A stretch of 64,000 nt of DNA from Phycisphaerae bacterium (lineage in GTDB: Bacteria; Planctomycetota; Phycisphaerae; UBA1845; UTPLA1). The DNA lies in NCBI GenBank assembly GCA_023150615.1, contig JAKLKO010000001.1, positions 419,356-483,355 of the forward strand. Reading direction: 5' to 3'. The translations under genes were made by a program, and so were the position numbers. Each line of letters begins with the position of its first letter. Positions within the stretch are counted from its first letter, which is position 1. The notes below the pieces were generated by a model, which had not been told where the DNA came from, ran no database searches, and was given only the letters and a program-made list of their open reading frames with translations. Below are positions 1 to 64,000 of this stretch, piece after piece.

Positions 1-200
1 GACGACGGAAACGTGAACATGTTGTAGCCGTAGCTCGTCGGCCAATCCGGAACGGACAGACCCGCGCCGTGGCTGGTCACCTGCCCGCCCGCGCTGATGA
101 GCACGAGCGTCAGGCCCGCCAGCAGCAGCGTGTAGCGATGCAGCCAGGGGCGAAAGACGGTCGGCGCGGCTGGCGACGGGCCGGATTCCATGGTGCTCAT
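1..200 (-). CDS. ctaA: Heme A synthase, COX15/CtaA family (N-terminal part, cut by window edge)
   Basis: The 66 visible residues start at an ATG overlapping the stop of the upstream gene (ATGA), run into a hydrophobic first membrane segment (residues about 20-38), and then show the GLSVPDWPTSYG stretch followed by NMF, which is the conserved first periplasmic loop of COX15/CtaA. Family members convert heme O to heme A in the membrane for the aa3 oxidase. Its position at the end of an operon encoding oxidase subunits I-IV fits that job. The C-terminal three quarters lie outside the window, so completeness cannot be judged. Confidence 0.88.
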   Translation of the reverse strand, partial: MSTMESGPSPAAPTVFRPWLHRYTLLLAGLTLVLISAGGQVTSHGAGLSVPDWPTSYGYNMFTFPS

Positions 201-517
201 TCGACTCGCTGCCCGGTGTCATCTGATCGCGGCGCGGATTCTGCTCCGCGCGCGCCGGGCGCATCGGATCGCGCGCCGCAATTCAGTCGAGCGCTCATCC
301 GCCGCGCACGCACGATCCAGTACCCGGAGACCGAGACGATGCCGATGAGAACCGTCCCGATGAACCCCAGCAGGACGAGGATACCCATGCCGACGCCCTG
401 CACCATCGGCGAGCTCGGATCGCCGAAGCAGACCGAGCACGCAACGGCCCGTTCGACCGCCGCGGTTACGATCACACCGACGCTCGCAGCGATGCGACTC
501 GTTCGCCGCCCCGTCAT
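197..517 (-). CDS. Small membrane protein of the oxidase operon
   Basis: A 106-residue protein beginning MTGRRTSRIAA with a short N-terminal hydrophobic segment, a small Cys motif (ACSVCFGDP, residues about 25-33), one strong membrane helix (about 40-65) and a basic, disordered tail. The start is chosen because its ATG overlaps the previous stop by one base (TGATG). It overlaps ctaA by four bases, so the two are probably translationally coupled. The two cysteines could bind a metal or heme-related cofactor during oxidase assembly, but that is only suggested by context. I do not recognise a named family. Confidence 0.65.
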   Translation of the reverse strand: MTGRRTSRIAASVGVIVTAAVERAVACSVCFGDPSSPMVQGVGMGILVLLGFIGTVLIGIVSVSGYWIVRARRMSARLNCGARSDAPGARGAESAPRSDDTGQRVE

Positions 518-723
518 CAGAGGTACCCCACGCGCTTGAGCTTCCGCAGGAACCAGCGGAAATACCAGACGAGCACCGGCACGCACGCCAGTGACGCCGC
601 CCCCAGCACCAACCACACGCCGTCTCCGAAACGGAGGTAACTGCGGATCGACCAGACGCCGAACCCGGTGCAGAACAGCAGCGCGACCGTTACGAAGACG
701 ACGTGGAAAGCCTTAAGGGACAT
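517..723 (-). CDS. Small two-helix membrane protein of the oxidase operon
   Basis: A 68-residue protein starting MSLKAFHVVFV with two predicted membrane helices (about residues 5-25 and 33-53) and a basic C-terminus (RKLKRVGYL). The internal ATG at 723 is preferred over one at 741 because it leaves only an 11-base overlap with the subunit IV gene. It lies between subunit IV and the Cys-containing membrane protein. Size and position suggest an accessory or assembly subunit of the aa3 oxidase. No family is recognised. Confidence 0.6.
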   Translation of the reverse strand: MSLKAFHVVFVTVALLFCTGFGVWSIRSYLRFGDGVWLVLGAASLACVPVLVWYFRWFLRKLKRVGYL

Positions 724-1036
724 GCGTCCGCCTCCACGCATCCACTTCGCCCTGCGTCACGACCGGCAACAGCAGCAGCGCCACGAACAGCACACCGCAT
801 AGAATCAACGTCGCGTAGATCGCCTTCCGCTCCGAGATCAGGTGCATGAAATACGCGGCCACCAGAGACGCCTTCGTGCCCGCCACCACCATCGCCACCG
901 CGATCGCCATCGGCATCGACAGGAACTTCATCTCCGCCACGGCGACGGTGACGACCGTCAGCACCGCCAGCGCGGCAAAGACCTTCAGGTACGCGTTCCG
1001 ATGTTTGCGGGCCTCGTCCGGATGCGCGAAGCTCAT
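713..1036 (-). CDS. ctaF: Cytochrome c oxidase subunit IV-type protein (prokaryotic COX4/CtaF)
   Basis: 107 residues with three membrane helices: about 20-40, 44-66 (followed by YFMHLISERK) and 74-95. The helix pattern, the AGTKASLVAAYFMHL segment and the position right after subunit III are typical of the caa3/bo3 subunit IV family. It is a non-catalytic subunit that stabilises the heme-copper core in the cytoplasmic membrane. It lies 13 bases from the subunit III stop, within the operon. Confidence 0.85.
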   Translation of the reverse strand: MSFAHPDEARKHRNAYLKVFAALAVLTVVTVAVAEMKFLSMPMAIAVAMVVAGTKASLVAAYFMHLISERKAIYATLILCGVLFVALLLLPVVTQGEVDAWRRTHVP

Positions 1037-1049
1037 GTCACGACTCCCG

Positions 1050-1655
1050 TCACAGCAGGTAGATCGACGGAAACAGGAAGATCCACACCAGATCGACGAA
1101 GTGCCAGTACAGCCCCGCGCACTCGACGCGATTCGTGTAGCGGTGCGGATCCGTCTTCCACATCCCCGCCCCGGGGCCGACGAAGTACAGAAAGACGAGG
1201 ATGCCGCCGAGGACGTGCAGGCCGTGCAGGCCGGTCAGCGTGAAGTAGAGCCCGTAGAACAGGTTCGTCCGCGGATAGTGGTGGTGCTCGAACTTGCTTG
1301 AGTATTCGATGTACTTGATGACCATGAAGACCAGCGCCAAGCCGATCGTCGCCAGCAGGTACAGCCGCGCCTTGCCGAAGTCGTTCAGTTGCAGGCAGTA
1401 CCACGCCATCACGACCGTCACGCTCGACGTGATGAGCACCATCGTATTCACCGTCGCGAGCGGAACGTTCAGGACCGAGTAGCCGTGCGGCCACTCCGCT
1501 GATCCGACCCGCAGCAGCACGTACGATGAAAACAGCGCGCCGAAGAGCATGATCTCCGACGCCAAAAACAGCCACATGCCGAACTTGCCGTTGTACACAC
1601 CCGTCACCGGGTGCGGTTCGACCGTGTGGGGGATGACCTCCGCGGTTGCTGACAC
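1050..1655 (-). CDS. ctaE: Cytochrome c oxidase subunit III
   Basis: 201 residues with five membrane helices. Family signatures are visible: KFGMWLFLASEIMLFGALFSSY near the N-terminus with the conserved helix-I/II glutamate, and FTLTGLHGLHVLGG in the fourth helix, ending WHFVDLVWIFLFPSIYLL. The length is usual for five-helix bacterial subunit III. It is three bases from the subunit I stop, so it is almost certainly co-translated. Confidence 0.93.
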   Translation of the reverse strand: MSATAEVIPHTVEPHPVTGVYNGKFGMWLFLASEIMLFGALFSSYVLLRVGSAEWPHGYSVLNVPLATVNTMVLITSSVTVVMAWYCLQLNDFGKARLYLLATIGLALVFMVIKYIEYSSKFEHHHYPRTNLFYGLYFTLTGLHGLHVLGGILVFLYFVGPGAGMWKTDPHRYTNRVECAGLYWHFVDLVWIFLFPSIYLL

Positions 1656-1658
1656 GTC

Positions 1659-3440
1659 CTAGTCCTCCGGGGGTTGATTCTGCGGCCAGAAATCCGACGG
1701 TCGACCCGGCGGACTGTACACGTACGGATCGCGGTACACCGACACCGATTTCAGGAAGTTCCCGTGCGGCGGCGGGGACGGCGCGGCCCACTCGAGCGTC
1801 GTCGCGTCCCACGGGTTGTCCGACACCTTCTTGCCGGCCACCGCGCTCCAGAAAAAGTTGATGATGAACGGAATCTGCGCGATCGCGAGAATCCACGCGC
1901 CCCACGAGCTGACGAAGTGCCAGCCCTGCACGGCCTGCCCGGCATCATAGACCAGCGGGTCGTACGTGCGCCGCGAAAGGCCTTGCAGGCCCTGGAACAG
2001 CATGGGCAGGAAGATCACGTTCATGCAGATCAGCGAGGGCCAGAAATGCACGCGCCCGAGGAGCTCGCTCATCTTCCGGCCCGTCACCTTGGGGTACCAG
2101 TGATAGACCCCCGCGAAGATCGCGAAGATCGTCCCGGGCGCGACGACGTAGTGAAAGTGCCCGATCACGTAGTACGTATCGTGCAGATGGATGTCCGACG
2201 CCGGCAGTCCGAGCGGCAGCCCGGTCAGCCCCCCGATCGCGAACATCGGCAGGAACGCGAGCGCAAAGAGGAACTGCGAGTTGAAGCGCATCGCCGCGCC
2301 CCAGAGCGACAGAATCAGCGCCGTCAGCACGACGACCGACGGGATCGAGATGATCATCGTCGTCGTCGCGAAGAACAGGCTCAGCTTCGTCCCCATGCCC
2401 GTCATGAACATGTGGTGCGCCCAAACGATGAAGCTCATGAAGCCCAGGAAGATGATGGCGTACACCATCGAGCGATAGCCCCACAGCGGCTTGCGCGTGT
2501 TGTTCGCGACGACCTCGGCCACGATGCCCATGGCCGGCAGGATCAGCACGTACACCTCCGGATGCGCGAGGAACCAGAACAGGTGCTGCCACAAGAGCGG
2601 ACTGCCGCCGCCCGTGTGCGGAAGGGCCTCGGTCGGCAAGATCTGTCCGCTGACCACCAGCCCGGTCGGCATGAAGAAGCTCGTGCCCGCGATGCGGTCC
2701 ATCAGTTGCAGGATCGCGGCCGCCTCCAGAGGCGGGAACGCCAGCAACAGCAGGAACGCCGTCACGAACTGCGCCCAGACGAAGAATGGCAGCCGGAAGA
2801 ACGACAGCCCCGGCGCGCGCAACTGCACGATCGTCACGATGAAGTTGACCGAACCCAAGAGCGACGACGTGATCAGCAGCACCATGCCCAGCAGCCAGAC
2901 CGTCTGCCCCGGACTGATGACGGCCAGCGGCGCGTAGGACGTCCAGCCCGACTGCGCGGCGCCGCCCTTCATGAAGAAGCTCGCGAACATCACGAGTCCG
3001 CCCGACAGGTACGACCAGTAGCTCGCGGCGTTCAGCCGCGGAAACGCCATGTCCGGCGCGCCGATCTGCAGCGGAACGACGTAGTTGCCGAACCCGCCAA
3101 CGACGAGCGGAACGACCGCAAGGAAGACCATGATCGTTCCGTGCATCGCCCCGAAGACGTTGTAGCCGTCCGGCGACAGCGACCGGTCCGCGTTCACGAG
3201 GCCCGGCCCGAGCCAGCTCCCGACGATCGGCAGCGGCCGGCCCGGATACGCGAGCTGGTACCGCATGATCATCATCAGGCTGAAGCCGAACAGCAGGAAC
3301 ACCAGCGCCGTGATGGTGTACTGCACGCCGATGACCTTATGGTCGACCGAGAAGACGTACTTGCGCCAGAACGGCAGATCGTGCCCGTGCGCGGCGCCGT
3401 GATCGTGGCCCGCGTGCGATCCGTGCGTCGCTGCACTCAT
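1659..3440 (-). CDS. ctaD: Cytochrome c oxidase subunit I (heme-copper oxidase, A type)
   Basis: 593 residues with the full set of heme-copper oxidase motifs: HGTIMVFLA with a low-spin heme ligand, HPEVYVLILP carrying the CuB His, the D-channel Glu and the cross-linked Tyr, the WAHHMF His pair, and GHFHYVVAPGTIFAIFAGVYHWYP with the heme a3 and heme a His ligands. This is the catalytic subunit reducing oxygen to water with proton pumping. The start at 3440 overlaps the subunit II stop (ATGA) and gives a His-rich N-terminus (HGSHAGHDHGAAHGHD). Upstream in-frame codons overlap subunit II and are rejected. The His-rich leader could bind metal, which is speculative. Confidence 0.95.
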   Translation of the reverse strand: MSAATHGSHAGHDHGAAHGHDLPFWRKYVFSVDHKVIGVQYTITALVFLLFGFSLMMIMRYQLAYPGRPLPIVGSWLGPGLVNADRSLSPDGYNVFGAMHGTIMVFLAVVPLVVGGFGNYVVPLQIGAPDMAFPRLNAASYWSYLSGGLVMFASFFMKGGAAQSGWTSYAPLAVISPGQTVWLLGMVLLITSSLLGSVNFIVTIVQLRAPGLSFFRLPFFVWAQFVTAFLLLLAFPPLEAAAILQLMDRIAGTSFFMPTGLVVSGQILPTEALPHTGGGSPLLWQHLFWFLAHPEVYVLILPAMGIVAEVVANNTRKPLWGYRSMVYAIIFLGFMSFIVWAHHMFMTGMGTKLSLFFATTTMIISIPSVVVLTALILSLWGAAMRFNSQFLFALAFLPMFAIGGLTGLPLGLPASDIHLHDTYYVIGHFHYVVAPGTIFAIFAGVYHWYPKVTGRKMSELLGRVHFWPSLICMNVIFLPMLFQGLQGLSRRTYDPLVYDAGQAVQGWHFVSSWGAWILAIAQIPFIINFFWSAVAGKKVSDNPWDATTLEWAAPSPPPHGNFLKSVSVYRDPYVYSPPGRPSDFWPQNQPPED

Positions 3441-4243
3441 AGCTGGAAGTCCTCTTCGCTCACCTTCGGCGCCTCGCCCGGCGCCTTCGATTTCTTCCAC
3501 TCGGCGAAGGCCGCGTCCGTGTCGATGTGGATCCGTCCCCGCATCTTGAAGTGGTTGTTCCCGCACAACTGGGCGCACTGGATGTCGAACTCGCCCAGGC
3601 GCGCCGCCTCGAACCAGATCGGGATCGTCATGCCCGGAATCACGTCCTGCTTGACCCGCAGCGCCGGGACCGCGAACGAGTGAATCACGTCCTTCGACGA
3701 CAGCCGCACGATCACCGGCTTGTTGACCGGCACGTGCAGTTCGTTCACCGTGATGATGTCATCCGTCCCGTGCGGATCGTTCGGATCCAGACCGATCAGG
3801 TTGTCCGGTGCGATGAACTTCGGATCGGTCCGGCCGAACACGCCGTCCGCCCCGGCATAGTGCCCGTTCCAGGCGAACTGCTCAGCCACGACGCGCACCA
3901 CCTCCGACTCCGCCTCGCTCGGAAACTGGTTCTTCACCCGCGCCAGCACCGGCACGGCAAAGGCCAGCAGCAGCACGGCCTCGAACACGGCAACCCCGAT
4001 CTCGGCGTACTTCGACGCCTTCGCCTTGATCACCACCGCGTCGGCGCGATGCCCCGGCCGCTGCCGGAACCGAACCAGGCAGTACGCGAATACGATGCCC
4101 CATCCCACGAAAAGCACCGCCATCAGGATGTGCAGCGCGTAAATCAGCCGGTCGATCTCGAAACCGTGCTTCGAGACATCGACCGGCAGCCACAGGGAAT
4201 ATCCGCCGGCCATCATGCAATGCGCTCCCGCCAGATTCGACAA
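3437..4243 (-). CDS. ctaC: Cytochrome c oxidase subunit II with CuA site
   Basis: 268 residues: two N-terminal membrane helices (about 30-55 and 75-98), then a periplasmic cupredoxin domain. The CuA ligands are intact in FDIQCAQLCGNNHFKM (Cys, Cys, His, Met), with the upstream His in DVIHSFAVPALRVKQD. The protein accepts electrons from a c-type cytochrome or cupredoxin and passes them to subunit I. No C-terminal heme c domain is present, so this is not caa3 type. The likely start is one of several closely spaced Met codons (4243, 4216 or 4213). Confidence 0.92.
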   Translation of the reverse strand: MSNLAGAHCMMAGGYSLWLPVDVSKHGFEIDRLIYALHILMAVLFVGWGIVFAYCLVRFRQRPGHRADAVVIKAKASKYAEIGVAVFEAVLLLAFAVPVLARVKNQFPSEAESEVVRVVAEQFAWNGHYAGADGVFGRTDPKFIAPDNLIGLDPNDPHGTDDIITVNELHVPVNKPVIVRLSSKDVIHSFAVPALRVKQDVIPGMTIPIWFEAARLGEFDIQCAQLCGNNHFKMRGRIHIDTDAAFAEWKKSKAPGEAPKVSEEDFQL

Positions 4244-4333
4244 AGGCGGGATCCGGCGATCCCGCCCTGTCGATTCCGCTGTTCAACTGGCATCGGTCCG
4301 CGACCGGCCCGTCGGCGGCCGATGAACAAACGA

Positions 4334-5146
4334 CTAGGGGTTGGAGGCGCGGGCGATCGGGCCGCTCCCGACCGTCACCTCGCGCACGTTCACGTCACGC
4401 TGCGCCGCCGCCTTGCTGTACGTGAACGTGTGCTCCACCGTCGCGCCGTCCGCGACCTCGATCGGCACTTCCATCGTGCCCCATTCCTCGTGCCAGATCG
4501 CCAGCGTGTACTTGCCGGCCGGCACGTTTTTGATCTCCCACTCCCCGCCCTTGCCGCTGACGGCGAAGAACGGATGGCTCAACACGCCCGCGTACGCGCT
4601 CATCCACGGATGCACGTCGCACTTGATCTTGACCATCACTTCCGGCCGCGTGAACGTCTTCGAGCCTTCGAGCTTGTTTTCAAGCCCCTTCTTCGGCTGG
4701 CTGAAGTTGAACTGCGCGTTCTTCTTCGGCAGCGCGTGGATGTTATGCGCCGTATCATCGTTGTTCTTGATGAGCAGCGGCTGGCCCGCGATCATCCCGA
4801 ACACGTGCGGCCGGTACATGCAGCCCTGCTGGTCGATCTCGACCGGCGTGCTCGGCGTGTCGTACTTCCCGGTCACGCCGTCCTTGAGATAGATGAACGC
4901 GTAGGGGATCGATCCATCCGGAAAGACCATCTTCCCCTGTGGGTACTGCGGCTTGCTGTGCATCGCGGCGCAGGCCTTGTCGGCGCCCATGTCGATGGCA
5001 CGCATCGACGGCTTGGCCGCGCTCAGCATCGCCTTCCCCTTGATCGTGGCCGTCCCCATCGGACCGCCCGCGAGCACGTCGGAACCCGATACCGCGACCC
5101 CGACCGCCGCAAGACACAAGACCGCAACTCGCTTCACGTTGACCAT
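4334..5146 (-). CDS. Secreted cupredoxin-like protein with C-terminal carboxypeptidase-regulatory-like domain
   Basis: 270 residues with a Sec signal peptide (about 1-26, ending VLAGG). The middle has NNDDTAHNIHALP and KIKCDVHPWMSAYAGVL, a His...Cys-x2-His-x-x-Met pattern like type 1 copper ligands. The C-terminal part (about 190-245, GEWEIKNVPAGKYTLAIWHEEWG) looks like a transthyretin-like beta-sandwich. Its place between the multiheme cytochrome and subunit II suggests a periplasmic electron shuttle from the cytochrome b complex to CuA. Copper binding is inferred from motif only. A structural role in the complex is the main alternative. Confidence 0.72.
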   Translation of the reverse strand: MVNVKRVAVLCLAAVGVAVSGSDVLAGGPMGTATIKGKAMLSAAKPSMRAIDMGADKACAAMHSKPQYPQGKMVFPDGSIPYAFIYLKDGVTGKYDTPSTPVEIDQQGCMYRPHVFGMIAGQPLLIKNNDDTAHNIHALPKKNAQFNFSQPKKGLENKLEGSKTFTRPEVMVKIKCDVHPWMSAYAGVLSHPFFAVSGKGGEWEIKNVPAGKYTLAIWHEEWGTMEVPIEVADGATVEHTFTYSKAAAQRDVNVREVTVGSGPIARASNP

Positions 5147-5250
5147 GGCGGACTCCTTCTTGAACGATTACCTGGCTTGTCGGCAACTACAGGCACGCGC
5201 CCGGAATCGCGACAGTGTTATCCATCTTCTCCCGGCGTGCAAGACACCGA

Positions 5251-8200
5251 CTACGGCACGAAATCATCGCTCCCCGCCGGCTGCGTCGTCGCTCCGGTCG
5301 TCGCCGCCGGCGCGGTCGTCGGCGTCCCTTTCGGTTTGGACGTTCCGCCGCTGCCGGATTCCTCAAACGCCGCCTCAATGTCCACTTCCGGCTCGGCCGG
5401 AGCGGCTTGCCCCTCGGTCGGCGCGGGCGTGGCCGGCGCCGGTCCTTCCGGAGGCGCGGGCTGGACCACCGTCGCGTTCCGGGCGCCAAGGTCAAAGAGA
5501 AAATCGGTCACGAGCTGGATCTGCTCGTCGCCCGACGTGCCGTAACGTCCCTCCAGAGTCGTCTTCTCGTCCGGCGGGAAGTCCTTGAACGCGCTCAGTC
5601 CGTCAACGAACAACTGCGGCATGTTCGTGCCCGGCTGGATCAACTGCGGGTTGATCAGCCAGTGGCGGACCCAGTCATAGCGCAGCCGTCGATGCGTCAA
5701 CGCGAAGTTGGGCGCTTTGATGTCCGTCGTCGTGCCCGGCGCGTACGGATCGCCCGCAACGTGGCACGCCAGGCACTTCAATTCCAGCAGCAGGCCCTTT
5801 CCAGCCTCGTATCGCTTCTCGTCGGAGCTCACGTACGACGATTCCGAGAACGGGTACGACACGTTCAGCAAGTTGGCAAGAAACTTCGCGCCGTCGATGA
5901 CCTTCTTCAGACCTGCCCGGCGCAGTTCAATCGCCTCGTCCGGAGACGACGCCGTCGACGTGTCCAGATCGTACGGCGTCGCGAGTCGATTGCGCAGCGC
6001 ATACCGCGACAGCCACTCGATCGCCGGCTGAAGCTCCGGTCGCTGGAACCACGGCGACGCGTCCGATCCGCTGCCGCCCGGCCCGGCCGGCGTGGACGCC
6101 TGCCGCTGCTCCGCTTCGATGAACGGATGCACCTCCGCGAGCCGCTTCCGGATGGCGCCGGCCTCCTGCTGCGACAGTCCGACGAAGTACTCGACCAGCG
6201 CCTGCGACTGCGTTGCATCGATGTGGAAACTCGGCATGCGGATCTTCAGCCACGGCCGCAGCATCTCCACGTTGTTCAGGAAACCGTAGAGCCACGGGAA
6301 CTGGATCTTCGCCCCTTCGCCGTACAGGTTCGGCGGCGCGTTCGTAACGTCGAACGTCCGTTCGCCCGAACTCGGATCCGGCCGCATGAAGTACTGGTGC
6401 GCGACCGCCGAGTTGCCGTCGATCGAGTGGCAGCCGACGCAGTTCAGCTCGTTCACGACGTGCCGGCCGCGGGCGATCATCCCCGACGGGCGAGTTTCGT
6501 ACGCCACTTGCAACCGCCGGTCCACCAGCGGCGGCTGCCGCGAAAGCAGGAACGTCACCAGCGCCGTCGTCTCCTCCTCGCTGAGGAAGAAATTCGGCAT
6601 CTTGAGCTTCTCGTACGGCCGCTTCAGCTTGGCACGGTCCCAGAGCCGCGGGTTGCGCAGCTTGTAATACGCAAACGCGCGATGCGTGTGCGTGATCTCG
6701 ACGTGCGGGTTCTCACCCGCGTCACGGACGAGCGGCTCGAACTCGGCCCCCTTCGGAAAGAGCGATCCGAACAGGTCCGACTGGGCCTTGCGATCCTCCT
6801 CGAACCCGGGCGCGAAGAACGCGAAATCGAGTTGCGAAAGCAGCTTCCGGGCCCACGTCGAAAGCTCCGTCCCCGTTCGCGCCGCGTTCTCGAACCCGGC
6901 GATCTTGTGGCACGAATAGCACCCGTAGTGCGTGATCAGCTTGCTCCCGAGGAACAGTAGCTGCTTGCCGGTCAGGTCCTGCTTCGACAGGATGTCCGCG
7001 ACCGCGCGCTCGCCCTGATCGCCCGGACCGAACGAGCTCGCCACGCCGCGGACGATGCGCTCGTCCAGCATGCCCAGCGCATCGCCCGGATCGGCCTTCT
7101 GATTCTCCATAATCGCGGCGGTGACCGACTGCGTGTTCTGGCCGGCGAGCTGAATCTGAACGAGGCGCTTCATCTCCGCCGCGTGCGCATCGTCCAGCGG
7201 AATCGGCTCCGGATGGAACGTGTCGTGACGCAGCGTCAGCAGGTACTCGGCCACATCGAGGATGTCCTGTTGGTTCATTCGCGCGCGGACGGCCGGGTCC
7301 TGCTCCTTCCAAAACGCGTTCTCGCGGAACAGCCTCGGCATCTTCGCCGTGCTGGAATAATGCCGCGGATCCAGCAACCAGTCGTACAGCCAGCGTCGGG
7401 CCGCGGACACCTGCTCCGCATTCGACGGGTCGGACACCAGCTTGGTGCCCATGCCGGACAGCTCGGGCGCGAATCGCGTGAACGCCGCCGGGACGTACAG
7501 CTTGGCCGGATCGGCGTCCCGACCCGCCAGCTCCGCCGCGATCCGCTCCTCGTTCGCGACCGCCTGCGCGAGCTCGCGCCGCTCCGGCGTCAGGTGACGC
7601 ATCGCATAATCCACGCGGTCGTTGCCGCTCATCGCGCCGAAGCGCGCCTTCGCCGCCTCTTTCGTCATTCCCGAATGCACGAGATCGTCGACGATCCACG
7701 TCTCCCCGAACGTCCGGCCCGACTCGTCCGTCGGGTCCTTCGCGGCCAGGTTCGCGTGACAGGCAAGACAGCCGGCATTCACGAACAGCTCCGCCCCGCG
7801 CGTCGCTTCGCCCTTCACGTCCGACGACGGCGCCGCCGGCGTAAAAGGCTTCGAGAACGTCGTCAGGTAGTGCGTCATGGCGATGACTTCGGTCTCGGAC
7901 CGGAGGATCGGGTCCGGGTCCTCGTCGCTCCGGCTCGGCGGCAGGTTGTTCTCCTGATGAAAATAGTGCGGCATCCGCGTCGACGGCCGGAAGCGCTTCG
8001 GGTACTCGATCCAGCGGTGCATGAACGCCGTCGACAGCTTCGAGCCGACGTACGAGAGGTCCGGCCCGACCTGGCGCGAGTCGTTGAGGCCCTCGACGGC
8101 ATGGCAGTTGATGCAGCCGAGCGACGTGAACAGCTCCCGGCCCTTCACGATGTTCGTCGCCGACGGCAGCGGCTCGCCGTCACGCTTCTCCAGGTCCGCC

Positions 8201-9825
8201 ACGTCCGTGTGGCACTTCACGCACGACGCCGACGTGTGCTTCGACAGCAGCATCGGCCGCTCCCAGAACTCCTGCGCCGTGTGAAAGGTGATCATCGGCA
8301 CGCCGACCTGCTTGACGTAGTGCCGCTCCGCCCACTCGTGCTCCTGCGCGTGATCGACCGGCGTGTGCGCCGCCAGCACGAAGTCAGTCTCCTGACCGTT
8401 GCCCTCGTGACAGACCGTGCACCCCATCGTATTCATCGAGTGTGCCGAGTTCGGCGCGACGTACAGATCCAGCTCCGGATGCGCCAGCAGCGGCTGCCCG
8501 AAATGCACCTCCGCCCGGCCCTCGTGGCGCATGTACTCGTTCAGCGCCGCCGTGACGTTGCGCAGGTGGGCCTTCTTCGCATCGTGCGACATCTCGGCGA
8601 GCATCAGCGCCCGCTTGCCATCCACCGTCTTCGGACGCGCGGCCGTCAGCGCGCTCATGAACGCCCCGCGGACCGCCGTCGAGATCGCCTCGCGCGTCAG
8701 CGGGTCCTGCGATCGCAGCGCCTGCGTCAGCGACCGGCCGTCGAGCGGTGACCGCTTCGTCTCGCGCAGGGTCCCGTCCGCGACGCCGATGATCTCACCG
8801 ATCAGCTTCTCGCGATCCTCGGTCGACAGATCGGCCACGTCCCGCCCCGCAAATGACGACTGTCGCGCCGCGGCCGCCATCCGCCGATCCAGTTCGGCGA
8901 GCATCCGCTCGTTCGCGCCCCGCACAATCTCGCCCACGCGCGGATGATTCAGCGCGCCCTCGCCGGTCTCGATGAAATGCTCGATCGTCAGCGAGGGATT
9001 GTCGATGCCAACGTGGCACGTCGTGCAGCGATCGGTTGAATAGGTCTGCAGGAAGTTCATCTCCGACCGCACGTCGGGCAGCACGACCTGTCGGATCTCC
9101 TCGCGCCCCGGAATGCCCTTGGGCGCGGCGAAGTCGAAACCCGGGACGTTGATCAGCGAGCGAAACGACGCCAGCCCGCCCAGCATCGTCCCCTGCCCGC
9201 CGTACATCTCGTCGTTGCGCCGCGCGTCGTTGCGCCGCTTCTCGAAGGCGGCCAGCTTCTTTTCGGCCTCATCGCGCACGGCGTAGAACGCCTTCATTCG
9301 CGCCTTCAGGTCCCGCTCCTGGTCCTCGAGCTTCTCCTTCGTCGCCGTCAGCCCGGCCAGCCGCTCTCGCTCGTGCTCCAGTTGCCGCCGGATCGCCACC
9401 GTCCGCGGATCGTCGAACCCGTGCAGCGTGCCCGACTCCTCGAACTGGAACTCCGTCACCTGGATCTGCGCCTTCAAGTTTCCGTACTCGATCCCCGAGG
9501 CCTGCGTCAGGCCCGTCAGGCGATGCTGCTCCTCCAGCAGCTTCCCCTCCTCGGCGGTGTTCGCGGCGATCTTGCGACGCGCCGCCTCGACCGCGTCGAC
9601 CAGCGCCTGATGCTCCTTCCGCATCTCCGGCGCCTCGAACTGGAGCCACTCGAAGTGCGCCAGCGCTGATTGGAGATCGAAGTACTGCGTCTGGACGTCG
9701 CGCCATGGACGCTCGAAGTCCGCCACGAACATCCAGATCATCGACGCCGCCGCCGCCAGCGCCGAAAGACCGAACCAGACGTTCAGTCGTCGAATGTTGT
9801 AGAGCGTTTCCGTCGGTACCGGCAT
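5251..9825 (-). CDS. Giant octaheme membrane-anchored c-type cytochrome
   Basis: 1524 residues: an N-terminal membrane helix (about 12-34), a long charged coiled-coil stretch (about 45-210), then a periplasmic part with eight CXXCH heme c motifs near residues 267 (CTTCH), 468 (CTVCH), 533 (CVKCH), 568 (CINCH), 684 (CLACH), 968 (CYSCH), 1127 (CVGCH) and 1348 (CLACH). The C-terminal 70 residues are low-complexity Pro/Ala/Thr. Several segments between hemes resemble repeated mono-heme cytochrome c domains (for example MPHYF, MPNFFLS and MPQLF after the motifs, supplying possible Met ligands). It probably replaces cytochrome c1 and the soluble cytochrome c, wiring the cytochrome b/Rieske complex to the oxidase encoded just downstream. 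Confidence 0.88.
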   Translation of the reverse strand: MPVPTETLYNIRRLNVWFGLSALAAAASMIWMFVADFERPWRDVQTQYFDLQSALAHFEWLQFEAPEMRKEHQALVDAVEAARRKIAANTAEEGKLLEEQHRLTGLTQASGIEYGNLKAQIQVTEFQFEESGTLHGFDDPRTVAIRRQLEHERERLAGLTATKEKLEDQERDLKARMKAFYAVRDEAEKKLAAFEKRRNDARRNDEMYGGQGTMLGGLASFRSLINVPGFDFAAPKGIPGREEIRQVVLPDVRSEMNFLQTYSTDRCTTCHVGIDNPSLTIEHFIETGEGALNHPRVGEIVRGANERMLAELDRRMAAAARQSSFAGRDVADLSTEDREKLIGEIIGVADGTLRETKRSPLDGRSLTQALRSQDPLTREAISTAVRGAFMSALTAARPKTVDGKRALMLAEMSHDAKKAHLRNVTAALNEYMRHEGRAEVHFGQPLLAHPELDLYVAPNSAHSMNTMGCTVCHEGNGQETDFVLAAHTPVDHAQEHEWAERHYVKQVGVPMITFHTAQEFWERPMLLSKHTSASCVKCHTDVADLEKRDGEPLPSATNIVKGRELFTSLGCINCHAVEGLNDSRQVGPDLSYVGSKLSTAFMHRWIEYPKRFRPSTRMPHYFHQENNLPPSRSDEDPDPILRSETEVIAMTHYLTTFSKPFTPAAPSSDVKGEATRGAELFVNAGCLACHANLAAKDPTDESGRTFGETWIVDDLVHSGMTKEAAKARFGAMSGNDRVDYAMRHLTPERRELAQAVANEERIAAELAGRDADPAKLYVPAAFTRFAPELSGMGTKLVSDPSNAEQVSAARRWLYDWLLDPRHYSSTAKMPRLFRENAFWKEQDPAVRARMNQQDILDVAEYLLTLRHDTFHPEPIPLDDAHAAEMKRLVQIQLAGQNTQSVTAAIMENQKADPGDALGMLDERIVRGVASSFGPGDQGERAVADILSKQDLTGKQLLFLGSKLITHYGCYSCHKIAGFENAARTGTELSTWARKLLSQLDFAFFAPGFEEDRKAQSDLFGSLFPKGAEFEPLVRDAGENPHVEITHTHRAFAYYKLRNPRLWDRAKLKRPYEKLKMPNFFLSEEETTALVTFLLSRQPPLVDRRLQVAYETRPSGMIARGRHVVNELNCVGCHSIDGNSAVAHQYFMRPDPSSGERTFDVTNAPPNLYGEGAKIQFPWLYGFLNNVEMLRPWLKIRMPSFHIDATQSQALVEYFVGLSQQEAGAIRKRLAEVHPFIEAEQRQASTPAGPGGSGSDASPWFQRPELQPAIEWLSRYALRNRLATPYDLDTSTASSPDEAIELRRAGLKKVIDGAKFLANLLNVSYPFSESSYVSSDEKRYEAGKGLLLELKCLACHVAGDPYAPGTTTDIKAPNFALTHRRLRYDWVRHWLINPQLIQPGTNMPQLFVDGLSAFKDFPPDEKTTLEGRYGTSGDEQIQLVTDFLFDLGARNATVVQPAPPEGPAPATPAPTEGQAAPAEPEVDIEAAFEESGSGGTSKPKGTPTTAPAATTGATTQPAGSDDFVP

Positions 9826-9864
9826 CGTCCCGTCACCTGTGGTCGCGTCCCGGCGACCACGCCG

Positions 9865-11028
9865 TCAGATGTTGAAGAACCACTCCGTGATCGCAAGGAA
9901 ATACTTCAGGTTGAACAGCCACCGCAGGACCATCTTGATCGGGACCAGGAACATCCAGCTCAGCAGGAGCCAGAACACGACGTACCGCGCCAGCCCCATC
10001 TGCGCGTACAGCTTCTGGAACGCCGTCTTCGCCAGCAGCACCGGCAGCGCGAGGAAATACGCGCCGATCAACGCGATCCCCGGCGCTTCCCGCACGATGT
10101 AGGCCGGCACGATCCCGCCCAACGCCGCCTGCGTCGGCAACCCGGGCGACCACGGACAGAGCTTCGGATAACGGCTCGGCAGCGTGATCCAGAATACGTC
10201 CGACACGTTGATGTTCAGCAGCGCCACCGGCCGGTGCGGATCCCAGTATTCAAACGGCCCGAAGAAGTTCCAATTCGGTCCCCGCAGAAACGTGCCGACG
10301 ACGATCAGCACGCACCACATGATCAGGAAGCCGAACAGATAGACCGTGATCACGAACGGCCGCTCCTTGAACGTGTAGTAGCCGTTGCCACGCGGATTCT
10401 TGTCGATGTACGGCAGCGCCATCAGGCCGAAGATGATCAACCCCGGCAGCAGCACGCCCGCGATCCACGGATCGAAATAGACAAGCAGCTCCTGAAGGCC
10501 GAGGAAGTACCACGGCGCCTTCGACGGATTCGGAATCGCCGAGGGATTGGCCCGCGGCTCCAGCGGTGCCTTCAGCACGATCGCCCAGACCACGAGCACG
10601 ACCGTGCACAACACGAGACAGATCAGCTCCGTGTACACCAGGTCGGGCCAGACCAGCACCTTGTCGTCGGAGCCTGCCTCCAGCAACGGCTCGCCCTTCT
10701 CGCGCCGCTCATCGTTGACCGCGCCCAGCCGCAGCGCCAGCCACGTGAAGAACCCGACGAGGAAGATCATCATCGTGATCGGCACGTTGTCCGGCTTCGT
10801 GATGATCTTGACGAAGTTCGGATCGGCCGCACTTCCGAAATAGGCGATCGAGAACAGCAGCAATATCGTGCCGGCGATCGCCGGCTTGGTCCAGCGGCGA
10901 TACCACAGCAGCGCGACGGCGAAGAGCACGACCGTCAGCGACACGAAGTATTCGGGCGCGCAAAGCGAATTGACGACGTGCTTCAGCCGATCCAGCGTCG
11001 TCGTCTCACGCACCGCGAGCAGCAACAT
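9865..11028 (-). CDS. Cytochrome b C-terminal half (subunit IV/PetD-like)
   Basis: 387 residues with eight or more membrane helices. The diagnostic stretch PNPSKAPWYFLGLQELL, followed by VYFDPWIAGVLLPG, matches the PetD-like C-terminal domain of cytochrome b, which forms part of the Qo site. The PEWY motif of mitochondrial cytochrome b appears here as PWYF, as in b6f-type complexes. An N-terminal extension of about 150 residues and extra C-terminal helices make it longer than PetD (about 160 residues). It pairs with the cytochrome b N-terminal half encoded 89 bases upstream. Confidence 0.88.
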   Translation of the reverse strand: MLLLAVRETTTLDRLKHVVNSLCAPEYFVSLTVVLFAVALLWYRRWTKPAIAGTILLLFSIAYFGSAADPNFVKIITKPDNVPITMMIFLVGFFTWLALRLGAVNDERREKGEPLLEAGSDDKVLVWPDLVYTELICLVLCTVVLVVWAIVLKAPLEPRANPSAIPNPSKAPWYFLGLQELLVYFDPWIAGVLLPGLIIFGLMALPYIDKNPRGNGYYTFKERPFVITVYLFGFLIMWCVLIVVGTFLRGPNWNFFGPFEYWDPHRPVALLNINVSDVFWITLPSRYPKLCPWSPGLPTQAALGGIVPAYIVREAPGIALIGAYFLALPVLLAKTAFQKLYAQMGLARYVVFWLLLSWMFLVPIKMVLRWLFNLKYFLAITEWFFNI

Positions 11029-11117
11029 GACCGACCCTCAACGACCGTCCCTGCACCGCGCCGCGGACCGGCGACACCGCCGCACGGCGCCCGTACGCCC
11101 GCTCGACCGGCGACTCG

Positions 11118-11903
11118 CTACAGCGGTCCGGAGATACCGCCGTCCTTGCGAATCCGCCAGAAGTGCACTGCGATAAGCACCGAAACCACCACCGGAATGA
11201 ACACGCAATGAAGCACGTAAAAACGCAGCAGCGCGTTCGGCCCGACGTACGTCCCCGCCAGCAGGCCGAATCGCGCATCCGATCCCGCGTGCACCAGCGC
11301 CACGTCCCCGATCGTCAGCAGCGCCGCGCCCGGACCCTCGTGCCCGAGGAACGGCGTCGCGCGGGCCATGTTCGACCCGACCGTGATCGCCCAAATCGCG
11401 AGTTGGTCCCACGGCAGCAGGTACCCGGTGAATGACAGCAGCAGCGTCAGCACCAGCAGGATCACGCCGATGCCCCAGTTGAACTCGCGCGGCGGCTTGT
11501 AGCTGCCCGTCAGGAACACGCGCAGCATGTGCAGCCAGATCGAGATCACCATCGCGTGCGCGCCCCAGCGATGGATCTCGCGCAGCAGGCCCAGCGTCAC
11601 GTGCGCCCGCAGGCCCTGAATGTCCACGTAGGCGTACTCGACGGTCGGCCGGTAGTAGAACATCAGCAGCACGCCCGTGACCGTCTCGGCCAAGAACAGG
11701 AAGAACGTCAGCCCGCCCATGCACCACGTGAACGACAGCCGGATACCGCTCTTGCGCACCGCCACCGGATGCAGATGCAGGAAGACGTTGGACAGCACCG
11801 CCATCGCGCGCGTCCGCCGATCGCGCGGAATCCCGTGCCGGAAGATCGACCCCCACACCTGGCTGTTTCGGAAATAGTCGCCGACTCGGCTGATGACGCT
11901 CAT
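11118..11903 (-). CDS. Cytochrome b N-terminal half (cytochrome b6-like)
   Basis: 261 residues, four-helix cytochrome b core. Two pairs of heme b ligands are visible: the His residues in [21 protein letters not shown] (helix B) and in [22 protein letters not shown] (helix D). [18 protein letters not shown] is the conserved helix-C/Qo region. It oxidises quinol and passes electrons to the Rieske centre. The split into b6-like and PetD-like genes resembles b6f complexes and menaquinol-oxidising bc complexes of planctomycetes and Firmicutes. Confidence 0.92.
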
Positions 11904-11933
11904 CGTCTTACATCCACCCGGACTCGCTCCGCG

Positions 11934-13025
11934 CTAAACCGGAATCGACGCCTCCGGATCGTTCCACACCGCCGTGTCGTTCGGACCCATCGCGAGGAAC
12001 TTCTTCGAACGATCCACCACGACCTCGCCGCCCTCGATCCCGATCTTGAACCGCTCGAGCGGTCGCGGCGCCGGACCCTCGAAATTCACGCCGTTCTGCT
12101 TGAAGCCCGAACCGTGACACGGACACTTGAACTTCCGGTCGTTCGGCAGCCAGCTCGGGATGCAACCCAGGTGCGTGCAGACGATCGACACCGCCGAGAG
12201 CCGGTCTTCCTCACGCACGATCCAGAATCGCCCCGTGTTCTTGAAGTCCTCGTTCACGTCGCCCGGCTGCATGCCCGTGAACTTCGCCAGCGGACCGCAG
12301 CGCACCTTCGGATCCGGTTCCTCCAGCACGTTGGGCATCATGAACCGCTGAAACCCCAGCAGCGACGGACCGCCGACGCCGACGCCCATCGCAATCCACC
12401 CCACCCGCACCATCCAGTCCCGACGTGTCTTCTCTTCCGGCTTCGGCGGCTTGCTCTTCTCAAGCACCTTGGCGTAGCGCGCATCCGGCGGAAGCTTGTC
12501 GGGCGACAGCTTCTGAATGCCCTTCACCGCCGGCGGAACGTCGCCCGCCGCCCGTAATATCCCCGCCGCACCCCCGCGGACCGTCGCCGCGGCGATCAGC
12601 GCCGCAACGGCCGGGTCCATCGACTTCGCCGCCTCCTTCGGTTTGGTCGCAGGCTTGTGCGGCGAAGCCTTCGCGGGCGCTGCGGCTGAAGCGGCTTCCG
12701 CGCTCGGCGACGGCGCATGCGGCTCGGCCTGCGTCTCGGTCGGCGCAGCGGCCGACGCCGTAACCGCGGCCGGCGCTTGCTCGGCCGGCACGTCGATCGT
12801 CTCGAACTTGATAACGTCGACCGGGCACTCCTCGGCCGCCTGCACAATGTCGTTGCTGAGCGGCTTGGTGAACTCGGCGTCGAGCGCCGCCGGCCGGATG
12901 ATGCACGTTCCGTCGTCGTGCTTCACCTCGAACACGCTCGGCGCCGTCGTCTCGCACGCATCGCAGACGATGCACCCCGGCGCGATCCAGACCTTCGTCA
13001 CAAGCTGCACGGTCGCCATGCCCAT
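11934..13025 (-). CDS. Ferredoxin-Rieske fusion protein of the cytochrome b complex
   Basis: 363 residues in two redox domains. Residues about 10-75 form a small ferredoxin with CIVCDAC and a fourth Cys in EECPVDVI, a single [4Fe-4S] or [3Fe-4S] type. A 100-residue Ala/Pro/Lys linker follows, then a membrane or twin-arginine-like segment (RRDWMVRVGWIAMGVGVGG, about 215-235). The C-terminal Rieske domain has both cluster motifs, CTHLGC and CPCHGSGF (about 282-310), with 2Cys/2His ligands intact. In the family the Rieske protein takes an electron from quinol. The extra ferredoxin is unusual and may provide a second cytoplasmic electron entry or exit. Confidence 0.9.
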   Translation of the reverse strand: MGMATVQLVTKVWIAPGCIVCDACETTAPSVFEVKHDDGTCIIRPAALDAEFTKPLSNDIVQAAEECPVDVIKFETIDVPAEQAPAAVTASAAAPTETQAEPHAPSPSAEAASAAAPAKASPHKPATKPKEAAKSMDPAVAALIAAATVRGGAAGILRAAGDVPPAVKGIQKLSPDKLPPDARYAKVLEKSKPPKPEEKTRRDWMVRVGWIAMGVGVGGPSLLGFQRFMMPNVLEEPDPKVRCGPLAKFTGMQPGDVNEDFKNTGRFWIVREEDRLSAVSIVCTHLGCIPSWLPNDRKFKCPCHGSGFKQNGVNFEGPAPRPLERFKIGIEGGEVVVDRSKKFLAMGPNDTAVWNDPEASIPV

Positions 13026-13043
13026 GCCTCCCGCCGAATCCCG

Positions 13044-14108
13044 CTACGAAGCGCTCGCCGGCGCGTCCGGCGGTCCCGACAGCGCCGTTCGCACCGCCGC
13101 GCGAACGTCCGCCGACCGGTCACTGCCCAGCGCGCGGATCGCCGAGCGAACGTCCGCGTCCGCCAGCCCCCCGGCCGCCTCCACCGACGCACGAAGATAG
13201 CCGGAAACCTCCGCCTCCGTCAGAGATCGGTCCACCGGCCGAGAGCCATCCACGTACTCCACGCGCGTCTTCTCCCAATACGGCCGACTCAACATGTTCA
13301 GCAGGACCGGCTTGCCCGCCGCGCTCGCCAGCCGCGCCAGCGCCAGCGCCGCGTTCCACTGAACCTCCCGGTCCGCCGCCAGCTTCTCGCGCAGCGCGCG
13401 GATCGCGGACAGGTCCTTCGGTGCCGCAATCGATCCGACCGCCAGGCACGCGATCATCTGCACCTCGTGCGACGGGTCGTTCAGCAACTCGAGCATCCGC
13501 GGAACGTACGACTGCACCGGTGGTCGATCGCGCAGCTCAACCAGGCCGCGCAGCGCGAACTGCCGCACCATCGCATCGTCCGAATTCAAAAACTCCCCGA
13601 CGACGCGGATCGCCTCGTCGGTCCCCAGTCGCGCCAGCGCGAGCGTCAGGAACAAACGCTTCGGCTGCCGCGCATCATCCTCGTCCGCGCTGGTCGTCGG
13701 CATCTCGCGCAGAATCCGCTCGATCCGCGTCACCGCCTCGTCGATCTCGATCGGCGTCAGCTCCTGTTCCTTTCGCAGAAGCCGGCTCGCCAGTTCCTGC
13801 GCCGCCTGCCAGACCTCTCGATCCCGCGGCATCAGCATCACGCCCGCCGTATGCCGCCCGCTTCCCCTCTCGATCGTCTGCAATAGCTCAAAGATCGTCG
13901 GCCGCTGTCCGACGCTCAATCCCCCGAACAGCAACACGACCACCGACAAACAAATGAACAGCGCAACCAGCACCGCCGGAACGACGAACAGCCGCCCCAT
14001 CAGGCTTGGCGTGCGCATCGCGAATTCTCCCGGCGACGCCGATCCACCGTGCGTCGAGCCTGGTTCCACTCGCTGCGGCTCTTCCGCTCGTTCGTTGGTG
14101 TGATTCAT
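13044..14108 (-). CDS. Membrane-anchored HEAT-repeat protein heading the respiratory operon
   Basis: 354 residues: a charged N-terminus, one membrane helix (about 40-66, MGRLFVVPAVLVALFICL), then alpha-alpha repeats of HEAT/PBS type from about residue 150 to the end (for example DDAMVRQFALRGLVELRDRP and PSHEVQMIACLAVGSIAAPK). HEAT repeats make protein-binding scaffolds. As first gene of the operon, 18 bases before the Rieske gene, it could help assemble or hold together the cytochrome b and oxidase modules. No catalytic motif is visible. Confidence 0.72.
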   Translation of the reverse strand: MNHTNERAEEPQRVEPGSTHGGSASPGEFAMRTPSLMGRLFVVPAVLVALFICLSVVVLLFGGLSVGQRPTIFELLQTIERGSGRHTAGVMLMPRDREVWQAAQELASRLLRKEQELTPIEIDEAVTRIERILREMPTTSADEDDARQPKRLFLTLALARLGTDEAIRVVGEFLNSDDAMVRQFALRGLVELRDRPPVQSYVPRMLELLNDPSHEVQMIACLAVGSIAAPKDLSAIRALREKLAADREVQWNAALALARLASAAGKPVLLNMLSRPYWEKTRVEYVDGSRPVDRSLTEAEVSGYLRASVEAAGGLADADVRSAIRALGSDRSADVRAAVRTALSGPPDAPASAS

Positions 14109-14575
14109 GCGATTGCGTACTTCGTGAATAACTTCACAAAGCAGTTCATTAAATACGGCGGGCTACGTCACCCCGCCGTTACCAGCCGGCCATCGTCGTC
14201 TGTCGGACAACGCCGACAGAACACGAGCATCTCGACTCGTGATCGTGTCGGTGAATCCGCGAGGCCTTCCGATCGCTGCCAGCCCGATCCGACCCGTCTC
14301 GGTCGGTATTGTTTTAGGATTCCGTTCCGCCGTCAAGTGCCGGATCGACTCGTCCGCTGAACCATTCGGCCGCCGATTCGTACCAGTCGAATCTGTCCAT
14401 TGACTCGGTCCAGTCCTGCGCCGATAAGCTAGGGACCCAGACCTCCGGTTTCCGCCAGGCCGAGTCCGGCACGGGGGTTCGAACTTCGATCTGAAACGAC
14501 GCCGCGCGGCACGGCCTGCCGCGTGGGTCTGAATAGCCGCAACCAATTGTGCGGCAAATGGTTAAGGAACCGCCG
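14109..14575. promoter_or_regulatory. Divergent intergenic region with two inverted repeats upstream of the respiratory operon
   Basis: This 467-base gap separates the minus-strand respiratory operon from the plus-strand aminotransferase gene, so it should hold promoters in both directions. A perfect inverted repeat GTGAA-TAAC-TTCAC lies at 14124-14137, 16 bases before the HEAT gene start, and could be an operator. An 8-bp stem (ACGGCGGG/CCCGCCGT, 14155-14179) lies just beyond. An AT-rich TATTTAAT on the minus strand (about 14149-14156) is a possible -10 region. No convincing -35 box is seen. The part from 14180 to 14560 shows no coding signal. Confidence 0.35.
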
Positions 14576-15682
14576 ATGCGAATCGAGCTGTCCTCGCCGG
14601 ATATCACCGACACCGAACGAAACGCCGTCCTCGAGGTACTCTCAAGCGGCCGGCTCTCCCTCGGACCGCGAGTCGAGGAATTCGAATCCGCGGTGGCCAA
14701 CTACTGCGGGACGCGCTTCGCCGTCGCCGTCTCCAGCGGGACGTCTGCCCTCCACCTGCTCATGCGCGCCATCGCCATCCAGCCGGGTGACGAGGTCATC
14801 ACCACGCCGTTCAGCTTCGTCGCGTCTTCCAACTGCGTGCTCTTCGAGCGCGGTCGCCCTGTCTTCGTCGACATCGAACCCGACACCTGGAACATCGACG
14901 TCGCGCAGATGGGCGCAGCGATCTCGCCGCGCACCCGCGCCCTGCTGCCCGTGCACGTCTTCGGACAGGCCGCGCGGATGGACGAGGTCCGCGCGCTGGC
15001 GACGAAACACTCGCTACGATACTTCGAAGACTCCTGCGAAGCCCTCGGAGGCACGTATCACGGCCGCCGCGCCGGAAACCTCGCCGAAGCCGGCGTGTTC
15101 GGCTTTTATCCCAACAAGCAGATCACCACCGGCGAGGGCGGCATGATCACGACGAACGACGAACCACTCGCCTCCCTCTGCCGCTCGATGCGAAACCAGG
15201 GCCGCGACTCCATGTCGTGGCTGGCGCACGAGCGCCTCGGCTACAACTACCGGCTCTCCGACATCAACTGCGCGGTCGGCATCGCGCAGATGTCGCGCAT
15301 CGACGAAATCCTCGCGAAGCGCAACCGCGCCGCCGAGTGGTACCGCGCCCGACTCTCCGACGAGCGCCGCATCCAGCTCCAGCGCATCCGCCCCGAATGC
15401 GGCATGAGCTGGTTCGTCTTCGTCATCAAGCTCAGCGACGACTACCGCGAAGACGCCCGCGGACGCATCATCGAACAGCTCCGCGCGGCCGGCATCGGTT
15501 GCAGCAACTACTTCTCGCCGATCCACCTCCAGAAGTTCTATCGCGAAGAACTCGGTTACCGTCCGGGCCAGTTCCCGGTCTGCGAACGCGTCGCCGCGCG
15601 GACCATCGCCCTGCCGTTTCACGGCCTCCTGACCGAGTCGCAGGTCGACGAGGTCTGCGCCACGTTGCGACGGCTGCTCTAG
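14576..15682 (+). CDS. DegT/DnrJ/EryC1/StrS family PLP aminotransferase
   Basis: 368 residues with family hallmarks: VSSGTSALHLLMRA (cofactor phosphate loop), ITTPFSFVASSNCVLFERG, FEDSCEALG, and FGFYPNKQITTGEGGMI, where the Lys is the PLP Schiff-base residue. Family members transfer an amino group to keto-sugars for polysaccharide or lipopolysaccharide building. The start at 14576 is preferred over 14549 because AAGGAA sits six bases before it and the homologous region begins there. It precedes a membrane glycosyltransferase-like gene by 52 bases, suggesting a cell-surface glycan role. Confidence 0.9.
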   Translation: MRIELSSPDITDTERNAVLEVLSSGRLSLGPRVEEFESAVANYCGTRFAVAVSSGTSALHLLMRAIAIQPGDEVITTPFSFVASSNCVLFERGRPVFVDIEPDTWNIDVAQMGAAISPRTRALLPVHVFGQAARMDEVRALATKHSLRYFEDSCEALGGTYHGRRAGNLAEAGVFGFYPNKQITTGEGGMITTNDEPLASLCRSMRNQGRDSMSWLAHERLGYNYRLSDINCAVGIAQMSRIDEILAKRNRAAEWYRARLSDERRIQLQRIRPECGMSWFVFVIKLSDDYREDARGRIIEQLRAAGIGCSNYFSPIHLQKFYREELGYRPGQFPVCERVAARTIALPFHGLLTESQVDEVCATLRRLL

Positions 15683-15734
15683 GCCGCGCCATGGTGTCGA
15701 GTCGCCCGCGTCGCCACGAAACGGAGCCGCTCAG

Positions 15735-18380
15735 ATGAACGTCGATCGGCCGAACAGCGCGGCGACGGCGGCCCACGCCGGAAGCGTGCCTGGCGCCGGC
15801 CGCTGGTTGTCGCGCACCCAATCGATCGCCCTGCTCGTCTGCGGCGCGGGACTGGCCGCGCGCCTCGTCATCCTCGGCGAGTACCTCTCACGCAATCCGT
15901 TCGCAAAGGTCCCGATCGTCGACGCCGACGTCTACTGGCGCTGGGCCGGCGAGATCGCCTCCGGCAAGTTCTGGCCGGACACCCCGTTCTTTTCCGCGCC
16001 GCTCTATCCCTACTTCCTCGCCCTGCTCCGATACTTCGGCGCGGGCCTGCCGGCGGTCTACGCGGTCCAGTGCGCCCTCGACGTCGGAACCGCCCTGCTC
16101 GTCGGGTCGCTTGCGTCACGCCTCGCGGGCCGCCACGCCGGGATCGTCGCCATCGCGCTTTACTGGCTTCTCAACGAACCGGCCGCGTACTCGATGCGCG
16201 TGCTCAACTGCTCGCTCCCGTTGTTTCTGATTGCAGCCTGCCTCGTGACCGCAATCCGCGCATGCAATCGACCATCACTTCGCGCGATGGCCCTCGCCGG
16301 CGCGTGCGCGGGCCTGATGTGCCTCGCGTATCCGCCCGGCGTGCTGATCGTCGCCGCCCTTGCGGGCTGGCTCGCCCTCCGCGCCAGCAACCGCCGAATC
16401 GCGCTCGCGCCGGCCGTTGCGTTCCTGGCCATCGCCGCCGCGATCATCTCGCCCGCGACATGGCACAACTACCGACGCAGCGGGTCGCTTTTCCTCATCC
16501 AGGCCGTCTCCGGCATCACGCTCCAGCTCGGCAATCTCCCCGAGTCCACCGGCACCTACACCGTCGCCGAAGGTATCGAACAGCGCCGCGACACCATGCA
16601 CCTCGATGCCTGGCGCCGCTACGAAACGGAAACGGGCCGCGCCGCCACCTGGGCCGACGTCGATCGATTCTGCCGCGACAAGGCCACCGCATTCTGGCGC
16701 AACCACCCCGGTGCCGCGCTGCGCCTGTTCGCGCAGAAGGCCTACTACTTCCTCACCGCTCGCAACTACGGTGACATCTACGTACCGACTCTGGAGCGCA
16801 GCACCGGGCTGAATCGCACGCTCGCGCTCGCACCTCTGCCCACGCCGTGGCTGATCCCGCTCGCACTCGCCGGACTGTTCGTTTGCGGCGCGCCGATCCG
16901 CGAGAAAACCCCGCTTATCGCGGCCGTCCTCGTCCCGCTCATCACCGTCATTCTGTTCTGGTACTCGCCGAGATTCCGGATGCCGATCCTGCCGGCCGTC
17001 GTTCCGCTCGCGGCGGCCGCGATCTGCGACGCCGTCACGCGCGCGGCCGGTTCGCGCCGGCCGGTCGCTGGCTGCGCTGCCGCGCTCGCCGTCGCGCTCG
17101 GCCTGACCGGACTCAACTCCGCCATCGGCTTCGACTCGACGAAGCCGCTTCGCGCCAACTTCGACACCGGCGTCGGCTTCGTCCTTGAACAGCTCAACGA
17201 ACCCGATCGCGCGATCGAGTACTACCGCCGCCTGCTCGCGGCCACGCCCGACAACCACGCCGCGCGGAGCAACCTCGGCAAGCTCCTCGCCCAGCAATCG
17301 CGCTACGCCGAGGCCATCCCGGAATTCGAGCGGGCCCTGCGCGATGATCCGCGGAACGCCCTCGCGCATCTCAATCTCGCCAACGCCCTCGCCGCCGTCG
17401 GCAACCGCGACGACGCCGACGCGCACTACCGCGCTGCGCTCGAGATCAACCCCGACTACGCCCTCGCCCACGCCGCCCTCGGAGCACTGCGTCTCGATCA
17501 GCCCGGCGGACTGAACGACGGCATTCGATCGCTGCGCACCGCGCTCGAGATCCGCCCGGACCTTGACAGCGCTCGGCTGCTGCTCGCCGCCGCGCTCGTC
17601 AGCGCCGGAGAGATCGACGCCGCCGTCGCCGAAGCGCAGCGCATCGCACGACGGTCCCTCACACCGGGCGAAGCCCTCGCGATGCTCGGCGAAACGCTCG
17701 TCCGCGCCGGACAGGCCCGCGCCGCCCTCGGAATCTACGAGCGGCTTGTCGCCGACCAGCCCGATCACCCCGGGTTCCGCGCGAATCTCGCCACCCTGCT
17801 CGTTCAGGCCGGCCGCGCCGCTGACGCGCTGCCGCACCTGCAACGCGCCGTGCAACTCCGCACGGATGATGCGCGGCTGCAATTCCAGCTCGGCATGCTA
17901 CTCCAGCACCTCGATCGCCGCGACGAGGCCATCGTCGCGCTCACCCGCGCCGCGACGCTCGAACCGAAGAACACCCTCGCGCATGTCCAGGCCGCCGTCC
18001 TTCTCCGCCAGGCGCGCCGATATGACGAAGCGCGGCACCTGCTCGAACAAGCGCTCCGCGCGCGGCCGGATGATCCGATCGCGGCGAATTCCCTCGCGTG
18101 GCTGCGCGCCACGTGCCCGGAACCATCGCTCCAGAACGCCGACGAGGCGATTCGCCTCGCGGAATCGGCCTGCACGGCGACGGAAAACAAGAACCCGTAC
18201 TTTCTCGACACGCTCGCGGCGGCATATGCCCGTCGTGGCGATTTCGAGAAGGCCCGACGCGCCGCCGACCTCGCGCTGGAACTCGCCCGATCGAATCCGG
18301 GCTATGATGAACTCGCCCGCGAGATCGAGTCGCGCGCCACGCGGTATCGATCCAATCAACCCTACGTCGAAGGGCCCTGA
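15735..18380 (+). CDS. Polytopic membrane protein (glycosyltransferase-39-like) fused to a TPR array
   Basis: 881 residues. The N-terminal half (about 25-470) has ten or more membrane helices and an early acidic pair in VDADVYWRWAGEIASG, like the first periplasmic loop of GT39/ArnT-type dolichyl- or polyprenyl-phosphate-sugar transferases. The C-terminal half (about 475-865) is a run of TPR motifs (for example NEPDRAIEYYRRLLAATPDN and GRAADALPHLQRAVQL). Such fusions are common in planctomycetes and delta-proteobacteria and are thought to act in protein or lipid glycosylation. The sugar donor is unknown. Confidence 0.75.
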   Translation: MNVDRPNSAATAAHAGSVPGAGRWLSRTQSIALLVCGAGLAARLVILGEYLSRNPFAKVPIVDADVYWRWAGEIASGKFWPDTPFFSAPLYPYFLALLRYFGAGLPAVYAVQCALDVGTALLVGSLASRLAGRHAGIVAIALYWLLNEPAAYSMRVLNCSLPLFLIAACLVTAIRACNRPSLRAMALAGACAGLMCLAYPPGVLIVAALAGWLALRASNRRIALAPAVAFLAIAAAIISPATWHNYRRSGSLFLIQAVSGITLQLGNLPESTGTYTVAEGIEQRRDTMHLDAWRRYETETGRAATWADVDRFCRDKATAFWRNHPGAALRLFAQKAYYFLTARNYGDIYVPTLERSTGLNRTLALAPLPTPWLIPLALAGLFVCGAPIREKTPLIAAVLVPLITVILFWYSPRFRMPILPAVVPLAAAAICDAVTRAAGSRRPVAGCAAALAVALGLTGLNSAIGFDSTKPLRANFDTGVGFVLEQLNEPDRAIEYYRRLLAATPDNHAARSNLGKLLAQQSRYAEAIPEFERALRDDPRNALAHLNLANALAAVGNRDDADAHYRAALEINPDYALAHAALGALRLDQPGGLNDGIRSLRTALEIRPDLDSARLLLAAALVSAGEIDAAVAEAQRIARRSLTPGEALAMLGETLVRAGQARAALGIYERLVADQPDHPGFRANLATLLVQAGRAADALPHLQRAVQLRTDDARLQFQLGMLLQHLDRRDEAIVALTRAATLEPKNTLAHVQAAVLLRQARRYDEARHLLEQALRARPDDPIAANSLAWLRATCPEPSLQNADEAIRLAESACTATENKNPYFLDTLAAAYARRGDFEKARRAADLALELARSNPGYDELAREIESRATRYRSNQPYVEGP

Positions 18381-18395
18381 CGCCAGAACGCGCCG

Positions 18396-19895
18396 ATGCG
18401 AATCCACCGTCTCGACATCCGCCGATCGCTACCGCGCTTCGCCGAACCGCGCCGTGCCGGCGTCGCGCTCGCGCTCCTGGCCATTGCCCTCGCCGGCTGC
18501 CGCTCGTCACCGACGTCGAACGCGCCGAACAAGCCGTCCGGCAAGTCCGGCCCGCGCATCCTCTTGCTCGCCTGCGACGGCATCGAATGGAACGTCGTGC
18601 TCCCGCTGCTCAAGGCCGGAGACATGCCGAACCTCGAGACCCTGATGAAGCGCGGCGTCTTCGGCACGCTCCGCACCTACGCCCCCGCCAAATCACCCGT
18701 GATCTGGACCACCGTCGCCACCGGAAAGACCCCCGAAAAGCACGGCATCACCAACTTCTTCAAGTCCAGCCCGAACGGCGAGTCGATCCCCTTCACCAGC
18801 GCCGACCGCCGCACCAAGGCGCTCTGGAACATCCTCTCCGACGCCGGACGCACCTGCGTGACGATCGGCTGGTGGAACACTTTTCCGGTCGAGCCGGTCC
18901 GCGGCTGCCTCGTCGCACAGACCAACACGATGGAGGACTTCCGCGTCCGCGGTATCGTGAAGAACACGCTCGTCCGCGGCGTCGAGGGACAGGTCTTCCC
19001 GCCCGAGCGCCAGAACGAACTCCTGACGCTCGTCGACGACGTCGAACGCGAGCTCCCCGACCTGCTGCGACGCTATTTCGGCGACGTCGTCCCCGTCGGA
19101 TCGCCCATGAACGTGCAGAGCTGGAACGCCAGCGCCTGGGCCGTCCGCGCCGACGAGGCCTACCGACGCATCGCCTCGAAACTCCTCGACGAAATCGACG
19201 ACGCCGACCTGTTCACCGTCTACTTCGGCACCACCGACGTCGTCGGCCATCGCTTCTGGCGCTTCTACGAACCGAAGGCGTTTCGACACGTGCCGCTGCC
19301 CGAGGCCGTCCGCGCGATGAAGGACATCATCCCAAACGCCTACCGCCACCTCGATGCGCTGATCGGCGAACTCGTCCGCCGCGTCGGGGATTCCACCAAC
19401 ATCATGGTCGTCTCCGACCACGGCATGCACGCCGAAAACGTCGACTCGCTCTTCCTCCCGCGCGAGGATGGACAGCTCATCGAATCCGGCGCACACACCG
19501 ATGGCCCGCCCGGGCTGGTCTGCCTCGCCGGACCGGCGTTTCGCACGTCGTCCGTCAAGAAGCCGATCCGCGAGTTGACGCGCCAAGACCTGCCGGAACT
19601 CGGCGTCGTCACCGATGTCGCGCCGACCGTACTCGCCATCCTCGGGCTGCCGATCGGCCGGGACATGGACGGCCGCGTGCTCGGCGAACTTCTCGATCCG
19701 AAATTCGAGGAGCGGATCGACGTTCAGTTCGTCGCGACGCACGACACGCCCGAGTGGCTCGCGTCGCGCGGCGCATCGTCACCGGCCGTACCGGGCACCA
19801 AGGAACGGATCGAACAGCTCCGCGCGCTCGGCTACCTCGGCGATTCCCAATCGCCGGCGACGACCCAGCCCACCGCGTCAGAAAGAGGCCGCTGA
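18396..19895 (+). CDS. Lipoprotein of the alkaline phosphatase / phosphodiesterase superfamily
   Basis: 499 residues with an N-terminal lipobox (LAIALAGC). The core has LLACDGIEWNVVLPLLKAG (metal-binding Asp), KSPVIWTTVATGKTPEKHGI (the catalytic Thr region of type I phosphodiesterase/nucleotide pyrophosphatases), VSDHGMHA (metal-binding Asp-His) and ESGAHTDGPPG (second His). Members hydrolyse phosphodiesters or move phosphoglycerol or phosphoethanolamine groups. It is 15 bases after the membrane glycosyltransferase-like gene, so surface glycan or lipid modification is likely. The exact substrate cannot be read from sequence. Confidence 0.85.
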   Translation: MRIHRLDIRRSLPRFAEPRRAGVALALLAIALAGCRSSPTSNAPNKPSGKSGPRILLLACDGIEWNVVLPLLKAGDMPNLETLMKRGVFGTLRTYAPAKSPVIWTTVATGKTPEKHGITNFFKSSPNGESIPFTSADRRTKALWNILSDAGRTCVTIGWWNTFPVEPVRGCLVAQTNTMEDFRVRGIVKNTLVRGVEGQVFPPERQNELLTLVDDVERELPDLLRRYFGDVVPVGSPMNVQSWNASAWAVRADEAYRRIASKLLDEIDDADLFTVYFGTTDVVGHRFWRFYEPKAFRHVPLPEAVRAMKDIIPNAYRHLDALIGELVRRVGDSTNIMVVSDHGMHAENVDSLFLPREDGQLIESGAHTDGPPGLVCLAGPAFRTSSVKKPIRELTRQDLPELGVVTDVAPTVLAILGLPIGRDMDGRVLGELLDPKFEERIDVQFVATHDTPEWLASRGASSPAVPGTKERIEQLRALGYLGDSQSPATTQPTASERGR

Positions 19896-20103
19896 TCCGC
19901 CTGCCCGGCCGCACGCCTGACCGACATCCGCGTGCGCGCTTCACCGCGACACCGTTGATGTCGGACCGTGCGAACGATGATTCCGGATCGACTCCCGACG
20001 CGACGCGAGCCCCGACCGCCCGACCGGCCGTACTCCCCGTACTCGCGACCCGAACGCATGCTGCCGCCTCGATGGTCTGCGTCGGCGATGCAAGCCGGCC
20101 GGC

Positions 20104-20280
20104 CGCGCGATCGTCGGCGGGCGGCGCGCGATCATGGGCGGGCGGCGCGCGATCATCGGCGGGCGGCGCGCGATCATGGGCGGGCGGCGGGCGATCATAG
20201 GCGGGCGACGCGCGATCGTCGGCGGGCGGCGCGCGATCATCGGCGGGCGGCGCGCGATCGTCGGCGGGCGGCGCGCGATC
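20104..20280. repeat. 21-bp tandem repeat array (8 full units plus a partial ninth)
   Basis: Unit: CGCGCGATC followed by RTSGGCGGGCGG, repeated head to tail from 20104 to 20271, plus CGCGCGATC at 20272-20280. Unit differences are mostly at three positions (GTC, ATG, ATC, ATA after GATC), and unit five is the most diverged. Each unit holds one GATC and a G-rich GGCGGGCGG tract. The 21-base period keeps open frames on both strands with a seven-residue period (GGRRAI[IVM] on plus), but no start, ribosome site or flanking domain supports a protein. The array lies between the phosphodiesterase gene and tRNA-Pro. The rest of 19896-20103 shows no gene. Confidence 0.85.
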
Positions 20281-20377
20281 GATTCAACCGTTGCGATCGT
20301 CGAGGTGCCGCGCGGAATCGACGGGGGCCGCTGGCTTGCAGCCGTGCGCCGGGCTGCTATGATGCGGCTTGAAATCA

Positions 20378-20453
20378 CGGGGCGTAGCTCAGCCCGGCTT
20401 AGAGCGCTTGGTTCGGGACCAAGAGGTCGCTGGTTCGAATCCAGTCGCCCCGA
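20378..20453 (+). tRNA. tRNA-Pro (anticodon CGG)
   Basis: A full cloverleaf can be drawn: acceptor stem CGGGGCG/CGCCCCG (7 perfect pairs, C1-G72 as usual for Pro), D stem GCTC/GAGC, anticodon stem CTTGG/CCAAG with loop TTCGGGA giving anticodon CGG at 20414-20416, T arm GCTGG-TTCGAAT-CCAGT, and discriminator A at 20453. The 3' CCA is not encoded. The 3' end AGTCGCCCCGA recurs at other sites in the window, next to repeat elements. Confidence 0.97.
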
Positions 20454-20599
20454 TTGCCGCCGCAGGCGGCAATAGAGCAGGAGAGGGGGAGAAAGGAGAG
20501 AGTAGAAAAGGCGAGAGACGTTCGCCCTGGGATTGCACGCCTGACGAGCGCTGTTGTCCCCTCCTGCGGTCTCCTTTCTACTTACTCCTCTCTGCCGCC
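20443..20599. repeat. Hairpin/purine-pyrimidine repeat element, copy A (H family), abutting tRNA-Pro
   Basis: Starts with GTCGCCCCGA, shared with the tRNA 3' end. Then comes a perfect 9-bp hairpin (ATTGCCGCC-GCA-GGCGGCAAT, 20453-20473), then AGAGCAGGAGAGG and a purine arm GAGAAAGGAGAGAGTAGA (about 20490-20507). The pyrimidine partner TCTCCTTTCTACTTACTCCTC lies at about 20570-20590, forming an imperfect inverted repeat of about 22 bp around 60 unique bases. Copies B and C at 39230 and 42087 have the same plan. It is followed by a remnant of a four-helix bundle gene, as copy B is by an intact one. The hairpin could also serve as tRNA terminator, but it has no T tract. Confidence 0.7.
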
Positions 20600-20616
20600 A
20601 GCGACATCATGTATGC

Positions 20617-20680
20617 GTGTCGTTCGCCCTTGAGAAGCTGGTTGTTTACCAAAAGGCCGTTGCGTTCGCCGACGCCGCGC
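20617..20680 (+). pseudogene. Remnant of a four-helix bundle (23S rRNA IVS-type) protein gene
   Basis: From a GTG at 20617 the plus strand reads SFALEKLVVYQKAVAFADA, matching the N-terminus of the intact four-helix bundle protein at 39400 (SFAFEKLVVYQKAVTFADA). The similarity stops near 20676, where the sequence becomes the reverse strand of the truncated beta-helix gene. The bases around the junction fit both reading frames, as expected for a short-homology recombination. Only about 20 of 120 codons remain, so it is not functional. Confidence 0.7.
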
Positions 20681-21314
20681 AATCGGTGACCGTCGAATCC
20701 GCTCCAGCCGAGATGCCAAACGTTGTATTGCCCTTGGCGACGCATCCGGTCAGCGTCGAGCCTGGACCGACCAGGATGCCTTCGGTGGTATTGGCCTCCG
20801 CGATGCAGTTGACGACCGTGGCCGTCCCGCTGGTGGAGATGCCGCGGCCGACGTTGTTCGTCGCCGTGATCGACTCGACCCGCACCAGGTCGGTCCCGAG
20901 GAAGATGTCCAGCCCCGACGCCCCCCAAGCGCGGACGACGCCGTTGCGGATGGTGATGTTCTTCTGCGTCAGGACGCCGAAGGACACACCCGCCAGAGAG
21001 CCCGGAACGCCCGTCATCGTGTACCCCATCAGGTCGAGGGTCACGTCGCTGGCGGCAATCTCGATGCCCATCTTGGCGGCCACGCCGGTCAGGTTTCCGG
21101 TGAGGTAGTACGACCCGGGCGCGGCGATGCGAAAGACCGAATCGGCGTCGCCGGGTGTATTCGTCGCGTTGATCGCGATCCGCGGCTCGGGACCGGGCGT
21201 GGGTGAGACCGGCCCGGCCGGCGGGTTGAGGTCGCCGGCGCCGGCGACCCAGGCCCCGGCGAGAAGGATGGCGATACAGATTGGGGTTGTGACCATCAGG
21301 AATTGCCTTTTCAT
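20646..21314 (-). pseudogene. Truncated right-handed beta-helix repeat secreted protein
   Basis: 222 residues starting MKRQFLMVTTPICIAILLAG with a signal peptide, then the AGDLNPPAGPVSPTPGPEPRIAINATNTPGDADS stretch shared with the two upstream paralogues (written in parts: AGDLNPPAGP, PRIAINATNTPGDAD). Beta-helix turns follow (NGVVRAWGASGLDI, STVTDCAASAN). The paralogues have 400-450 residues. This one stops after about half of the helix, where it runs into the four-helix bundle remnant. It may still be expressed as a short protein, but loss of the C-terminal helix turns argues for a broken gene. Confidence 0.75.
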
Positions 21315-21361
21315 TCGATATCCCTCGGCTTCGCTGCGGCGCGGCCTCAACCGCGGCGGGT

Positions 21362-22588
21362 TCAATACGAAAAATTCGCCCACGGGTCGGTGCTGACGAA
21401 TCCGGCGCCTGGTGACAACACCTGCGCGTTCGCGTTTCCCGCGACGATATCGTAATTGACGGTATTTCCGCTGGCGCTGTTACGGATGATCAGATTGCCC
21501 CCGGCGTCCACATCGATGCCGCGGTCGTTGTCCGTGACGTTGTTGCCCTCGATGCGGTTGTCGGAGCCGGTGGCGTGGATCCCGGCCCCGTCGCCGCCGA
21601 ATCCGTTGAAGTCGCATGCGTTGTCGGTCACGCGACATTCGCCAGAGACTTCGATCCCATCGCCGGTGTTGGAGCGGGCCGTGCATCCCGTCACTGTGCA
21701 GCCGACCGTAGCGTCGATGCCGTCGCCGGTGTTGCCTATGGCCGTGCATCCCGTCACCGTGGCTCCGCCGGCCGCGGAGATGCCGTTGGCAGCGTTGTCG
21801 CGGGCCGTGCAACCCGTGACCGTGCCGCTGAAGCTCGCGACGATGCCGTCGCCGGTGTTCGCGCGGGCCGTGCATCCCGTCACTGTGCTGCCGGTGGTCG
21901 AGACGATGCCCCTGCCGGTGTTGGAGGTGACCGTGCAACCGGTCAGCGTGCTGCCATTGCCCGCGATAATGCCATCGCCGGTGTTGGAGGAGGCCGTGCA
22001 GCCGATGGCGCTGCTGCCGTCACCGGTCACGATGCCGTCGCCGTTGCAGCTCCACACCGCGCAGTTCAGCACGAGAGAGTTTTCGCCGACCTTGATTCCG
22101 TCGATGAAGCAGTCGCGGACCAGCACCCGCTCCACCCGGACATTGTTGGCCAGCGATGCGTCGATGCCGTCGTCGTCGGCCGTGCGGATCACGCCGTTGA
22201 CAATGGCCACGCTGTTGACGCTCACCGAGACGTTGATACCGTCCAGCGACGCACCGATGGGCGCGTCCTTCACCTCGAAGCCCATCAGGTCGAGGGTCAC
22301 GTCGCTCGCCGCGATCTCGATGCAGTGTTTGCCGGCCGAGGAGGAGATGTTGCCGGTGAGGTAATACGAGCCTGGCTGGCTGATCCGGTAGGACGAGTCG
22401 GCGTCGCCGGGCGTGTTGGTCGCGTTGATCGCGATCCGCGGCTCGACCTCGGTCAGCGTCTTCATGGTCGGGCTGATCGGCCCCGGCGGCGGGTTCAAGT
22501 CGCCGGCGCGTGTCAGCCAGGCGCCAGCGATGAGAATGGCCATACAGACCGGAAGAGTGATCGCCAGCAATTGCCTTCCCATCTGCAT
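21362..22588 (-). CDS. Secreted right-handed parallel beta-helix repeat protein
   Basis: 408 residues with a signal peptide (MGRQLLAITLPVCMAILIAG), a Pro-rich linker (GDLNPPPGPISP), PRIAINATNTPGDAD, and then about eight near-regular turns of the type GSTVTGCTARSNTGDGI. The SNTGDGI repeats about every 21 residues, as in pectate-lyase-like (PbH1) solenoids. No catalytic Asp/His set is obvious, so it may be a structural or carbohydrate-binding surface protein. It is tandem with two paralogues on the same strand. The start is the ATG at 22588 or two codons later. Confidence 0.82.
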   Translation of the reverse strand: MQMGRQLLAITLPVCMAILIAGAWLTRAGDLNPPPGPISPTMKTLTEVEPRIAINATNTPGDADSSYRISQPGSYYLTGNISSSAGKHCIEIAASDVTLDLMGFEVKDAPIGASLDGINVSVSVNSVAIVNGVIRTADDDGIDASLANNVRVERVLVRDCFIDGIKVGENSLVLNCAVWSCNGDGIVTGDGSSAIGCTASSNTGDGIIAGNGSTLTGCTVTSNTGRGIVSTTGSTVTGCTARANTGDGIVASFSGTVTGCTARDNAANGISAAGGATVTGCTAIGNTGDGIDATVGCTVTGCTARSNTGDGIEVSGECRVTDNACDFNGFGGDGAGIHATGSDNRIEGNNVTDNDRGIDVDAGGNLIIRNSASGNTVNYDIVAGNANAQVLSPGAGFVSTDPWANFSY

Positions 22589-22630
22589 CTCTCCTTCGCG
22601 TTGCGGCGCGGCGTCAACCGCGCCTGTGGA

Positions 22631-23992
22631 TCAATACGAATAGTTCGCGTTCGGGTCGGTGGAACCGGGGGAAACGCCGCCGGCGTTGCCGGTGAACGCA
22701 CCCGCGTTGACGCCGTTGACGACGAGGATCTTGTTGTTGGCGGCAATGTCCCAGTTGAACGTGGTATTGCCGGAGCAGGTGTTGCGGGCGATGAAGTTGC
22801 CCGAGGCGACGACGCGGATGCCAACGTCATTTCGCGTGCAGTTGTTTCCCTCGATGTGGTTGTCGCTGCTCGTCGCGTGAATTCCGGCCCCACTGGCTGC
22901 GTCGAAGCCGTTGTTATCCGAGGTGTTGTGCACGACGAGGCAGTTTCCCGCGATCTGGATGCCGTCGCCTGTGTTTGCGGCGGAGGCGCAATTGGAAACA
23001 GTACACCCGTTGCCAGTGATAATGCCAGCGCCGCCGTTAAACCAGGCCGTGCACGCGGCGATCGAGCCTTGGGCAACCGAGATCCCGGCAACAGTGTTGC
23101 CGCCGGCGGAGGAGTTTGCGACGAGGGTACCGCCGCCCGCAATGATGCCCACACCACCGTTTTCGGAGGCCGTGGAACCGGTGATCGTACCATACGTGGA
23201 AGTGGAGATCCCGTCGCCAGAGTTCTGTTGAGCGGAGCAGTCGCTGACCGTACAGGCGAGCGCCGTGCGGACTCCGTCGCCGCCGTTGCTGCGGACGGTG
23301 CAGCCGGTGATTAGACAGCCGTCGCCGGTGACGATCCCGTCACCGGAATTGCCGATGCTCGTGCTGTTGGCGACTGTACAGCCCACTCCGACGGTGATGC
23401 CGTCGCCGGAGAAGTTGTTGCTTATCGTGCAGTCGCTGATCGTGCTGTCGTCTCCGACATCGAGGCCGCCAGCGATGTTGCAATGTGTGACGATGGAGTT
23501 TGCCCCGATCCTGACGGCGCCGAGTGACCGAATGCGTTCGACGTTGACGTTGGTAGCATTATTGCTCAGACCGGTGGCGTCGATTGCGTCGCCGCCCCAA
23601 CTCCGGACCGTTCCGTTCTTGATTCGGACGCGGTGAACGACATCGAGCTTGATTCCGTCGAGCGATCCCGCGAAGCCTTGCAACACGAAGCCGTTCAGGT
23701 CGAGCGTGACGTCGCTTGCCGCGATGTATATTCCGTTCTTGCTGGGGGGTCCGAGGACGTTGCCCGTTACGTAGTATGAGCCGGGCTGGGTGATCTTGAA
23801 AAGGCTGTCGGCGTCGCCCGGTGTGTTGGTAGCGTTGATGGCGATCCGCGGCTCGATCTGGCTCAGCGTCTTCATGGTCGGGCTGATCGGCCCCGGCGGC
23901 GGGTTCAGGTCGCCGGCATTGAGCCAAACGACCGTGGCCATGACGGCGACGATGAGGATCGGGGTGGTGGCTCGCCAAGTTCGCGGTTTCAT
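22631..23992 (-). CDS. Secreted right-handed parallel beta-helix repeat protein (paralogue)
   Basis: 453 residues starting MKPRTWRATTPILIVAVMAT (signal peptide), with GDLNPPPGPISPTMKTLSQ and the same PRIAINATNTPGDAD block as its neighbours. The helix turns read CTVSNCASAANTGDGI and GCLITGCTVRSNGGDGV. The start at 23992 is chosen over an upstream ATG at 24130 because AAGGGAG precedes it by about eight bases and the signal peptide begins there. Three paralogues in a row (20646-23992) show recent tandem duplication. Substrate or partner is unknown. Confidence 0.82.
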   Translation of the reverse strand: MKPRTWRATTPILIVAVMATVVWLNAGDLNPPPGPISPTMKTLSQIEPRIAINATNTPGDADSLFKITQPGSYYVTGNVLGPPSKNGIYIAASDVTLDLNGFVLQGFAGSLDGIKLDVVHRVRIKNGTVRSWGGDAIDATGLSNNATNVNVERIRSLGAVRIGANSIVTHCNIAGGLDVGDDSTISDCTISNNFSGDGITVGVGCTVANSTSIGNSGDGIVTGDGCLITGCTVRSNGGDGVRTALACTVSDCSAQQNSGDGISTSTYGTITGSTASENGGVGIIAGGGTLVANSSAGGNTVAGISVAQGSIAACTAWFNGGAGIITGNGCTVSNCASAANTGDGIQIAGNCLVVHNTSDNNGFDAASGAGIHATSSDNHIEGNNCTRNDVGIRVVASGNFIARNTCSGNTTFNWDIAANNKILVVNGVNAGAFTGNAGGVSPGSTDPNANYSY

Positions 23993-24377
23993 GGTTCTGC
24001 TCCCTTCACGTCCGCCGCGGCGGACGCTGCAATGACGGCGCACCAGAAATGAAGCTGGGAGCCTATCTTGGAAGGGGAGTGCAACAGCCGTCTTCGGCTG
24101 TTTTGCGGGGCCCACCGAGATAAGCCCCAAATCGGCCGGAACCGGTCCATCTTACCCGATAGACCGGGGCAAACTCAAGGCCCCGCGGAGGCAGCTATTC
24201 GCGCAATTCGAAGTGGACGAGGATGTCCCGATCCTAGTTGAAAAAGAGCGGTTCTCCGCGGGAGCTACCGACGTCGGTAAGCTCCCGTTGTTGTGCGCCA
24301 GGCATGGAGCGATTTTCGGAGGTGCCAGTCCTCTGTGGGCCGTGATGACCGGAACCACGAGCCGAAGGCAAGGGTGT
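23993..24377. other. Non-coding stretch with two hairpins upstream of the beta-helix genes
   Basis: No convincing gene. A perfect 8-bp hairpin AACAGCCG-TCTT-CGGCTGTT lies at 24083-24102, followed on the plus strand by TTG. On the minus strand it would lie in the leader of the beta-helix gene. A second, longer inverted repeat (GGGAGCT ACCGAC / GTCGGT A AGCTCCC, one bulged base) lies at 24260-24286. Either could be a transcript end or leader structure. The promoter for the beta-helix genes is probably between 24000 and 24080, but no clear boxes are seen. Confidence 0.4.
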
Positions 24378-24548
24378 TCATCGTGAGGTGGAATCCGAAG
24401 GAAACCGGAAGCGAAATGCGGACTCGACGAACAGAAACCAGACTAGGAAGACCTGTCCTTGAGTGTGCCAGCCGCGGAGGTTGATCTGGGCCATCGCGGC
24501 GGTCGGCAGCAACCATGCGACGGTGGACGCGAAACGCAACGATGACAT
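24378..24548 (-). pseudogene. N-terminal fragment of a secreted protein
   Basis: A 56-codon frame starts MSSLRFASTVAWLLPTAAMA, a good Sec signal peptide, then QINLRGWHTQGQVFLVW, which resembles the start of secreted fibronectin-like proteins where a beta-sandwich domain would follow. Instead it ends after a short unrelated tail. This suggests an N-terminal remnant cut by rearrangement or frameshift. It lies 66 bases after another minus-strand fragment (24615-24788). Function unknown. Confidence 0.4.
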
Positions 24549-24614
24549 GGTGGTGTCCAGTCCTGGGAGTCGGCGGTCGATCCACGCACCACCGCGGAAC
24601 CACTCCTTCCATCA

Positions 24615-24788
24615 TTATACCCGAAAATCGGGGCTTCCCGGATCAGGTGTGGGGCTGGTCGGCCAGTCGGTACCGCTCGTCGCCAACGTCGCTTGTTCCC
24701 TCTCGAACAGGGCCTGAATCTGGCGTTGGATGGTTGGGTCCAGCTCCTCGACCGCTTGCACGAACGGTTCGAACGGTGTCCAATCACT
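24615..24788 (-). pseudogene. C-terminal gene fragment cut by repeat R1
   Basis: The minus strand reads TPFEPFVQAVEELDPTIQRQ, then IQALFEREQATLATSG and ends in DFRV at a TAA (24615-24617). Composition looks coding, with amphipathic helices and no stop for at least 55 codons, but no start is present. The frame meets the repeat R1 at 24789, so the gene's 5' part was probably lost when the repeat or its cassette arrived. The family is not recognised. Confidence 0.35.
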
Positions 24789-24925
24789 CCGAGTTTCGTC
24801 GAGAATCAGCCCCTCGGCCCATGTCGGAGGGCTTTTTCTTTGCGCGAGCAGGACTTACGCGCGGCCGCGCGTCTCAATGCAACATGCGAAAATCGTCGAT
24901 TTTCCCGGGGGACGCGAGTGGATCT
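24789..24925 (+). repeat. R-family repeat, copy R1 (5'-truncated), upstream of the SUKH gene
   Basis: Begins CCGAGTTTCGTCGAGAATC and matches R3 (40412-40550) over its length: a CCCTC...GAGGG hairpin followed by CTTTTTC (24811-24837, terminator-like on plus), GCGCGAGCAGGACTTACGC, CGCGTCTCAATGCAAC and the palindrome GAAAATCG-T-CGATTTTC. It lacks the CAGGCGAGTCGCC core found in the other copies. The SUKH gene starts about 115 bases later. A promoter-like TTACGC-17-TGCAAC pair (TACAAT in R3) may drive that gene. Confidence 0.7.
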
Positions 24926-25039
24926 GACACGGCATCCCTGTCCATCGTCGCGTCGCGGGGGCGCGAACTTGGTTGCACGCTGACAGCGCTCGCCGTACTA
25001 TGGGAACGATAGTGGCCCCGCTTCTCAGGATGGAGCACT

Positions 25040-25684
25040 GTGTCCGCGCTCAGGCAAGAGCTTGATCGTATTCTGGCGCATCTGGCACACCGCGGGTTCG
25101 AGACACGAGAGCTCGTCTTCGACCGCCCTGCCCGCCAGCGCGAGGTGGAACGAGTCGAGGGCAAGCTCAGTTTCGAGCTCCCGCCGCGCTTTCGTGAGGT
25201 TCTGCTCACGGTCTCTCGCCGCGTTGGCTTCTGGTGGTTCGCGCCCGACGACGTAAAGTTCCCAGATCCGTTTTGCAGCAACTTCTCCGGGCAGCTCAAG
25301 TGGTCCCTCGAGGACCTCCCGGATTACGAGGAAGCCCGGGCGGAATTGATCGAGAGTGTGTTTCCCAGCGTTGACGATCCCTATGACGTCGTCTGGCATG
25401 ACAAGCTCGCGTTCGCGCCCGTTGGCAACGGAGATTACTTGGCCATTGACTTGTCACCGGCACACTACGAGCAGGTGGTCTATCTAAGTCACGATGACGG
25501 CGAGGGACACGGCTACGTGCTGGCCAACGACTTTGCCGATCTGCTACGCCGTTGGACACCGCTCGCCTGTCCAGGTGCCGAGGACTGGCAATGGCTGCCG
25601 TTCACGCGCGACGGCGAGTCCGGAATCGATCCCGCTTGCGAGAACGCAAGGATTTGGCAACGGCTGCTCGGACTGACACCGTGA
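25040..25684 (+). CDS. SUKH (SMI1/KNR4) family protein
   Basis: 214 residues from a GTG start. The pattern EVERVEGKLSFELPPRFREVLL, followed by the aromatic GFWWFAPDD and later GDYLAIDLSP and VYLSHDDGEGHGYVLANDFADLL, matches the SMI1/KNR4 (SUKH) fold. Bacterial SUKH proteins often act as immunity proteins against polymorphic toxins, but many are orphans. No toxin gene is adjacent. The gene is flanked by repeat copies R1 (upstream) and R2 (76 bases downstream), giving it the look of a single-gene cassette. Confidence 0.75.
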   Translation: MSALRQELDRILAHLAHRGFETRELVFDRPARQREVERVEGKLSFELPPRFREVLLTVSRRVGFWWFAPDDVKFPDPFCSNFSGQLKWSLEDLPDYEEARAELIESVFPSVDDPYDVVWHDKLAFAPVGNGDYLAIDLSPAHYEQVVYLSHDDGEGHGYVLANDFADLLRRWTPLACPGAEDWQWLPFTRDGESGIDPACENARIWQRLLGLTP

Positions 25685-25759
25685 CCGGCGCCCAGGGGGC
25701 TCCACGCGTCGCCCGCCCAGGCTGGCTCGCAGCGAGTTAGAACCCGGCGGCAGCAAGGA

Positions 25760-25860
25760 ACCGTTGCAGGATCGTTTCAATACCAGGCGAGTCGCACCGA
25801 GTTCACCGCGGACGCTTTACAACACTCGCCAGAATGGCGCGGGTTTTGCAAGCTCAGGCC
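25760..25860 (+). repeat. R-family repeat, copy R2, downstream of the SUKH gene
   Basis: Contains CGTTTCAATACCAGGCGAG, then TCGCACCGAGTTCACC, with the inverted core GGCGA-G-TCGC. A perfect hairpin CGCCA-GAA-TGGCG followed by CGGGTTTTGC (about 25829-25850) looks like a Rho-independent terminator for the SUKH gene. The preceding GGAACCGTTGCAGGATCG resembles the bases before copy R5 (GGAACCGCTGCCAGACCG), so the homology extends upstream of the core. Confidence 0.6.
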
Positions 25861-25925
25861 GACGGGGCGCGGCCCGGTGGTTACCACGACGCTCAGTGCC
25901 GTGGCCGCTGTCTATAATCGTTCCG

Positions 25926-26366
25926 ATGGCCGTCCAAGTTACCGTGCGCGAATCGTTGTTCGTTCCCGCGCCCCCCGCGCGTGTGTGGGATTATACCCAG
26001 GATTATGAGTGCCGATGCGACTGGGATTCATCGATCGTCGAAGCGCGAGTGACCGCCTTGGCGCCTCGGCGCATGGTGGCGGTCCGCTGCCGGGGCGGCA
26101 TGCGGTGCACGTTCCGCTACAAAGCCGATGAACGCCCGCGTCGAACCTCGGTTGCGATGGTGGATGTCCGTTCCCGGCTCATCGAGGGCGGCGGCGGGGC
26201 ATGGCGCTACGAAGAGGCGCCTGGGGGTACGCTCTGGACACAGGTCAACACGCTTCGATTCCGCGGCGGCTTGTCCGTCCGCGTGTTGCGCCCCTTGCTC
26301 AAGTGGTGGCTGCACCGCCAGACTCGGCGTGCGATGCGGCGAGCGCGCGATCGTATCGATCGATGA
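25926..26366 (+). CDS. SRPBCC-family (START/Bet v 1-like) protein
   Basis: 146 residues starting MAVQVTVRESLFVPAPPARVWDYTQDY, the usual first strand and helix of the SRPBCC fold, with a later strand of the type GGTLWTQVNTLRFRGG and a final amphipathic helix. These proteins bind hydrophobic ligands, and no specific ligand is implied. The start at 25926 is chosen because upstream codons are part of repeat R2. The C-terminal MRRARDRIDR joins directly to a transposase remnant, so the last residues may not be original. Confidence 0.7.
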   Translation: MAVQVTVRESLFVPAPPARVWDYTQDYECRCDWDSSIVEARVTALAPRRMVAVRCRGGMRCTFRYKADERPRRTSVAMVDVRSRLIEGGGGAWRYEEAPGGTLWTQVNTLRFRGGLSVRVLRPLLKWWLHRQTRRAMRRARDRIDR

Positions 26367-26688
26367 GCGGCGTTGGCGGATCGAGGTGTTGTTCAAGGAA
26401 CTGGAAGGCGACCTGGGACTGGGCGATTACCCGGTGCTGAGCCACCGGGGCATCGTGCATCACCTGCACGTCTGCGGCCGGGTTCATCGGATGCTGACCC
26501 ACCCCGGCATGGACGCCGTCGGTGCACAAGCCAGGAAGGCGAATACGGAAGTCGCGCTGCCGTCCCTGAGCCACCGTCTCGCAGCGCTTCGCGCCGCCCT
26601 CCGGCACGATCAACTGGAAAGGCTGCTCCGCCATGAGAACGACCATCGACTACGTCGCAAACTCGAAAATTACTTGCTGGCCGCGTGA
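26359..26688 (+). pseudogene. C-terminal remnant of a DDE transposase
   Basis: The frame reads IDERRWRIEVLFKELEGDLG, then LGDYPVLSHRGIVHHLHVCG and ends KLENYLLAA. WRIEVLFKELKG-type sequence carries the final catalytic Glu region of IS4-superfamily DDE transposases, followed by the usual helical tail. The N-terminal two thirds with both catalytic Asp residues are absent. It starts just before the SRPBCC stop in another frame. No terminal inverted repeats could be matched, so the insertion sequence is no longer mobile. Confidence 0.8.
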
Positions 26689-26780
26689 GAAACGCTCAGA
26701 TCGAGCCATAATGCGGGCCTCAGGTAGAATATGCCCACGCCCCGAATTACGCCCGGCGGTGGGAAAAGGTCCTCTCGATC

Positions 26781-27347
26781 ATGACGACCTACGAGCCGAA
26801 CGATCAAGAACTCGTGGCGGCTGCGAACGGCGGCGATGAGGCCGCGTTTGCGATCTTGTGCCGCCGCTACCTCCCCAATGCATATAACGTTGCATTTGGA
26901 ATCCTCGCCGGTTTTCCGGATGCCAGAGGCCAGGCCGAAGACGCGGTCCAGATCACTTTGACTGGGTTCGGGGAGATGTTCCCCGGCTTTCCGCACTCTG
27001 ACTCGCCCCGGCAAGCTGTTATCAAGCTGGCCGTCCGAGCGGCGCGCGGGCTCCGGGACAAGGCCCGCCGACGGCGCGAATACGCCGAGGTTGTCGACCC
27101 GCCTGCCCCGCCGAGCGTCGAACCCGATCCGTTGCTCCGAGACCTCGTGCGCGCCGCCGTCGAGTCGTTGTCCGACGCCCTGCGTGACGTGGTGGTCCTG
27201 CGATACTGGCGATCCCTCAGCTACGAGGAAATCGCCGAGGCGCTCGACATTCCTCTCGGCACGGTGAGATCCCGCCTGTATTTGGCCGCCAAGGTCCTGC
27301 GGGACGACCCCCGCCTGAAGGGCCTGGAGGGCCTGAACTGCGAATGA
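26781..27347 (+). CDS. ECF-type RNA polymerase sigma factor
   Basis: 188 residues: region 2 (GDEAAFAILCRRYLPNAYNVAFGIL...GQAEDAVQITLTGF) and region 4 (LSDALRDVVVLRYWRSLSYE EIAEALDIPLGTVRSRLYLA) are both complete, and no region 3 is present, as in ECF sigmas. It should direct transcription of a small regulon in response to an envelope signal. The following gene, 112 bases on, encodes a membrane protein with a cytosolic N-terminus and periplasmic TPRs that could be its anti-sigma partner. Confidence 0.9.
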   Translation: MTTYEPNDQELVAAANGGDEAAFAILCRRYLPNAYNVAFGILAGFPDARGQAEDAVQITLTGFGEMFPGFPHSDSPRQAVIKLAVRAARGLRDKARRRREYAEVVDPPAPPSVEPDPLLRDLVRAAVESLSDALRDVVVLRYWRSLSYEEIAEALDIPLGTVRSRLYLAAKVLRDDPRLKGLEGLNCE

Positions 27348-27424
27348 CCAAGCCGGACAGATCTGGCGACCGCATCGGCCGAGGGCAGGTGGCGAGAATC
27401 CGAATTCCAGTGAACTTTTTAGGG

Positions 27425-27459
27425 TTGACGCGCCCTGTAGGAATGTAAGAAGGCAACGA
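27425..27459 (+). promoter_or_regulatory. Possible promoter and leader before the TPR membrane gene
   Basis: The gap holds GTGAACTTTTTAGGG then TTGACG (27425-27430). A strong AAGAAGG ribosome site lies seven bases before the ATG at 27460. TTGACG resembles a housekeeping -35, but no good -10 follows at 17 bases. TGAAC could instead be an ECF -35 element. Either would make the TPR gene separately regulated from the sigma gene. Confidence 0.25.
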
Positions 27460-29082
27460 ATGGAGCCCCAACGCCCTGGCGACCCATCGGAACCCCTTGT
27501 CCCCGAGGCCCTTCGGAGGGAATTGGCACGCCTCTTCGACGAGCCTGCCCCGATTCCGCCGGATCGCCAAGAAACGATCGTCGAAGCAGCCATCGAGCGC
27601 TTCCGCGCGCAGAAGCGCACAGGGCGGCTCGCTCGACGGCCGATTCTCGCCCTTTCAGACAGGGGCGTTGCCTTGTTTCGATCAGCGGTGATGCCCCTAG
27701 CCCGGCATTGGCGAGTTGGCGTCGGCGGGTTGGCGGTCGCGGCAGCCCTTCTGCTCGCGATCGGGTCGTTCTGGCGAACTCCGTCCGCGCTCGCAGACAT
27801 GTACGTCGATGCGGCCAACGCCGGCGCGGCGTGGTTCCGGCTGGTGGGGTCCGTCGCCTTCGTGCTCGATCTGGATTCTCCGGAGGGCAGGGCCCGATTT
27901 GCCGACCTGGAACGCCGACGGCTCGAGAGGGACCGACTGCGAGAATTCGTCGCCGACAAGAGCAAGGACAACCTAACTCCGTTTTGCCTGGCCTGGCAGG
28001 CGTACTACTGCGATCTCCGCGACCTCGGCGTGCGCGACGCGGCGATTCGCGAGGTCGAGGCCGCGGTGGAATTCGCACGGTCTCAAGAGCGCCCGAAATG
28101 GCTGAGCATCTTCCTCGACGGGAAAGCGAACGTCTATCTGGCATTCGGCGAGTATGCGACCGCACGCGAGGCCTACGAGGAGTCGATCCGTCTCCGCCGC
28201 GCGGACGACAATACGTCATGGCCAGAGGATCCGCATTACGGCGAGCCGGGCTACGAAGGCCACATGGCGTGGGGCATCGCGCCGATGTACCTGCGGCTGA
28301 TGCGCCTTGAGATGGCGGAGGGCAACCTGATCGGGGCCCGCGAGCAATTCGCCGCCGCCGAGCGGGCCATGGCGCAGCGCATCAGGACGACGTGCGAATT
28401 GAACGGTGTGCAACTCCCTCTTCCCCCGGGAGCGGGCAGGGGTGAGGGCCGAGCCGGCCAGTCAATGTGGGAACTCTGGCAGGCCCTGCCGCACGAGTTC
28501 CGCGAGCCGAAGCACCATTACACGGCCGACGAACTCAAGGCGTGGTCCGCGCTCTACGCGCCCGACGTTTCGCTACCCGCCTGGGTGCGGACCGTTCTCT
28601 ATCATGAGGCCTTGCTTCTCCGTGCCGAGGAAGATTATGCCGGAGCGCAGCTCGCCCTCGATCGGGCCGGCCAGGTGCCTGACTACCCCGATTCCGGCGA
28701 GTTCCCCCTGCCATTCCTCGAAGGACTCGAAGCGGCCCGGCTGGCGATCGCACGCAAGGAATATGCCGCGGCGCTGCGGTCGGTCAAGGCGGCCCGCGCC
28801 TTCATCCTCCGCGGCCCCGGCCAAGCGACTGCCGTCCGCCCGCCTGTCAACGAGCTTCCACTCAAGCCCCTCCAGTCCGCAGAACTGGACGCCCTCGAAG
28901 CGACCGCCCTTCTGGCCACCAACCCCAACGATCCCCGCGGCCGCGAGCTGATCCACCGCGCAGTCCGCGTCGTCAAGAAGCTCGCTTCCGGCATGCCGGA
29001 GGCCCGCCGCGAGGCGTTCATGAAACAATTCGAACCTTGGCAAAAGCTGGCGGATGAAGTAGTACGGAGGAGCAACCGATGA
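27460..29082 (+). CDS. Single-pass membrane protein with anti-sigma-like N-terminus and periplasmic TPR region
   Basis: 540 residues: a cytosolic region of about 85 residues, one membrane helix (about 86-103, VGVGGLAVAAALLLAIGSFW), then helical TPR-like repeats (for example REVEAAVEFARSQERPKWLS and YLAFGEYATAREAYEESIRL). The layout, directly after an ECF sigma gene, fits an anti-sigma or sensor protein, but no zinc anti-sigma motif (HxxxCxxC) is seen. About residues 319-330 (LPLPPGAGRGEG) come from a palindromic repeat inserted in frame at 28414-28448. The stop overlaps the next start (ATGA). Confidence 0.7.
   Translation: MEPQRPGDPSEPLVPEALRRELARLFDEPAPIPPDRQETIVEAAIERFRAQKRTGRLARRPILALSDRGVALFRSAVMPLARHWRVGVGGLAVAAALLLAIGSFWRTPSALADMYVDAANAGAAWFRLVGSVAFVLDLDSPEGRARFADLERRRLERDRLREFVADKSKDNLTPFCLAWQAYYCDLRDLGVRDAAIREVEAAVEFARSQERPKWLSIFLDGKANVYLAFGEYATAREAYEESIRLRRADDNTSWPEDPHYGEPGYEGHMAWGIAPMYLRLMRLEMAEGNLIGAREQFAAAERAMAQRIRTTCELNGVQLPLPPGAGRGEGRAGQSMWELWQALPHEFREPKHHYTADELKAWSALYAPDVSLPAWVRTVLYHEALLLRAEEDYAGAQLALDRAGQVPDYPDSGEFPLPFLEGLEAARLAIARKEYAAALRSVKAARAFILRGPGQATAVRPPVNELPLKPLQSAELDALEATALLATNPNDPRGRELIHRAVRVVKKLASGMPEARREAFMKQFEPWQKLADEVVRRSNR
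28414..28448. repeat. Palindromic C/G-rich interspersed repeat inside a coding region
   Basis: CTCCCTCTTCCCCCGGGAGC followed by GGGCAGGGGTGAGGG: outer arms CCCTC/GAGGG and inner CCCC/GGGG pair up. The form CCCTC-n-CCCCGGGAG-n-GGGGTGAGGG resembles a short palindromic repeat widespread in intergenic DNA of many bacteria. Here it is 35 bases long and is read through in frame in the TPR membrane protein. Confidence 0.6.
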
Positions 29083-32000
29083 ATAGGGTGCATGTTGCTG
29101 TCGTTGCCGCGCTGTTTCTTCCCAATCAAGCGATTGGACAGCAGCCCGATCTGATTCCTCAATCCATCACCTGCACGGACTGTGGTGCGAACAACACCGT
29201 TCAGCCTGGGCATTACTATAGCGTAACCTACCAAGTCCGGAACGGCGGCACTGGTACGGCCTCGGTGTCGGGAGGGTGGAACGATTGTATTCATCTTTCG
29301 CGCAATACGACCTACAACGATGGGGACGATATCGGCGGCCCGTGCAGAAACAAGAACAACGTAGCGGCGGGTGCCACGTACAGCCAATCAGTGGCCGCAG
29401 GCGAGTCGGACGCGGTGTTCATTCCGAACGGCTGGCCTGCGGGAACTTCGTATCTGCTGCTGAAGGCGGATGCGCCGAATTTCTTGTCGGAGTCAAACGA
29501 GTCAAACAACCTCTACTCGTTGCAAATAACGGTGCAGGCTCCGATTCAGTATGGGTCCGTGGCTGGAACCGTGAAGGACGCGAACTCCCATCTGGGCATT
29601 CCGAACGCCGCCGTGGCGCTGACCGGCAACAACAATTACAACACGACGACGGACGGCAACGGCAACTTCTCCTTTGGCAGCAACAACATCGTGACGGGGT
29701 CGTACACGATCACTGCATCGGCCACGAATTACAATTCCGTCAATCAAACGGGCTTTCCCGTCAACGCGAACCAGACGAGTTACTGGTATCCGGAACTCCT
29801 TTCGACTCAGCAGATCGTTGCCACTCCCGTTGTCGCCCCGGCCTCCGGCAATTACACCGGCTCCGTTTCCGTCACCATTACCTGTGCCACGTCCGGCGCG
29901 ACGATCCGCTACACCACCGACGGCTCGGACCCGACCGGCAGCTCGCCGGTTTATCCGTCTGGTGGGTTCTCGATCCCCGGTCCGACAACGGTCACAGTCA
30001 AGGCGCGCGGGTACAAAGCTGGCTACGTCGATAGCGCCGTCGGCTCGGCAACGTATGTGATCGCGGCAACTCCCGATTCAACTCCACCGTCTATTACAAT
30101 CACATCCCCAACGGCCAGTTCCACGTACACGACGAACACTGCGGCCCTGGACATCGCGGGCACGGCCTCGGACAACGTTGGAGTCACCCAAGTCGTTTGG
30201 TCGAACGACCGCGGCGGTAGTGGGATTTGCGCAGGCACTACATCGTGGTCAAAGACTGGCATCCAGCTCCAGCCGGGCCAAAACGTTATCACAGTAACGG
30301 CGCGAGATGTGGCTAACAATACAGGAACCGACGTACTGACCATTACCCGCAACACTACTGAGTCGTTGGATTCCGTAATCAGTCGGTATCGTCAGTCCGG
30401 CGAGAGCTGGTTACTGTCGTCAACTTATTTCCTGGAGCAACGGTACTACCGGTGGATTCTATTCTACGTGCCCCGCGGTACTGATCCGCCTGCCACAGGC
30501 GCATCGATCCTTCATTTATTCGCCGATCTTACACCTCACGGCGCAGCGGAAGGGCAGGGAGTCGTTCTGCGTACCTACGCGGGGACCCCTTACCTCCGCA
30601 AGGCAGTCTTGGTTCGTGGCTCGACCTCCGATGCGGTCGTCGAATCCGATCCGGTGTGGCATCACAGAGCAGTGCGCGCCCTCTGCGCCGAAATTATCTG
30701 TCGCGACATTGAAAGAGATCAGACCCCCTTCGATGATACAATTTTCGTCCACCTTGTAGGTGACGACACTCTTGCCTCCTACAGTGCAGCCGCAAACTCG
30801 CTTTTGTGGCCGCCGATCCTTCTGCCCAGTCTGCCTGATATTGGACCGGCAAAAGAGTATGAGCGGCGCATAGCTCTCCTCGTCCCAAGTAGTGATCGGT
30901 ATTTATCCAGTCTGCTTCCGATTCCTCTGAGTTCAGCAGATAATGAGCTTCGATGGATCGACTCGATCATTGCTGACTCCAAAGTCCTGCCCCTATCGGT
31001 ATCGCGATTCTTCTCGCAAATCGACGACCTCTATCCGGGCTGGCGAAGTGCCGGTCGTCGTGCCTACCGAGTTGCCACCTTGAATAGCATCTCGGAAAGT
31101 TCCCGGAATATGCTGCAAACACTGGCCTTGTCGGCGTCCGACGATCTTCTACTGGCCGAGAGTTTGCGAGGAACGGCGGAGTTTCACGCTGGCCTTGCCC
31201 AAAGCCTATTGTCCCAAACAGTGTTCTTTGCCAATGATTTTGCCTTTGACGCTCTTTGGCAGATCGCGCTCCAGCAAGGCCGGCGATTCACAGTACACCT
31301 TGCGACCGCCATTGTTACAGGAGGACGCTGGTCGGGACAGCTAACACTAAGCCAAGGCGTCGCGTTGCACGCGCTGCTAGGGACCGTCAACAAAGTGGTT
31401 CTTGCAGTAGCCTTAGGACAGTTGATTGCCGACTTTCTCTGGGACCCCTCGGGTAGCTATGATCACGTGCGCAATCTGAATTTTTCTGCCGACCTGCTGA
31501 AGCGATTGGGGCTGCTCGAAATCCGAGAGAGTCAGGGGCTGATAGGAGAGGCCGCAGCCGGCGCTTTATCCGAGGATAGAGTTGATCGTATCTGGTTCTT
31601 GCGCGCCCTTCAGCTCCAACTCGCGGCGTCAACACGACAAGAGTACTACGGCGCATTTCATACGGGGTTGCTGTTGGGACCAATCGTGGAAGTTCTTGAT
31701 CCGTCGAGAGTAGTCGATCTTGACCGTGCCAGCTTTGAACAATTTGCGATAAAGGCCTTGGCGGACAGCTATGGTCGTGATCTTGAAGCGGAAATGGGCA
31801 ACCTCACGCGCGCTGCATTGGTGCAGGACGGACCGCGCATTGCTGTGACGTCGCTATGCGTGCCTCCAGGAGCTGGAGTAGTGTCAATTTCGCCACAAAA
31901 AGACTACTATTCTGCTGGGGAATCAATTACCGTGAGCGCAGTGGCGTCCCCTGGTTTCTTCGTCGCCTATCGTTCTGGGCAACCGTGGTCAGGCGACGCT

Positions 32001-32471
32001 GTAGCAATCGTGCTATCGGGTAACCTGGAAATCCCCGTTAAGTTTGCGCCCGTGACGGAGACGACATTCACATTGGCGACCAGCGTGGTCGGCGGGCACG
32101 GGGTTGTCTATCCGGCAACGGCCAACTTTAAGGGCGGCATTCGCGTTCAGGTTAATGCGTATCCTGAAATCGGGTTTAAGGTTGGCCGGTGGATGGGTTT
32201 GCATGAGGGCGACGGTGACACCGCCGCCGGTGGTGTTGCAACCGTTAACATAACCAGAAACAAGTCGATTTCGGTCGAGTTCGCACCGCTCGTCAACCTA
32301 GCACAGGAGACGGAGCCACCCGCGGACGATTCGGTTCCACCGGACAATAGATGTACGGTTAGTCTATGCGGCGTCTGCGTCGTGCCGGGAGCGATGTTAG
32401 GCGTTGTGGGCATCATCGGCATAAAGCACAAGTATCGGCGACGCCGAGTCGGACGAGTTCACAATCACTGA
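29079..32471 (+). CDS. Large secreted multidomain surface protein with CGxC-type C-terminal anchor
   Basis: 1130 residues. Signal peptide (1-20), CARDB-like domain (about 22-150: PDLIPQSITC...VRNGGTGTASV), carboxypeptidase-regulatory-like domain (about 158-240), chitobiase C-terminal-like domain (about 255-330: SGATIRYTTDGSDPTGSSPV), Ig-like glucodextranase-B-type domain (about 335-425), a long alpha-helical region of unknown fold (about 430-925), InlB-type B-repeats (about 935-1080), and a tail RCTVSLCGVCVVPGAMLGVV plus RRRR. The tail looks like a Cys-motif/hydrophobic/basic sorting signal. It overlaps the TPR protein by four bases, so the sigma factor and TPR protein probably control it. 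The family of the central region is not recognised. Confidence 0.78.
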   Translation: MNRVHVAVVAALFLPNQAIGQQPDLIPQSITCTDCGANNTVQPGHYYSVTYQVRNGGTGTASVSGGWNDCIHLSRNTTYNDGDDIGGPCRNKNNVAAGATYSQSVAAGESDAVFIPNGWPAGTSYLLLKADAPNFLSESNESNNLYSLQITVQAPIQYGSVAGTVKDANSHLGIPNAAVALTGNNNYNTTTDGNGNFSFGSNNIVTGSYTITASATNYNSVNQTGFPVNANQTSYWYPELLSTQQIVATPVVAPASGNYTGSVSVTITCATSGATIRYTTDGSDPTGSSPVYPSGGFSIPGPTTVTVKARGYKAGYVDSAVGSATYVIAATPDSTPPSITITSPTASSTYTTNTAALDIAGTASDNVGVTQVVWSNDRGGSGICAGTTSWSKTGIQLQPGQNVITVTARDVANNTGTDVLTITRNTTESLDSVISRYRQSGESWLLSSTYFLEQRYYRWILFYVPRGTDPPATGASILHLFADLTPHGAAEGQGVVLRTYAGTPYLRKAVLVRGSTSDAVVESDPVWHHRAVRALCAEIICRDIERDQTPFDDTIFVHLVGDDTLASYSAAANSLLWPPILLPSLPDIGPAKEYERRIALLVPSSDRYLSSLLPIPLSSADNELRWIDSIIADSKVLPLSVSRFFSQIDDLYPGWRSAGRRAYRVATLNSISESSRNMLQTLALSASDDLLLAESLRGTAEFHAGLAQSLLSQTVFFANDFAFDALWQIALQQGRRFTVHLATAIVTGGRWSGQLTLSQGVALHALLGTVNKVVLAVALGQLIADFLWDPSGSYDHVRNLNFSADLLKRLGLLEIRESQGLIGEAAAGALSEDRVDRIWFLRALQLQLAASTRQEYYGAFHTGLLLGPIVEVLDPSRVVDLDRASFEQFAIKALADSYGRDLEAEMGNLTRAALVQDGPRIAVTSLCVPPGAGVVSISPQKDYYSAGESITVSAVASPGFFVAYRSGQPWSGDAVAIVLSGNLEIPVKFAPVTETTFTLATSVVGGHGVVYPATANFKGGIRVQVNAYPEIGFKVGRWMGLHEGDGDTAAGGVATVNITRNKSISVEFAPLVNLAQETEPPADDSVPPDNRCTVSLCGVCVVPGAMLGVVGIIGIKHKYRRRRVGRVHNH

Positions 32472-32488
32472 GTTTGGGCAACGGAGAG

Positions 32489-32758
32489 TCAGTGGCGTTT
32501 TCTTGCGGGCTCGATTAGCTTAATTGCCGCTTGTCGTTGCTCGGGGCGGATGGCGAGGCCGAGGAAGACGATGATACGGTCGGCGTGGGAGGTGGGGTCG
32601 GCGAGGAGGTCTTGGTAGCGAATCGTCAGGAGCGCGGCGCCCGGCGCGCCTGACGAATGCACCGCGGCGGTGAGGGCGTCGATCTTGGTCAAGCCGCCGC
32701 GTTTGGCGGCGTCAAGGGCGCGTTGAAGTTTCTCACACTGCTCAGGCGTGGCGCGGAG
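32489..32758 (-). pseudogene. C-terminal sulfotransferase-like fragment
   Basis: The open frame (no stop from 32758 down to 32489) contains LLTIRYQDLLADPTSHADRI and VFLGL, the typical RYEDLLADP...FLGL segment near the C-terminus of PAPS-dependent sulfotransferases, which lines the 3'-phosphate binding site. The N-terminal PSB loop is absent and a TAG stands just upstream (32759-32761). It is therefore a leftover 3' end of a gene. Confidence 0.5.
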
Positions 32759-32856
32759 CTAGCCGCAGGCGTTGGCTGTGGGCATGCACACGGGATTCCG
32801 ACGCCGGCGAGGCCCGATGCCGCGGATTCGCCACGATAGACTCGTCGGCGTCGGGT

Positions 32857-33137
32857 TCAAGCCTCTTGAATCGAACCCGGCCGCGCCCTGATTGCTACGG
32901 CTTCGTCATCCGGCTCGAAGATCGCCGCCTCTTCGCGCTCCAGTTTGGCAATCTCCTTCTCCACGCCCGGAAGGGCAGCCTTCGCGTGTTCGGCGGCCCG
33001 CCGGTCAAGTCGGCGTCAAGGATGTGGGCCAGTTCGTGCAGGACGACGCCGAAGATCGCCGGCCCGAAGGCCCGCCGGCGTGAGGACCAATCGCGATGCG
33101 CCAATGCCTCCGAAATCGCCGTGGGATCGACAATCAT
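32857..33137 (-). pseudogene. Frameshifted metalloprotease-like fragment (HELAH)
   Basis: From an ATG at 33137 the frame reads MIVDPTAISEALAHRDWSSR and then FGVVLHELAHILDADL with a zinc-protease HExxH motif. After TGGPPN it becomes low-quality, while another frame becomes coding-like from about 33010 (RAAEHAKAALPGVEKEIAKL, then EREEAAIFEPDDEAV) to a stop at 32857. A one-base frameshift near 33010 explains both. Such HELAH proteins occur on mobile elements. Intact function is unlikely. Confidence 0.45.
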
Positions 33138-33156
33138 TGCCGGGCCGCGGCCGTGC

Positions 33157-33324
33157 CTACCGGCCGAGCCGCTCCAGCGTCGGCCGCAGAATCAGGTCCA
33201 AATGCTGTGTCGTTAGTCCAGCCTGCCCGTCGGCGACTCGCGGTTCGAGCCCGAGCGGCACCATGACCACATCGGATTCCGCGTCGTCGCCATCCGCCGC
33301 TGACCGGCGGCGCCGCGTTTCCAT
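33157..33324 (-). CDS. Short hypothetical protein upstream of the HELAH fragment
   Basis: 55 codons from ATG 33324: METRRRRSAADGDDAESDVV, then MVPLGLEPRVADGQAGLTTQ and a helical end. Composition is balanced, and it sits 19 bases before the HELAH fragment in the same direction, so the two may once have been one operon. No family is recognised, and it could itself be a remnant. Confidence 0.3.
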   Translation of the reverse strand: METRRRRSAADGDDAESDVVMVPLGLEPRVADGQAGLTTQHLDLILRPTLERLGR

Positions 33325-33429
33325 CGCGAACCCCGGCTGAGACGCCTGCCATGGCCGCCGGGGGCTCGGTCGATGGACTGATGCGCGGGGGCTTGACACC
33401 GCGGCCGCGAGATATTCTACTACTGGAAT

Positions 33430-33981
33430 ATGAAGGCGCTGACGGACGCGGAACTCCTGCTGCTGGGGCTCGTCGCCGAGATGCCGCGCCACGGCTACGA
33501 ACTCGAGCAGGTCATCCGGCAGCGCGGCATGCGCGAATGGACGCAGATCGGCTTTTCCTCGATCTACTTTGTGCTCGGCAAGCTGCAGTCGCTCAAGCTC
33601 GTCGCGGCAAGGAAGCCGGCGCGGACGCGCGCCGGCACGAAGGCCCGGAAGGTCTACGCCGTTACGCCGGCCGGCCGCCGCGAGTTGGCGACGCAGACGA
33701 TCGCCGCGCTGCGCGATGTTCGACCCGCCTTCTCGTCGGTCTTGCTGGGGATGATCAACTGGCCGGTGCTCAAACGCGGGCAGGCGCTGCGGGCCTTGCA
33801 GGCGCGACGCGGCGCGCTCGATGCCGAGCTGGCGCGGCTCGGCGCCATTCAGGTCGAACAGCAGCCGCTGCCGGACCATGTGGAGGCGTTGTTCGAGTAC
33901 TCGCTCGGCCAGTTGCGCGCGGAGGCGGAGTGGGTCTCGCGGACGCTGGCCTACATGACCAGCAAACCATGGCTTGATTGA
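33430..33981 (+). CDS. PadR-family transcriptional regulator
   Basis: 183 residues with the PadR winged helix (LTDAELLLLGLVAEMPRHGY, ELEQVIRQRGMREWTQIGFS, then SSIYFVLGKLQSLKLVAARK) and AVTPAGRREL, followed by a C-terminal dimerisation helix region. PadR proteins repress neighbouring genes and respond to small aromatic or hydrophobic ligands. The next gene (GyrI-like ligand-binding domain) overlaps its end region by spacing of only 10 bases, so the pair probably forms one ligand-responsive unit. Confidence 0.9.
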   Translation: MKALTDAELLLLGLVAEMPRHGYELEQVIRQRGMREWTQIGFSSIYFVLGKLQSLKLVAARKPARTRAGTKARKVYAVTPAGRRELATQTIAALRDVRPAFSSVLLGMINWPVLKRGQALRALQARRGALDAELARLGAIQVEQQPLPDHVEALFEYSLGQLRAEAEWVSRTLAYMTSKPWLD

Positions 33982-33991
33982 GGGAACGAAG

Positions 33992-34609
33992 ATGAACGAT
34001 GCGGAAATGAAAGCCCGGCTGAAGGAGCTGTACCTGCCGCCGAAGGACGACTTCGTCCTCGTCGACGTGCCGGAGATGCGCTACGTCATGATCGATGGGC
34101 ACGGCGCCGCGGATCGCGCGGCACTCGACCACGCCGTCAAGTGGCTGTTCGCCGCGATCTACCCGATCAAGCGCATGGCGCGCGAACGCATGGGGAAGGA
34201 CTTCGTCGAGCCGCCGCTCGAGGGCCTGTGGTGGGCGGACAACATGCAGGACTTCGTCTGCGGAAACCGCGAACGGTTGAACTGGCGAATGATGATCGTC
34301 TACGAGCCGGACTGGCTCACGGCGGAGATGCTCCGGGACGGCGTCGCCGCGGCGACGGCGCGCCTCGGCGAGCCGCCCGCGAGCCTGCGGATCGAGCGCC
34401 TTCACGAAGGCCTCAGCGCGCAGATCATGCACGTCGGTCCGCCCGCGGAGGAAGCCGCGACCATCGCCCGGCTGCATCGCGAGTTCCTGCCGGCGCACCA
34501 ACTGATCCCGAACGGGCGCCACCACGAGATCTACCTGACCGATCCGAACCGCACGGCGCCGGAAAAGATGAAGACGGTGCTGCGCCAGCCGGTGCGGTCG
34601 GCGAAGTAA
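33992..34609 (+). CDS. GyrI-like small-molecule-binding protein
   Basis: 205 residues beginning MNDAEMKARLKELYLPPKDDF, with DVPEMRYVMIDGHGAADRAA and the later GLWWADNMQDF and HQLIPNGRHHEIYLTDPNRT. This matches stand-alone GyrI-like (SHS2/BTAD-type) proteins often encoded with PadR or MerR regulators and thought to bind or hydrolyse cyclopropanoid-type or other hydrophobic compounds. The start at 33992 is preferred because GAGGGAACGAAG precedes it. Its last 102 bases are duplicated at 36123-36224. Confidence 0.8.
   Translation: MNDAEMKARLKELYLPPKDDFVLVDVPEMRYVMIDGHGAADRAALDHAVKWLFAAIYPIKRMARERMGKDFVEPPLEGLWWADNMQDFVCGNRERLNWRMMIVYEPDWLTAEMLRDGVAAATARLGEPPASLRIERLHEGLSAQIMHVGPPAEEAATIARLHREFLPAHQLIPNGRHHEIYLTDPNRTAPEKMKTVLRQPVRSAK
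34495..34596 (+). repeat. 102-bp direct repeat, copy 1 (partner at 36123-36224)
   Basis: Identical to 36123-36224 except for three single-base differences. Weaker similarity extends about 25 bases further upstream in both copies (CGCGAGTTCCTGCCGG versus CTGGAGTTCCGGCCGG). The two copies bracket the PEP-CTERM gene on the opposite strand. Confidence 0.9.
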
Positions 34610-34621
34610 GCGCAGCGAGGC

Positions 34622-35719
34622 TCAACGTGACGTGCGGCGGCGCATCACGGCCAGCGCACCGAGGCCGAGCATCGCCAGCGCGCCCGGCTCGGGAACCGGC
34701 TGCGTCCAGAGCAACGCCTCGTTCCGTCCCAACGAGCTGTTGTAGCCCGCGCCCGCGACGTACGTGAAAGACCCATCGTCCCAGATGCCCCAAGCCCTGG
34801 AATTGAAAAACCCCGCCGGCAACACCGCGTGCAGGTTCACCCACGAACCGGCCGTGCCGCTCCAATAGCTGGCCTGGTCGACGCCGGCGACCTTGGCATA
34901 GCCCACCTGCTGGTCCGAATGCACGCCGAAGGCGATGGACTCCGTCGCTCCTGCGGGGTGCAGGTCCGCCCATGACGCGGCCGTACCGATCCAGAGGCTG
35001 GCATGATCGCTGCCGCCGATGGTCGCATAGCCTGCCTGCTGGCCGGCGTGCACGGCATACGCGTGCGACTGCGTTGCTCCGACCGGGTTCAGGTCAACCC
35101 AGGATGCGCTCGTACCCGTCCACAGGCTGGCGCGCAAGACGCCTGCCACGTCGGCCATGCCGACCTGCTGTCCAGCGTGCACGCCGAACGCCTCCGACCC
35201 GACCGCTCCGACCGGGCTGAGATCGACCCACGAGGCGGCCGAGCCGCTCCACAGGCTCGCGCGCCACAGGCTGCTGATGCTCGTCATGCCGACCTGTTGG
35301 ATACCGTCCACGCCGCGGGCCTCCGACGCGTCCGCCCCGAGAGGATGCAGATCGACCCACGAGGCCGCGTTCCCGCTCCACAAGCTTGCGTGTGAGACGC
35401 CGCCCAGGGACGCCGTGCCAACCTGCTGACCCGCGTTTGCCCCCCAAGCGACGGAGGAATCCGCGCCGGCCGGGTTCAGGTCAATCCACGACGCGGGCGT
35501 TCCGCTCCAAAGACTGGCATTCCAGTTGCTCCCGTTGAACGACCAGCCGACCTGCTGGCCGCCGCCGATGCCGAAGGCCTGCGAGTGGCCGAGCCCGGCC
35601 GGGTGAAGGCTCGTTACGGTCCAGGCCGCGCTGACGGCGGAGGCACCGACGTGAAGGGAACACATTGCCGCGAGGGCTTGAACCAGAAACGAAGCGCGCA
35701 AGGACTTGACAGGTGACAT
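34622..35719 (-). CDS. Secreted repeat protein with PEP-CTERM sorting signal
   Basis: 365 residues: signal peptide (ending VSAAW), about seven repeats of some 45 residues (ASLWSGTAASWVDLHPAGA, then S-AFGVH-GQQVGYA), and a C-terminal PVPEPGALAMLGLGALAVMRRR, a clear PEP-CTERM tail cleaved by an exosortase. The repeats look like a beta-propeller of the HAF type. The start at 35719 places the signal peptide at the N-terminus. It is transcribed convergently to the GyrI-like gene and flanked by the 102-bp direct repeat. Confidence 0.82.
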   Translation of the reverse strand: MSPVKSLRASFLVQALAAMCSLHVGASAVSAAWTVTSLHPAGLGHSQAFGIGGGQQVGWSFNGSNWNASLWSGTPASWIDLNPAGADSSVAWGANAGQQVGTASLGGVSHASLWSGNAASWVDLHPLGADASEARGVDGIQQVGMTSISSLWRASLWSGSAASWVDLSPVGAVGSEAFGVHAGQQVGMADVAGVLRASLWTGTSASWVDLNPVGATQSHAYAVHAGQQAGYATIGGSDHASLWIGTAASWADLHPAGATESIAFGVHSDQQVGYAKVAGVDQASYWSGTAGSWVNLHAVLPAGFFNSRAWGIWDDGSFTYVAGAGYNSSLGRNEALLWTQPVPEPGALAMLGLGALAVMRRRTSR

Positions 35720-35973
35720 CGTGCTTCTCTCCACTGTCGTCGGGCCGCGGGTCGCGGTGGCCAGCACGCCGCGTCTTCGGTCCACCGAATCCCTGATCTA
35801 AGCGCATCATGCCTAAATTCGGGCAGCAATGTCAAGTTTTTCCCACTAGAGTCGCCTGGACGGCGCTTGATTCTCCCTCGGCCGGAATTCGCGATAGCGG
35901 TTCCGGCAAGATGGTTTCTGCCCTGTGAAGCAGCTTCCGCGCGATAGACCATTTCCTGGATCGGCTTTGCACC

Positions 35974-36234
35974 TTGCCCGGTCAATCGATGATTGTGGAA
36001 CATCGGAACTCGGACCTCCGAGCGTTTAACGGATTACTCGCACGGATTCTCGCACTCCACATTCGCACGGATGACGCCGTCGCAATGGCGAAGGCACAAC
36101 CGCATCTGGAGTTCCGGCCGGTGCACCAACTGATCCCGAACGGGCGCCACCACGAGATCTACCTGACCGATCCGAACCGTACGGCCCCGGAGAAGATGAA
36201 GACGGTGCTGCGCCAGCCGGTGCGACAATCCTGA
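35974..36234 (+). pseudogene. Partial duplicate of the GyrI-like gene 3' end
   Basis: The C-terminal 43 residues (LEFRPVHQLIPNGRHHEIYL, then TDPNRTAPEKMKTVLRQPVR) repeat the end of the GyrI-like protein at 33992-34609, with only three base differences in 102 (36123-36224 versus 34495-34596). The upstream part of the frame is unrelated. This is a segmental copy, not a functional gene. Confidence 0.8.
36123..36224 (+). repeat. 102-bp direct repeat, copy 2 (partner at 34495-34596)
   Basis: Second copy of the GyrI-like gene 3' end, with differences at C/T, G/C and A/G. Together the copies delimit a segment of about 1.6 kb containing the PEP-CTERM gene, as expected after duplication or homologous-recombination insertion. 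Confidence 0.9.
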
Positions 36235-36529
36235 TTTCGGGACGGTCGTGCGGCGGACTCGACTCGTGGCCGGTGAAGCTGTATGGCGCGAGCGTTGCCC
36301 CGTCGGCTTCCCGCGAGGTTGGAGCCCTCCTCGCCCAAAGGCGACTAGGATGTTCTCGTGCCGCGACACTGCCCGGGTGTCATCCCCGCAAACTTCGTAA
36401 ACGCCGCCACGATCGTATTCGTGCTCCGTTCACGTTCCCGATTGCATCCGGTGGCGGTGATCAGAACAGCTCGCCCGAAATGGAGAGAGTGCTCCGCCAG
36501 TTCGCGGCGGGGTCGCGGCGCTTCGGGAG

Positions 36530-37369
36530 TCAAGGATAGGCAAGGTCAACCACGTCGCGATTGACCAGAAAGAACAACGCTCGAATGGCGTCGGAACAGT
36601 TGCTCCTAAGAAACTGCTCGAACGTCGTTGGATCCTGCAGCGCGCGCGTGAGCCTTGGAGAGCGTGTCGCGGACAGGGGCCCGGACACCAACAGAGGAGC
36701 GTCCTCGGGCAATCGCTGACCGTTTTCGCGCAGCCAGCGCTCCAGAACCCGCGTCGCCGCCTCAATCTTCAGGCGCTCGAATTCCGACGGGGACAACGAG
36801 AGCCCTTCCACCTTCAGATTCAGAGCGGTGACGCGGTCTCGCAACGCCTGGAGGCGCGGAGGATCGAATGCGGGATGCGTGTAGCGGAGCGTTGCGAGAT
36901 CGTCGCCGACCTCGTGGGACGCGAGCAATCGACCGATCTCCGCACTCGAGAACAGGACGCGAACGTCTTTCTTGCCCGCAAGATAGACAACCATGTTGCC
37001 ATCGGCGTATGCCCGCTCGGGGTCGGGCCGGATAATCGCCAGACCATCCGACATTTGATGTCGTGCCTGAGTTCGCGTACGCCGTAGCGCCTCACAGCGC
37101 TCCCGCACCTGGGAACGGACCGCATGGCTCAACTTCGCGGCCCGGCTGGACGCCAAGAAGTTGTCCGCGTCGCTCAGCAGGAAGTCCTCTCGGACGTCTC
37201 GCAATTCCAGTACGAATCTCGTCTCCCCCTCGGCCAACGTTGGGGCCGCTGTCACGAGGATCGCTTCGACTAGATTGCGGTGCCCTCCAGAAGAACATCC
37301 TGACAAGCCGAGTCCGGCAGCGGCCACGAGCAAATGCGCCGTCGTTCGAGGGTTGCGTGCGACTTTCAT
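36530..37369 (-). CDS. Hypothetical lipoprotein
   Basis: 279 residues with a lipoprotein signal (LLVAAAGLGLSGCSSGG). The mature part is mainly helical and charged (for example ADNFLASSRAAKLSHAVRSQ and SPSEFERLKIEAATRVLERW) with no recognised domain. It stands alone, 140 bases from the next minus-strand gene upstream and convergent with accessory DNA. Real-gene status rests on the signal peptide, length and codon pattern. Confidence 0.6.
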   Translation of the reverse strand: MKVARNPRTTAHLLVAAAGLGLSGCSSGGHRNLVEAILVTAAPTLAEGETRFVLELRDVREDFLLSDADNFLASSRAAKLSHAVRSQVRERCEALRRTRTQARHQMSDGLAIIRPDPERAYADGNMVVYLAGKKDVRVLFSSAEIGRLLASHEVGDDLATLRYTHPAFDPPRLQALRDRVTALNLKVEGLSLSPSEFERLKIEAATRVLERWLRENGQRLPEDAPLLVSGPLSATRSPRLTRALQDPTTFEQFLRSNCSDAIRALFFLVNRDVVDLAYP

Positions 37370-37509
37370 CGAGATTTCCTCCGGCGGAGTGGCACCGTTA
37401 ATACTCAGACCGACGCTCCTGCGTGTGCCACGGCCGCGTCGGCGGGGCTTTTGATCGCCGAACGCGCGGGCGCGATGGTTCGCCGGCCGAGGCTGCGAAA
37501 GCGGCCCGG

Positions 37510-38079
37510 TCAGGCGGCCGCATCCGGCCAGAGCCAGCCGAAGGTGCCCGCGGTCACGAGGGCGTAGAGCGTGCCATCGACGAAGAACCTGGCCGTCGTT
37601 CCCCAGCGCAGGCCCTTCCAGATCGACTCGCTAACGTGATCGAGGGCGTAGACCATGAAGACCGCGGTGCCGACGATGCGAAAGACCGACAGGTACGGCG
37701 CCCCGGCGCCGAGCGCGTGCCAGCCAAGATAGGCCGCCAACGTGCCGACGACGAGGGTGTAGAGGAACCACCCGACCAGGCTCTTGCCCAGTTTGCCCTC
37801 GCCGGGCGGCAGGATGGTCATCCAGCCGACGGGGCCGCGCTTCCGCTTTTCGATCATCTCGGGCGAGCTCATCTCCTTCATCGATTCGCAACAGGGAAAG
37901 ACGTAGGTGCCCGGCTCGATTCCCCGGGCTCGGAGCGACTCCAGCACGGCGTCTTCATTCGGCAGCTTTCCGAAGTCGTGCTTGTGCATCGGCGTCGCCA
38001 TGTGGATCACCGAACTGACGATGAAGACAAAAACGGCCGAGAGCAGGATGGGAAGCCACAACTCCGTCAGAAAGGTCAT
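37510..38079 (-). CDS. Four-helix membrane protein, conserved hypothetical
   Basis: 189 residues with membrane helices at about 5-27, 100-120, 128-148 and 165-185, and a soluble loop between the first two (HMATPMHKHDFGKLPNEDAV, GTYVFPCCESMKEMSSPEM). Proteins of this plan, with the GTYVFPCC-type loop, are seen in many Gram-negative genomes as uncharacterised membrane proteins. A paired Cys and His-rich loop hints at metal or redox chemistry, not proven. It is a single-gene transcript on this evidence. Confidence 0.65.
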   Translation of the reverse strand: MTFLTELWLPILLSAVFVFIVSSVIHMATPMHKHDFGKLPNEDAVLESLRARGIEPGTYVFPCCESMKEMSSPEMIEKRKRGPVGWMTILPPGEGKLGKSLVGWFLYTLVVGTLAAYLGWHALGAGAPYLSVFRIVGTAVFMVYALDHVSESIWKGLRWGTTARFFVDGTLYALVTAGTFGWLWPDAAA

Positions 38080-38111
38080 GACCGATTCTCCTTGTCGGGA
38101 CAGGCTCGCAC

Positions 38112-38741
38112 GTGCGAGCCGCCGGCGTCGCTCGCGCGATTAGCAGTATGCCGCTCCATTACGTCGCGTGCAATCGAATTCGGGCAGGCCCGTCCGCCGA
38201 TGCGCTGCCGATGGATTTAGCGCGGCGGCGAAACGGAACCGAAGGAGTGTCCATCCATCAGGGCCGCGTCGGCCTCCGCGGCGGCGTTGGCGACGCGTGC
38301 GACCTGTGCAACGGCGACGACGACGCCGGCGACACGGCTGGCGACGGGGTCTGCGACGACCTTGATCCCTGCCCGGCGGATGCCGCAGACGACAGCGATG
38401 GGGACGGCGTGTGCGACAACGCCGACAACTGCCCGAACGATCCGGAAAAGACTGAGCGCGGCGTTTGCGGGTGCGGAGTAGCCGAGACCGATTCGGATGG
38501 CGACCGCACACCCGACTGCCTCGACGGCTGCCCCAATGATGCGGCGAAGACTGTCCCCGGCGCCTGCGGCTGCGGCAACGCCGAAAGCGACACCTGCGAT
38601 TGCACCCCTCCACCCGACGCCGCCTGTGGGGCCTGCGCGCCGGGGGTGTTCCCCGTCGTCGGATTTGTCATTCCCATCTGCGTCGTCGGCAGTCGGATTC
38701 GGCGATTTCGTGCCCGCTCAAGACCCGGAAGACCTTGTTAA
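38112..38741 (+). CDS. C-terminal piece of a secreted TSP3-repeat protein with CGxC-type anchor
   Basis: The credible part starts near residue 60 (GDACDLCNGDDDAGDTAGDG) and has thrombospondin type 3 calcium-binding repeats (DDSDGDGVCDNADNCPNDPE, TDSDGDRTPDCLDGCPNDAA), then CDCTPPPDAACGACAPGVF, a hydrophobic segment and RIRRFRARSR. No signal peptide is present and the first 60 codons look random, so the 5' part of a larger surface-protein gene seems lost. The tail is like that of the 1130-residue protein at 29079-32471. Confidence 0.55.
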   Translation: MRAAGVARAISSMPLHYVACNRIRAGPSADALPMDLARRRNGTEGVSIHQGRVGLRGGVGDACDLCNGDDDAGDTAGDGVCDDLDPCPADAADDSDGDGVCDNADNCPNDPEKTERGVCGCGVAETDSDGDRTPDCLDGCPNDAAKTVPGACGCGNAESDTCDCTPPPDAACGACAPGVFPVVGFVIPICVVGSRIRRFRARSRPGRPC

Positions 38742-38751
38742 GGAGTTATTC

Positions 38752-39260
38752 ATGTTCGAACAAGAACTGCGAAACCACGGACTGCTCATTCCTGTCGTCT
38801 CGTCTGTTTATTGACCATCGCGGCCTGGGGATCCGGTCGGGCCAGCGCCGAGATTATCACCGAGATCATCGACGCGACCGGCGGGGAGGGTCATGTCATT
38901 GATCGCCCTTACGGCATCACCGTAGACGCCGCTAGCAATGTTTACGTGACGGGCGAGTCCAGCCATAACGCCTTCAAGATCACGCCTGCCGGGGCAATCA
39001 CCCAGATCATCGACGCGACCGGCGACGGCATGGTCGGACTGGGCGACCTGCCCGGCGAGGCGCTTCATCGACCGCCCTCCGTACAGGCCGCAGCCAAGGC
39101 CGCTATTTCGCCGTCCGTGACGCCTTGCGGCCCCCAAACGAACGGGAAGGCTAACGGGACGCCGCCCACCACGGCGTCGTTTCTGGCCCAACCTTCCACG
39201 ATTCCCGGTCGCGGGTTACTATCAACGCCTGTCGCCCCGATGGCCGCAAAGCGGCCATAG
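38752..39260 (+). pseudogene. Broken NHL/beta-propeller secreted protein
   Basis: AAGGAG six bases before ATG 38752 starts MFEQELRNHGLLIPVVSSVY, which then hits TGA. A one-base shift continues it as LLTIAAWGSGRASAEIITEI, completing a signal peptide. NHL-repeat sequence follows (PYGITVDAASNVYVTGESSH, NAFKITPAGAITQIIDATGD). The propeller ends after little more than one blade near 39030, and unrelated sequence follows to 39240. A frameshift plus a large deletion make this a pseudogene. Confidence 0.6.
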
Positions 39261-39399
39261 AGCAGGAGAGGGGAGAAAGGAGAGAGTAGAGCAGGGACGA
39301 GGACGCCCGTCGGCGCGTGAGCGCGATTGGCCCAAGAAGCCTTCTCCTGCGGTCTCCTTTCTACTTTCTCCTTTCTGCCGCCGGCGGTATCCTGCGAGC
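39230..39399. repeat. Hairpin/purine-pyrimidine repeat element, copy B (H family)
   Basis: Starts TGTCGCCCCGA (39230-39240), then a perfect hairpin ATGGCCGC-AAA-GCGGCCAT (39240-39258), AGAGCAGGAGAGGGGAG, the purine arm AAAGGAGAGAGTAGAGCAGG, about 55 variable bases, and the pyrimidine arm GCGGTCTCCTTTCTACTTTC plus TCCTTTCTGCCGCCGGCGG. It ends right at the GTG start of the four-helix bundle gene. Bases upstream (GTTACTATCAACGCC) resemble the R-family core leader GTTTCTATACCAGGC. Confidence 0.75.
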
Positions 39400-39762
39400 G
39401 TGTCGTTCGCGTTCGAGAAGCTCGTCGTCTATCAGAAAGCCGTCACATTTGCTGACGCCTGCTGCTCGCTGACGAAGGATTTCCCGCGCGGCTACTTCTT
39501 TTTGGCGGATCAGCTCAACCGCGCGGGTTTGTCCATCGCCGCCAACATCGCCGAAGGCAACGGCCGTTTCACCAAACCGGACCGCAAGAACTTCTTTGGC
39601 ATCGCCCGCGGCAGCGTACAGGAATGCGTGCCGCTGCTTGAGGTGGCCGCCCGGCAGGGCTTGATTGAGGGCGAGCGGCATGACAAACTCAAGGCCGATC
39701 TCGAAGAAATCGCCCGGATGATCAGCGGCCTGATCAACGGCCTAGACAAGCGAGAGGTTTAA
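39400..39762 (+). CDS. Four-helix bundle protein (23S rRNA intervening-sequence type)
   Basis: 120 residues from a GTG start: FEKLVVYQKAVTFADACCSL, then LADQLNRAGLSIAANIAEGN, ARGSVQECVPLLEVAARQGL and a final helix. LSIAANIAEGNGR and the SxxE helix are diagnostic for the IVS-protein/Avd-like family (TIGR02436). The function of this family is unresolved. It is known from insertions in 23S rRNA genes and as an accessory of diversity-generating retroelements, but neither an rRNA nor a reverse transcriptase is nearby. It immediately follows repeat copy B, and a remnant follows copy A at 20617, linking gene and repeat. Confidence 0.88.
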   Translation: MSFAFEKLVVYQKAVTFADACCSLTKDFPRGYFFLADQLNRAGLSIAANIAEGNGRFTKPDRKNFFGIARGSVQECVPLLEVAARQGLIEGERHDKLKADLEEIARMISGLINGLDKREV

Positions 39763-39782
39763 ACTACCACAAGAATGCCGAC

Positions 39783-40340
39783 ATGAGCAACGAGTTCGTA
39801 TCGCTCAAACAGCTTGCCGCGGAAATCGGCATGGATCGGTCACATGCCCGACGGTACGTCCTCAAGCTTGGAATCACCCCGCACAAACGGCGCACCCCCG
39901 ATTCCGGGAACCAATTGACCCTCGCGCTAAGCCAGGAAGAAGCCGAACGGGTTCGCTCTCGACGCAGTGAGCAGGGTTTTCTAGCCAATTCGATGCCCGT
40001 AGAGACCGGCGTTGGCGTCTTCTACGTCATTCAGCTTGTTCCGGAACTCGATCCGAAGCGCATCAAACTTGGCTTTGCCGACGACGTAGCGTCTCGCCTG
40101 ACTCAACATCGGACGTCCGCACCGACGGCCGAGCTGGTGAAATCCTGGCCATGTAAGAGGACCTGGGAAGCCACCGTGATGGACACGCTCACGGCCATAG
40201 GATGTCGGCTGATTCTCAACGAGGTCTTCGAATGCGATAATCTCGCCCAACTTATCGCCACGGGCGACGCTCTTTTCGCCGTGTTGCCTGCACCCGCAAG
40301 TCGGCCTGAGTTGGCGGATGTGTCGCCCCACAACACGTGA
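39783..40340 (+). CDS. HTH protein with GIY-YIG-like (T5orf172/Mug113) domain
   Basis: 185 residues. N-terminus (about 1-65) is a winged-helix or HTH DNA-binding region (VSLKQLAAEIGMDRSHARRY). The C-terminal part has VFYVIQLVPELDPKRIKLGF, then ADDVASRLTQHRTSAPTAEL and WEATVMDTL, which follows the GIY-YIG pattern of the T5orf172 group (strand, Arg/Lys region, later Glu). These domains are found in phage and mobile-element proteins and may cut or bind DNA. It is 20 bases after the four-helix bundle gene and is followed by repeat R3 after 42 bases. Confidence 0.7.
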   Translation: MSNEFVSLKQLAAEIGMDRSHARRYVLKLGITPHKRRTPDSGNQLTLALSQEEAERVRSRRSEQGFLANSMPVETGVGVFYVIQLVPELDPKRIKLGFADDVASRLTQHRTSAPTAELVKSWPCKRTWEATVMDTLTAIGCRLILNEVFECDNLAQLIATGDALFAVLPAPASRPELADVSPHNT

Positions 40341-40381
40341 CCAAGTGATAGTGAAGTGTCGCACTTTCGATGAATCGTCGT

Positions 40382-40560
40382 ACGACCGTTTCTATACCAG
40401 GCGAGTCGCCCCGAGTTTCGTCGAGAATGAACCCCTCGGCCCACGCCGGAGCGCTTTTTCTTTGCGCGAGCAGGACTTACGCACGGCCGCGCGTCTCAAT
40501 ACAATATGCGAGAATCGTCGATTTTCCGGTGGGAGGCGACCGGATTTGAAACGGCGACAC
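40382..40560 (+). repeat. R-family repeat, copy R3 (most complete)
   Basis: Runs from CGACCGTTTCTATACCAG through GCGAGTCGCCCCGA (AGTCGCCCCGA at 40404-40414), GTTTCGTCGAGAATGAACC, a hairpin CTCGGC-CCAC-GCCG(G)AG followed by CGCTTTTTC (40435-40459, terminator-like), GCGCGAGCAGGACTTACGCA, CGCGTCTCAATACAATATG and GAGAATCG-T-CGATTTTCC. TTACGC-17 bases-TACAAT could be a promoter for the next gene. The core GGCGA-G-TCGCC is a perfect inverted repeat. Confidence 0.75.
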
Positions 40561-40634
40561 AGGCGCTCGGGATAACACGACGCGAGTGAAGCTGAAGACG
40601 TGCCCCCGGGCTCCCGGCCAACCGAAGTGGACAA

Positions 40635-41177
40635 GTGCCCAGGTCAGTAGGAAAGGTCTGGCTGCAACCGTTTAATCCGGGGCGCGACATTGCCCAGGTG
40701 TCAGTATGGCTGCGCAGGCCGCACGTTGTCCGGTGGTGGGGAGATCCCCAGAAGCAGCTTCCTGTGGTGTTGGAGCGGCCTACCGGGGGAGGAGATGCGC
40801 TGATCATCGCCGACGGGGTCCCGATAGGTTACATCCGGTGGCAACGAACGCCCCGGGCCGAGCTGGAAGCGGCTGGCTTGCACGAGATCCCCGAAGGAAG
40901 CGTCGATATCGATCTAGCGATCGGCGAAGCCGATTACATCGGCTGCGGTGTTGGGTCACGGGCGCTTCATCTGGTTGTTCAGCGACTCGAATCCGAGAGA
41001 TCCACCCCACTGGTCATGATGGGAACATCGGTCGAGAACGCGATCGCGATCAGTGCATGCGAGAAGGCCGGCTTCCGTCGGTTGCGGACCTTCGACGACC
41101 CGGAATACAAACGGTGTTGGCTCTTGGTCTACGAAACGCCGCGGCCGAGTACGCGTGCGGAAGCGGCCTCCGTTTGA
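40635..41177 (+). CDS. GNAT acetyltransferase resembling aminoglycoside 6'-N-acetyltransferases
   Basis: 180 residues. RRPHVVRWWGDPQ, IADGVPIGYIRWQR, VDIDLAIGEADYIGCGVGSR (acetyl-CoA pyrophosphate loop) and NAIAISACEKAGFRR follow the AAC(6')-Ib-like/GNAT pattern, where WW, D-x-x-IG and YEKAGF are typical. The family acetylates aminoglycosides or other amines, and whether this copy gives resistance cannot be read from sequence. It sits alone between repeats R3 and R4, like a cassette gene. Confidence 0.82.
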   Translation: MPRSVGKVWLQPFNPGRDIAQVSVWLRRPHVVRWWGDPQKQLPVVLERPTGGGDALIIADGVPIGYIRWQRTPRAELEAAGLHEIPEGSVDIDLAIGEADYIGCGVGSRALHLVVQRLESERSTPLVMMGTSVENAIAISACEKAGFRRLRTFDDPEYKRCWLLVYETPRPSTRAEAASV

Positions 41178-41211
41178 GACTCGCCGGCGGCGTCCGCCAG
41201 GTATCGGCCGA

Positions 41212-41395
41212 CGACCGTTTTCATACCAGGCGAGTCGCCTCGAGTCCTTTCAAGGCACAGCCCTTCGGCGAAAACCGGTGGGTTTGCGCTTCGCGTCAGC
41301 AGCACTCGCCTGCGGCGGCACGTTTCAGTACAATGTGTACAAAACGCCGGATTTCGCGGGGGAGGCAATGGGACTTGAAAGGGTCGCCGCGGCTT
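41212..41395 (+). repeat. R-family repeat, copy R4
   Basis: Contains CGACCGTTTTCATACCAG followed by GCGAGTCGCCTCGAG, then CCCTTCGGCGAAAACCGG with GTGGGTTTGCG (a weak hairpin-plus-T stretch), CACGTTTCAGTACAATGTG (TACAAT as in R3) and ATTTCGCGGGGGAGGCAATG. It is more diverged than R3 but collinear with it throughout. It follows the AAC(6')-like gene by 35 bases and precedes the second GNAT gene. Confidence 0.65.
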
Positions 41396-41488
41396 CACGG
41401 TGGAGATTGACTCGCTCTGGCCGGAGAGCGAGGATTGTCGTGGCCGGCGGTAGTTCTCGCAGCGTGCAATTAACAAGAGTTTTGGTGA

Positions 41489-42004
41489 GTGCTCGCGATC
41501 CGACCCGAACAACCGAGCGACCGGGACGCGATTCGGGCCGTCCATGTGTCGGCCTTCCCAACCGCGGCCGAGGCAGGACTCGTTGACGCCCTGCGCGCTG
41601 CGGGCAGGCTCACCGTTTCGTTGGTTGCAGAGACTGCCGACCAGGTTGTCGGGCACGTCGCTTTCAGTCCGGTAAGTCTAGCCGCCCCAACCCACGCGCT
41701 GGGACTCGCTCCGGTGGCGGTACTTCCAGGATATCAACGCCGGGGAATCGGTGGAAAATTGATTGTGGAGGGGCTGGCCGCGTGCGCGCGAATCGGTGCC
41801 GGCTTTGTCGTGGTCCTTGGTGAACCAGCGTACTACAAGCGCTTTGGGTTTGCACCCGCTGCTGATTGGCATATGGTCGACGAATACGGCGGGCACGCGG
41901 CGTTTCAAGCGATCGAACTTCGAGCAGGGGCCATTCCGCGCGGGGCTGGACTGGTCCGGTATGCCCCCGAATTCGCTCTTGTGACCGGAGGGTCCGGCGC
42001 CTGA
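41489..42004 (+). CDS. GNAT N-acetyltransferase (YhbS-like)
   Basis: 171 residues from a GTG start: MLAIRPEQPSDRDAIRAVHV, then GLAPVAVLPGYQRRGIGGKL with the Q/RxxGxG/A acetyl-CoA loop, and VVVLGEPAYYKRFGFAPA, the LGDPxYYxRFGF signature of the YhbS-like group. The substrate is unknown. The gene lies between repeats R4 and R5 and has no other partner. Confidence 0.85.
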   Translation: MLAIRPEQPSDRDAIRAVHVSAFPTAAEAGLVDALRAAGRLTVSLVAETADQVVGHVAFSPVSLAAPTHALGLAPVAVLPGYQRRGIGGKLIVEGLAACARIGAGFVVVLGEPAYYKRFGFAPAADWHMVDEYGGHAAFQAIELRAGAIPRGAGLVRYAPEFALVTGGSGA

Positions 42005-42066
42005 CCGACCTCTGGCGCCCAGGTTCATGATCCTGCATCCACGGCCGCGGCCAGGAACCGCTGCCA

Positions 42067-42097
42067 GACCGTTTCTATACCAGGCGAGTCGCCCCGA
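42067..42097 (+). repeat. R-family repeat, copy R5 (interrupted)
   Basis: AGACCGTTTCTATACCAG followed by GCGAGTCGCCCCGA is identical to R3 over the core, but at 42097 the sequence switches from the expected GTTTCG to the hairpin of H-family copy C. The H element therefore appears inserted at, or recombined into, the R core right after CCCCGA. Confidence 0.75.
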
Positions 42098-42246
42098 TTT
42101 TGAGCGGCGGAGCCGCTCAGAATCGAGAGCAGGAAGGATGAGAAAGGAGAAAGTAGAGCAGGGAGGACGAGGGCCGTCGGCGAAAGTCGCTGATGGGCGG
42201 GAGATCCCTCTCCAGCGGTCTCCTTACTACTTTCTCTTCTCACGTC
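42087..42246. repeat. Hairpin/purine-pyrimidine repeat element, copy C (H family)
   Basis: Starts at AGTCGCCCCGA (shared with R5), then a 14-bp hairpin CGATTTTGAGCGGC-GGA-GCCGCTCAGAATCG (one G-T pair, 42095-42125), AGAGCAGGAAGGATGAGA, the purine arm AAGGAGAAAGTAGAGCAGGG, about 60 variable bases and the pyrimidine arm GCGGTCTCCTTACTACTTTC plus TCTTCTCACG. Unlike copies A and B, no four-helix bundle gene follows. Confidence 0.75.
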
Positions 42247-42361
42247 TTTCGCCCCCGATGATCGGGTCTTGTGGCCGGCGGCCGCTGCCCTCGCCGACGC
42301 GGCCGCTCGCTGTCTCCGCGTCTCTGCCGCACGTCCCCGGGTCCGCCGTTATGATGTCCGC

Positions 42362-42901
42362 ATGCCTGTCGTCGTCTTGTTGCGCGGCGTCAATGTCGGC
42401 GGACACCGGACCTTTCGTCCCAGCATCCTCGCACGACAACTGCGCCAGTTCGACGTCGTGAACGTCGGCGCCGCCGGCACGTTCGTGGTTCGAAAGCGCG
42501 TTTCACGAGCGGTCTTGCGCGCTGCGGTGCTGAGAAAGCTGCCGTTCAAAGCGGAAGTGGTAATCTGCGACGCCCGGGACCTCATTCGCATCGAGCGGGA
42601 CAATCCATTTGGGGACGCGCCGACACCGCCGAACATCGTTCGATTCGTGAGCTTCCTCTCGAAGACGAGCCGCGTCCGCGCTCCCACGCCCATCACGCTT
42701 CCGCCGGTCGGGGAGTGGTCCCTGCGAATCATCGCGGCGACGAGCCGATTCGTCTTCGGAGAGTACCGGCGTCACATGAAGGCCATCGGCTATCTCGGCA
42801 GGATCGACAAGTTGTTCGGAGTCCCGGCGACGACGCGGAACTGGAACACAATCACGGCGGTCGTGCGAACGTTGAACGGCAACGTACGAAAGAGCCCCTG
42901 A
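42362..42901 (+). CDS. DUF1697 family protein
   Basis: 179 residues starting MPVVVLLRGVNVGGHRTFRP, the diagnostic LLRGINVGG start of DUF1697, with DVVNVGAAGTFVVR in place of the usual SGNVVF and a C-terminal GYLGRIDKLFGVPATTRNWN close to the family's KxxGxxxTxRNWNT motif. The function of the family is unknown. The start at 42362 is set by homology, since the upstream 31 codons overlap non-coding repeat DNA. It is the last gene of the cassette-like stretch and converges with treS. Confidence 0.82.
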   Translation: MPVVVLLRGVNVGGHRTFRPSILARQLRQFDVVNVGAAGTFVVRKRVSRAVLRAAVLRKLPFKAEVVICDARDLIRIERDNPFGDAPTPPNIVRFVSFLSKTSRVRAPTPITLPPVGEWSLRIIAATSRFVFGEYRRHMKAIGYLGRIDKLFGVPATTRNWNTITAVVRTLNGNVRKSP

Positions 42902-43117
42902 TCGAACCGCGTCAGGCCGCGCTGGTCGCGGCGCTGGTGACGGCTCTTGCGGCCGGCGCGCGAGACGCGTCACGTTTAAACTCGGGGACCGAACTGGCCG
43001 ATCCCGCCCAGATGATGCAACCGTGTCGTTTCGGGGGCCTTGGAACGCCCGGAATCCACATTCTTGCCGCAACGTGTCAGCGCTGCGTCGCCGGACCGAG
43101 GCGCCCCACCAGCCCGA

Positions 43118-46534
<3,417 letters not shown>

Positions 46535-46816
46535 GGCGGGCGGACCCCGGCGCTTCGACGGGCTTCATGCCGCCGTCCCGTCCTCGGCTGCGGAACGGGT
46601 CAGCGGTTCGACAAGGCTGGACGTCGGCAGGTTCACAAGCACATCATACCTCCGCGATCCACCCGGCGGCCAGCACGTGCGCCAGCCCCTCCGGCGAGCG
46701 GACAAGGTCGGGCCCTGACGACGCGCCGCGCAATCTCACGCCGCATCCGTTCTCCGCGGAACTCGCCCGATGAACCGCGCTGGCCGACTCGAGACGATTC
46801 GGGTACGACACGCCCC

Positions 46817-47941
46817 GTGACGCCCGCGGCCGATTCATCCTCGTACCGTGAGCGGCTGGCGCGCCTCCTCCACGGCGCGATCCTCGCCACCGCCGCCTTC
46901 TGGATCGTCTCCGCCCTCTCGGACGTCCTGCTCCCCTTCTTCGCCGCGCTGCTGATCGCCTATCTCCTCAACCCGGCCGTCTCGATCGTCGAGCGCCGCG
47001 CCGGCCACCGCGCCATCGCCGCCGCCCTCGTCGTCGCAACAACGCTCGTGATCGTGGTTTCGCTGATCGTCCTCCTCGTCCCGGTCATCGCGGGCGAGCT
47101 TGAACGCTTCGAGTCCACGATCAACCAGCTCCGAGACAGCGGCTCGGCGCTCGCCCAGCGCGTGCGCGAAACGCTCCAGCACCCGGCCGATCCGCGCCTC
47201 GCCTGGCTCATCGAGCAAACGCGGAACTTCCTCATCTCGGAGGATTTCAAGAGCGTGCTCGGACGCGCGGTGCAGGCCGTCGCCCCGACCGCCTGGGGCG
47301 TCGTCACGGGCGCGGTTCGAGTCATCCTCGCGCTCGTCGGACTCAGCCTCGTCGTCGTTTACGTCGTGTTCCTGCTGATCGATTTCCGCCGGATGTCGCG
47401 CCAGTGGAAGGACTACCTGCCGCCCGCGTGGCGCGACGAAATCGTCGAGTTCGTCACCGAATTCAATCTCGCGATGAAAGCCTACTTCCGCGGACAGTTC
47501 CTCATCGCCGTCTGTCTCGTGGCCGTCTACGCCGTCGGGTTCCGGCTCATCAACCTGCCCATGGGCATCGTCCTCGGACTCATCGTCGGCATGATGAGCA
47601 TGGTCCCCTACCTGACGGTCGTCGGCTTCCCCATCGCCCTCATCCTCGCCGTCGTTGGAGCGGTCGAAAGCGGTCGCGGACTCTTGCTGTCCGTGGGACT
47701 CGTCGCCGCCGTCTTCGCCGCGGCGCAGTTCACGCAGGACGTCCTCCTGACTCCGCGCATCATGGGTCAGGCGACCGGACTGCGGCCCGTCGTGCTCATG
47801 CTCTCCGTGTTCGTCTGGGGCAAGCTGCTCGGAATGCTCGGACTGATCCTCGCGATCCCCCTGACATGCCTCGGACTGGCCTACTACCGCCGCAGGATCC
47901 TGCGACCGGCCGCACCGCCATCCGACGATTTTCGCATCTGA
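46817..47941 (+). CDS. AI-2E family transporter
   Basis: 374 residues from a GTG start chosen because the homologous region (YRERLARLLHGAILATAAFW) begins right after it and no ATG is in frame nearby. About eight membrane helices, with the typical DVLLPFFAALLIAYLLNPAV start, a periplasmic helical stretch (about 75-140) and PRIMGQATGLRPVVLMLSVF near the end, match the AI-2E/PerM family. Members export AI-2 or act as Na+/H+ antiporters or envelope permeases. The substrate here is unknown. Confidence 0.88.
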   Translation: MTPAADSSSYRERLARLLHGAILATAAFWIVSALSDVLLPFFAALLIAYLLNPAVSIVERRAGHRAIAAALVVATTLVIVVSLIVLLVPVIAGELERFESTINQLRDSGSALAQRVRETLQHPADPRLAWLIEQTRNFLISEDFKSVLGRAVQAVAPTAWGVVTGAVRVILALVGLSLVVVYVVFLLIDFRRMSRQWKDYLPPAWRDEIVEFVTEFNLAMKAYFRGQFLIAVCLVAVYAVGFRLINLPMGIVLGLIVGMMSMVPYLTVVGFPIALILAVVGAVESGRGLLLSVGLVAAVFAAAQFTQDVLLTPRIMGQATGLRPVVLMLSVFVWGKLLGMLGLILAIPLTCLGLAYYRRRILRPAAPPSDDFRI

Positions 47942-47985
47942 TGAACGAAACCGGCTCGCCGCGCGGATCGCCGCGCCGCCGCGCT

Positions 47986-48645
47986 TCAGCGGCTGCCGGA
48001 GGTGGATTGCGGCGGCAGCGTCACCTTGACGAGCTTCACCTGCTCAAACGTCTCGCCGGTCACCGCGTCGATGAACTGCACGCGGACCGTCACCTCGGGT
48101 CGCGTCGGTGGCGAACCGCGCCACGGACACTTGATCGTGTAGTGCCCGGTCATGAACCGGCCGTACCACGCCTTGCGGAGACCCGCCTCGTCCAGCACGC
48201 ACTCGCCGAGCGTCTTCGCCTCGCCCGACGCCGCCAGGTCAACCAGCACGACCCGCGCGGCCCCGGCCGCCTTGATGACGTCGTTGTCCGAGTCATACGG
48301 CCGCAGGTAAACCACGACTCCTTCGTCGCCGGTCTGCTTGTCGGAATCGAATCCCCCCGTCAGCGCATCCAGCTCGATGCGCACCGCGTGCGGGAGTCGC
48401 TGAAGCCGCTCTGGCCCCCCCATGCCCTGCATCGCCTGGATCTGGCGTGCCTGCGCCCGAAGCAGGTCGTCCCGCGAGACGACCTCGCGCTCCAGTTCCC
48501 GGATACGGCCCTCGAGCGCCCGCTGCTCCTGCGCTTCCTTGACGGTCTTGCGGCCCGCGTCGTCGCAGCCGGACGGCAGCGCGCACAGCAGCGCCACGAT
48601 GGCCGCCGACCGTTCGACGCCGCTGGTTCGGCCGCGCGACATCAT
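47986..48645 (-). CDS. Lipoprotein following clpP
   Basis: 219 residues with a lipobox (LLCALPSGC), a coiled-coil stretch (about 30-65, [20 protein letters not shown]) and a C-terminal beta-rich domain ([60 protein letters not shown]). Its ATG overlaps the clpP stop (ATGA), so translation is coupled to clpP. No known family. A periplasmic or outer-membrane role unrelated to proteolysis is possible. Confidence 0.72.
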
Positions 48646-49283
48646 TCCTCCGCCGAAGGATCGCGCTGCCGGATCGCGCTGTCGGGGATCCGTTCCAGCG
48701 TCTTGTCGATCACGCCGTACTCCATGGCCTCGCTCGCGTCGAGCCACAGGTTCCGGTCGCAGTCCTTCTCGATCTTCTCGATCGTCTGGCCCGTGTGCTT
48801 CGCGAGGATCTCATAGATCAGGCTGCGCAGGCGGATGATCTCCTTGGCCTCGATCGACAGGTCGGTCGCCGTGCCCTGCATCAGCCCACCGATGAGCGGC
48901 TGGTGCAGCAGCACGCGCGAGTGCGGCAGGACGAACCGCTTGCCGCGCGCCCCGCCCGTCAGCAGCACCGCCCCCATGCTCGCCGACATGCCGATGCCGT
49001 AGGTCGCCACCTCGCAGCGCAGAAACTGCATCGTATCGTAGATCGCCAGGCCGGCCGACACGCTGCCCCCCGGCGAGTTGATGTACATGTGCACATCCGC
49101 GTGCGGGTCCTCGTTCGACAGGAACAGCATCTGCGCGACGACGGTGTTCGCCATTTCGTCATCGATCGCCCCGCCGACGAACACCACGCGGTCCTTCAGC
49201 AGCCGCGAGTAGATGTCGTAGGCGCGCTCGCCCCGGCCGGTTTTCTCAATCACGATCGGGATCAGATTCTGATTCAGCGCCAT
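48642..49283 (-). CDS. clpP: ATP-dependent Clp protease proteolytic subunit (second copy in operon)
   Basis: 213 residues. The ClpP triad is intact: Ser in [11 protein letters not shown], His in VLLHQP, and Asp in the C-terminal helix region. [20 protein letters not shown] is the substrate-groove motif. It forms the barrel protease with ClpX or ClpA. Together with the copy at 49338 it may form a mixed ClpP1P2 barrel. Confidence 0.94.
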
Positions 49284-49337
49284 GGCGCCCTCCCTGATTC
49301 TGCGGCGCCGCGGATGCGCGGCGGCCGTCGGACGGGT

Positions 49338-49958
49338 TTACTTCTTCTTGTCCGACTTCGCCTCTTCGAGGATGTCGTCCACGATCCCCCATTCCTTCGC
49401 GGTCTTCGCATCCATGTACCGGTCGCGCTCCGTCTCCTGCTCAATCCTCTCGATCGGCAGGCCCGTGTGTCGCGAGAGAATCTCGTTCAACGTCCGCTTG
49501 TCCCGCAGGATCTCCTCCGCCTGAATGCGGATGTCCTCCGCCTGCCCGGTGATCCCGCCCCACGGCTGGTGCAGCATGATCTTGCTGTTCGGAAGCGCGA
49601 AGCGCTTGCCCTTCGTGCCCGCCGCCAGAATCACCGCTCCGCCGCTCGCCGCCTGACCGATCGAGTACGTCGCGATGTCGCACGACAGGAAGCGCATCGT
49701 GTCGTAAATCGCCAGCGTCTGGTCGACCAGACCGCCCGGGCAGTTGATGTACAGGTTGATGTCCTGGTCCTTCTTGATGCTCTGAAGGTACAGCAATCGC
49801 ATGATCACGATGCTGGCCGAACGCTCGTTGATCGGACCGGCCAGGAAGATGATGCGGTTCTCGAGGAGCATGTCCTCGATGGACATCTCGCGGTAACGCT
49901 GGTAGGGCGGCGGCTGCTGGGCGAACGTTTTCAGGTGCCGCACAATGGTCTCATCCAT
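49338..49958 (-). CDS. clpP: ATP-dependent Clp protease proteolytic subunit (first copy in operon)
   Basis: 206 residues starting MDETIVRHLKTFAQQPPPYQ. An ATG at 49973 lies within the ribosome-site region, and GAGGGAG before 49958 supports the later start. Catalytic Ser is in SIGQAASGGAVIL, His in IMLHQPWGG, and the groove motif is LYINCPGGLVDQTLAIYDTM. The sequence is clearly different from the downstream copy (GQAASGG versus GMSASMG), as in organisms with two ClpP types. It lies 92 bases after tig. Confidence 0.93.
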   Translation of the reverse strand: MDETIVRHLKTFAQQPPPYQRYREMSIEDMLLENRIIFLAGPINERSASIVIMRLLYLQSIKKDQDINLYINCPGGLVDQTLAIYDTMRFLSCDIATYSIGQAASGGAVILAAGTKGKRFALPNSKIMLHQPWGGITGQAEDIRIQAEEILRDKRTLNEILSRHTGLPIERIEQETERDRYMDAKTAKEWGIVDDILEEAKSDKKK

Positions 49959-50050
49959 GATGATCTCCCTCACGAACTGACGCGGTCGGCGTTATCGGAG
50001 CACCGACCCCTCCGTCGCTCGCCGCGACCGGTTCGACGACGCCGCCGGCA

Positions 50051-51592
50051 TCACGTCGACTCGTAGACGCTCGACAACGACTCCGCCGGCCCCTTCGTCT
50101 CCTCTATCTCGGCGTCCTCGAGCAATCGCTCGAGGCACTTCTCATCGCGGATCTCCATGTAGAGCGCCGACAGCCCGTCGCCCTGCGCCAACTCGTCGCG
50201 CACCCGGTCGAAGCGGCGATGATACTGTCGCGCGATCGCGGCGATCTGCGCGTTGATCTCCTCCTCCGACACCTCCACGCCCAACTGCTCGGCCAGCCGG
50301 TCCATGATGAAGTACAGCTTGAGGCTCTCGATCGCCTCGTTCGCGGCGCTCGTTCGAAGCTCGTCCGCGTGCTTGACGATCTCCTCCTGCGGAACGCCGC
50401 GGCGCCGCGCCTCGACCATCCGACGCACGATCGCCCGGTCGATGTTCCGCCGGCTGATGCCTTCCGGCAATTCGAGCTTCGTCGACTCGACGAGGTACCG
50501 CGCGACCTGGTTGCGCATCCCCTGCCGGATCGTCCGCGACAATTCGGCCTCCATCTGCGCCCGGACCGCATCCCGCAGTTCCGTCTCGCTTTCGTATCCC
50601 CAAGCCTCCAGCAACGCCTGGTCCAGCGCCGGGAGCACGAAGCGCTTGATCTCGTGGATCACGAACTCGAACGTCGCGACCTTTCCGCGAAGCTCCGTCC
50701 GCTCGTCGTCCTCCGGAATCGTCCCCTCGATCGTCCGCCGGTCGCCCGCCTTCGCGCCCTTCAGCACGTCGCCCAGCTTTTCCAGCGAAACGCCCTCGAT
50801 CCGCTGCGGCCGCGCGAACAACTGCGCGTTCTCCTCGGACTTCACCACCTGACCGCCGACCTTCACCGTCGCATCGACGATCAACAGGTCGTCCGTTTGC
50901 ACTCCCCCGCCCGACACCGGCTCCCACGACCCGCGAATCCCGCGCATGCGGTCGACCTGCTTCTGGACATCCTCGTCGGTGATCTTCACGTTCGGCCGCT
51001 TCACCTTGATCTTCTTCAACTCCGGCAGCGTGAATGACGGGTAAAGCTCGACCTCGCACCGAAACGTCAGCGGGCCATCGTCCGGGAGCCTCATCCGCGA
51101 CAGCGCCGTCTGAACATCGGCGAGCGAATCGGCCTCCGCCCCCTTCGCACGCGACCAGATCATCGGGTCGCCGAGAACCTTCAGTTCCTTCATCTCCGTC
51201 GCGGCAAGGAATCCGTTCGTCACGAGCTTTGTCAGCACCTGGTCGCCGACGTCCTGCGCAAACCGCTTCTCCACCAGCCGCCGCGGCGCCCGACCGCGCC
51301 GAAATCCGGGAACGATCGCGTCGCGGATCAGGTCGCTGTACTGCTTGTCGCGCTCCTCACTGACGAGCGAAACGGGGATGCTGATCGTCAACTCCTTCCG
51401 CAAGACCCCCACGTCGCGGACCTGAACGTCCATCGACTGCTTCAGCGCTGACTTGATGTCCGCTTCCTCCTCGCCCGTCGGCGGCAGTTCGCCCTCCTCC
51501 GGCGGCGGCGAGGGCGCTTCGGCCACGGCCGTCGACTCCGACGGGGTGTTCTGTTCTTCCTCGGCCTTCTGCTTCTTTCGCTTCGTCGCCAT
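50051..51592 (-). CDS. tig: Trigger factor (ribosome-associated chaperone, peptidyl-prolyl isomerase)
   Basis: 513 residues, longer than the usual 430-450 because of an acidic N-terminal extension (about 1-55, KKQKAEEEQNTPSESTAVAE). The ribosome-binding signature is the GFRRGRAPRRLVEKRF loop, like the GFRxGKxP motif. The FKBP-type domain follows at about 235-320, then the helical arms. The extension could alter ribosome docking. It heads the tig-clpP-clpP-lipoprotein operon, the common arrangement in bacteria. Confidence 0.92.
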   Translation of the reverse strand: MATKRKKQKAEEEQNTPSESTAVAEAPSPPPEEGELPPTGEEEADIKSALKQSMDVQVRDVGVLRKELTISIPVSLVSEERDKQYSDLIRDAIVPGFRRGRAPRRLVEKRFAQDVGDQVLTKLVTNGFLAATEMKELKVLGDPMIWSRAKGAEADSLADVQTALSRMRLPDDGPLTFRCEVELYPSFTLPELKKIKVKRPNVKITDEDVQKQVDRMRGIRGSWEPVSGGGVQTDDLLIVDATVKVGGQVVKSEENAQLFARPQRIEGVSLEKLGDVLKGAKAGDRRTIEGTIPEDDERTELRGKVATFEFVIHEIKRFVLPALDQALLEAWGYESETELRDAVRAQMEAELSRTIRQGMRNQVARYLVESTKLELPEGISRRNIDRAIVRRMVEARRRGVPQEEIVKHADELRTSAANEAIESLKLYFIMDRLAEQLGVEVSEEEINAQIAAIARQYHRRFDRVRDELAQGDGLSALYMEIRDEKCLERLLEDAEIEETKGPAESLSSVYEST

Positions 51593-51882
51593 GCCGCTTC
51601 GCCTCTGAGTCACCGCGTCGGAAAACAATCGGGCCGGGCGCCAGTTCCTTTGGGCCCCGTCCGACCATGCCAGCACAGGGGGTGCCGCGCCGGACCCGCC
51701 GAGGGTGCAACGCGCCGGCGGTCCGCCGCGCGTGCGAAACCCGGGCGCCCCCGGCGATCGGAAGCGTAGAAACCCGCGTTGCAGGTGTCAACACCGGCCC
51801 CGCGGCGCGCCGGTTGGCTTTTTATCGCCCCCCGCAATCGCGATCCGTTGAACGGAGCGCGACGCGCGGATCACGCGATGCG

Positions 51883-51911
51883 TTGACGTACGACGACCGT
51901 ACACTTATGCT
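51883..51911 (+). promoter_or_regulatory. Sigma-70-type promoter with inverted repeat in the spacer, upstream of the metal efflux operon
   Basis: TTGACG (51883-51888), a 17-base spacer, then TATGCT (51906-51911). Inside the spacer an inverted repeat GTACG-ACGAC-CGTAC spans 51888-51902, where MerR/CueR-type or other metal sensors often bind. Transcription would begin about four bases before the ATG at 51922, giving an almost leaderless message. No regulator gene is adjacent. Confidence 0.5.
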
Positions 51912-51921
51912 CCCTCGTACC

Positions 51922-52320
51922 ATGCGGTGCATCGGCTCTGCTCTCGCACTCATCGCCCTGCACGGAACAGTCTCGACTGCCGCGCTGCGCAGCATCGCGC
52001 CCGATACGCCGATTCGCGCGTGCGCCTGCTGCGAGAACACGGCCCGCTGCAACTGCTGCTGCGCGGATCGCCGCGCGCCCGAACACCCGATCCGGGACCG
52101 GGCGCTCGTCGCCTGCGATTGCGACGAGCTTCCGACCATCCCGCCGCCGACCCCGCGCGACCGCTTCGCCCAGTCGCGCGCCGGACTGGCCGCCGATGGA
52201 CTTGGCACCGTGCCGCACCGGATCTCGGACGCAAACGCCTCGATCGAATCGGTCCGCGCGAGAGCACAGGCGCCGCCCGATCCTCGGCGACCCACCGACA
52301 CCACGGTGCTGTTGAATTGA
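51922..52320 (+). CDS. Small secreted Cys-rich protein, first gene of the efflux operon
   Basis: 132 residues with a signal peptide (MRCIGSALALIALHGTVSTA) and a Cys-rich block CACCENTARCNCCC (about residues 36-49), with two more Cys at ACDCDE (about 66-68), followed by a Pro- and Arg-rich tail. The Cys cluster suggests soft-metal (copper or silver) binding in the periplasm, an inference from the CusCBA genes downstream. The start is set by the promoter spacing and signal peptide. Upstream in-frame ATG at 51907 lies within the -10 box and is rejected. Confidence 0.6.
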   Translation: MRCIGSALALIALHGTVSTAALRSIAPDTPIRACACCENTARCNCCCADRRAPEHPIRDRALVACDCDELPTIPPPTPRDRFAQSRAGLAADGLGTVPHRISDANASIESVRARAQAPPDPRRPTDTTVLLN

Positions 52321-52567
52321 CCCGCCGCCGCGAGTCCGCGCGGTGGTTCGAGTTTGAGTTTCCCTATCGCCGTCAGGGTGTCTGAACTCGTCTGAACAAC
52401 CGCGCCCCGCGGCCGAAGCGCCTGTTTACGCGGATACCGCCGTTCGGACCTCGCGCCGATCGCGGCACCGCGCTTCCGACTCGAACGGACGCTTTCCGCG
52501 CCGCCGCAACCGCAAATGCCGAATCCACTCGCGCCGCGCTCCGCGCCGCGTGTACGGAGAACGCCCG

Positions 52568-54250
52568 ATGGCAGAGGTAAACACTGCAATCCGAACCCCC
52601 GCCGGTCTCCATGGCCCCGCCGCGGCAATGGCGTTGTGCGGCGTCGCGCTCGCCGCGCTGGCCGGCTGCCAGGGGTTCCGCGCCGAGGAGCGCGTCCGCG
52701 AGACGTCGGAGATCGTGAACGAGCGCCTCCGACAGCCCGTCGATTGGACGACGCCGTGGGACGACCGATCGCCCCACTGGACCGCCGGGCCGATCGTCCG
52801 GCTCGACGACGCCCTCGCCGCCGCCCTGCGCGGAAACCGCGCGCTCCGCGCCGACCTCGCCATGATCGGCCAGGCCGACGCCGACCTCGTGCAGGCCGGA
52901 CTGATCAGCAACCCGGTCATCAACTTCATGGTCATGTTCCCGTCCGGCGGCGGGCGCACGATGCTCCGCTCGGGCGGACTGCCCATGCAGCCCTTGCAGG
53001 ACCTCTGGCTGATTCCCGCGCGGACCGAAGTCGCGCAGGCCGAACTGCAAAAGGCCGTCGTCCGCGCCGCGCAGCGCGCGATCGAGATCGCCGCCGCCGT
53101 CAAGCAGACCTACGTCGAGGTGCAGTACCTGCAACGCGCCGCCGAACTCATCCGCGCCAACATGCAGCTTGTCGAGCAATCAACCAGCGTCATCGCGATC
53201 CGCCAGACGGCCGGTCGCGCCGGCCAGTCGGAGCTGAACCTCTCGCGCATTCGACACCAGCGCCTCCGATCCGACCTGCTGTCGGTCGATTCTCGACTCC
53301 GCGCGACGAAGTACGAGCTGCTGGCATGGGTCGGAGCCGCGGATGGACACGACAACTGGTCCGTCGAACCGCTCGACGAACTGCGCGATCCGGCCCATTC
53401 AGCGCCCGCCGAACCCGACCTGCTGCGCATCGCCACGCACCAACGCTTCGATCTCAAGGCGGCGGAATGGAGCGCCGAGGCCGCGATCCGCCGTGTCGGC
53501 CTCGTCAAGCGTGAAGGATGGCCCGACCTGGCCGTCGGTCTGACGTTCGAGCGCGCCCCGGCCGGCACGACGCCCGGCGTCCGCCCGCGCGTGCTCGGCG
53601 CGAACGGCGCGGTACAGGCATCGCAGCAGCTCGCCGGCGCGTTCGGCGGAGGAGGAGGCGAGATGACCGGCGCCCAGCGGTTTTCCGAAGCCCTGGCGCG
53701 ACGCGCCGAGCGCCCCGCTCCACGCGACGTCGTGTATACGCTCGGCCCCATGATCGAGATGGAGCTTCCCATCTTCGACTGGAACCAGGCCCAGACCGCC
53801 CGCGCGCTGCACGAGCACGCCCAGAAGCTCGCCGAATACGAAGACCTCTTCCAGACCGTCGTGAAGGAGGTCCGACGCACGCTCGCCCGTTACGACGAGG
53901 CGATCGCGCAGATCGCCCTCTACCGCGAGTCCATCCTGCCGGACGTCGAGCAAAACCTCGAGCTGGCCCGACAGACGTACGTCTCCGGCCAGACCGACCT
54001 CACGATCTACCTGCAAGCGCAGGAGGACACGATCGACGCCCGCTCGCGCCTGCTCGAGTTCGTGCGCGATTACCGGGTCACGACGGCCGAGCTGGAGCGC
54101 GCCGTCGGCGGCGCGATGCGCTTCGATCGCGCCGCACCGGACGCGCCGACATCGCAACCCGACGTCGGCCCGACCACGCAGGCGCCGGAGGACTCGCTCC
54201 GACCGGCCGCCGATTCCTCGACCCACGGCCATTCCGGAGGTGCGCCATGA
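52568..54250 (+). CDS. Outer-membrane efflux lipoprotein, TolC/CusC family
   Basis: 560 residues, lipobox AALAGC. Two TolC-type helical repeats are present (VQAGLISNPVINFMVMFPSG, then LPIFDWNQAQTARALHEHAQ) with VLARYDEAIAQIALYRESIL-like coiled-coil helices. It is the outer-membrane channel of the tripartite pump encoded with the next two genes. The start at 52568 (MAEVNTAIRT) keeps the lipoprotein signal close to the N-terminus. It overlaps the adaptor gene by four bases. Confidence 0.88.
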   Translation: MAEVNTAIRTPAGLHGPAAAMALCGVALAALAGCQGFRAEERVRETSEIVNERLRQPVDWTTPWDDRSPHWTAGPIVRLDDALAAALRGNRALRADLAMIGQADADLVQAGLISNPVINFMVMFPSGGGRTMLRSGGLPMQPLQDLWLIPARTEVAQAELQKAVVRAAQRAIEIAAAVKQTYVEVQYLQRAAELIRANMQLVEQSTSVIAIRQTAGRAGQSELNLSRIRHQRLRSDLLSVDSRLRATKYELLAWVGAADGHDNWSVEPLDELRDPAHSAPAEPDLLRIATHQRFDLKAAEWSAEAAIRRVGLVKREGWPDLAVGLTFERAPAGTTPGVRPRVLGANGAVQASQQLAGAFGGGGGEMTGAQRFSEALARRAERPAPRDVVYTLGPMIEMELPIFDWNQAQTARALHEHAQKLAEYEDLFQTVVKEVRRTLARYDEAIAQIALYRESILPDVEQNLELARQTYVSGQTDLTIYLQAQEDTIDARSRLLEFVRDYRVTTAELERAVGGAMRFDRAAPDAPTSQPDVGPTTQAPEDSLRPAADSSTHGHSGGAP

Positions 54251-56322
54251 CGCAACCAACCCACTCCCCGAACCCGCAGCCCCCGCGCAATCTGCCCACA
54301 TCGTGGCCGATCGACCTCGGCTACGCGGCATGGAAGGCCCGCGCCATCCGCGCAGCGCTGCTGTCCCTTCTCGTCGTCGTCGCGTTCGTCGTGGGCCGAT
54401 GTTCGATCTCACGCGATCACGGCGCAACCCCGGCGGACGCTTCGGCATCGACCGCGTCACCCACCGATGACATTCGCTACTGGACCTGCTCGATGCATCC
54501 GCAGATCAAGCTGCCGAAGTTCGGCCAGTGCCCGATCTGCTTCATGGACCTGATCCCGATTCGCGCCGGCGCGGGCGCGGGCGACTTGCCGGAGATCGCC
54601 CTGTCCAGCCACGCGCGTGTGCTGGCAAAGGTCGAGACGTCCGAAGTCCGCCGTCGCGAACTCACATACGACGTACGAATGGTGGGAAAGGTCGCGGTCG
54701 ATGAAACCCGCATCACCTACATCAGCAGTTACGTCCCCGGCCGGATCGACCGCCTCTTTGTCGACTACACCGGAATCCTCGTCCGCAAGGGCGATCATCT
54801 CGCGGAGATCTACAGCCCTGAATTGCTGGTCGCACAGCGCGAGTATCTCCTCGCCGCCGCTGCCGCCGACAGCGCGGCCGCACGAGGCCCGCAGGATCGT
54901 ATCTCGCTCGAGACCGCGCGCTCCGTGCTCGAGGCCGCCCGGCGCAAGCTCGAGCTCTGGGGTATTCCCAGGGACGAGATCGAGCGACTCGGTCGCGAGC
55001 GGCGACCGTCGGACCACATGCGGATCGACTCGCCGGTCGAAGGCTGGGTCATCGAGCGCCAGGGTTACCGCGGCATGTACGTCGAGACCGGCACGCGGCT
55101 CTTTACCGTCGCCGACCTCGGCCGCATCTGGGTCATGCTCGACGCCTACGAACTCGACGTGCCGTTCCTGCGCTACGGCCAGTTGGTCGAATTCCAGACC
55201 GAATCGCATCCGGGCCACAACTTCACCGGCCAGGTTGCGTACATCGACCCGGTGCTCAACGAGATGACGCGCTCGGTCAAGGTGCGGCTCATCGTTCCCA
55301 ACGAGGGACTCCGCCTCCGTCCCGGGATGTTTGTCCGCGCGCGGCTCCGCGTGTCACTCGGCGAGGGCGGACAGGTCGTCAGTGATGCCCTCGCCGGACG
55401 CTGGCTCTGCCCCATGCACCCGAACGTCACGAGCGACAAGCCCGGCGCGTGCGATGAATGCGGCATGGACCTCGTCTCCGCCGACTCGCTCGGATACCTC
55501 GCGCGCGGAGGAAAGGTCAAGAATGTCCTCGCCGTGCCCAGCACGGCCGTGCTGCTTACCGGCCGGCGGGCCGTCGTCTATGTCGAGTCGATTCGCGGCT
55601 CGGAACACGTCTACGAAGGACGCGTCGTTGAGCTCGGACCGAGAGCCGGCGACTGGTACGTCGTCCTCGACGGTCTGAAGGAAGGCGAGCGCGTCGTCAC
55701 GCGCGGCGCGCTGCAGATCGATTCGGCCGTTCAGATCCAGGCCCGGCCCAGCATGATGCAGCCGGCCGAATCCTCTGACGCGACGGCCGCGATGAAGCCC
55801 GGTGAATCCGCGGCCGAGACGCAGCCCGCCGCGCGGGTCTCCTTGGCGAAACCCGGCGCCGCCTATCACGCGCAGGTTCGTGCCGCGCTGACCGCGTATC
55901 TGAATCTCACGGCCGCGCTGGCCGGTGATCAGCTCGACGCGGCGAAGGCGGCCGGCGCGGCGCTGCACGAGGCCTCGACAAAGGCGCGGCCCACCGACCT
56001 GACCGGCGATGCGGCGGAGCGATTCGCGTCCGCGATGAAGTCCCTCGCAGACGGGACGCACGGCTCTGGCTCGTGGACCATTGACGCCGCTCGCTCGACG
56101 CTTCCGAAGCTCACTGCCGCGCTCGACGACTACCTCCGCACGTTCGGGCACGACCGGACGACACCGATGCAGTACGCCTTCTGCCCCATGGCGCTCAATA
56201 ACAAGGGCGCGTACTGGTACCAGGCGCAGCCAGAGATCCGGAACCCGTATTTCGGCGCGGCCATGCCGCGATGCGGCGAGATCAAGGCCCGCATCGGCCC
56301 TGACGGCCGGGAGGCGAAGTGA
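54247..56322 (+). CDS. Periplasmic adaptor of heavy-metal RND efflux pump, CusB-like, with three metal-binding modules
   Basis: 691 residues. Membrane anchor at about 35-58. First heavy-metal-binding domain at about 75-100 (YWTCSMHPQIKLPKFGQCPI with CFMDL). The adaptor core (barrel-sandwich hybrid and helical hairpin) spans about 120-380. A second metal domain at about 388-415 (WLCPMHPNVTSDKPGACDEC with GMDLV) is inserted in the core region, which then continues to about 515. A C-terminal DUF3347-like domain (about 540-690) has FCPMALNNKGAYW. CusB adaptors collect Cu(I)/Ag(I). Two C-x-M-H-P modules plus the C-terminal module suggest strong metal capture. Confidence 0.9.
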   Translation: MTQPTHSPNPQPPRNLPTSWPIDLGYAAWKARAIRAALLSLLVVVAFVVGRCSISRDHGATPADASASTASPTDDIRYWTCSMHPQIKLPKFGQCPICFMDLIPIRAGAGAGDLPEIALSSHARVLAKVETSEVRRRELTYDVRMVGKVAVDETRITYISSYVPGRIDRLFVDYTGILVRKGDHLAEIYSPELLVAQREYLLAAAAADSAAARGPQDRISLETARSVLEAARRKLELWGIPRDEIERLGRERRPSDHMRIDSPVEGWVIERQGYRGMYVETGTRLFTVADLGRIWVMLDAYELDVPFLRYGQLVEFQTESHPGHNFTGQVAYIDPVLNEMTRSVKVRLIVPNEGLRLRPGMFVRARLRVSLGEGGQVVSDALAGRWLCPMHPNVTSDKPGACDECGMDLVSADSLGYLARGGKVKNVLAVPSTAVLLTGRRAVVYVESIRGSEHVYEGRVVELGPRAGDWYVVLDGLKEGERVVTRGALQIDSAVQIQARPSMMQPAESSDATAAMKPGESAAETQPAARVSLAKPGAAYHAQVRAALTAYLNLTAALAGDQLDAAKAAGAALHEASTKARPTDLTGDAAERFASAMKSLADGTHGSGSWTIDAARSTLPKLTAALDDYLRTFGHDRTTPMQYAFCPMALNNKGAYWYQAQPEIRNPYFGAAMPRCGEIKARIGPDGREAK

Positions 56323-56323
56323 C

Positions 56324-59300
56324 ATGTCCGATCACGCGCCTGCGTCGCCGCCGCACGCCGATGGATTCGTTGCGCGGATCATCCGCTTCTGTCTCTACAA
56401 CAAGCTGATCGTCTTCCTCGTGCTGGCGTTCATCCTGCTTTGGGGCTATCGCGTCATGCCGTTTCGCGTCGAGGACGAAGCGGTTCCGCGCGATCCGATT
56501 CCCGTCGACGCCATTCCCGACATCGGCGAGAACCAGCAGGTCGTCTTCACCGACTGGCCCGGACGATCTCCGCACGACGTCGAAGACCAGATCACCTACC
56601 CGCTGACGACGACGCTCCAGGGCACGCCGGGCTTCAAGACTATTCGCGCCTTCTCGATGTTCGGCTTCTCCGTCGTCTATGTCATCTTCGAGGAGGGTTA
56701 CGACTTCTACTGGTGCCGGTCGCGCCTGCTCGAAAAACTGAACACAGCTCAGCAGCTCCTGCCGGCCGGCGTCACGCCCGCGCTGGGGCCGGACGCCACC
56801 GCGCTCGGGCAGGTCTTCTGGTACACGCTCGAAGGCTCGCACGGCGGATTCGACCTGACGGAGCTGCGCAGCATCCAGGACTGGTACGTCCGCTACGCGC
56901 TGCAGGGCACGTCCGGCGTCAGCGAAGTCGCCAGCGTCGGCGGCTACGTGCGCGAGTACCAGATCGACGTCGACCCCGACGCGATGCGCGCCCACGGTGT
57001 CCGGCTCCAGGAGGTCTTTGAGGCCGTTCAGCGCGCGAACATCGACGTCGGCGCGGAGACGATCGAGTGGAACGGCGTCGAGTACGTCGTCCGCGGCCGC
57101 GGCTTCGTCAAGACCATTGCGGATGTCGAGGACATCGTCGTCCGTGTCGCCGAGAACGTGCCCATCTACGTGAAGAACGTCGCGCGCGTTCAGATCGGTC
57201 CGGCGCTGCGGCGGGGAATGCTGGACAACGAAGGCGTTGAGGCCGTCGGCGGCGTCGTGCTCGTCCGTTACGGCGCGAATCCGCTGGAGGTCATCGATCG
57301 CGTCAAGGCCCGCATCCGCGAGATCGAACCGGGCCTGCCGACCAAGACGCTGCCGGACGGCACGACGTCGCAGGTGCGGATCGTGCCGTTCTACGATCGC
57401 ACCACGCTGATTCATGAGACGCTCGACACGCTCAAGGACGCGCTCTACGAGCAGATCCTCATCACGACCTTCGTCGTGCTCATGTTTCTGTGGCACTTGC
57501 GAAGCTGCATCGTCATCAGCCTCACCATGCCGCTGGCCGTCATGGTCTGCTTCATCCTGATGAGCCTCGTCGGCATCGACTCGAACCTCATGAGCCTCGG
57601 CGGGATCGCGATCGCCATCGGCACACTGGTCGACATGGGCATCATCCTCACCGAGAACATCGTGCGTCACATCGACGAGAGCGGCGGACGCCGACCGCTC
57701 ATTGAATGCGTCTACGACGCGTCGCGCGAGATCGGCTCGGCCATCACCACCGCCATCCTCATGACCGTCATCGCCTTCCTGCCGATCTTCGCGCTTGAGG
57801 GCGCCGAAGGAAAACTGTTCCGGCCGCTGGCGTACACCAAGACATTCGCCCTGCTGGGATCGCTCCTCGTCGCCGTGCTCGTTCTCCCATCACTTGCGCA
57901 ACTCGTCTTCACGCCGCTCGCGTCCGGTGGCCGCCTTCGACGATGGCTCGCCCCCGCATCCGCCATCGCGGTCGGAGCAATCGCGGCCGCAAACGGCTGG
58001 TACTGGGCCGGGGGCGCGGCCGTGCTGTACGGAGTCTACTCACTCGCCGAGTCACGACTGACCCCGACCGTTCTGCGCTGGACCGCGCTCGGCGGCAGCG
58101 TCCTCGCCATGGCGGCCGTGCTCATCCTTCTGACGCAGCACTGGATGCCGCTCGGACCCGGCGCCGGACTCCTCCGAAACCTGGTGATCGTCCTCAGCTT
58201 CAACCTCGTCTGGGCGATCATCCGCGTGGCCTTCATCGACTTCTATCCCTACTTCCTGCGGGTCTTCCTCGATCACAAGGTCGCGTTCCTGAGCGTGCCG
58301 GTCGCGCTGGTCATCTTCGGGCTTGTCGTATGGCGCGGCTTCGGCTGGACCTTCGCATGGCTTCCCGCGCCGCGGACGGACGCCGACTCGGCGCAGCGCA
58401 CGCTCTACTCCAAGGTCTGGGTCGCGGGCACGCACGCCTTCCCGGGACTCGGACGCGAGTTCATGCCGCCGCTCGATGAAGGCTCGTTTCTCTACATGCC
58501 GACGCTCATGCCGCACGCCGGCATCGGACCGGCCCTGCAGGCCGTCTCGACGCAGGACCGCGCCATCCGCAACATCCCCGAGGTCGAACGCGTCGTCGGG
58601 AAGATCGGCCGCGCCGAGACCGCGATCGACCCGGCCCCCGTCTCGATGATCGAAACCGTCGTGATCTACAAAACCGAGTTCCGCCGCGACCCGGAGACGG
58701 GCGAGCTTGTTCTCGATGAGCACGGCCGCCCGATCCGACAATGGCGCGACCACATCCGATCGCCCAAGGACATCTGGGACGAGATTCAAAAGGTCGCCGA
58801 TTTCCCCGGCGTGACGGGCGCGCCGTATCTGCAGCCCATTGCTGCGCGACTGGTGATGCTCCAGTCCGGCATGCGCGCCCCGATGGGCGTAAAGGTCTTT
58901 GGCGACGACCTCGCGCAGATCGAAGATGTCGGCTATCGCATCGCCGAGCTGCTGCGCGAGGTCCCGGGCATCGAGCCGGCCACGGTTGTTCCGGATCGCG
59001 TCGTCGGAAAGCCGTATCTCGAGATCGACATCGACCGCGAGCGCATGGCCCGCTACGGCGTCAACATCCGCGACGTGCAGGACGTGATCGAGATCGCCCT
59101 CGGCGGCATCCGCGCGACCACGACCGTCGAGGGGCGCGAGCGCTATCCGATCCGCGTGCGCTATCCGCGCGAGGTCCGTGACCACGTCGAGGCCATCGAG
59201 CGCATCCTCGTGCCCGGCTCGACCGGCGAGCAGATCCCGCTCAGCCAGCTCGCGCAGATCGAATACGTGCGCGGCCCGCAGGAGATCAAAAGCGAGGACA

Positions 59301-60073
59301 ACTTCCTCGTATCCTACGTGCTGTTCGACAAGCGGGCCGGCCAGGCCGAGGTGGATGTCGTCGAGGCGGCGCAGCGATTCCTGGAGCACAAGCGCGCGAG
59401 CGGCGAGTTCGTCCTGCCGCCCGGTGTGCATTACAAGTTCGCCGGCTCGTACGAAGGCCAGGTCCGCTTCCAGAAGCGACTGAGCGTCATCCTGCCCATC
59501 AGCCTCTTTCTGCTGTTCCTGCTGCTCTACTTCGAGTTCCGCTCCATCCCGCTGTCGCTCATCGTTTTCACCGGGATTCCGGTGGCCTGGGCCAGCGGGT
59601 TCATCGGACTGTGGCTCATTGCGCAGCCGTGGTTTCTTGACTTTGCCGTGTTCGGCGAGTCCGCGCGGTCGATCCTTCACTTCCAGACTTACAACCTCAG
59701 CGCGGCGGTGTGGGTCGGGTTCATCGCGCTGTTCAGCGTAACGATGGACGACGGCGTGGTCCTCGCCACGTATCTCAATCACGAGTTCGACCGGCGTCCG
59801 CCGCGGAGCATCGCCGACGTCCGCGCGAACGTCATCTCGGCCGGGGTGCGGCGCGTCCGGCCATGTCTCATGACGTCGGCGACGACGGTGCTGTCGCTGA
59901 TGCCGATCCTGACGAGCGACGGTCGCGGCGCGGACGTCATGATCCCGATCGCGCTGCCATCGGTGGGCGGGCTGTCGATCGAACTGCTCTCGCTTTTCGT
60001 GCTGCCGGTGTGCTACAGCCTGTATCGCGAGCTGCGGTTGCGGCGATCGCTGCGTGAGGCGACGACCTCATGA
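56324..60073 (+). CDS. cusA: Heavy-metal RND efflux transporter, CusA/CzcA family
   Basis: 1249 residues, about 200 longer than E. coli CusA. N-terminal NKLIVFLVLAFILLWGYRVM, DAIPDIGENQQVVFTDWPGR (CusA/CzcA signature), LEKLNTAQQLLPAGVTPALG, and MPPLDEGSFLYMPTLMPHAG and AETAIDPAPVSMIETVVIYK in the second half. LVMLQSGMRAPMGVKVFGDD keeps Met residues near the CusA Cu/Ag relay. Extra membrane segments occur at about residues 540-670, before the second porter region. It pumps Cu(I)/Ag(I) out with the adjacent adaptor and channel. Metal specificity is inferred. Confidence 0.9.
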   Translation: MSDHAPASPPHADGFVARIIRFCLYNKLIVFLVLAFILLWGYRVMPFRVEDEAVPRDPIPVDAIPDIGENQQVVFTDWPGRSPHDVEDQITYPLTTTLQGTPGFKTIRAFSMFGFSVVYVIFEEGYDFYWCRSRLLEKLNTAQQLLPAGVTPALGPDATALGQVFWYTLEGSHGGFDLTELRSIQDWYVRYALQGTSGVSEVASVGGYVREYQIDVDPDAMRAHGVRLQEVFEAVQRANIDVGAETIEWNGVEYVVRGRGFVKTIADVEDIVVRVAENVPIYVKNVARVQIGPALRRGMLDNEGVEAVGGVVLVRYGANPLEVIDRVKARIREIEPGLPTKTLPDGTTSQVRIVPFYDRTTLIHETLDTLKDALYEQILITTFVVLMFLWHLRSCIVISLTMPLAVMVCFILMSLVGIDSNLMSLGGIAIAIGTLVDMGIILTENIVRHIDESGGRRPLIECVYDASREIGSAITTAILMTVIAFLPIFALEGAEGKLFRPLAYTKTFALLGSLLVAVLVLPSLAQLVFTPLASGGRLRRWLAPASAIAVGAIAAANGWYWAGGAAVLYGVYSLAESRLTPTVLRWTALGGSVLAMAAVLILLTQHWMPLGPGAGLLRNLVIVLSFNLVWAIIRVAFIDFYPYFLRVFLDHKVAFLSVPVALVIFGLVVWRGFGWTFAWLPAPRTDADSAQRTLYSKVWVAGTHAFPGLGREFMPPLDEGSFLYMPTLMPHAGIGPALQAVSTQDRAIRNIPEVERVVGKIGRAETAIDPAPVSMIETVVIYKTEFRRDPETGELVLDEHGRPIRQWRDHIRSPKDIWDEIQKVADFPGVTGAPYLQPIAARLVMLQSGMRAPMGVKVFGDDLAQIEDVGYRIAELLREVPGIEPATVVPDRVVGKPYLEIDIDRERMARYGVNIRDVQDVIEIALGGIRATTTVEGRERYPIRVRYPREVRDHVEAIERILVPGSTGEQIPLSQLAQIEYVRGPQEIKSEDNFLVSYVLFDKRAGQAEVDVVEAAQRFLEHKRASGEFVLPPGVHYKFAGSYEGQVRFQKRLSVILPISLFLLFLLLYFEFRSIPLSLIVFTGIPVAWASGFIGLWLIAQPWFLDFAVFGESARSILHFQTYNLSAAVWVGFIALFSVTMDDGVVLATYLNHEFDRRPPRSIADVRANVISAGVRRVRPCLMTSATTVLSLMPILTSDGRGADVMIPIALPSVGGLSIELLSLFVLPVCYSLYRELRLRRSLREATTS

Positions 60074-60201
60074 CGCCGACCGTCTGGGTACAGCCCTACC
60101 GCACGCGCTCGACACGCACGCGTGTAACACTCGGCCAATGTTCACGCTGCGACGGACCCGCGATGTGGTCGACGCTGGAACAACGCCGGAGAATCCGGTA
60201 A
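60070..60201 (+). CDS. Possible small protein overlapping the cusA stop
   Basis: ATG 60070 overlaps the cusA stop (ATGA) and opens a 43-codon frame ending at TAA 60201. It includes GQCSRCDGPAMW, a CxxC that could bind a metal. Composition is Arg/Thr-rich and no homologue is recognised. It may be a chance frame. Confidence 0.22.
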   Translation: MTPTVWVQPYRTRSTRTRVTLGQCSRCDGPAMWSTLEQRRRIR

Positions 60202-60294
60202 TCTCACTCGGCCCGCCGGCACCGTGTCGCCGCTCGCGCGCCTCGGCACGCCGCGGACGAGAATCGGACTTGCCCGTCGCGCGAGAGCTCCCAG

Positions 60295-61134
60295 ATGCAG
60301 ATCGATGGCTCGCTCCGATCGCTGCTCCAATCGGTCTCGAAGGCGCTGCAGGCCGGTCGGCCGTCCGACGCCGTGCATCTCTTCATCAAAGCGCTCGCGC
60401 ACGACCGCTCGTTTCATCAGGGTGACCGCCCCATTCAACTGGCAAAGGCCCTCGGCAAGATGCGCTTCCTTGCGCTTGTCCGCGCGTTCGCCGATCATCC
60501 TTGCATGGCGTGTGAGAACGGAGTACATGAATGCGATGCGTGCAACGGCCGCGGCGCGTTTGACGACTGGCGCATCTGCGATTCGTGCGTTGGCATCGGC
60601 ACTTCGGACTGCGAGTTTTGCGCCGGCTCTGGATGGATAACCTATAACTACGTCCCCGACTCCCTGCGGCCCGCCGTCGCCGTCGTGCGAAGCAAGCGCA
60701 CGCTCAGTGAGGCGCGCCGGCTACTGGCGACCCCGCTTCCCGGAAACGCTGCCAGAGATCCCGCGGTTGCCCGTCGCGCCCTCGTTCAACGGCTGCTCCA
60801 ACTGAATCGTCTCATGGGAGCGGTCAACAACGCCCTCGACGCCGCGCGAGACGCGACCAAGACCGGCCGCAGCGCTGAGCACGCGCTGAGGGGGGTGGAG
60901 GCAGCCTGCCTGAAGCTGGCCATTCGATTGGATCGCGCGGCTCGGCAAGTCCTGCTTGGCCTGAAAGAATCGTGGAGGCTGGAGGCGACGCGGACCGGGA
61001 CGGCTGAAAAGCGGCGACTGTGCGAGCGCCGCGTCGCCTACTACGCCTCGCTCGTCCGGTCGCGGCACTTCAGGGGAACGAGCTTGTTCCACCCCGTCCT
61101 GTTTGAAATCCATCGCCGGCGAACGACGCGTTGA
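60295..61134 (+). CDS. Protein with DnaJ-type cysteine-rich zinc-finger domain but no J domain
   Basis: 279 residues. Four CxxCxGxG-like units in tandem at about residues 66-115: CMACENGVHECDACNGRGAF, DDWRICDSCVGIG, DCEFCAGSGW. These would bind two zinc ions as in DnaJ. The N-terminal 60 residues and the C-terminal 150 (mainly helical, Arg-rich) match no J domain or substrate-binding domain. Such stand-alone domains occur in various planctomycete proteins and in small holdases. It lies 221 bases after cusA, so a link with metal stress is possible but unproved. Confidence 0.68.
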   Translation: MQIDGSLRSLLQSVSKALQAGRPSDAVHLFIKALAHDRSFHQGDRPIQLAKALGKMRFLALVRAFADHPCMACENGVHECDACNGRGAFDDWRICDSCVGIGTSDCEFCAGSGWITYNYVPDSLRPAVAVVRSKRTLSEARRLLATPLPGNAARDPAVARRALVQRLLQLNRLMGAVNNALDAARDATKTGRSAEHALRGVEAACLKLAIRLDRAARQVLLGLKESWRLEATRTGTAEKRRLCERRVAYYASLVRSRHFRGTSLFHPVLFEIHRRRTTR

Positions 61135-61161
61135 GGACGGTCCTCGCCGCACGGAGGCGTC

Positions 61162-61618
61162 CTATCCGAGGCGCGTGGTCCGCGGCGGCGCGGCATCCAG
61201 GCCCACGGCCTGGGCGACGACAAACGCCACGGCCTCGGCCTCCGTCTCGCGGACGGTCTTGCCGGCCGGGCGGTCCTCGCCGCGATGCTAACGCTCGTGC
61301 GCGAGTTCGTGCGAGATCGGCGTCGCGCCCGCCACTGCGGTTCTCCGACTTGCGGAAGACCATCGGTGCGATGATGACGATGCCCTTCTCGCCCTGGCGG
61401 ACGTAGCGGCCCATCTGCTTCCACGTGTTGAAGCCGGCGACGTGCGTCGCGTCGGGCTTCTGCGACAGGATCACCATGACGTTCCCGAAGCTGTACTTGT
61501 GAAACTTCGCCAGCATCGACAGGTAGCGGGTAAGTTCTTCGCTCTTGCCTGCGGCGAGTGCTTGGCTCAGTTGTTCGAGGGCCTGGTCGGCGACTTTCTT
61601 TGCTTGTTCGGCTTTCAT
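61162..61618 (-). pseudogene. Broken ArdC-like antirestriction/metallopeptidase gene
   Basis: From ATG 61618, with GGAG eight bases before, the frame reads MKAEQAKKVADQALEQLSQA, LMLAKFHKYSFGNVMVILSQ-like sequence and AGFNTWKQMGRYVRQGEKGI, the ArdC N-terminal ssDNA-binding domain. After FRKSENR the HELAHER zinc motif appears in another frame, followed by an in-frame TAG and then GKTVRETEAEAVAFVVAQAV. At least one frameshift and one stop disrupt the gene. ArdC is carried by conjugative elements, so this marks a decayed mobile element. Confidence 0.72.
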
Positions 61619-61960
61619 GATTTTGCTCCTTGCCGGGACCCGCGACGTGCGGTCCCTTCGCAAGGCCGGAGGGACCCCGGCGGGGGTGGCAAGGGAGCGA
61701 GCGGCGGCACGGCCGGCAAAACGCCGGAGAGGCCCGCGAAGCGGAGCAGGACGAATGACGGACCAAACCCGAAGGGCGCAAGAGCGGGTCCGGCGTGAGG
61801 CGTGCAAGACTCGAAGGCGGGAAGCGAAACGGTGCTGGCCGGGAGCCGCGGCTGAAAGCCGGGCAAGCGGAATCGCCGATGGCCTCGATCAGCTGATGGC
61901 GTGGTTAGGCGGCCGCAATCAAGGGAAATGCTACCCGACGATCATGGTCAGCGAGACCGG
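61619..61960. other. Non-coding stretch with competing inverted repeats upstream of the ArdC-like pseudogene
   Basis: GGGACC (61635-61640), GGTCCC (61651-61656) and GGGACC (61671-61676) can form two mutually exclusive 6-bp hairpins. The rest, up to the end of the TGT-like gene at 61961, is G-rich with no credible gene on either strand. Frames on the plus strand (for example from 61755) lack a start context and recognised domains. Confidence 0.4.
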
Positions 61961-63253
61961 CTACTCATTCGCCAAGACTGAGGCCCAGTTGCGGAGATGT
62001 TGAACCGGCGATAACAAGGGGTCAGTCTGGTACTTCGTGAATGCTTCTTGTAACGCTGTCGAAAACGCAACGCGAGTCGTACCTCCCCGAAGGGCATCGA
62101 TTTCACGCTTCCTTGCCAGCATGAAATGCTCGCGCGATTCGGTATCGTCGAGCGTACCAGGGTCAGGCTTGCGGCCACACACTTCACAATCGCAGCGCAA
62201 ATCGGGGTACTTTGAGAAGTCGATGCGGCGCGCCTCTGTCGCAATCTGAATTTTCTTTTTCAGCAGGCTCACGTAGTAGCGCGGGGGGATCATGCCCTCA
62301 ACATCAACGTCTTGTGTTGACAACTTGCGCTCGGCATAACAGATGCCGCAACCGAAACCACTAAGTCCAGCAAAGTGCAGCACTAGCGAAAACGCATCGC
62401 CGTAGAGCAGGATGATCGGCTTGTCCGACTTTGCTAGGCCTTCTACAAAGCCGAACACCGCGGCCAGGGCACCGACATCCTGGTCGCTGGAAAACCCATC
62501 CACCCAAAGCAGATAACCGTCGGGTTTGGCCTCGGCATATTTAGATATGAACAGGGCGGCGTTAAGACTCAGTGACTGAGGCCCCGCGAGTATTACTGGG
62601 AAGACGGGAAGCGTTGTTTTCGCTTTCGTCCTTACCAAGAGGTCTACATTTACCTCCAGCCATGCCGGAACGTCGGAACCGCCGAGTGAAAAGTATGGTG
62701 GTACGATGCACATCGGCGGGTTCGCACCACCGGTCATTGGCTTTCCCTGTTTGCGAGCATATTGTTCGTATTTGCGGTACTTTTCTGGAAGCTCCGACAG
62801 GAGCCTTGTCTGAAACTCGACGACACGGCCGACAAGTTCATCTGCCGCGGTGTTTGCAGAAAAGTCCTGCGGGATGAGAGGCCGGTCCTCACCAACAACC
62901 GTCTCGACTAGTCCAGCGTAATGTTGTTCCACCAACTTTGAGAATGACCGCTTAAGGTCCCCCTTCTTTTTGCGGCCTGTTGTATCGCGTATGGTGCGGC
63001 CCGTTTTCCGGTCCCTCACGAATCGCTTCAAGAGCGCGGTGTCGCCCGCAAAAAGGTACGTCATTGGGTCGATCAGGTATGGCTTCTGCAACGAACCAAT
63101 GAACTCGGCGCAGAATGCGGAGTAGTACGACGCGATGTGCGCAGGCACAATTACGCCGTCATAAGCGTCGCGTCGGCGCTTGAACAATTCCTTCTCTTTA
63201 GTCGGTCCGAGCCTGTAAAAGCACCAAGGCCCGGGATCGTTTGGCAAGGGCAT
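61961..63253 (-). CDS. TGT-superfamily-like protein (DpdA-type transglycosylase candidate)
   Basis: 430 residues of TIM-barrel-like alternating strands and helices (VPAWLEVNVDLLVRTKAKTT, LPVFPVILAGPQSL, KPDGYLLWVDGFSSDQDVGA, KPIILLYGDAFSLVLHFAGL). A C-terminal zinc-type motif CDCEVC (residues 354, 356, 359) plus His376 (REHF) is the C-x-C-x2-C...H arrangement of tRNA-guanine transglycosylases and DpdA DNA-deazaguanine transferases. No catalytic Asp can be assigned by eye. It overlaps the upstream nuclease-like gene by 56 bases, implying a joint system, possibly base modification with a nuclease. Assignment to the superfamily is tentative. Confidence 0.5.
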   Translation of the reverse strand: MPLPNDPGPWCFYRLGPTKEKELFKRRRDAYDGVIVPAHIASYYSAFCAEFIGSLQKPYLIDPMTYLFAGDTALLKRFVRDRKTGRTIRDTTGRKKKGDLKRSFSKLVEQHYAGLVETVVGEDRPLIPQDFSANTAADELVGRVVEFQTRLLSELPEKYRKYEQYARKQGKPMTGGANPPMCIVPPYFSLGGSDVPAWLEVNVDLLVRTKAKTTLPVFPVILAGPQSLSLNAALFISKYAEAKPDGYLLWVDGFSSDQDVGALAAVFGFVEGLAKSDKPIILLYGDAFSLVLHFAGLSGFGCGICYAERKLSTQDVDVEGMIPPRYYVSLLKKKIQIATEARRIDFSKYPDLRCDCEVCGRKPDPGTLDDTESREHFMLARKREIDALRGGTTRVAFSTALQEAFTKYQTDPLLSPVQHLRNWASVLANE

Positions 63254-63716
63254 GTTCTAAGTCTCCAATATTCCGCAGTTTCTGCGACTGTGTTGCGTGG
63301 CTCAGCGCCGTTTTAAGATCGCGGTAATATCGTCGAATGAAGTAGCCGTTTCGCCTCGCACGAATGAGAATACGGGCTGTGCCGTCGACGGCGATCAATC
63401 CAACATCATACGAAGCGAAGAGCGCTGCCTCTCTTTCGGCCAGTCGGGTCGCGAGCTTAGAAGGCACTGCCACATACGAAAGTTGTGCCGCTAACTGGTT
63501 CAGGGCTGCCTGCTTAAATGCGCTCCGCCAATCGCTCAATTTTGTTTCGACAGCATAGAACCGTGCCAGCGTGGGCGTGCCAAAGAGAAGATCAATGTGC
63601 TTTCCGAAAAATGGCACCTCCGCGAACACACGCGAATGGTCGCTGAACAGCGACAAGAGCGGCAAATAGAGGTCGCTCTCGCGTCGGCAAATGGGATTTG
63701 GTGGTTCTGCGGCCAA
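63198..63716 (-). CDS. PD-(D/E)XK nuclease-like protein
   Basis: 172 residues from a TTG start, two bases after the previous stop. The nuclease-core pattern is visible: VFAEVPF (Glu33), KHIDLLFG (Asp42), FYAVETKLSDW (Glu57-x-Lys59) and a following helix with Gln69, which is the PD-(D/E)XK arrangement. Other residues resemble small MmcB-type or restriction-endonuclease-like proteins. Pairing with a TGT-like protein suggests a restriction or defence function. A DNA-repair role is the alternative. Confidence 0.55.
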   Translation of the reverse strand: MAAEPPNPICRRESDLYLPLLSLFSDHSRVFAEVPFFGKHIDLLFGTPTLARFYAVETKLSDWRSAFKQAALNQLAAQLSYVAVPSKLATRLAEREAALFASYDVGLIAVDGTARILIRARRNGYFIRRYYRDLKTALSHATQSQKLRNIGDLEHALAKRSRALVLLQARTD

Positions 63717-63718
63717 GA

Positions 63719-64000
63719 TTACTCGCCCTCCGGCTCAATGATCCGGTTGACCAATCCGAAGAAGCGACCGTCGAGGAACCACATCACGGATACCGAACCC
63801 AAGAATCCGCACATTCCGGTCGCAAGCGCGACCATCCACGTGACGACCAGCCACCTCGGCATCGTCACCCAAATCGAGAGCAATGCGAGTGTAGTGATGA
63901 CCACGGAGCCCCAAATGCAGCCAAAGCTCATGTGACTCGCGGCAGACAGATAACGAAACAGCCGGCGTATGCGATTCTGCGCGTCGAGGTCGGTGGCGAG
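63719..64000 (-). CDS. Small membrane protein (5' end outside the window)
   Basis: The minus-strand frame stays open to the right edge (LATDLDAQNRIRRLFRYLSA, then ASHMSFGCIWGSVVITTLAL), so the ATG at 63931 need not be the start. Two membrane helices (IWGSVVITTLALLSIWVTM and LVVTWMVALATGMCGFLGSV) and an acidic C-terminus EPEGE are present. The stop is two bases before the start of the nuclease-like gene, so the three genes probably form one operon. Function unknown. Confidence 0.6.
   Translation of the reverse strand, partial: LATDLDAQNRIRRLFRYLSAASHMSFGCIWGSVVITTLALLSIWVTMPRWLVVTWMVALATGMCGFLGSVSVMWFLDGRFFGLVNRIIEPEGE

Follow-up and report, generated by a model that had tools for sequence, protein, structure and literature searches.

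Rows of small, often single-gene cassettes separated by tRNA-Pro scars are apparently present in a group of planctomycetes, in an integron-like arrangement served by a different enzyme. The window, a 64,000-nucleotide stretch of a Phycisphaerae genome, contains one such row. Five repeats (R1–R5) and a junction at 39232 are probably (about 0.7) attachment-site junctions of a cassette array that accreted at a tRNA-Pro 3' end through serine integrases acting in trans. This reading is drawn from sequence comparison.

Organization of the array

An intact tRNA-Pro(CGG) gene lies upstream of R1–R5 and of the 39232 junction on the same strand (Table 1). Its last nine bases (20445–20453) are TCGCCCCGA, and the nine-base core of the junctions corresponds to the tRNA-Pro 3' end. 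The cores of R1, R2, and R4 are degenerate. Intact tRNA-Pro genes with the same tail, or a related one, behind them were found in G050, G003, G030, and G015. The flank type behind the window's tRNA gene also follows tRNA-Pro(TGG) on contig C70, where no element adjoins. An earlier note on this DNA had missed both the tRNA-Pro(CGG) gene and the 39232 junction, which have the same nine bases. No further junction was recognized downstream of R5 within the window, and the flanks of the array were not syntenic with G003 or G013.

The sequence CAGGCGAGTCGCC is located in R2–R5 at 25784, 40398, 41227, and 42081, with one mismatch in R2. The 21-base arm-plus-core pattern, with up to two mismatches allowed, occurs at four places in the host assembly, all of them R2–R5; there were no matches on the reverse strand and none with the reversed control. 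Random copies elsewhere in the genome, which the earlier note had named as evidence against cassettes, were not seen: a search with the whole of R3 returned five places in the host genome, R1–R5, and the next match had an E-value of 0.2. The description of five related repeats stands for R2–R5, which share CAGGCGAGTCGCC, but R1 lacks this core and has only its right half in common with R3 (89% over 145 bp). The left half of R1 reads as a recombinase remnant that differs from R2–R5. Placement 35–76 bp after the stop codons of small plus-strand genes likewise applies to R2–R5; no such gene precedes R1.

The SUKH gene is the sole long ORF of the R1–R2 unit (999 bp), as are the Acetyltransf_8 gene in R3–R4 (820 bp) and the Acetyltransf_9 gene in R4–R5 (845 bp). 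The SRPBCC gene is the first in the 13.4 kb unit between R2 and 39232. Pfam supports the earlier labels for the SUKH, S23, SRPBCC, DUF1697, and both GNAT genes, but the GIY-YIG-like gene had no Pfam match at E ≤ 0.001. In G003, too, an A junction closes the S23 and GIY-YIG-like pair. In the five genomes other than G000 and G003, the GIY-YIG-like gene has no recognizable adjoining junction; those five gave only two core strings (one mismatch) that lack arms.

A hairpin with a T run follows the core in the a-type flanks. Core, hairpin with T run, and a TTACGC-17-TACAAT tail had been read as the fixed order of complete copies, but the complete box is present in R3 only. The matching places are TGCAAC in R1 and CTCGCC in R4, and R2 and R5 appear by eye to lack the hairpin, T run, and tail, with another hairpin after R5.

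Table 1. Features of the putative cassette array in window coordinates.
Feature	Coordinates	Strand	Basis
Intact tRNA-Pro (anticodon CGG), array anchor	20378..20453	+	ARAGORN, Rfam
b-type right flank (hairpin and TAGAGCAGGAGAG) with truncated S23 gene	20454..20700	+	same flank type behind tRNA-Pro(TGG) on C70
R1 left arm, putative serine-recombinase C-terminus remnant, 58 codons including core	24615..24783	-	resembles RGDxTPVELF arms
R1 core TCACTCCGA, degenerate	24784..24792	+	
R1 a-type right flank; weak inverted tRNA-Pro-end-like box inside	24793..24935	+	
SUKH (SMI1/KNR4) gene	25040..25684	+	Pfam
R2, putative A-type recombinase remnant (RCDSPGIETILQRFLAAAGF, stop) and core TCGCACCGA (25792-25800)	25737..25800	+	
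SRPBCC (Polyketide_cyc2) gene	25926..26366	+	Pfam
B-type junction, core 39232-39240	39160..39240	+	arm common to relative G003 contig 37
b-type right flank of junction 39232; purine-rich inverted repeat	39241..39399	+	
S23 / four-helix-bundle gene (PF05635)	39400..39762	+	Pfam
GIY-YIG-like gene	39783..40340	+	label by eye
R3 left arm, A-type, with core (40406-40414)	40360..40414	+	
R3 a-type right flank, with an inverted box like the tRNA-Pro end (40533-40553)	40415..40555	+	
GNAT (Acetyltransf_8) gene	40635..41177	+	Pfam
R4 A-type arm with core TCGCCTCGA (41235-41243)	41190..41243	+	
R4 a-type right flank	41244..41384	+	
GNAT (Acetyltransf_9) gene	41489..42004	+	Pfam
R5, final junction seen: A-type arm with core (42089-42097)	42025..42097	+	
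R5 b-like right flank: a different hairpin and a purine-rich inverted repeat, not followed by an S23 gene	42098..42250	+	
DUF1697 gene, after R5	42362..42901	+	Pfam

Repeat arms and right flanks

The left arms of R1–R5 look like the C-terminal codons of a large serine recombinase read on the reverse strand, of either the RGDxTPVELF or the RGDSPGIETV type. What the earlier note had read as the repeat core appears instead to be the tRNA-Pro 3' end joined to recombinase-derived sequence. In the frame of the serine-family C arms, the A arms also read as C-terminal recombinase sequence (RGDSPGIETV, against RGDSTPVELF in the C arms). Eight A arms (14 codons, G051 included) diverged by 0.22, 0.21, and 0.43 at codon positions 1, 2, and 3, and the values were 0.20, 0.11, and 0.52 for the seven C arms that predate the pattern search (first seven codons). 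In a C-type-only, pattern-selected set of 58 sites the codon statistic is biased, since it was mostly positions 1 and 2 that the pattern itself fixed; outside the pattern the contrast was weaker (0.49, 0.46, and 0.64). The B arm of junction 39232 is not explained as recombinase sequence. The a-type flank has only a weak match to the recombinase 3' end (E 0.02–0.6) and contains a conserved in-frame stop.

Eight a-type flanks contain an inverted box that resembles the tRNA-Pro end, located at +119 in six of them and at +105 in the other two, with 13–17 of 20 matches. Out of 300 shuffles each, 7 were as good as the R1 box and 35 as good as the R4 box, compared with none or one for the other six. 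At a threshold of at least 13 of 17 matches, the inverted box is found in 9 of 65 right flanks (reversed control, 1; forward orientation, 2), so some sites have inverted halves. Because it is restricted to these nine flanks and to two spacing classes, the box is a sub-feature rather than a general one, and a general attC-like inverted pair was rejected.

Serine recombinases in relatives

The recombinase family is present in 24 of the 114 genomes of the order. Pfam assigned Resolvase, Recombinase, and Zn_ribbon_recom domains to P0001 and P0003 from relatives. A tRNA-Pro gene with any of three anticodons is convergent at the recombinase 3' end at 25 of 30 loci, one of them with a partial gene; a stricter script gave 22 of 30. 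Joining the ends of two elements (G003 contig 6 and G013) yielded, for each, one open recombinase frame that crosses the core; G005 and G015 also show both element ends and were left out of the joining. Since the joined ends restore one frame through the core, the attachment site is predicted to lie inside the integrase gene. The exchanged part in these two elements is about the last 26 recombinase residues. In a survey of the phylum the recombinase was found in 36 of 392 genomes, and at 30 loci from this survey the script placed a convergent 3' tRNA at 21 (18 tRNA-Pro, and one each of Met, Glu, and Lys).

Neither a PF07508 recombinase nor a P0001 relative at E ≤ 1e-60 was detected in the host assembly; with no such integrase there, the array in the window looks like an orphan set of cassettes. 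DNA pattern scans found no recombinase with an A-type arm, and phages and plasmids gave only distant recombinases, below 30% identity among the matches listed. At a tRNA-Pro(TGG) locus, where the upstream DNA matches, G012 has a complete recombinase beside the tRNA and G015 has small cassettes; their downstream DNA does not align at the loci compared.

Junctions and units across the order

C-type junctions, the R1 kind, were found in 30 of 114 order genomes, often 0.6–4 kb apart, and the control gave 0 matches. Of the 30 genomes with junctions, 14 also have the recombinase, compared to 10 of the 84 that lack junctions (p 0.0002). Most of these genomes are drafts in several to many contigs. The tRNA-Pro gene is upstream on the same strand in all 21 site observations from stretches that contain one, and 20 further sites are in stretches without a tRNA-Pro.

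Thirty-six units were measured after one zero-length duplicate interval at R1 was dropped from 37. Their median length is 2.0 kb and 24 are 3.2 kb or shorter, sizes that are biased because the 20 long stretches, which cover only part of the C-type junctions, were picked mostly for closely spaced junctions. Thirty-two units have no recombinase trace; in two, of 6.9 and 35.5 kb, the recombinase is complete, and two contain fragments (G040 and G034). One long ORF is present in 14 of the 36, and a crude caller found more than one ORF of at least 100 aa in 10 of the 24 small units; genes per unit are approximate, as longest non-overlapping ORFs were counted. Gene orientation in the units of relatives is mixed, and the strand of at least two G003 contig-3 units was set by eye. 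In G015 and G005, whose elements have a complete recombinase, the first C-type junction seen lies about 72 kb and 78 kb, respectively, from the tRNA.

Among 66 distinct junctions, from which the chance sites L059 and L146–L149 were excluded, 35 right flanks fall into shared families, and 33 are in families that span at least two genera. The cargo control placed 5, 2, 2, and 0 of 63–65 sequences in shared families at offsets of 300, 400, 500, and 800 bp. By this comparison the unit ends recur and the cargo does not. For the remaining right flanks (31 of 66) no relative passed the threshold, so a fixed half-site does not account for many of the left ends. The S23 unit is a cassette of near-identical length (580 and 573 bp) at different positions in two genera. 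Recurring ends with unrelated cargo, the spread over 30 genomes, and the tRNA-Pro anchors uphold the suggestion in the earlier note of a cassette-capture array with sites unlike attC.

Four A-pattern matches in viral contigs, with no tRNA in the stretch at hand, were judged to be chance. One in G040 that resembles part of a coding gene was also judged to be chance and was dropped. The GTDB r220 scan, which may omit the window's own genome, returned the MAG WYBU01 (PLA4) as its sole match, and this is not independent of G003.

Discussion

We infer that an integrase has acted on the array. In the proposed mechanism, the integrase would join a circle carrying the P-arm, core, and right flank to tRNA-Pro. 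Integration would restore the tRNA and swap the last integrase codons for antisense-tRNA codons, and each newcomer would displace the older unit downstream. Through repeated rounds the integrase gene would be lost from most units while complete elements supply the enzyme in trans, and the outcome would be a cassette array with a P-arm at the end of each unit. A broader proposal is an integron-independent cassette system in which landing occurs at tRNA-Pro, a serine integrase has its att site within the 3' part of its own gene, and integrase-less cassettes, many of them single-gene, with a few shared ends are gained, arranged, and exchanged throughout the order by integrase that complete elements provide in trans. 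We advance it tentatively, at somewhat less than even odds.

Complete tRNA-Pro elements may instead have integrated serially and shrunk by ordinary deletion (CIME-type accretion), so that the single-gene units are dead and were never mobile cassettes. We consider this unlikely, although it deserves serious weight. It would fit the integrase not found in the host genome, the degenerate cores in R1, R2, and R4, and the recombinase fragments in 2 of 36 units, as expected of decay intermediates; passages of a review describe integration, decay to a CIME, and accretion in other bacteria (PMC5704250). However, ordinary deletions should not yield the same few left ends beside the core across genera (35 of 66 flanks in families, 33 in families across genera, versus 0–5 in cargo). 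The 580 and 573 bp S23 cassettes at different positions in two genera also argue against it. A tyrosine recombinase that makes the A-type junctions, with serine remnants marking only older elements, is quite improbable. It is suggested by a 7.1 kb unit in G051 that extends from tRNA-Pro(GGG) to an A-type junction and has a tyrosine recombinase (labeled by eye) without a serine-recombinase match, and parts of PMC8371274 document tRNA genes as bacterial integrase targets. G051 is the single case seen, none of the six host tyrosine recombinases is closely related to its enzyme (best E 1e-4), and the A arms themselves read as C-termini in the serine-family C-arm frame. The tyrosine recombinase with matching sites that the earlier note had in mind gives way to a large serine recombinase, as relatives suggest.

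An integron with unusual attC sites would account for the presence of a site behind each small gene, at its 3' end, and for the inverted box in 9 of 65 right flanks. Nevertheless, the anchors are tRNA-Pro genes, and none of the six host tyrosine recombinases reaches the integron-integrase cut-off (TIGR02249; best 137 against 265 bits, XerD). The attC-likeness that folding might have revealed was not apparent either, since the single-strand folds of four sites were not unusual except for R4 (z 0.5, -2.8, 0.1, and 0.9). We give this explanation almost no credence, and the same holds for dispersed terminator-promoter repeats, the other possibility raised in the earlier note. The hairpin and T run after the core in a-type flanks and the promoter-like box in R3 speak for such repeats, but no further copies came up in genome searches, the box is not conserved, the left arms have a coding-type divergence pattern, the tail also follows intact tRNA-Pro in relatives, and the apparent tRNA and recombinase identity of the repeat contradicts this reading.

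Integron cassettes form an array of small units, usually of one or two genes, with a recombination site per end and one anchor. The proposed accreted array is similar in its small units and in the site at the gene 3' end in the window, although some genes of relatives face the opposite way. It differs in that neither an IntI nor an attC-like fold was found and in sites that seem to derive from tRNA-Pro and the recombinase gene itself. CIMEs keep their att sites after the integration genes are lost, and newcomers add at the same target gene, according to passages of PMC5704250. CIME and ICE/IME tandem accretion resemble the array in the att junctions kept and the integration genes lost (32 of 36 units without a recombinase trace). 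In contrast to CIMEs, many units here are 0.6–3 kb, a good part are single-gene, and the ends recur across genera. The serine enzyme and tRNA 3' end are a further difference, as a figure legend in that review puts serine-recombinase IMEs within genes (PMC5704250). The SSV-type 'suicidal' integrases of Archaea, as outlined in parts of PMC8371274, have the site within the integrase gene, exchange its end on integration, and target a tRNA. The putative attP inside the integrase gene (a single frame in both elements joined) and the tRNA target are alike; the enzyme here would be a bacterial serine recombinase, not a tyrosine recombinase with an inactivated gene. Because only the C-terminal ~26 residues are exchanged, the catalytic part would stay whole, unlike the SSV type. 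The recombinase shares its Resolvase, Recombinase, and Zn ribbon domains (P0001 and P0003) with large serine integrase elements. CcrB of SCC is among its closest NCBIfam models, but the scores (CcrB 82, CcrC 66, and CcrA 58 bits) fall far short of the respective cut-offs of 900, 900, and 700, and target, size, and cargo differ. The titles and abstract starts of the literature matches listed contain no prior description of such an array.

Integrons are the textbook case of interchangeable single-gene cassettes arranged in rows. If the proposed reading is true, a serine integrase with a tRNA anchor would be a second route to cassette arrays and would show that this architecture can arise more than once. 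It would also open a gene pool of uncultured planctomycetes, in which 66 distinct junctions are known. With the attachment site in its own gene, integration would alter the tail of the integrase, which could switch the enzyme between integration and excision.

The repeats share a core with the 3' end of tRNA-Pro

The five related repeats described in the earlier note, R1 to R5, are all present, and a sixth junction at 39232 had been overlooked. Their existence stands, but comparison with relatives alters how they should be read. The junctions are centred on a nine-base core, TCGCCCCGA, which is the tRNA-Pro 3' terminus; the copies in R1, R2 and R4 differ from it at one or two bases. An intact tRNA-Pro(CGG), identified by ARAGORN and Rfam, lies 4.3 kb upstream of R1 on the same strand as the junctions. 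A unit here is the DNA from one junction to the next, or from tRNA-Pro to the first junction; the DUF1697 gene after R5 has no closing junction. R3 was used to search 61 genomes and matched in 9, some at chance level. Tails identical or related to that of R3 lie directly 3' of an intact tRNA-Pro in four genomes (G003, G050, G030 and G015).

The array is not an integron: no integron integrase scored above the cut-off, and the junction copies did not fold consistently into an attC-like structure. Nor are the repeats dispersed terminator-promoter elements: the genome search found no further copies, and the promoter box is not conserved. The small genes of the window do face the same way as claimed, but orientation is mixed in the relatives.

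Features of the array and its surroundings (window positions unless a contig is named)
Feature	Position	Remarks
tRNA-Pro(GGG) call	19793-19883	minus strand; ARAGORN, no Rfam match; probably a false positive
21-bp tandem repeats	20062-20313	CGCGCGATCATGGGCGGGCGG-like run just upstream of tRNA-Pro
tRNA-Pro(CGG)	20378-20453	followed by truncated S23 and beta-helix-like genes (labeled by eye)
S23, hairpin, inverted repeat	20454-20690
Tandem paralogous genes	20700-24130	minus strand; 63-bp internal repeats; beta-helix-like by eye
Group II intron catalytic domain	24377-24507	Rfam group-II-D1D4-3, 44.5 bits; first unit, just upstream of R1
R1	24789	followed by SUKH
R2	25760	followed by a 13.4 kb unit
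123-bp duplication	34474-34596; 36102-36224	94% identical; within the 13.4 kb unit
Junction	39232	followed by S23 and GIY-YIG-like
S23, hairpin, inverted repeat	39241-39762
R3	40382	followed by GNAT
Inverted copy resembling the tRNA-Pro 3' end	40533-40553
R4	41212	followed by GNAT
R5	42067	followed by DUF1697
Hairpin, inverted repeat	42098-42250	no S23
S23, hairpin, inverted repeat		fetched locus L133
Tyrosine recombinase fragment (L055)	C11:484545-484679	~1.2 kb beyond the window; frame matches DNA inside G013 and G047 elements at 51-54% identity

The left arms resemble the end of a serine recombinase gene

Translated from the minus strand, R1's left arm (C-type) gives RSDWTPFEPFVQAVEELDP... 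and those of R2-R5 (A-type) give RGDSPGIETVvqRFlaaa, with R2 starting RCD and R4 reading GMKTV. In relatives, genes for large serine recombinases adjoin tRNA-Pro and lie on the strand opposite to it. Their products typically end ...KPFDVLxEGL..xRGD, in which RGD is encoded by the antisense of the tRNA 3' end. Two proteins were scanned and contain Resolvase, Recombinase and zinc-ribbon domains. The best NCBIfam model matched is CcrB (cassette chromosome recombinase), yet the match is far below the CcrB cut-off. Recombinase matches at E<=1e-60 occur in 24 of the 114 genomes of the order. A tRNA-Pro is found at the recombinase 3' end in 25 of 30 fetched loci, one of them a partial gene (22 by a stricter automatic rule), and the anticodons are 12 TGG, 7 CGG and 6 GGG. 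Three of the five remaining loci (L081, L083 and L092) are either truncated where the contig ends or interrupted by a stop.

The ends of two elements, one on G003 contig 6 (6.9 kb) and one in G013 (35.5 kb), were joined in a script. Each gave one open frame that crosses the core and continues as RGDWTPVELFLAGI... or RGDSTPVELFVEGI... Because the joined ends are open through the core, we place the attachment site inside the recombinase gene; integration therefore swaps the last codons of the recombinase for antisense-tRNA codons.

The divergence of the arms is coding-like. Across 14 codons of eight A arms, pairwise differences were 0.22, 0.21 and 0.43 at the first, second and third codon positions; the first seven codons of the seven C arms that had been identified ahead of the pattern search gave 0.20, 0.11 and 0.52. 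The 58 pattern-selected C-type sites gave 0.18, 0.09 and 0.36, where the pattern itself fixed mostly positions 1 and 2, and 0.49, 0.46 and 0.64 outside the pattern. Eight a-type right flanks, including that of R3 in the window, also hold inverted sequences similar to the tRNA-Pro 3' end, placed +119 or +105 relative to the core, and a second class lies at +44 to +46 in G023, G040, G043 and G368.

Distribution of junctions and recombinases

A pattern search for the C-type arm together with the core, one mismatch permitted, gave matches in 30 of the 114 genomes, often two to four on one strand within a few kilobases, and the reversed control gave none. A same-strand upstream tRNA-Pro was present in all 21 site observations whose fetched stretch included a tRNA-Pro; the stretches of 20 more sites held none. 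The A-type arm is rarer, matching in 4 of 397 genomes of the class, three of them credible (G000, G003 and G051). The recombinase is present in 14 of the 30 genomes with C-type junctions compared to 10 of the 84 without (Fisher p 0.0002), which leaves 16 junction-bearing genomes, the host included, with no match at E<=1e-60. In the phylum survey, 36 of 392 genomes carried the recombinase, so the family extends beyond the order. Among 30 loci fetched from this survey and classified by script (L187-L216), 18 adjoin tRNA-Pro and one each adjoins tRNA-Met, tRNA-Glu and tRNA-Lys; the last three suggest target switching.

Many units share ends and differ in their interiors

For 66 distinct sites, the 120-bp flank on the right of the core was compared. 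Eight families contain 35 of these flanks, 33 of them in families that span two or more genera, whereas the same comparison at offsets of 300, 400, 500 and 800 bp placed 5, 2, 2 and 0 in families. Recurring ends with unrelated interiors are the prediction of a cassette system; the 31 flanks that belong to no family are a genuine shortfall of that model. The largest family, with 13 sites, has a hairpin-TAGAGCAGG flank, and an S23 gene follows within 900 bp at five of these sites, one stretch being too short to judge. R5's flank has no S23 gene behind it. S23 genes of this family are often preceded by a hairpin plus a purine-rich/pyrimidine-rich inverted repeat, which come immediately after tRNA-Pro or a core. 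On the host's own contig C70, tRNA-Pro(TGG) is followed by S23 with no element.

S23 also occurs as a lone unit, 580 bp directly behind tRNA-Pro(CGG) in G007 and 573 bp within an array in G015. G012 and G015 have matching DNA upstream of tRNA-Pro(TGG), and a complete recombinase adjoins the tRNA in one and small cassettes in the other. This link is only inferred, since the downstream DNA does not align and the junction that resembles the S23 junction of G015 is on another G012 contig.

Thirty-six units were measured in the window and fetched stretches. Their median is 2.0 kb and 24 are at most 3.2 kb, sizes that are biased downwards because most stretches were picked for several close-set junctions. 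In 14 of the 24 small units, a crude caller found a single ORF of at least 100 aa. Two units contain a complete recombinase gene, two contain fragments and 32 have no trace. Pfam-supported cargo comprises SUKH, four GNATs, S23 (two scanned), SRPBCC, DUF1801, a thiaminase-1/solute-binding protein, a short-chain dehydrogenase, an alpha/beta hydrolase, a ClpP-like protease, an NADH:flavin oxidoreductase and a regulator propeller.

Discussion

CIMEs, and the accretion of elements at a single att site, are already known, and a review (PMC5704250) places serine-recombinase IMEs within genes. An excerpt of PMC8371274 describes attachment sites inside the integrase gene for archaeal tyrosine integrases, as exclusive to Archaea. 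Among the papers listed in literature searches, judged by titles and abstract openings, none described a comparable array.

The strongest rival is a passive graveyard of units. It accounts for the absent integrase and for the two units with recombinase fragments, but leaves the shared ends unexplained. One G051 unit carries a tyrosine recombinase, so enzymes other than the serine integrase may share the tRNA-Pro target.

In the cassette model, which is the favoured reading, the serine integrase would join a circle consisting of P-arm, core and right flank to the tRNA-Pro end, which would restore the tRNA and shift older units downstream. A search of the host assembly for PF07508, the Recombinase domain of large serine recombinases, found no match, so the host array is at present orphaned and would stay so until a complete element arrives. 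Most units would have lost the integrase, and their mobilization would require an integrase supplied in trans.

Follow-up and report, generated by a model that had tools for sequence, protein, structure and literature searches.

Gene organization at the end of the window

The window, a stretch of 64,000 nucleotides, ends inside an operon of four minus-strand genes, which we denote A, B, C and D. The genes and the features that flank them are as follows, with L002 as the locus label of the window copy.

61334-61606 (contig C11:480689-480961), minus strand: ArdC N-domain remnant (PF08401, E 1.5e-10, profile positions 3-101 of 123)
61961..63253, minus strand: gene D, 430 aa, TGT-fold protein by AlphaFold2 model and structural matches
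63198..63716, minus strand: gene C, 172 aa, PD-(D/E)XK nuclease fold, overlapping D by 56 bases
63719..64279 (L002 11719-12279), minus strand, with only the C-terminal part, to 64000, inside the window: gene B, 186 aa, small membrane protein
64276-64845 in window numbering, beyond the window (L002 12276-12845), minus strand: gene A, 189 aa, SocA/Panacea-like protein
L002 13004-13666: integrase C-terminal fragment (PF00589 positions 122-167)

The original prediction described a three-gene operon that begins with the membrane protein. The three genes and their spacing are confirmed, with C and D overlapping by exactly 56 bases, 2 bases between the end of the B frame and C, and B adjoining C, but the operon extends past the window end to a fourth gene, A, which comes after B when the contig is read onwards and overlaps it by 4 bases.

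The G+C content of the operon is 54-57%, compared with 64-70% on either flank. On the far side of A the integrase fragment lies next to a tRNA-Gly gene, and the two likely mark a decayed integration site; an exact 14-mer search finds no second att copy of the tRNA-Gly. The decayed ArdC gene noted next door is real, matching ArdcN over part of the profile, and is a flanking neighbour outside the four-gene system. We find that the G+C dip, the integrase fragment, the tRNA-Gly and the ArdC remnant together make the window operon look horizontally acquired. The genome has a second ArdcN match, on contig C5, and a plus-strand ORF of 279 aa adjoining the remnant (window 60295-61134) encodes several CxxC pairs and resembles a DnaJ zinc domain at a level that is not significant (Pfam E 0.66).

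Predicted folds of C and D

The structural model of C (pLDDT 87.7) aligns best with SPO1766 (3dnx, Z 13.4), a protein to which the C family profile also leads (E 0.0018), and with the PD-(D/E)XK nucleases EndoMS, NucS, XisH and PaqCI (Z 8.3-9.7; NucS/EndoMS Z 8.5), which bears out the nuclease-like fold proposed from the sequence. The residues first singled out in C, Glu33, Asp42, Glu57-x-Lys59 and Gln69, are present and conserved across 26 homologues: E13, D42, E57, K59, Q69 and G106 do not vary, and E33 is kept in at least 90%. C combines a predicted alpha-beta-beta-beta-alpha-beta core of the PD-(D/E)XK superfamily with a conserved E...D...ExK...Q motif.

The TGT fold is known for base swapping in tRNA and DNA, and D was proposed to be a barrel-like member of this group. 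Its AlphaFold2 model (pLDDT 87.4, pTM 0.88) agrees: TGTs stand at the top of the PDB, all 50 of the 50 matches listed by a second aligner, VIA, are archaeal, mammalian or bacterial TGTs (Z 21.4-23.4), and Foldseek returns only TGTs below E 0.001 (QTRT1, E 1.2e-5). The similarity is a TIM barrel that covers most of D, as in the alignment with 1iq8 (Z 23.4, 299 residues, rmsd 3.0), followed by the C-terminal CxCxxC...H motif that had been read from the sequence and that we locate at C354-x-C356-x-x-C359 and H376. The three cysteines are kept in 26 of 27 D homologues and the histidine in all 27, forming a putative zinc site from sequence only. D nevertheless differs from TGT, arcTGT and QTRT1 (PF01702) in being only 11-16% identical to them, and none of 28 family members matches PF01702; a PF01702 search of the window's own genome finds the canonical TGT only. 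The alignment of the D profile with 24 canonical TGTs is not significant, so it is the fold, the zinc motif and the order of motifs that link D to the TGTs.

For the same reason, the residues of D are mapped onto TGT by motif and strand order. Short D-family motifs follow the first three barrel strands, G-T, A-N and I-D62-P-x-T in turn, and would correspond to VGT, LANTYHL and TDSGGFQ of the TGTs, respectively. On this mapping, D62, invariant in 27 of 27 homologues and part of the motif I-D62-P63-x-T-x-x-F68, would stand where TGTs have their general-base Asp; the guanine-binding Asp would be replaced by A/P185-186, and the nucleophile Asp by H/C/Y302. D thus seems to be without the TGT nucleophile, and transglycosylase chemistry in this family is doubtful.

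The collections that we searched do not name the family. No D family exists in Pfam, NCBIfam or PADLOC, and when D, B and C are each compared with Pfam, NCBIfam, PADLOC and PHROGs, no convincing match appears. Window B, C and D have no match in PADLOC-DB 2.0.0, where the D family obtains just three hits, each from a single member and at chance level.

Distribution and two architectures

Profile and protein searches recover D homologues that are 22-28% identical to window D; against genome contigs, the window protein alone gave no match and an alignment query did. The homologues occur in the class and in the phylum of the window genome, in named genomes of Myxococcota, Sumerlaeota, Pseudomonas, Scalindua, Terriglobia, Patescibacteria, Clostridia and Verrucomicrobiota, on contigs of viral collections, on one Arthrobacter plasmid and on two Haloarcula plasmids. 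Scans of the viral collections yielded few loci, some of them duplicates, and phage records held no D homologue. Carriers make up 11 of 397 class genomes and 10 of 392 genomes sampled across the phylum, and this patchy distribution is the pattern of a mobile accessory system.

With duplicates collapsed, neighbours can be read at 34 loci, which come from about ten phyla and include archaea. A and C cluster with D in every one of the 33 loci where this is visible (the remaining locus, L071, starts at a contig end), and the C and D genes overlap or abut in most. C and D are neighbours in other genomes, as the original prediction requires, in more than 30 loci, some of them in defence neighbourhoods, and the recurrence of one gene order in so many loci is far above chance.

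What varies is the fourth gene. In 23 loci, which we call type I, a membrane protein stands between A and C, giving A-B-C-D. In nine others, type II, B is absent and a SIR2-like gene follows D, either as A-C-D-SIR2 or as D-SIR2 with A and C beyond. B and SIR2 occur together in no locus, and a SIR2 profile built here and run on the tested B loci finds no SIR2 in them. Five loci recovered solely through the D profile and inspected afterwards are all A-B(TM)-C-D, and a sixth is D-SIR2. Mapping SIR2 onto the D tree requires at least two changes, which are forced by well-supported branches, with long branches leaving deep placement uncertain.

No effector is seen in two loci. One, L017 (the same as L086 3135-5668), has A-C-D without B or SIR2, and its A carries a long N-terminal extension. 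The other, L062 on plasmid pNG400 of Haloarcula marismortui (4024-6260), has A-C-D with no adjacent effector and lies beside an HNH endonuclease gene and ParA; the sister locus on pHsi540 of Haloarcula sinaiiensis does carry SIR2, being annotated by NCBI as a SocA-domain antitoxin, two hypothetical proteins and a SIR2 family protein. Separately, L019 (594-2691, minus strand) holds a divergent pair in which D comes before C, the opposite of the usual order, alongside a restriction-helicase-like gene, with a kinase-like N-terminal stretch in D; the pairing of a TGT-like with a PD-(D/E)XK protein may thus be present in further architectures.

Several loci lie among defence genes, as recognised with PADLOC models: in L028 the Gabija genes GajA (E 4e-132) and GajB (E 2e-58) come immediately after D, and DUF499 lies upstream; L031 is flanked by AbiD and by HsdS of type I R-M; L034 has a patatin phospholipase of the effector type; and L021 has a reverse transcriptase of the DRT/retron kinds. 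Other loci, such as L079 and L083, are surrounded by ordinary or housekeeping genes. The defence neighbours were selected by eye and so serve as illustration and not as a measure of enrichment.

Gene A and the exchangeable effectors

No Pfam model matches window A, but 15 of 21 members of the A family match PF13274 (SocA_Panacea) at E values up to 0.1, the best at 4.6e-5; the A proteins of L006 and L009 score under the curated cut-off. The gene in the same position on the two Haloarcula plasmids is annotated by NCBI as a SocA-domain antitoxin. B has about three transmembrane helices by hydropathy; its sequence conservation is poor, and it resembles none of the known toxin families. The SIR2-like proteins match PF13289 (E 8.6e-6) and, weakly but repeatedly, the PADLOC SIR2 models; the N163-W-D and H222-G-S motifs are kept in 7-8 of 8 sequences and G-A-G in nearly all. 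These motifs are consistent with a candidate NADase effector of the kind found in Thoeris, DSR and short Ago-SIR2, systems whose partner proteins are unrelated to A, C and D. In place of the SIR2 effector, the window copy has a membrane protein.

A small Panacea-like protein adjoining a candidate membrane toxin recalls the PanAT (DUF4065/SocA) pairs, and the operon could be read as an addiction module, in which A would serve as antitoxin to B or SIR2, C and D would have an accessory role, and the module would pay off by keeping the plasmid or island in the cell, not by stopping phage. Panacea antitoxins do neutralise membrane-depolarising or membrane-active toxins, as well as others (PMC8832971), A resembles SocA_Panacea, and copies are indeed located on plasmids and islands. 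The published pairs, however, come from operons limited to at most three genes, and the main text of that study mentions neither SIR2 nor transglycosylases (PMC8832971). The operon here is longer and contains two conserved enzyme-fold proteins; A, C and D are constant and it is the effector that varies, with SIR2 as the alternative to B; and several copies lie in defence neighbourhoods. We consider the addiction reading unlikely.

Relation to known TGT-based systems

D was originally placed with DpdA in a two-component system of modification and cleavage. The unit that we find is different, a three-gene core of A, C and D with an exchangeable membrane or SIR2 effector. In a Dpd-like system D would place a 7-deazaguanine in DNA (or tRNA), and nucleic acid that lacks this base would be cut by C. 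Dpd shares with our loci a TGT-fold protein with a nuclease partner on mobile islands; the zinc motif of D and the PD-(D/E)XK fold of C would also fit, and the host carries both queC and a canonical TGT. The other components of Dpd are not recognised here: reading the ORFs of the flanks reveals no DpdB, DpdC or preQ0/queuosine genes in the neighbourhoods, and the operons show no recognisable Dpd genes, ATPase or queuosine genes. The proposed search for queC gives a positive result for the host, with queC in 14 of 14 carriers, but among 59 background genomes the majority have full-length matches as well; queC is nearly universal in the phylum, and its co-occurrence is uninformative and unable to separate the rivals. 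Given that D seems to lack the nucleophile Asp, with H/C/Y at the mapped position, that no Dpd genes are recognised in the nearby ORFs that were read and that D belongs to no library family, we do not favour a Dpd-like reading; such a scheme would moreover leave the exchangeable effector unexplained, and we judge it improbable.

A further possibility is that the target is RNA or protein: D would place C on tRNA anticodons and C would cleave the tRNA, with B or SIR2 as a second lethal activity, or D would handle a deazaguanine-conjugated protein in the manner of Cap10. The TGT fold naturally binds tRNA, and the arcTGT-tRNA complex 1j2b is among the matches listed for D. Cap10 of type IV CBASS is likewise a TGT-family protein remodelled in an anti-phage operon (PMC11996544). 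That system differs in having a QueC-like Cap9 and a CD-NTase, neither of which is recognised in the ORFs of our loci and neighbourhoods, and we think this reading improbable. The BREX-related capture (BRC) operon also includes a TGT homologue within a defence operon (PMC12839542), together with PglZ, a BrxC-like DUF6079 protein, a STAND NTPase and HerA/FtsK, none of which is recognised here.

A candidate effector-swapping immune operon

Abortive-infection systems such as CBASS, Thoeris and Avs typically join an unchanging core to killers that can be exchanged. The swap of effectors on a recurrent operon suggests that the present loci are an anti-virus system not described before, with the fold of a tRNA-modification enzyme put to new use at its centre, and we favour a horizontally acquired candidate anti-phage system of the abortive-infection type, with a probability of roughly 0.55. 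This reading draws on what is seen directly, namely the genes and their order, the predicted folds and conserved residues of C and D, the strict alternation of B with SIR2, the patchy spread and the defence genes near several loci. It is weakened by the loci among ordinary genes, by the two loci with no effector, by the poor conservation of B and by the lack of a Pfam match for window A.

For this candidate system we propose the following scheme. The constant core would be A, C and D. Here D, with its TGT fold and zinc motif, has probably lost base swapping and would act as a sensor that binds nucleic acid or a base or nucleotide ligand, and C would be its PD-(D/E)XK nuclease partner. A would be a Panacea-like regulator that keeps the effector inactive or tethers it to the core. 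B would be the membrane executioner, a toxin replaced in other lineages by a SIR2-like, NAD+-consuming enzyme. In the order of events that we infer, C-D would sense viral nucleic acid, or damaged host nucleic acid, upon infection; the restraint on the effector would then be released; and B would depolarise the membrane, or SIR2 would drain NAD+, so that the phage is halted along with the cell.

There is a real chance that this effector-swapping operon forms a class of its own. A literature search, thin on subscription journals and preprints, found no published description of the A-B/SIR2-C-D gene set, and the family is nameless in the libraries searched though it spans about ten phyla and archaea. 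The full proposal, of a new immune class in bacteria and archaea in which a chemistry-stripped TGT-fold D and a PD-(D/E)XK protein form the sensor and interchangeable membrane or SIR2 NADase effectors are licensed by a Panacea-like protein, is more tentative, and we put it at somewhat below even odds. If true, the TGT fold would have been co-opted as an immune component, in parallel to Cap10 in CBASS, and the exchange of membrane protein and SIR2 on one core would separate sensing from killing, such that recognition by the core could be tested directly with either effector.
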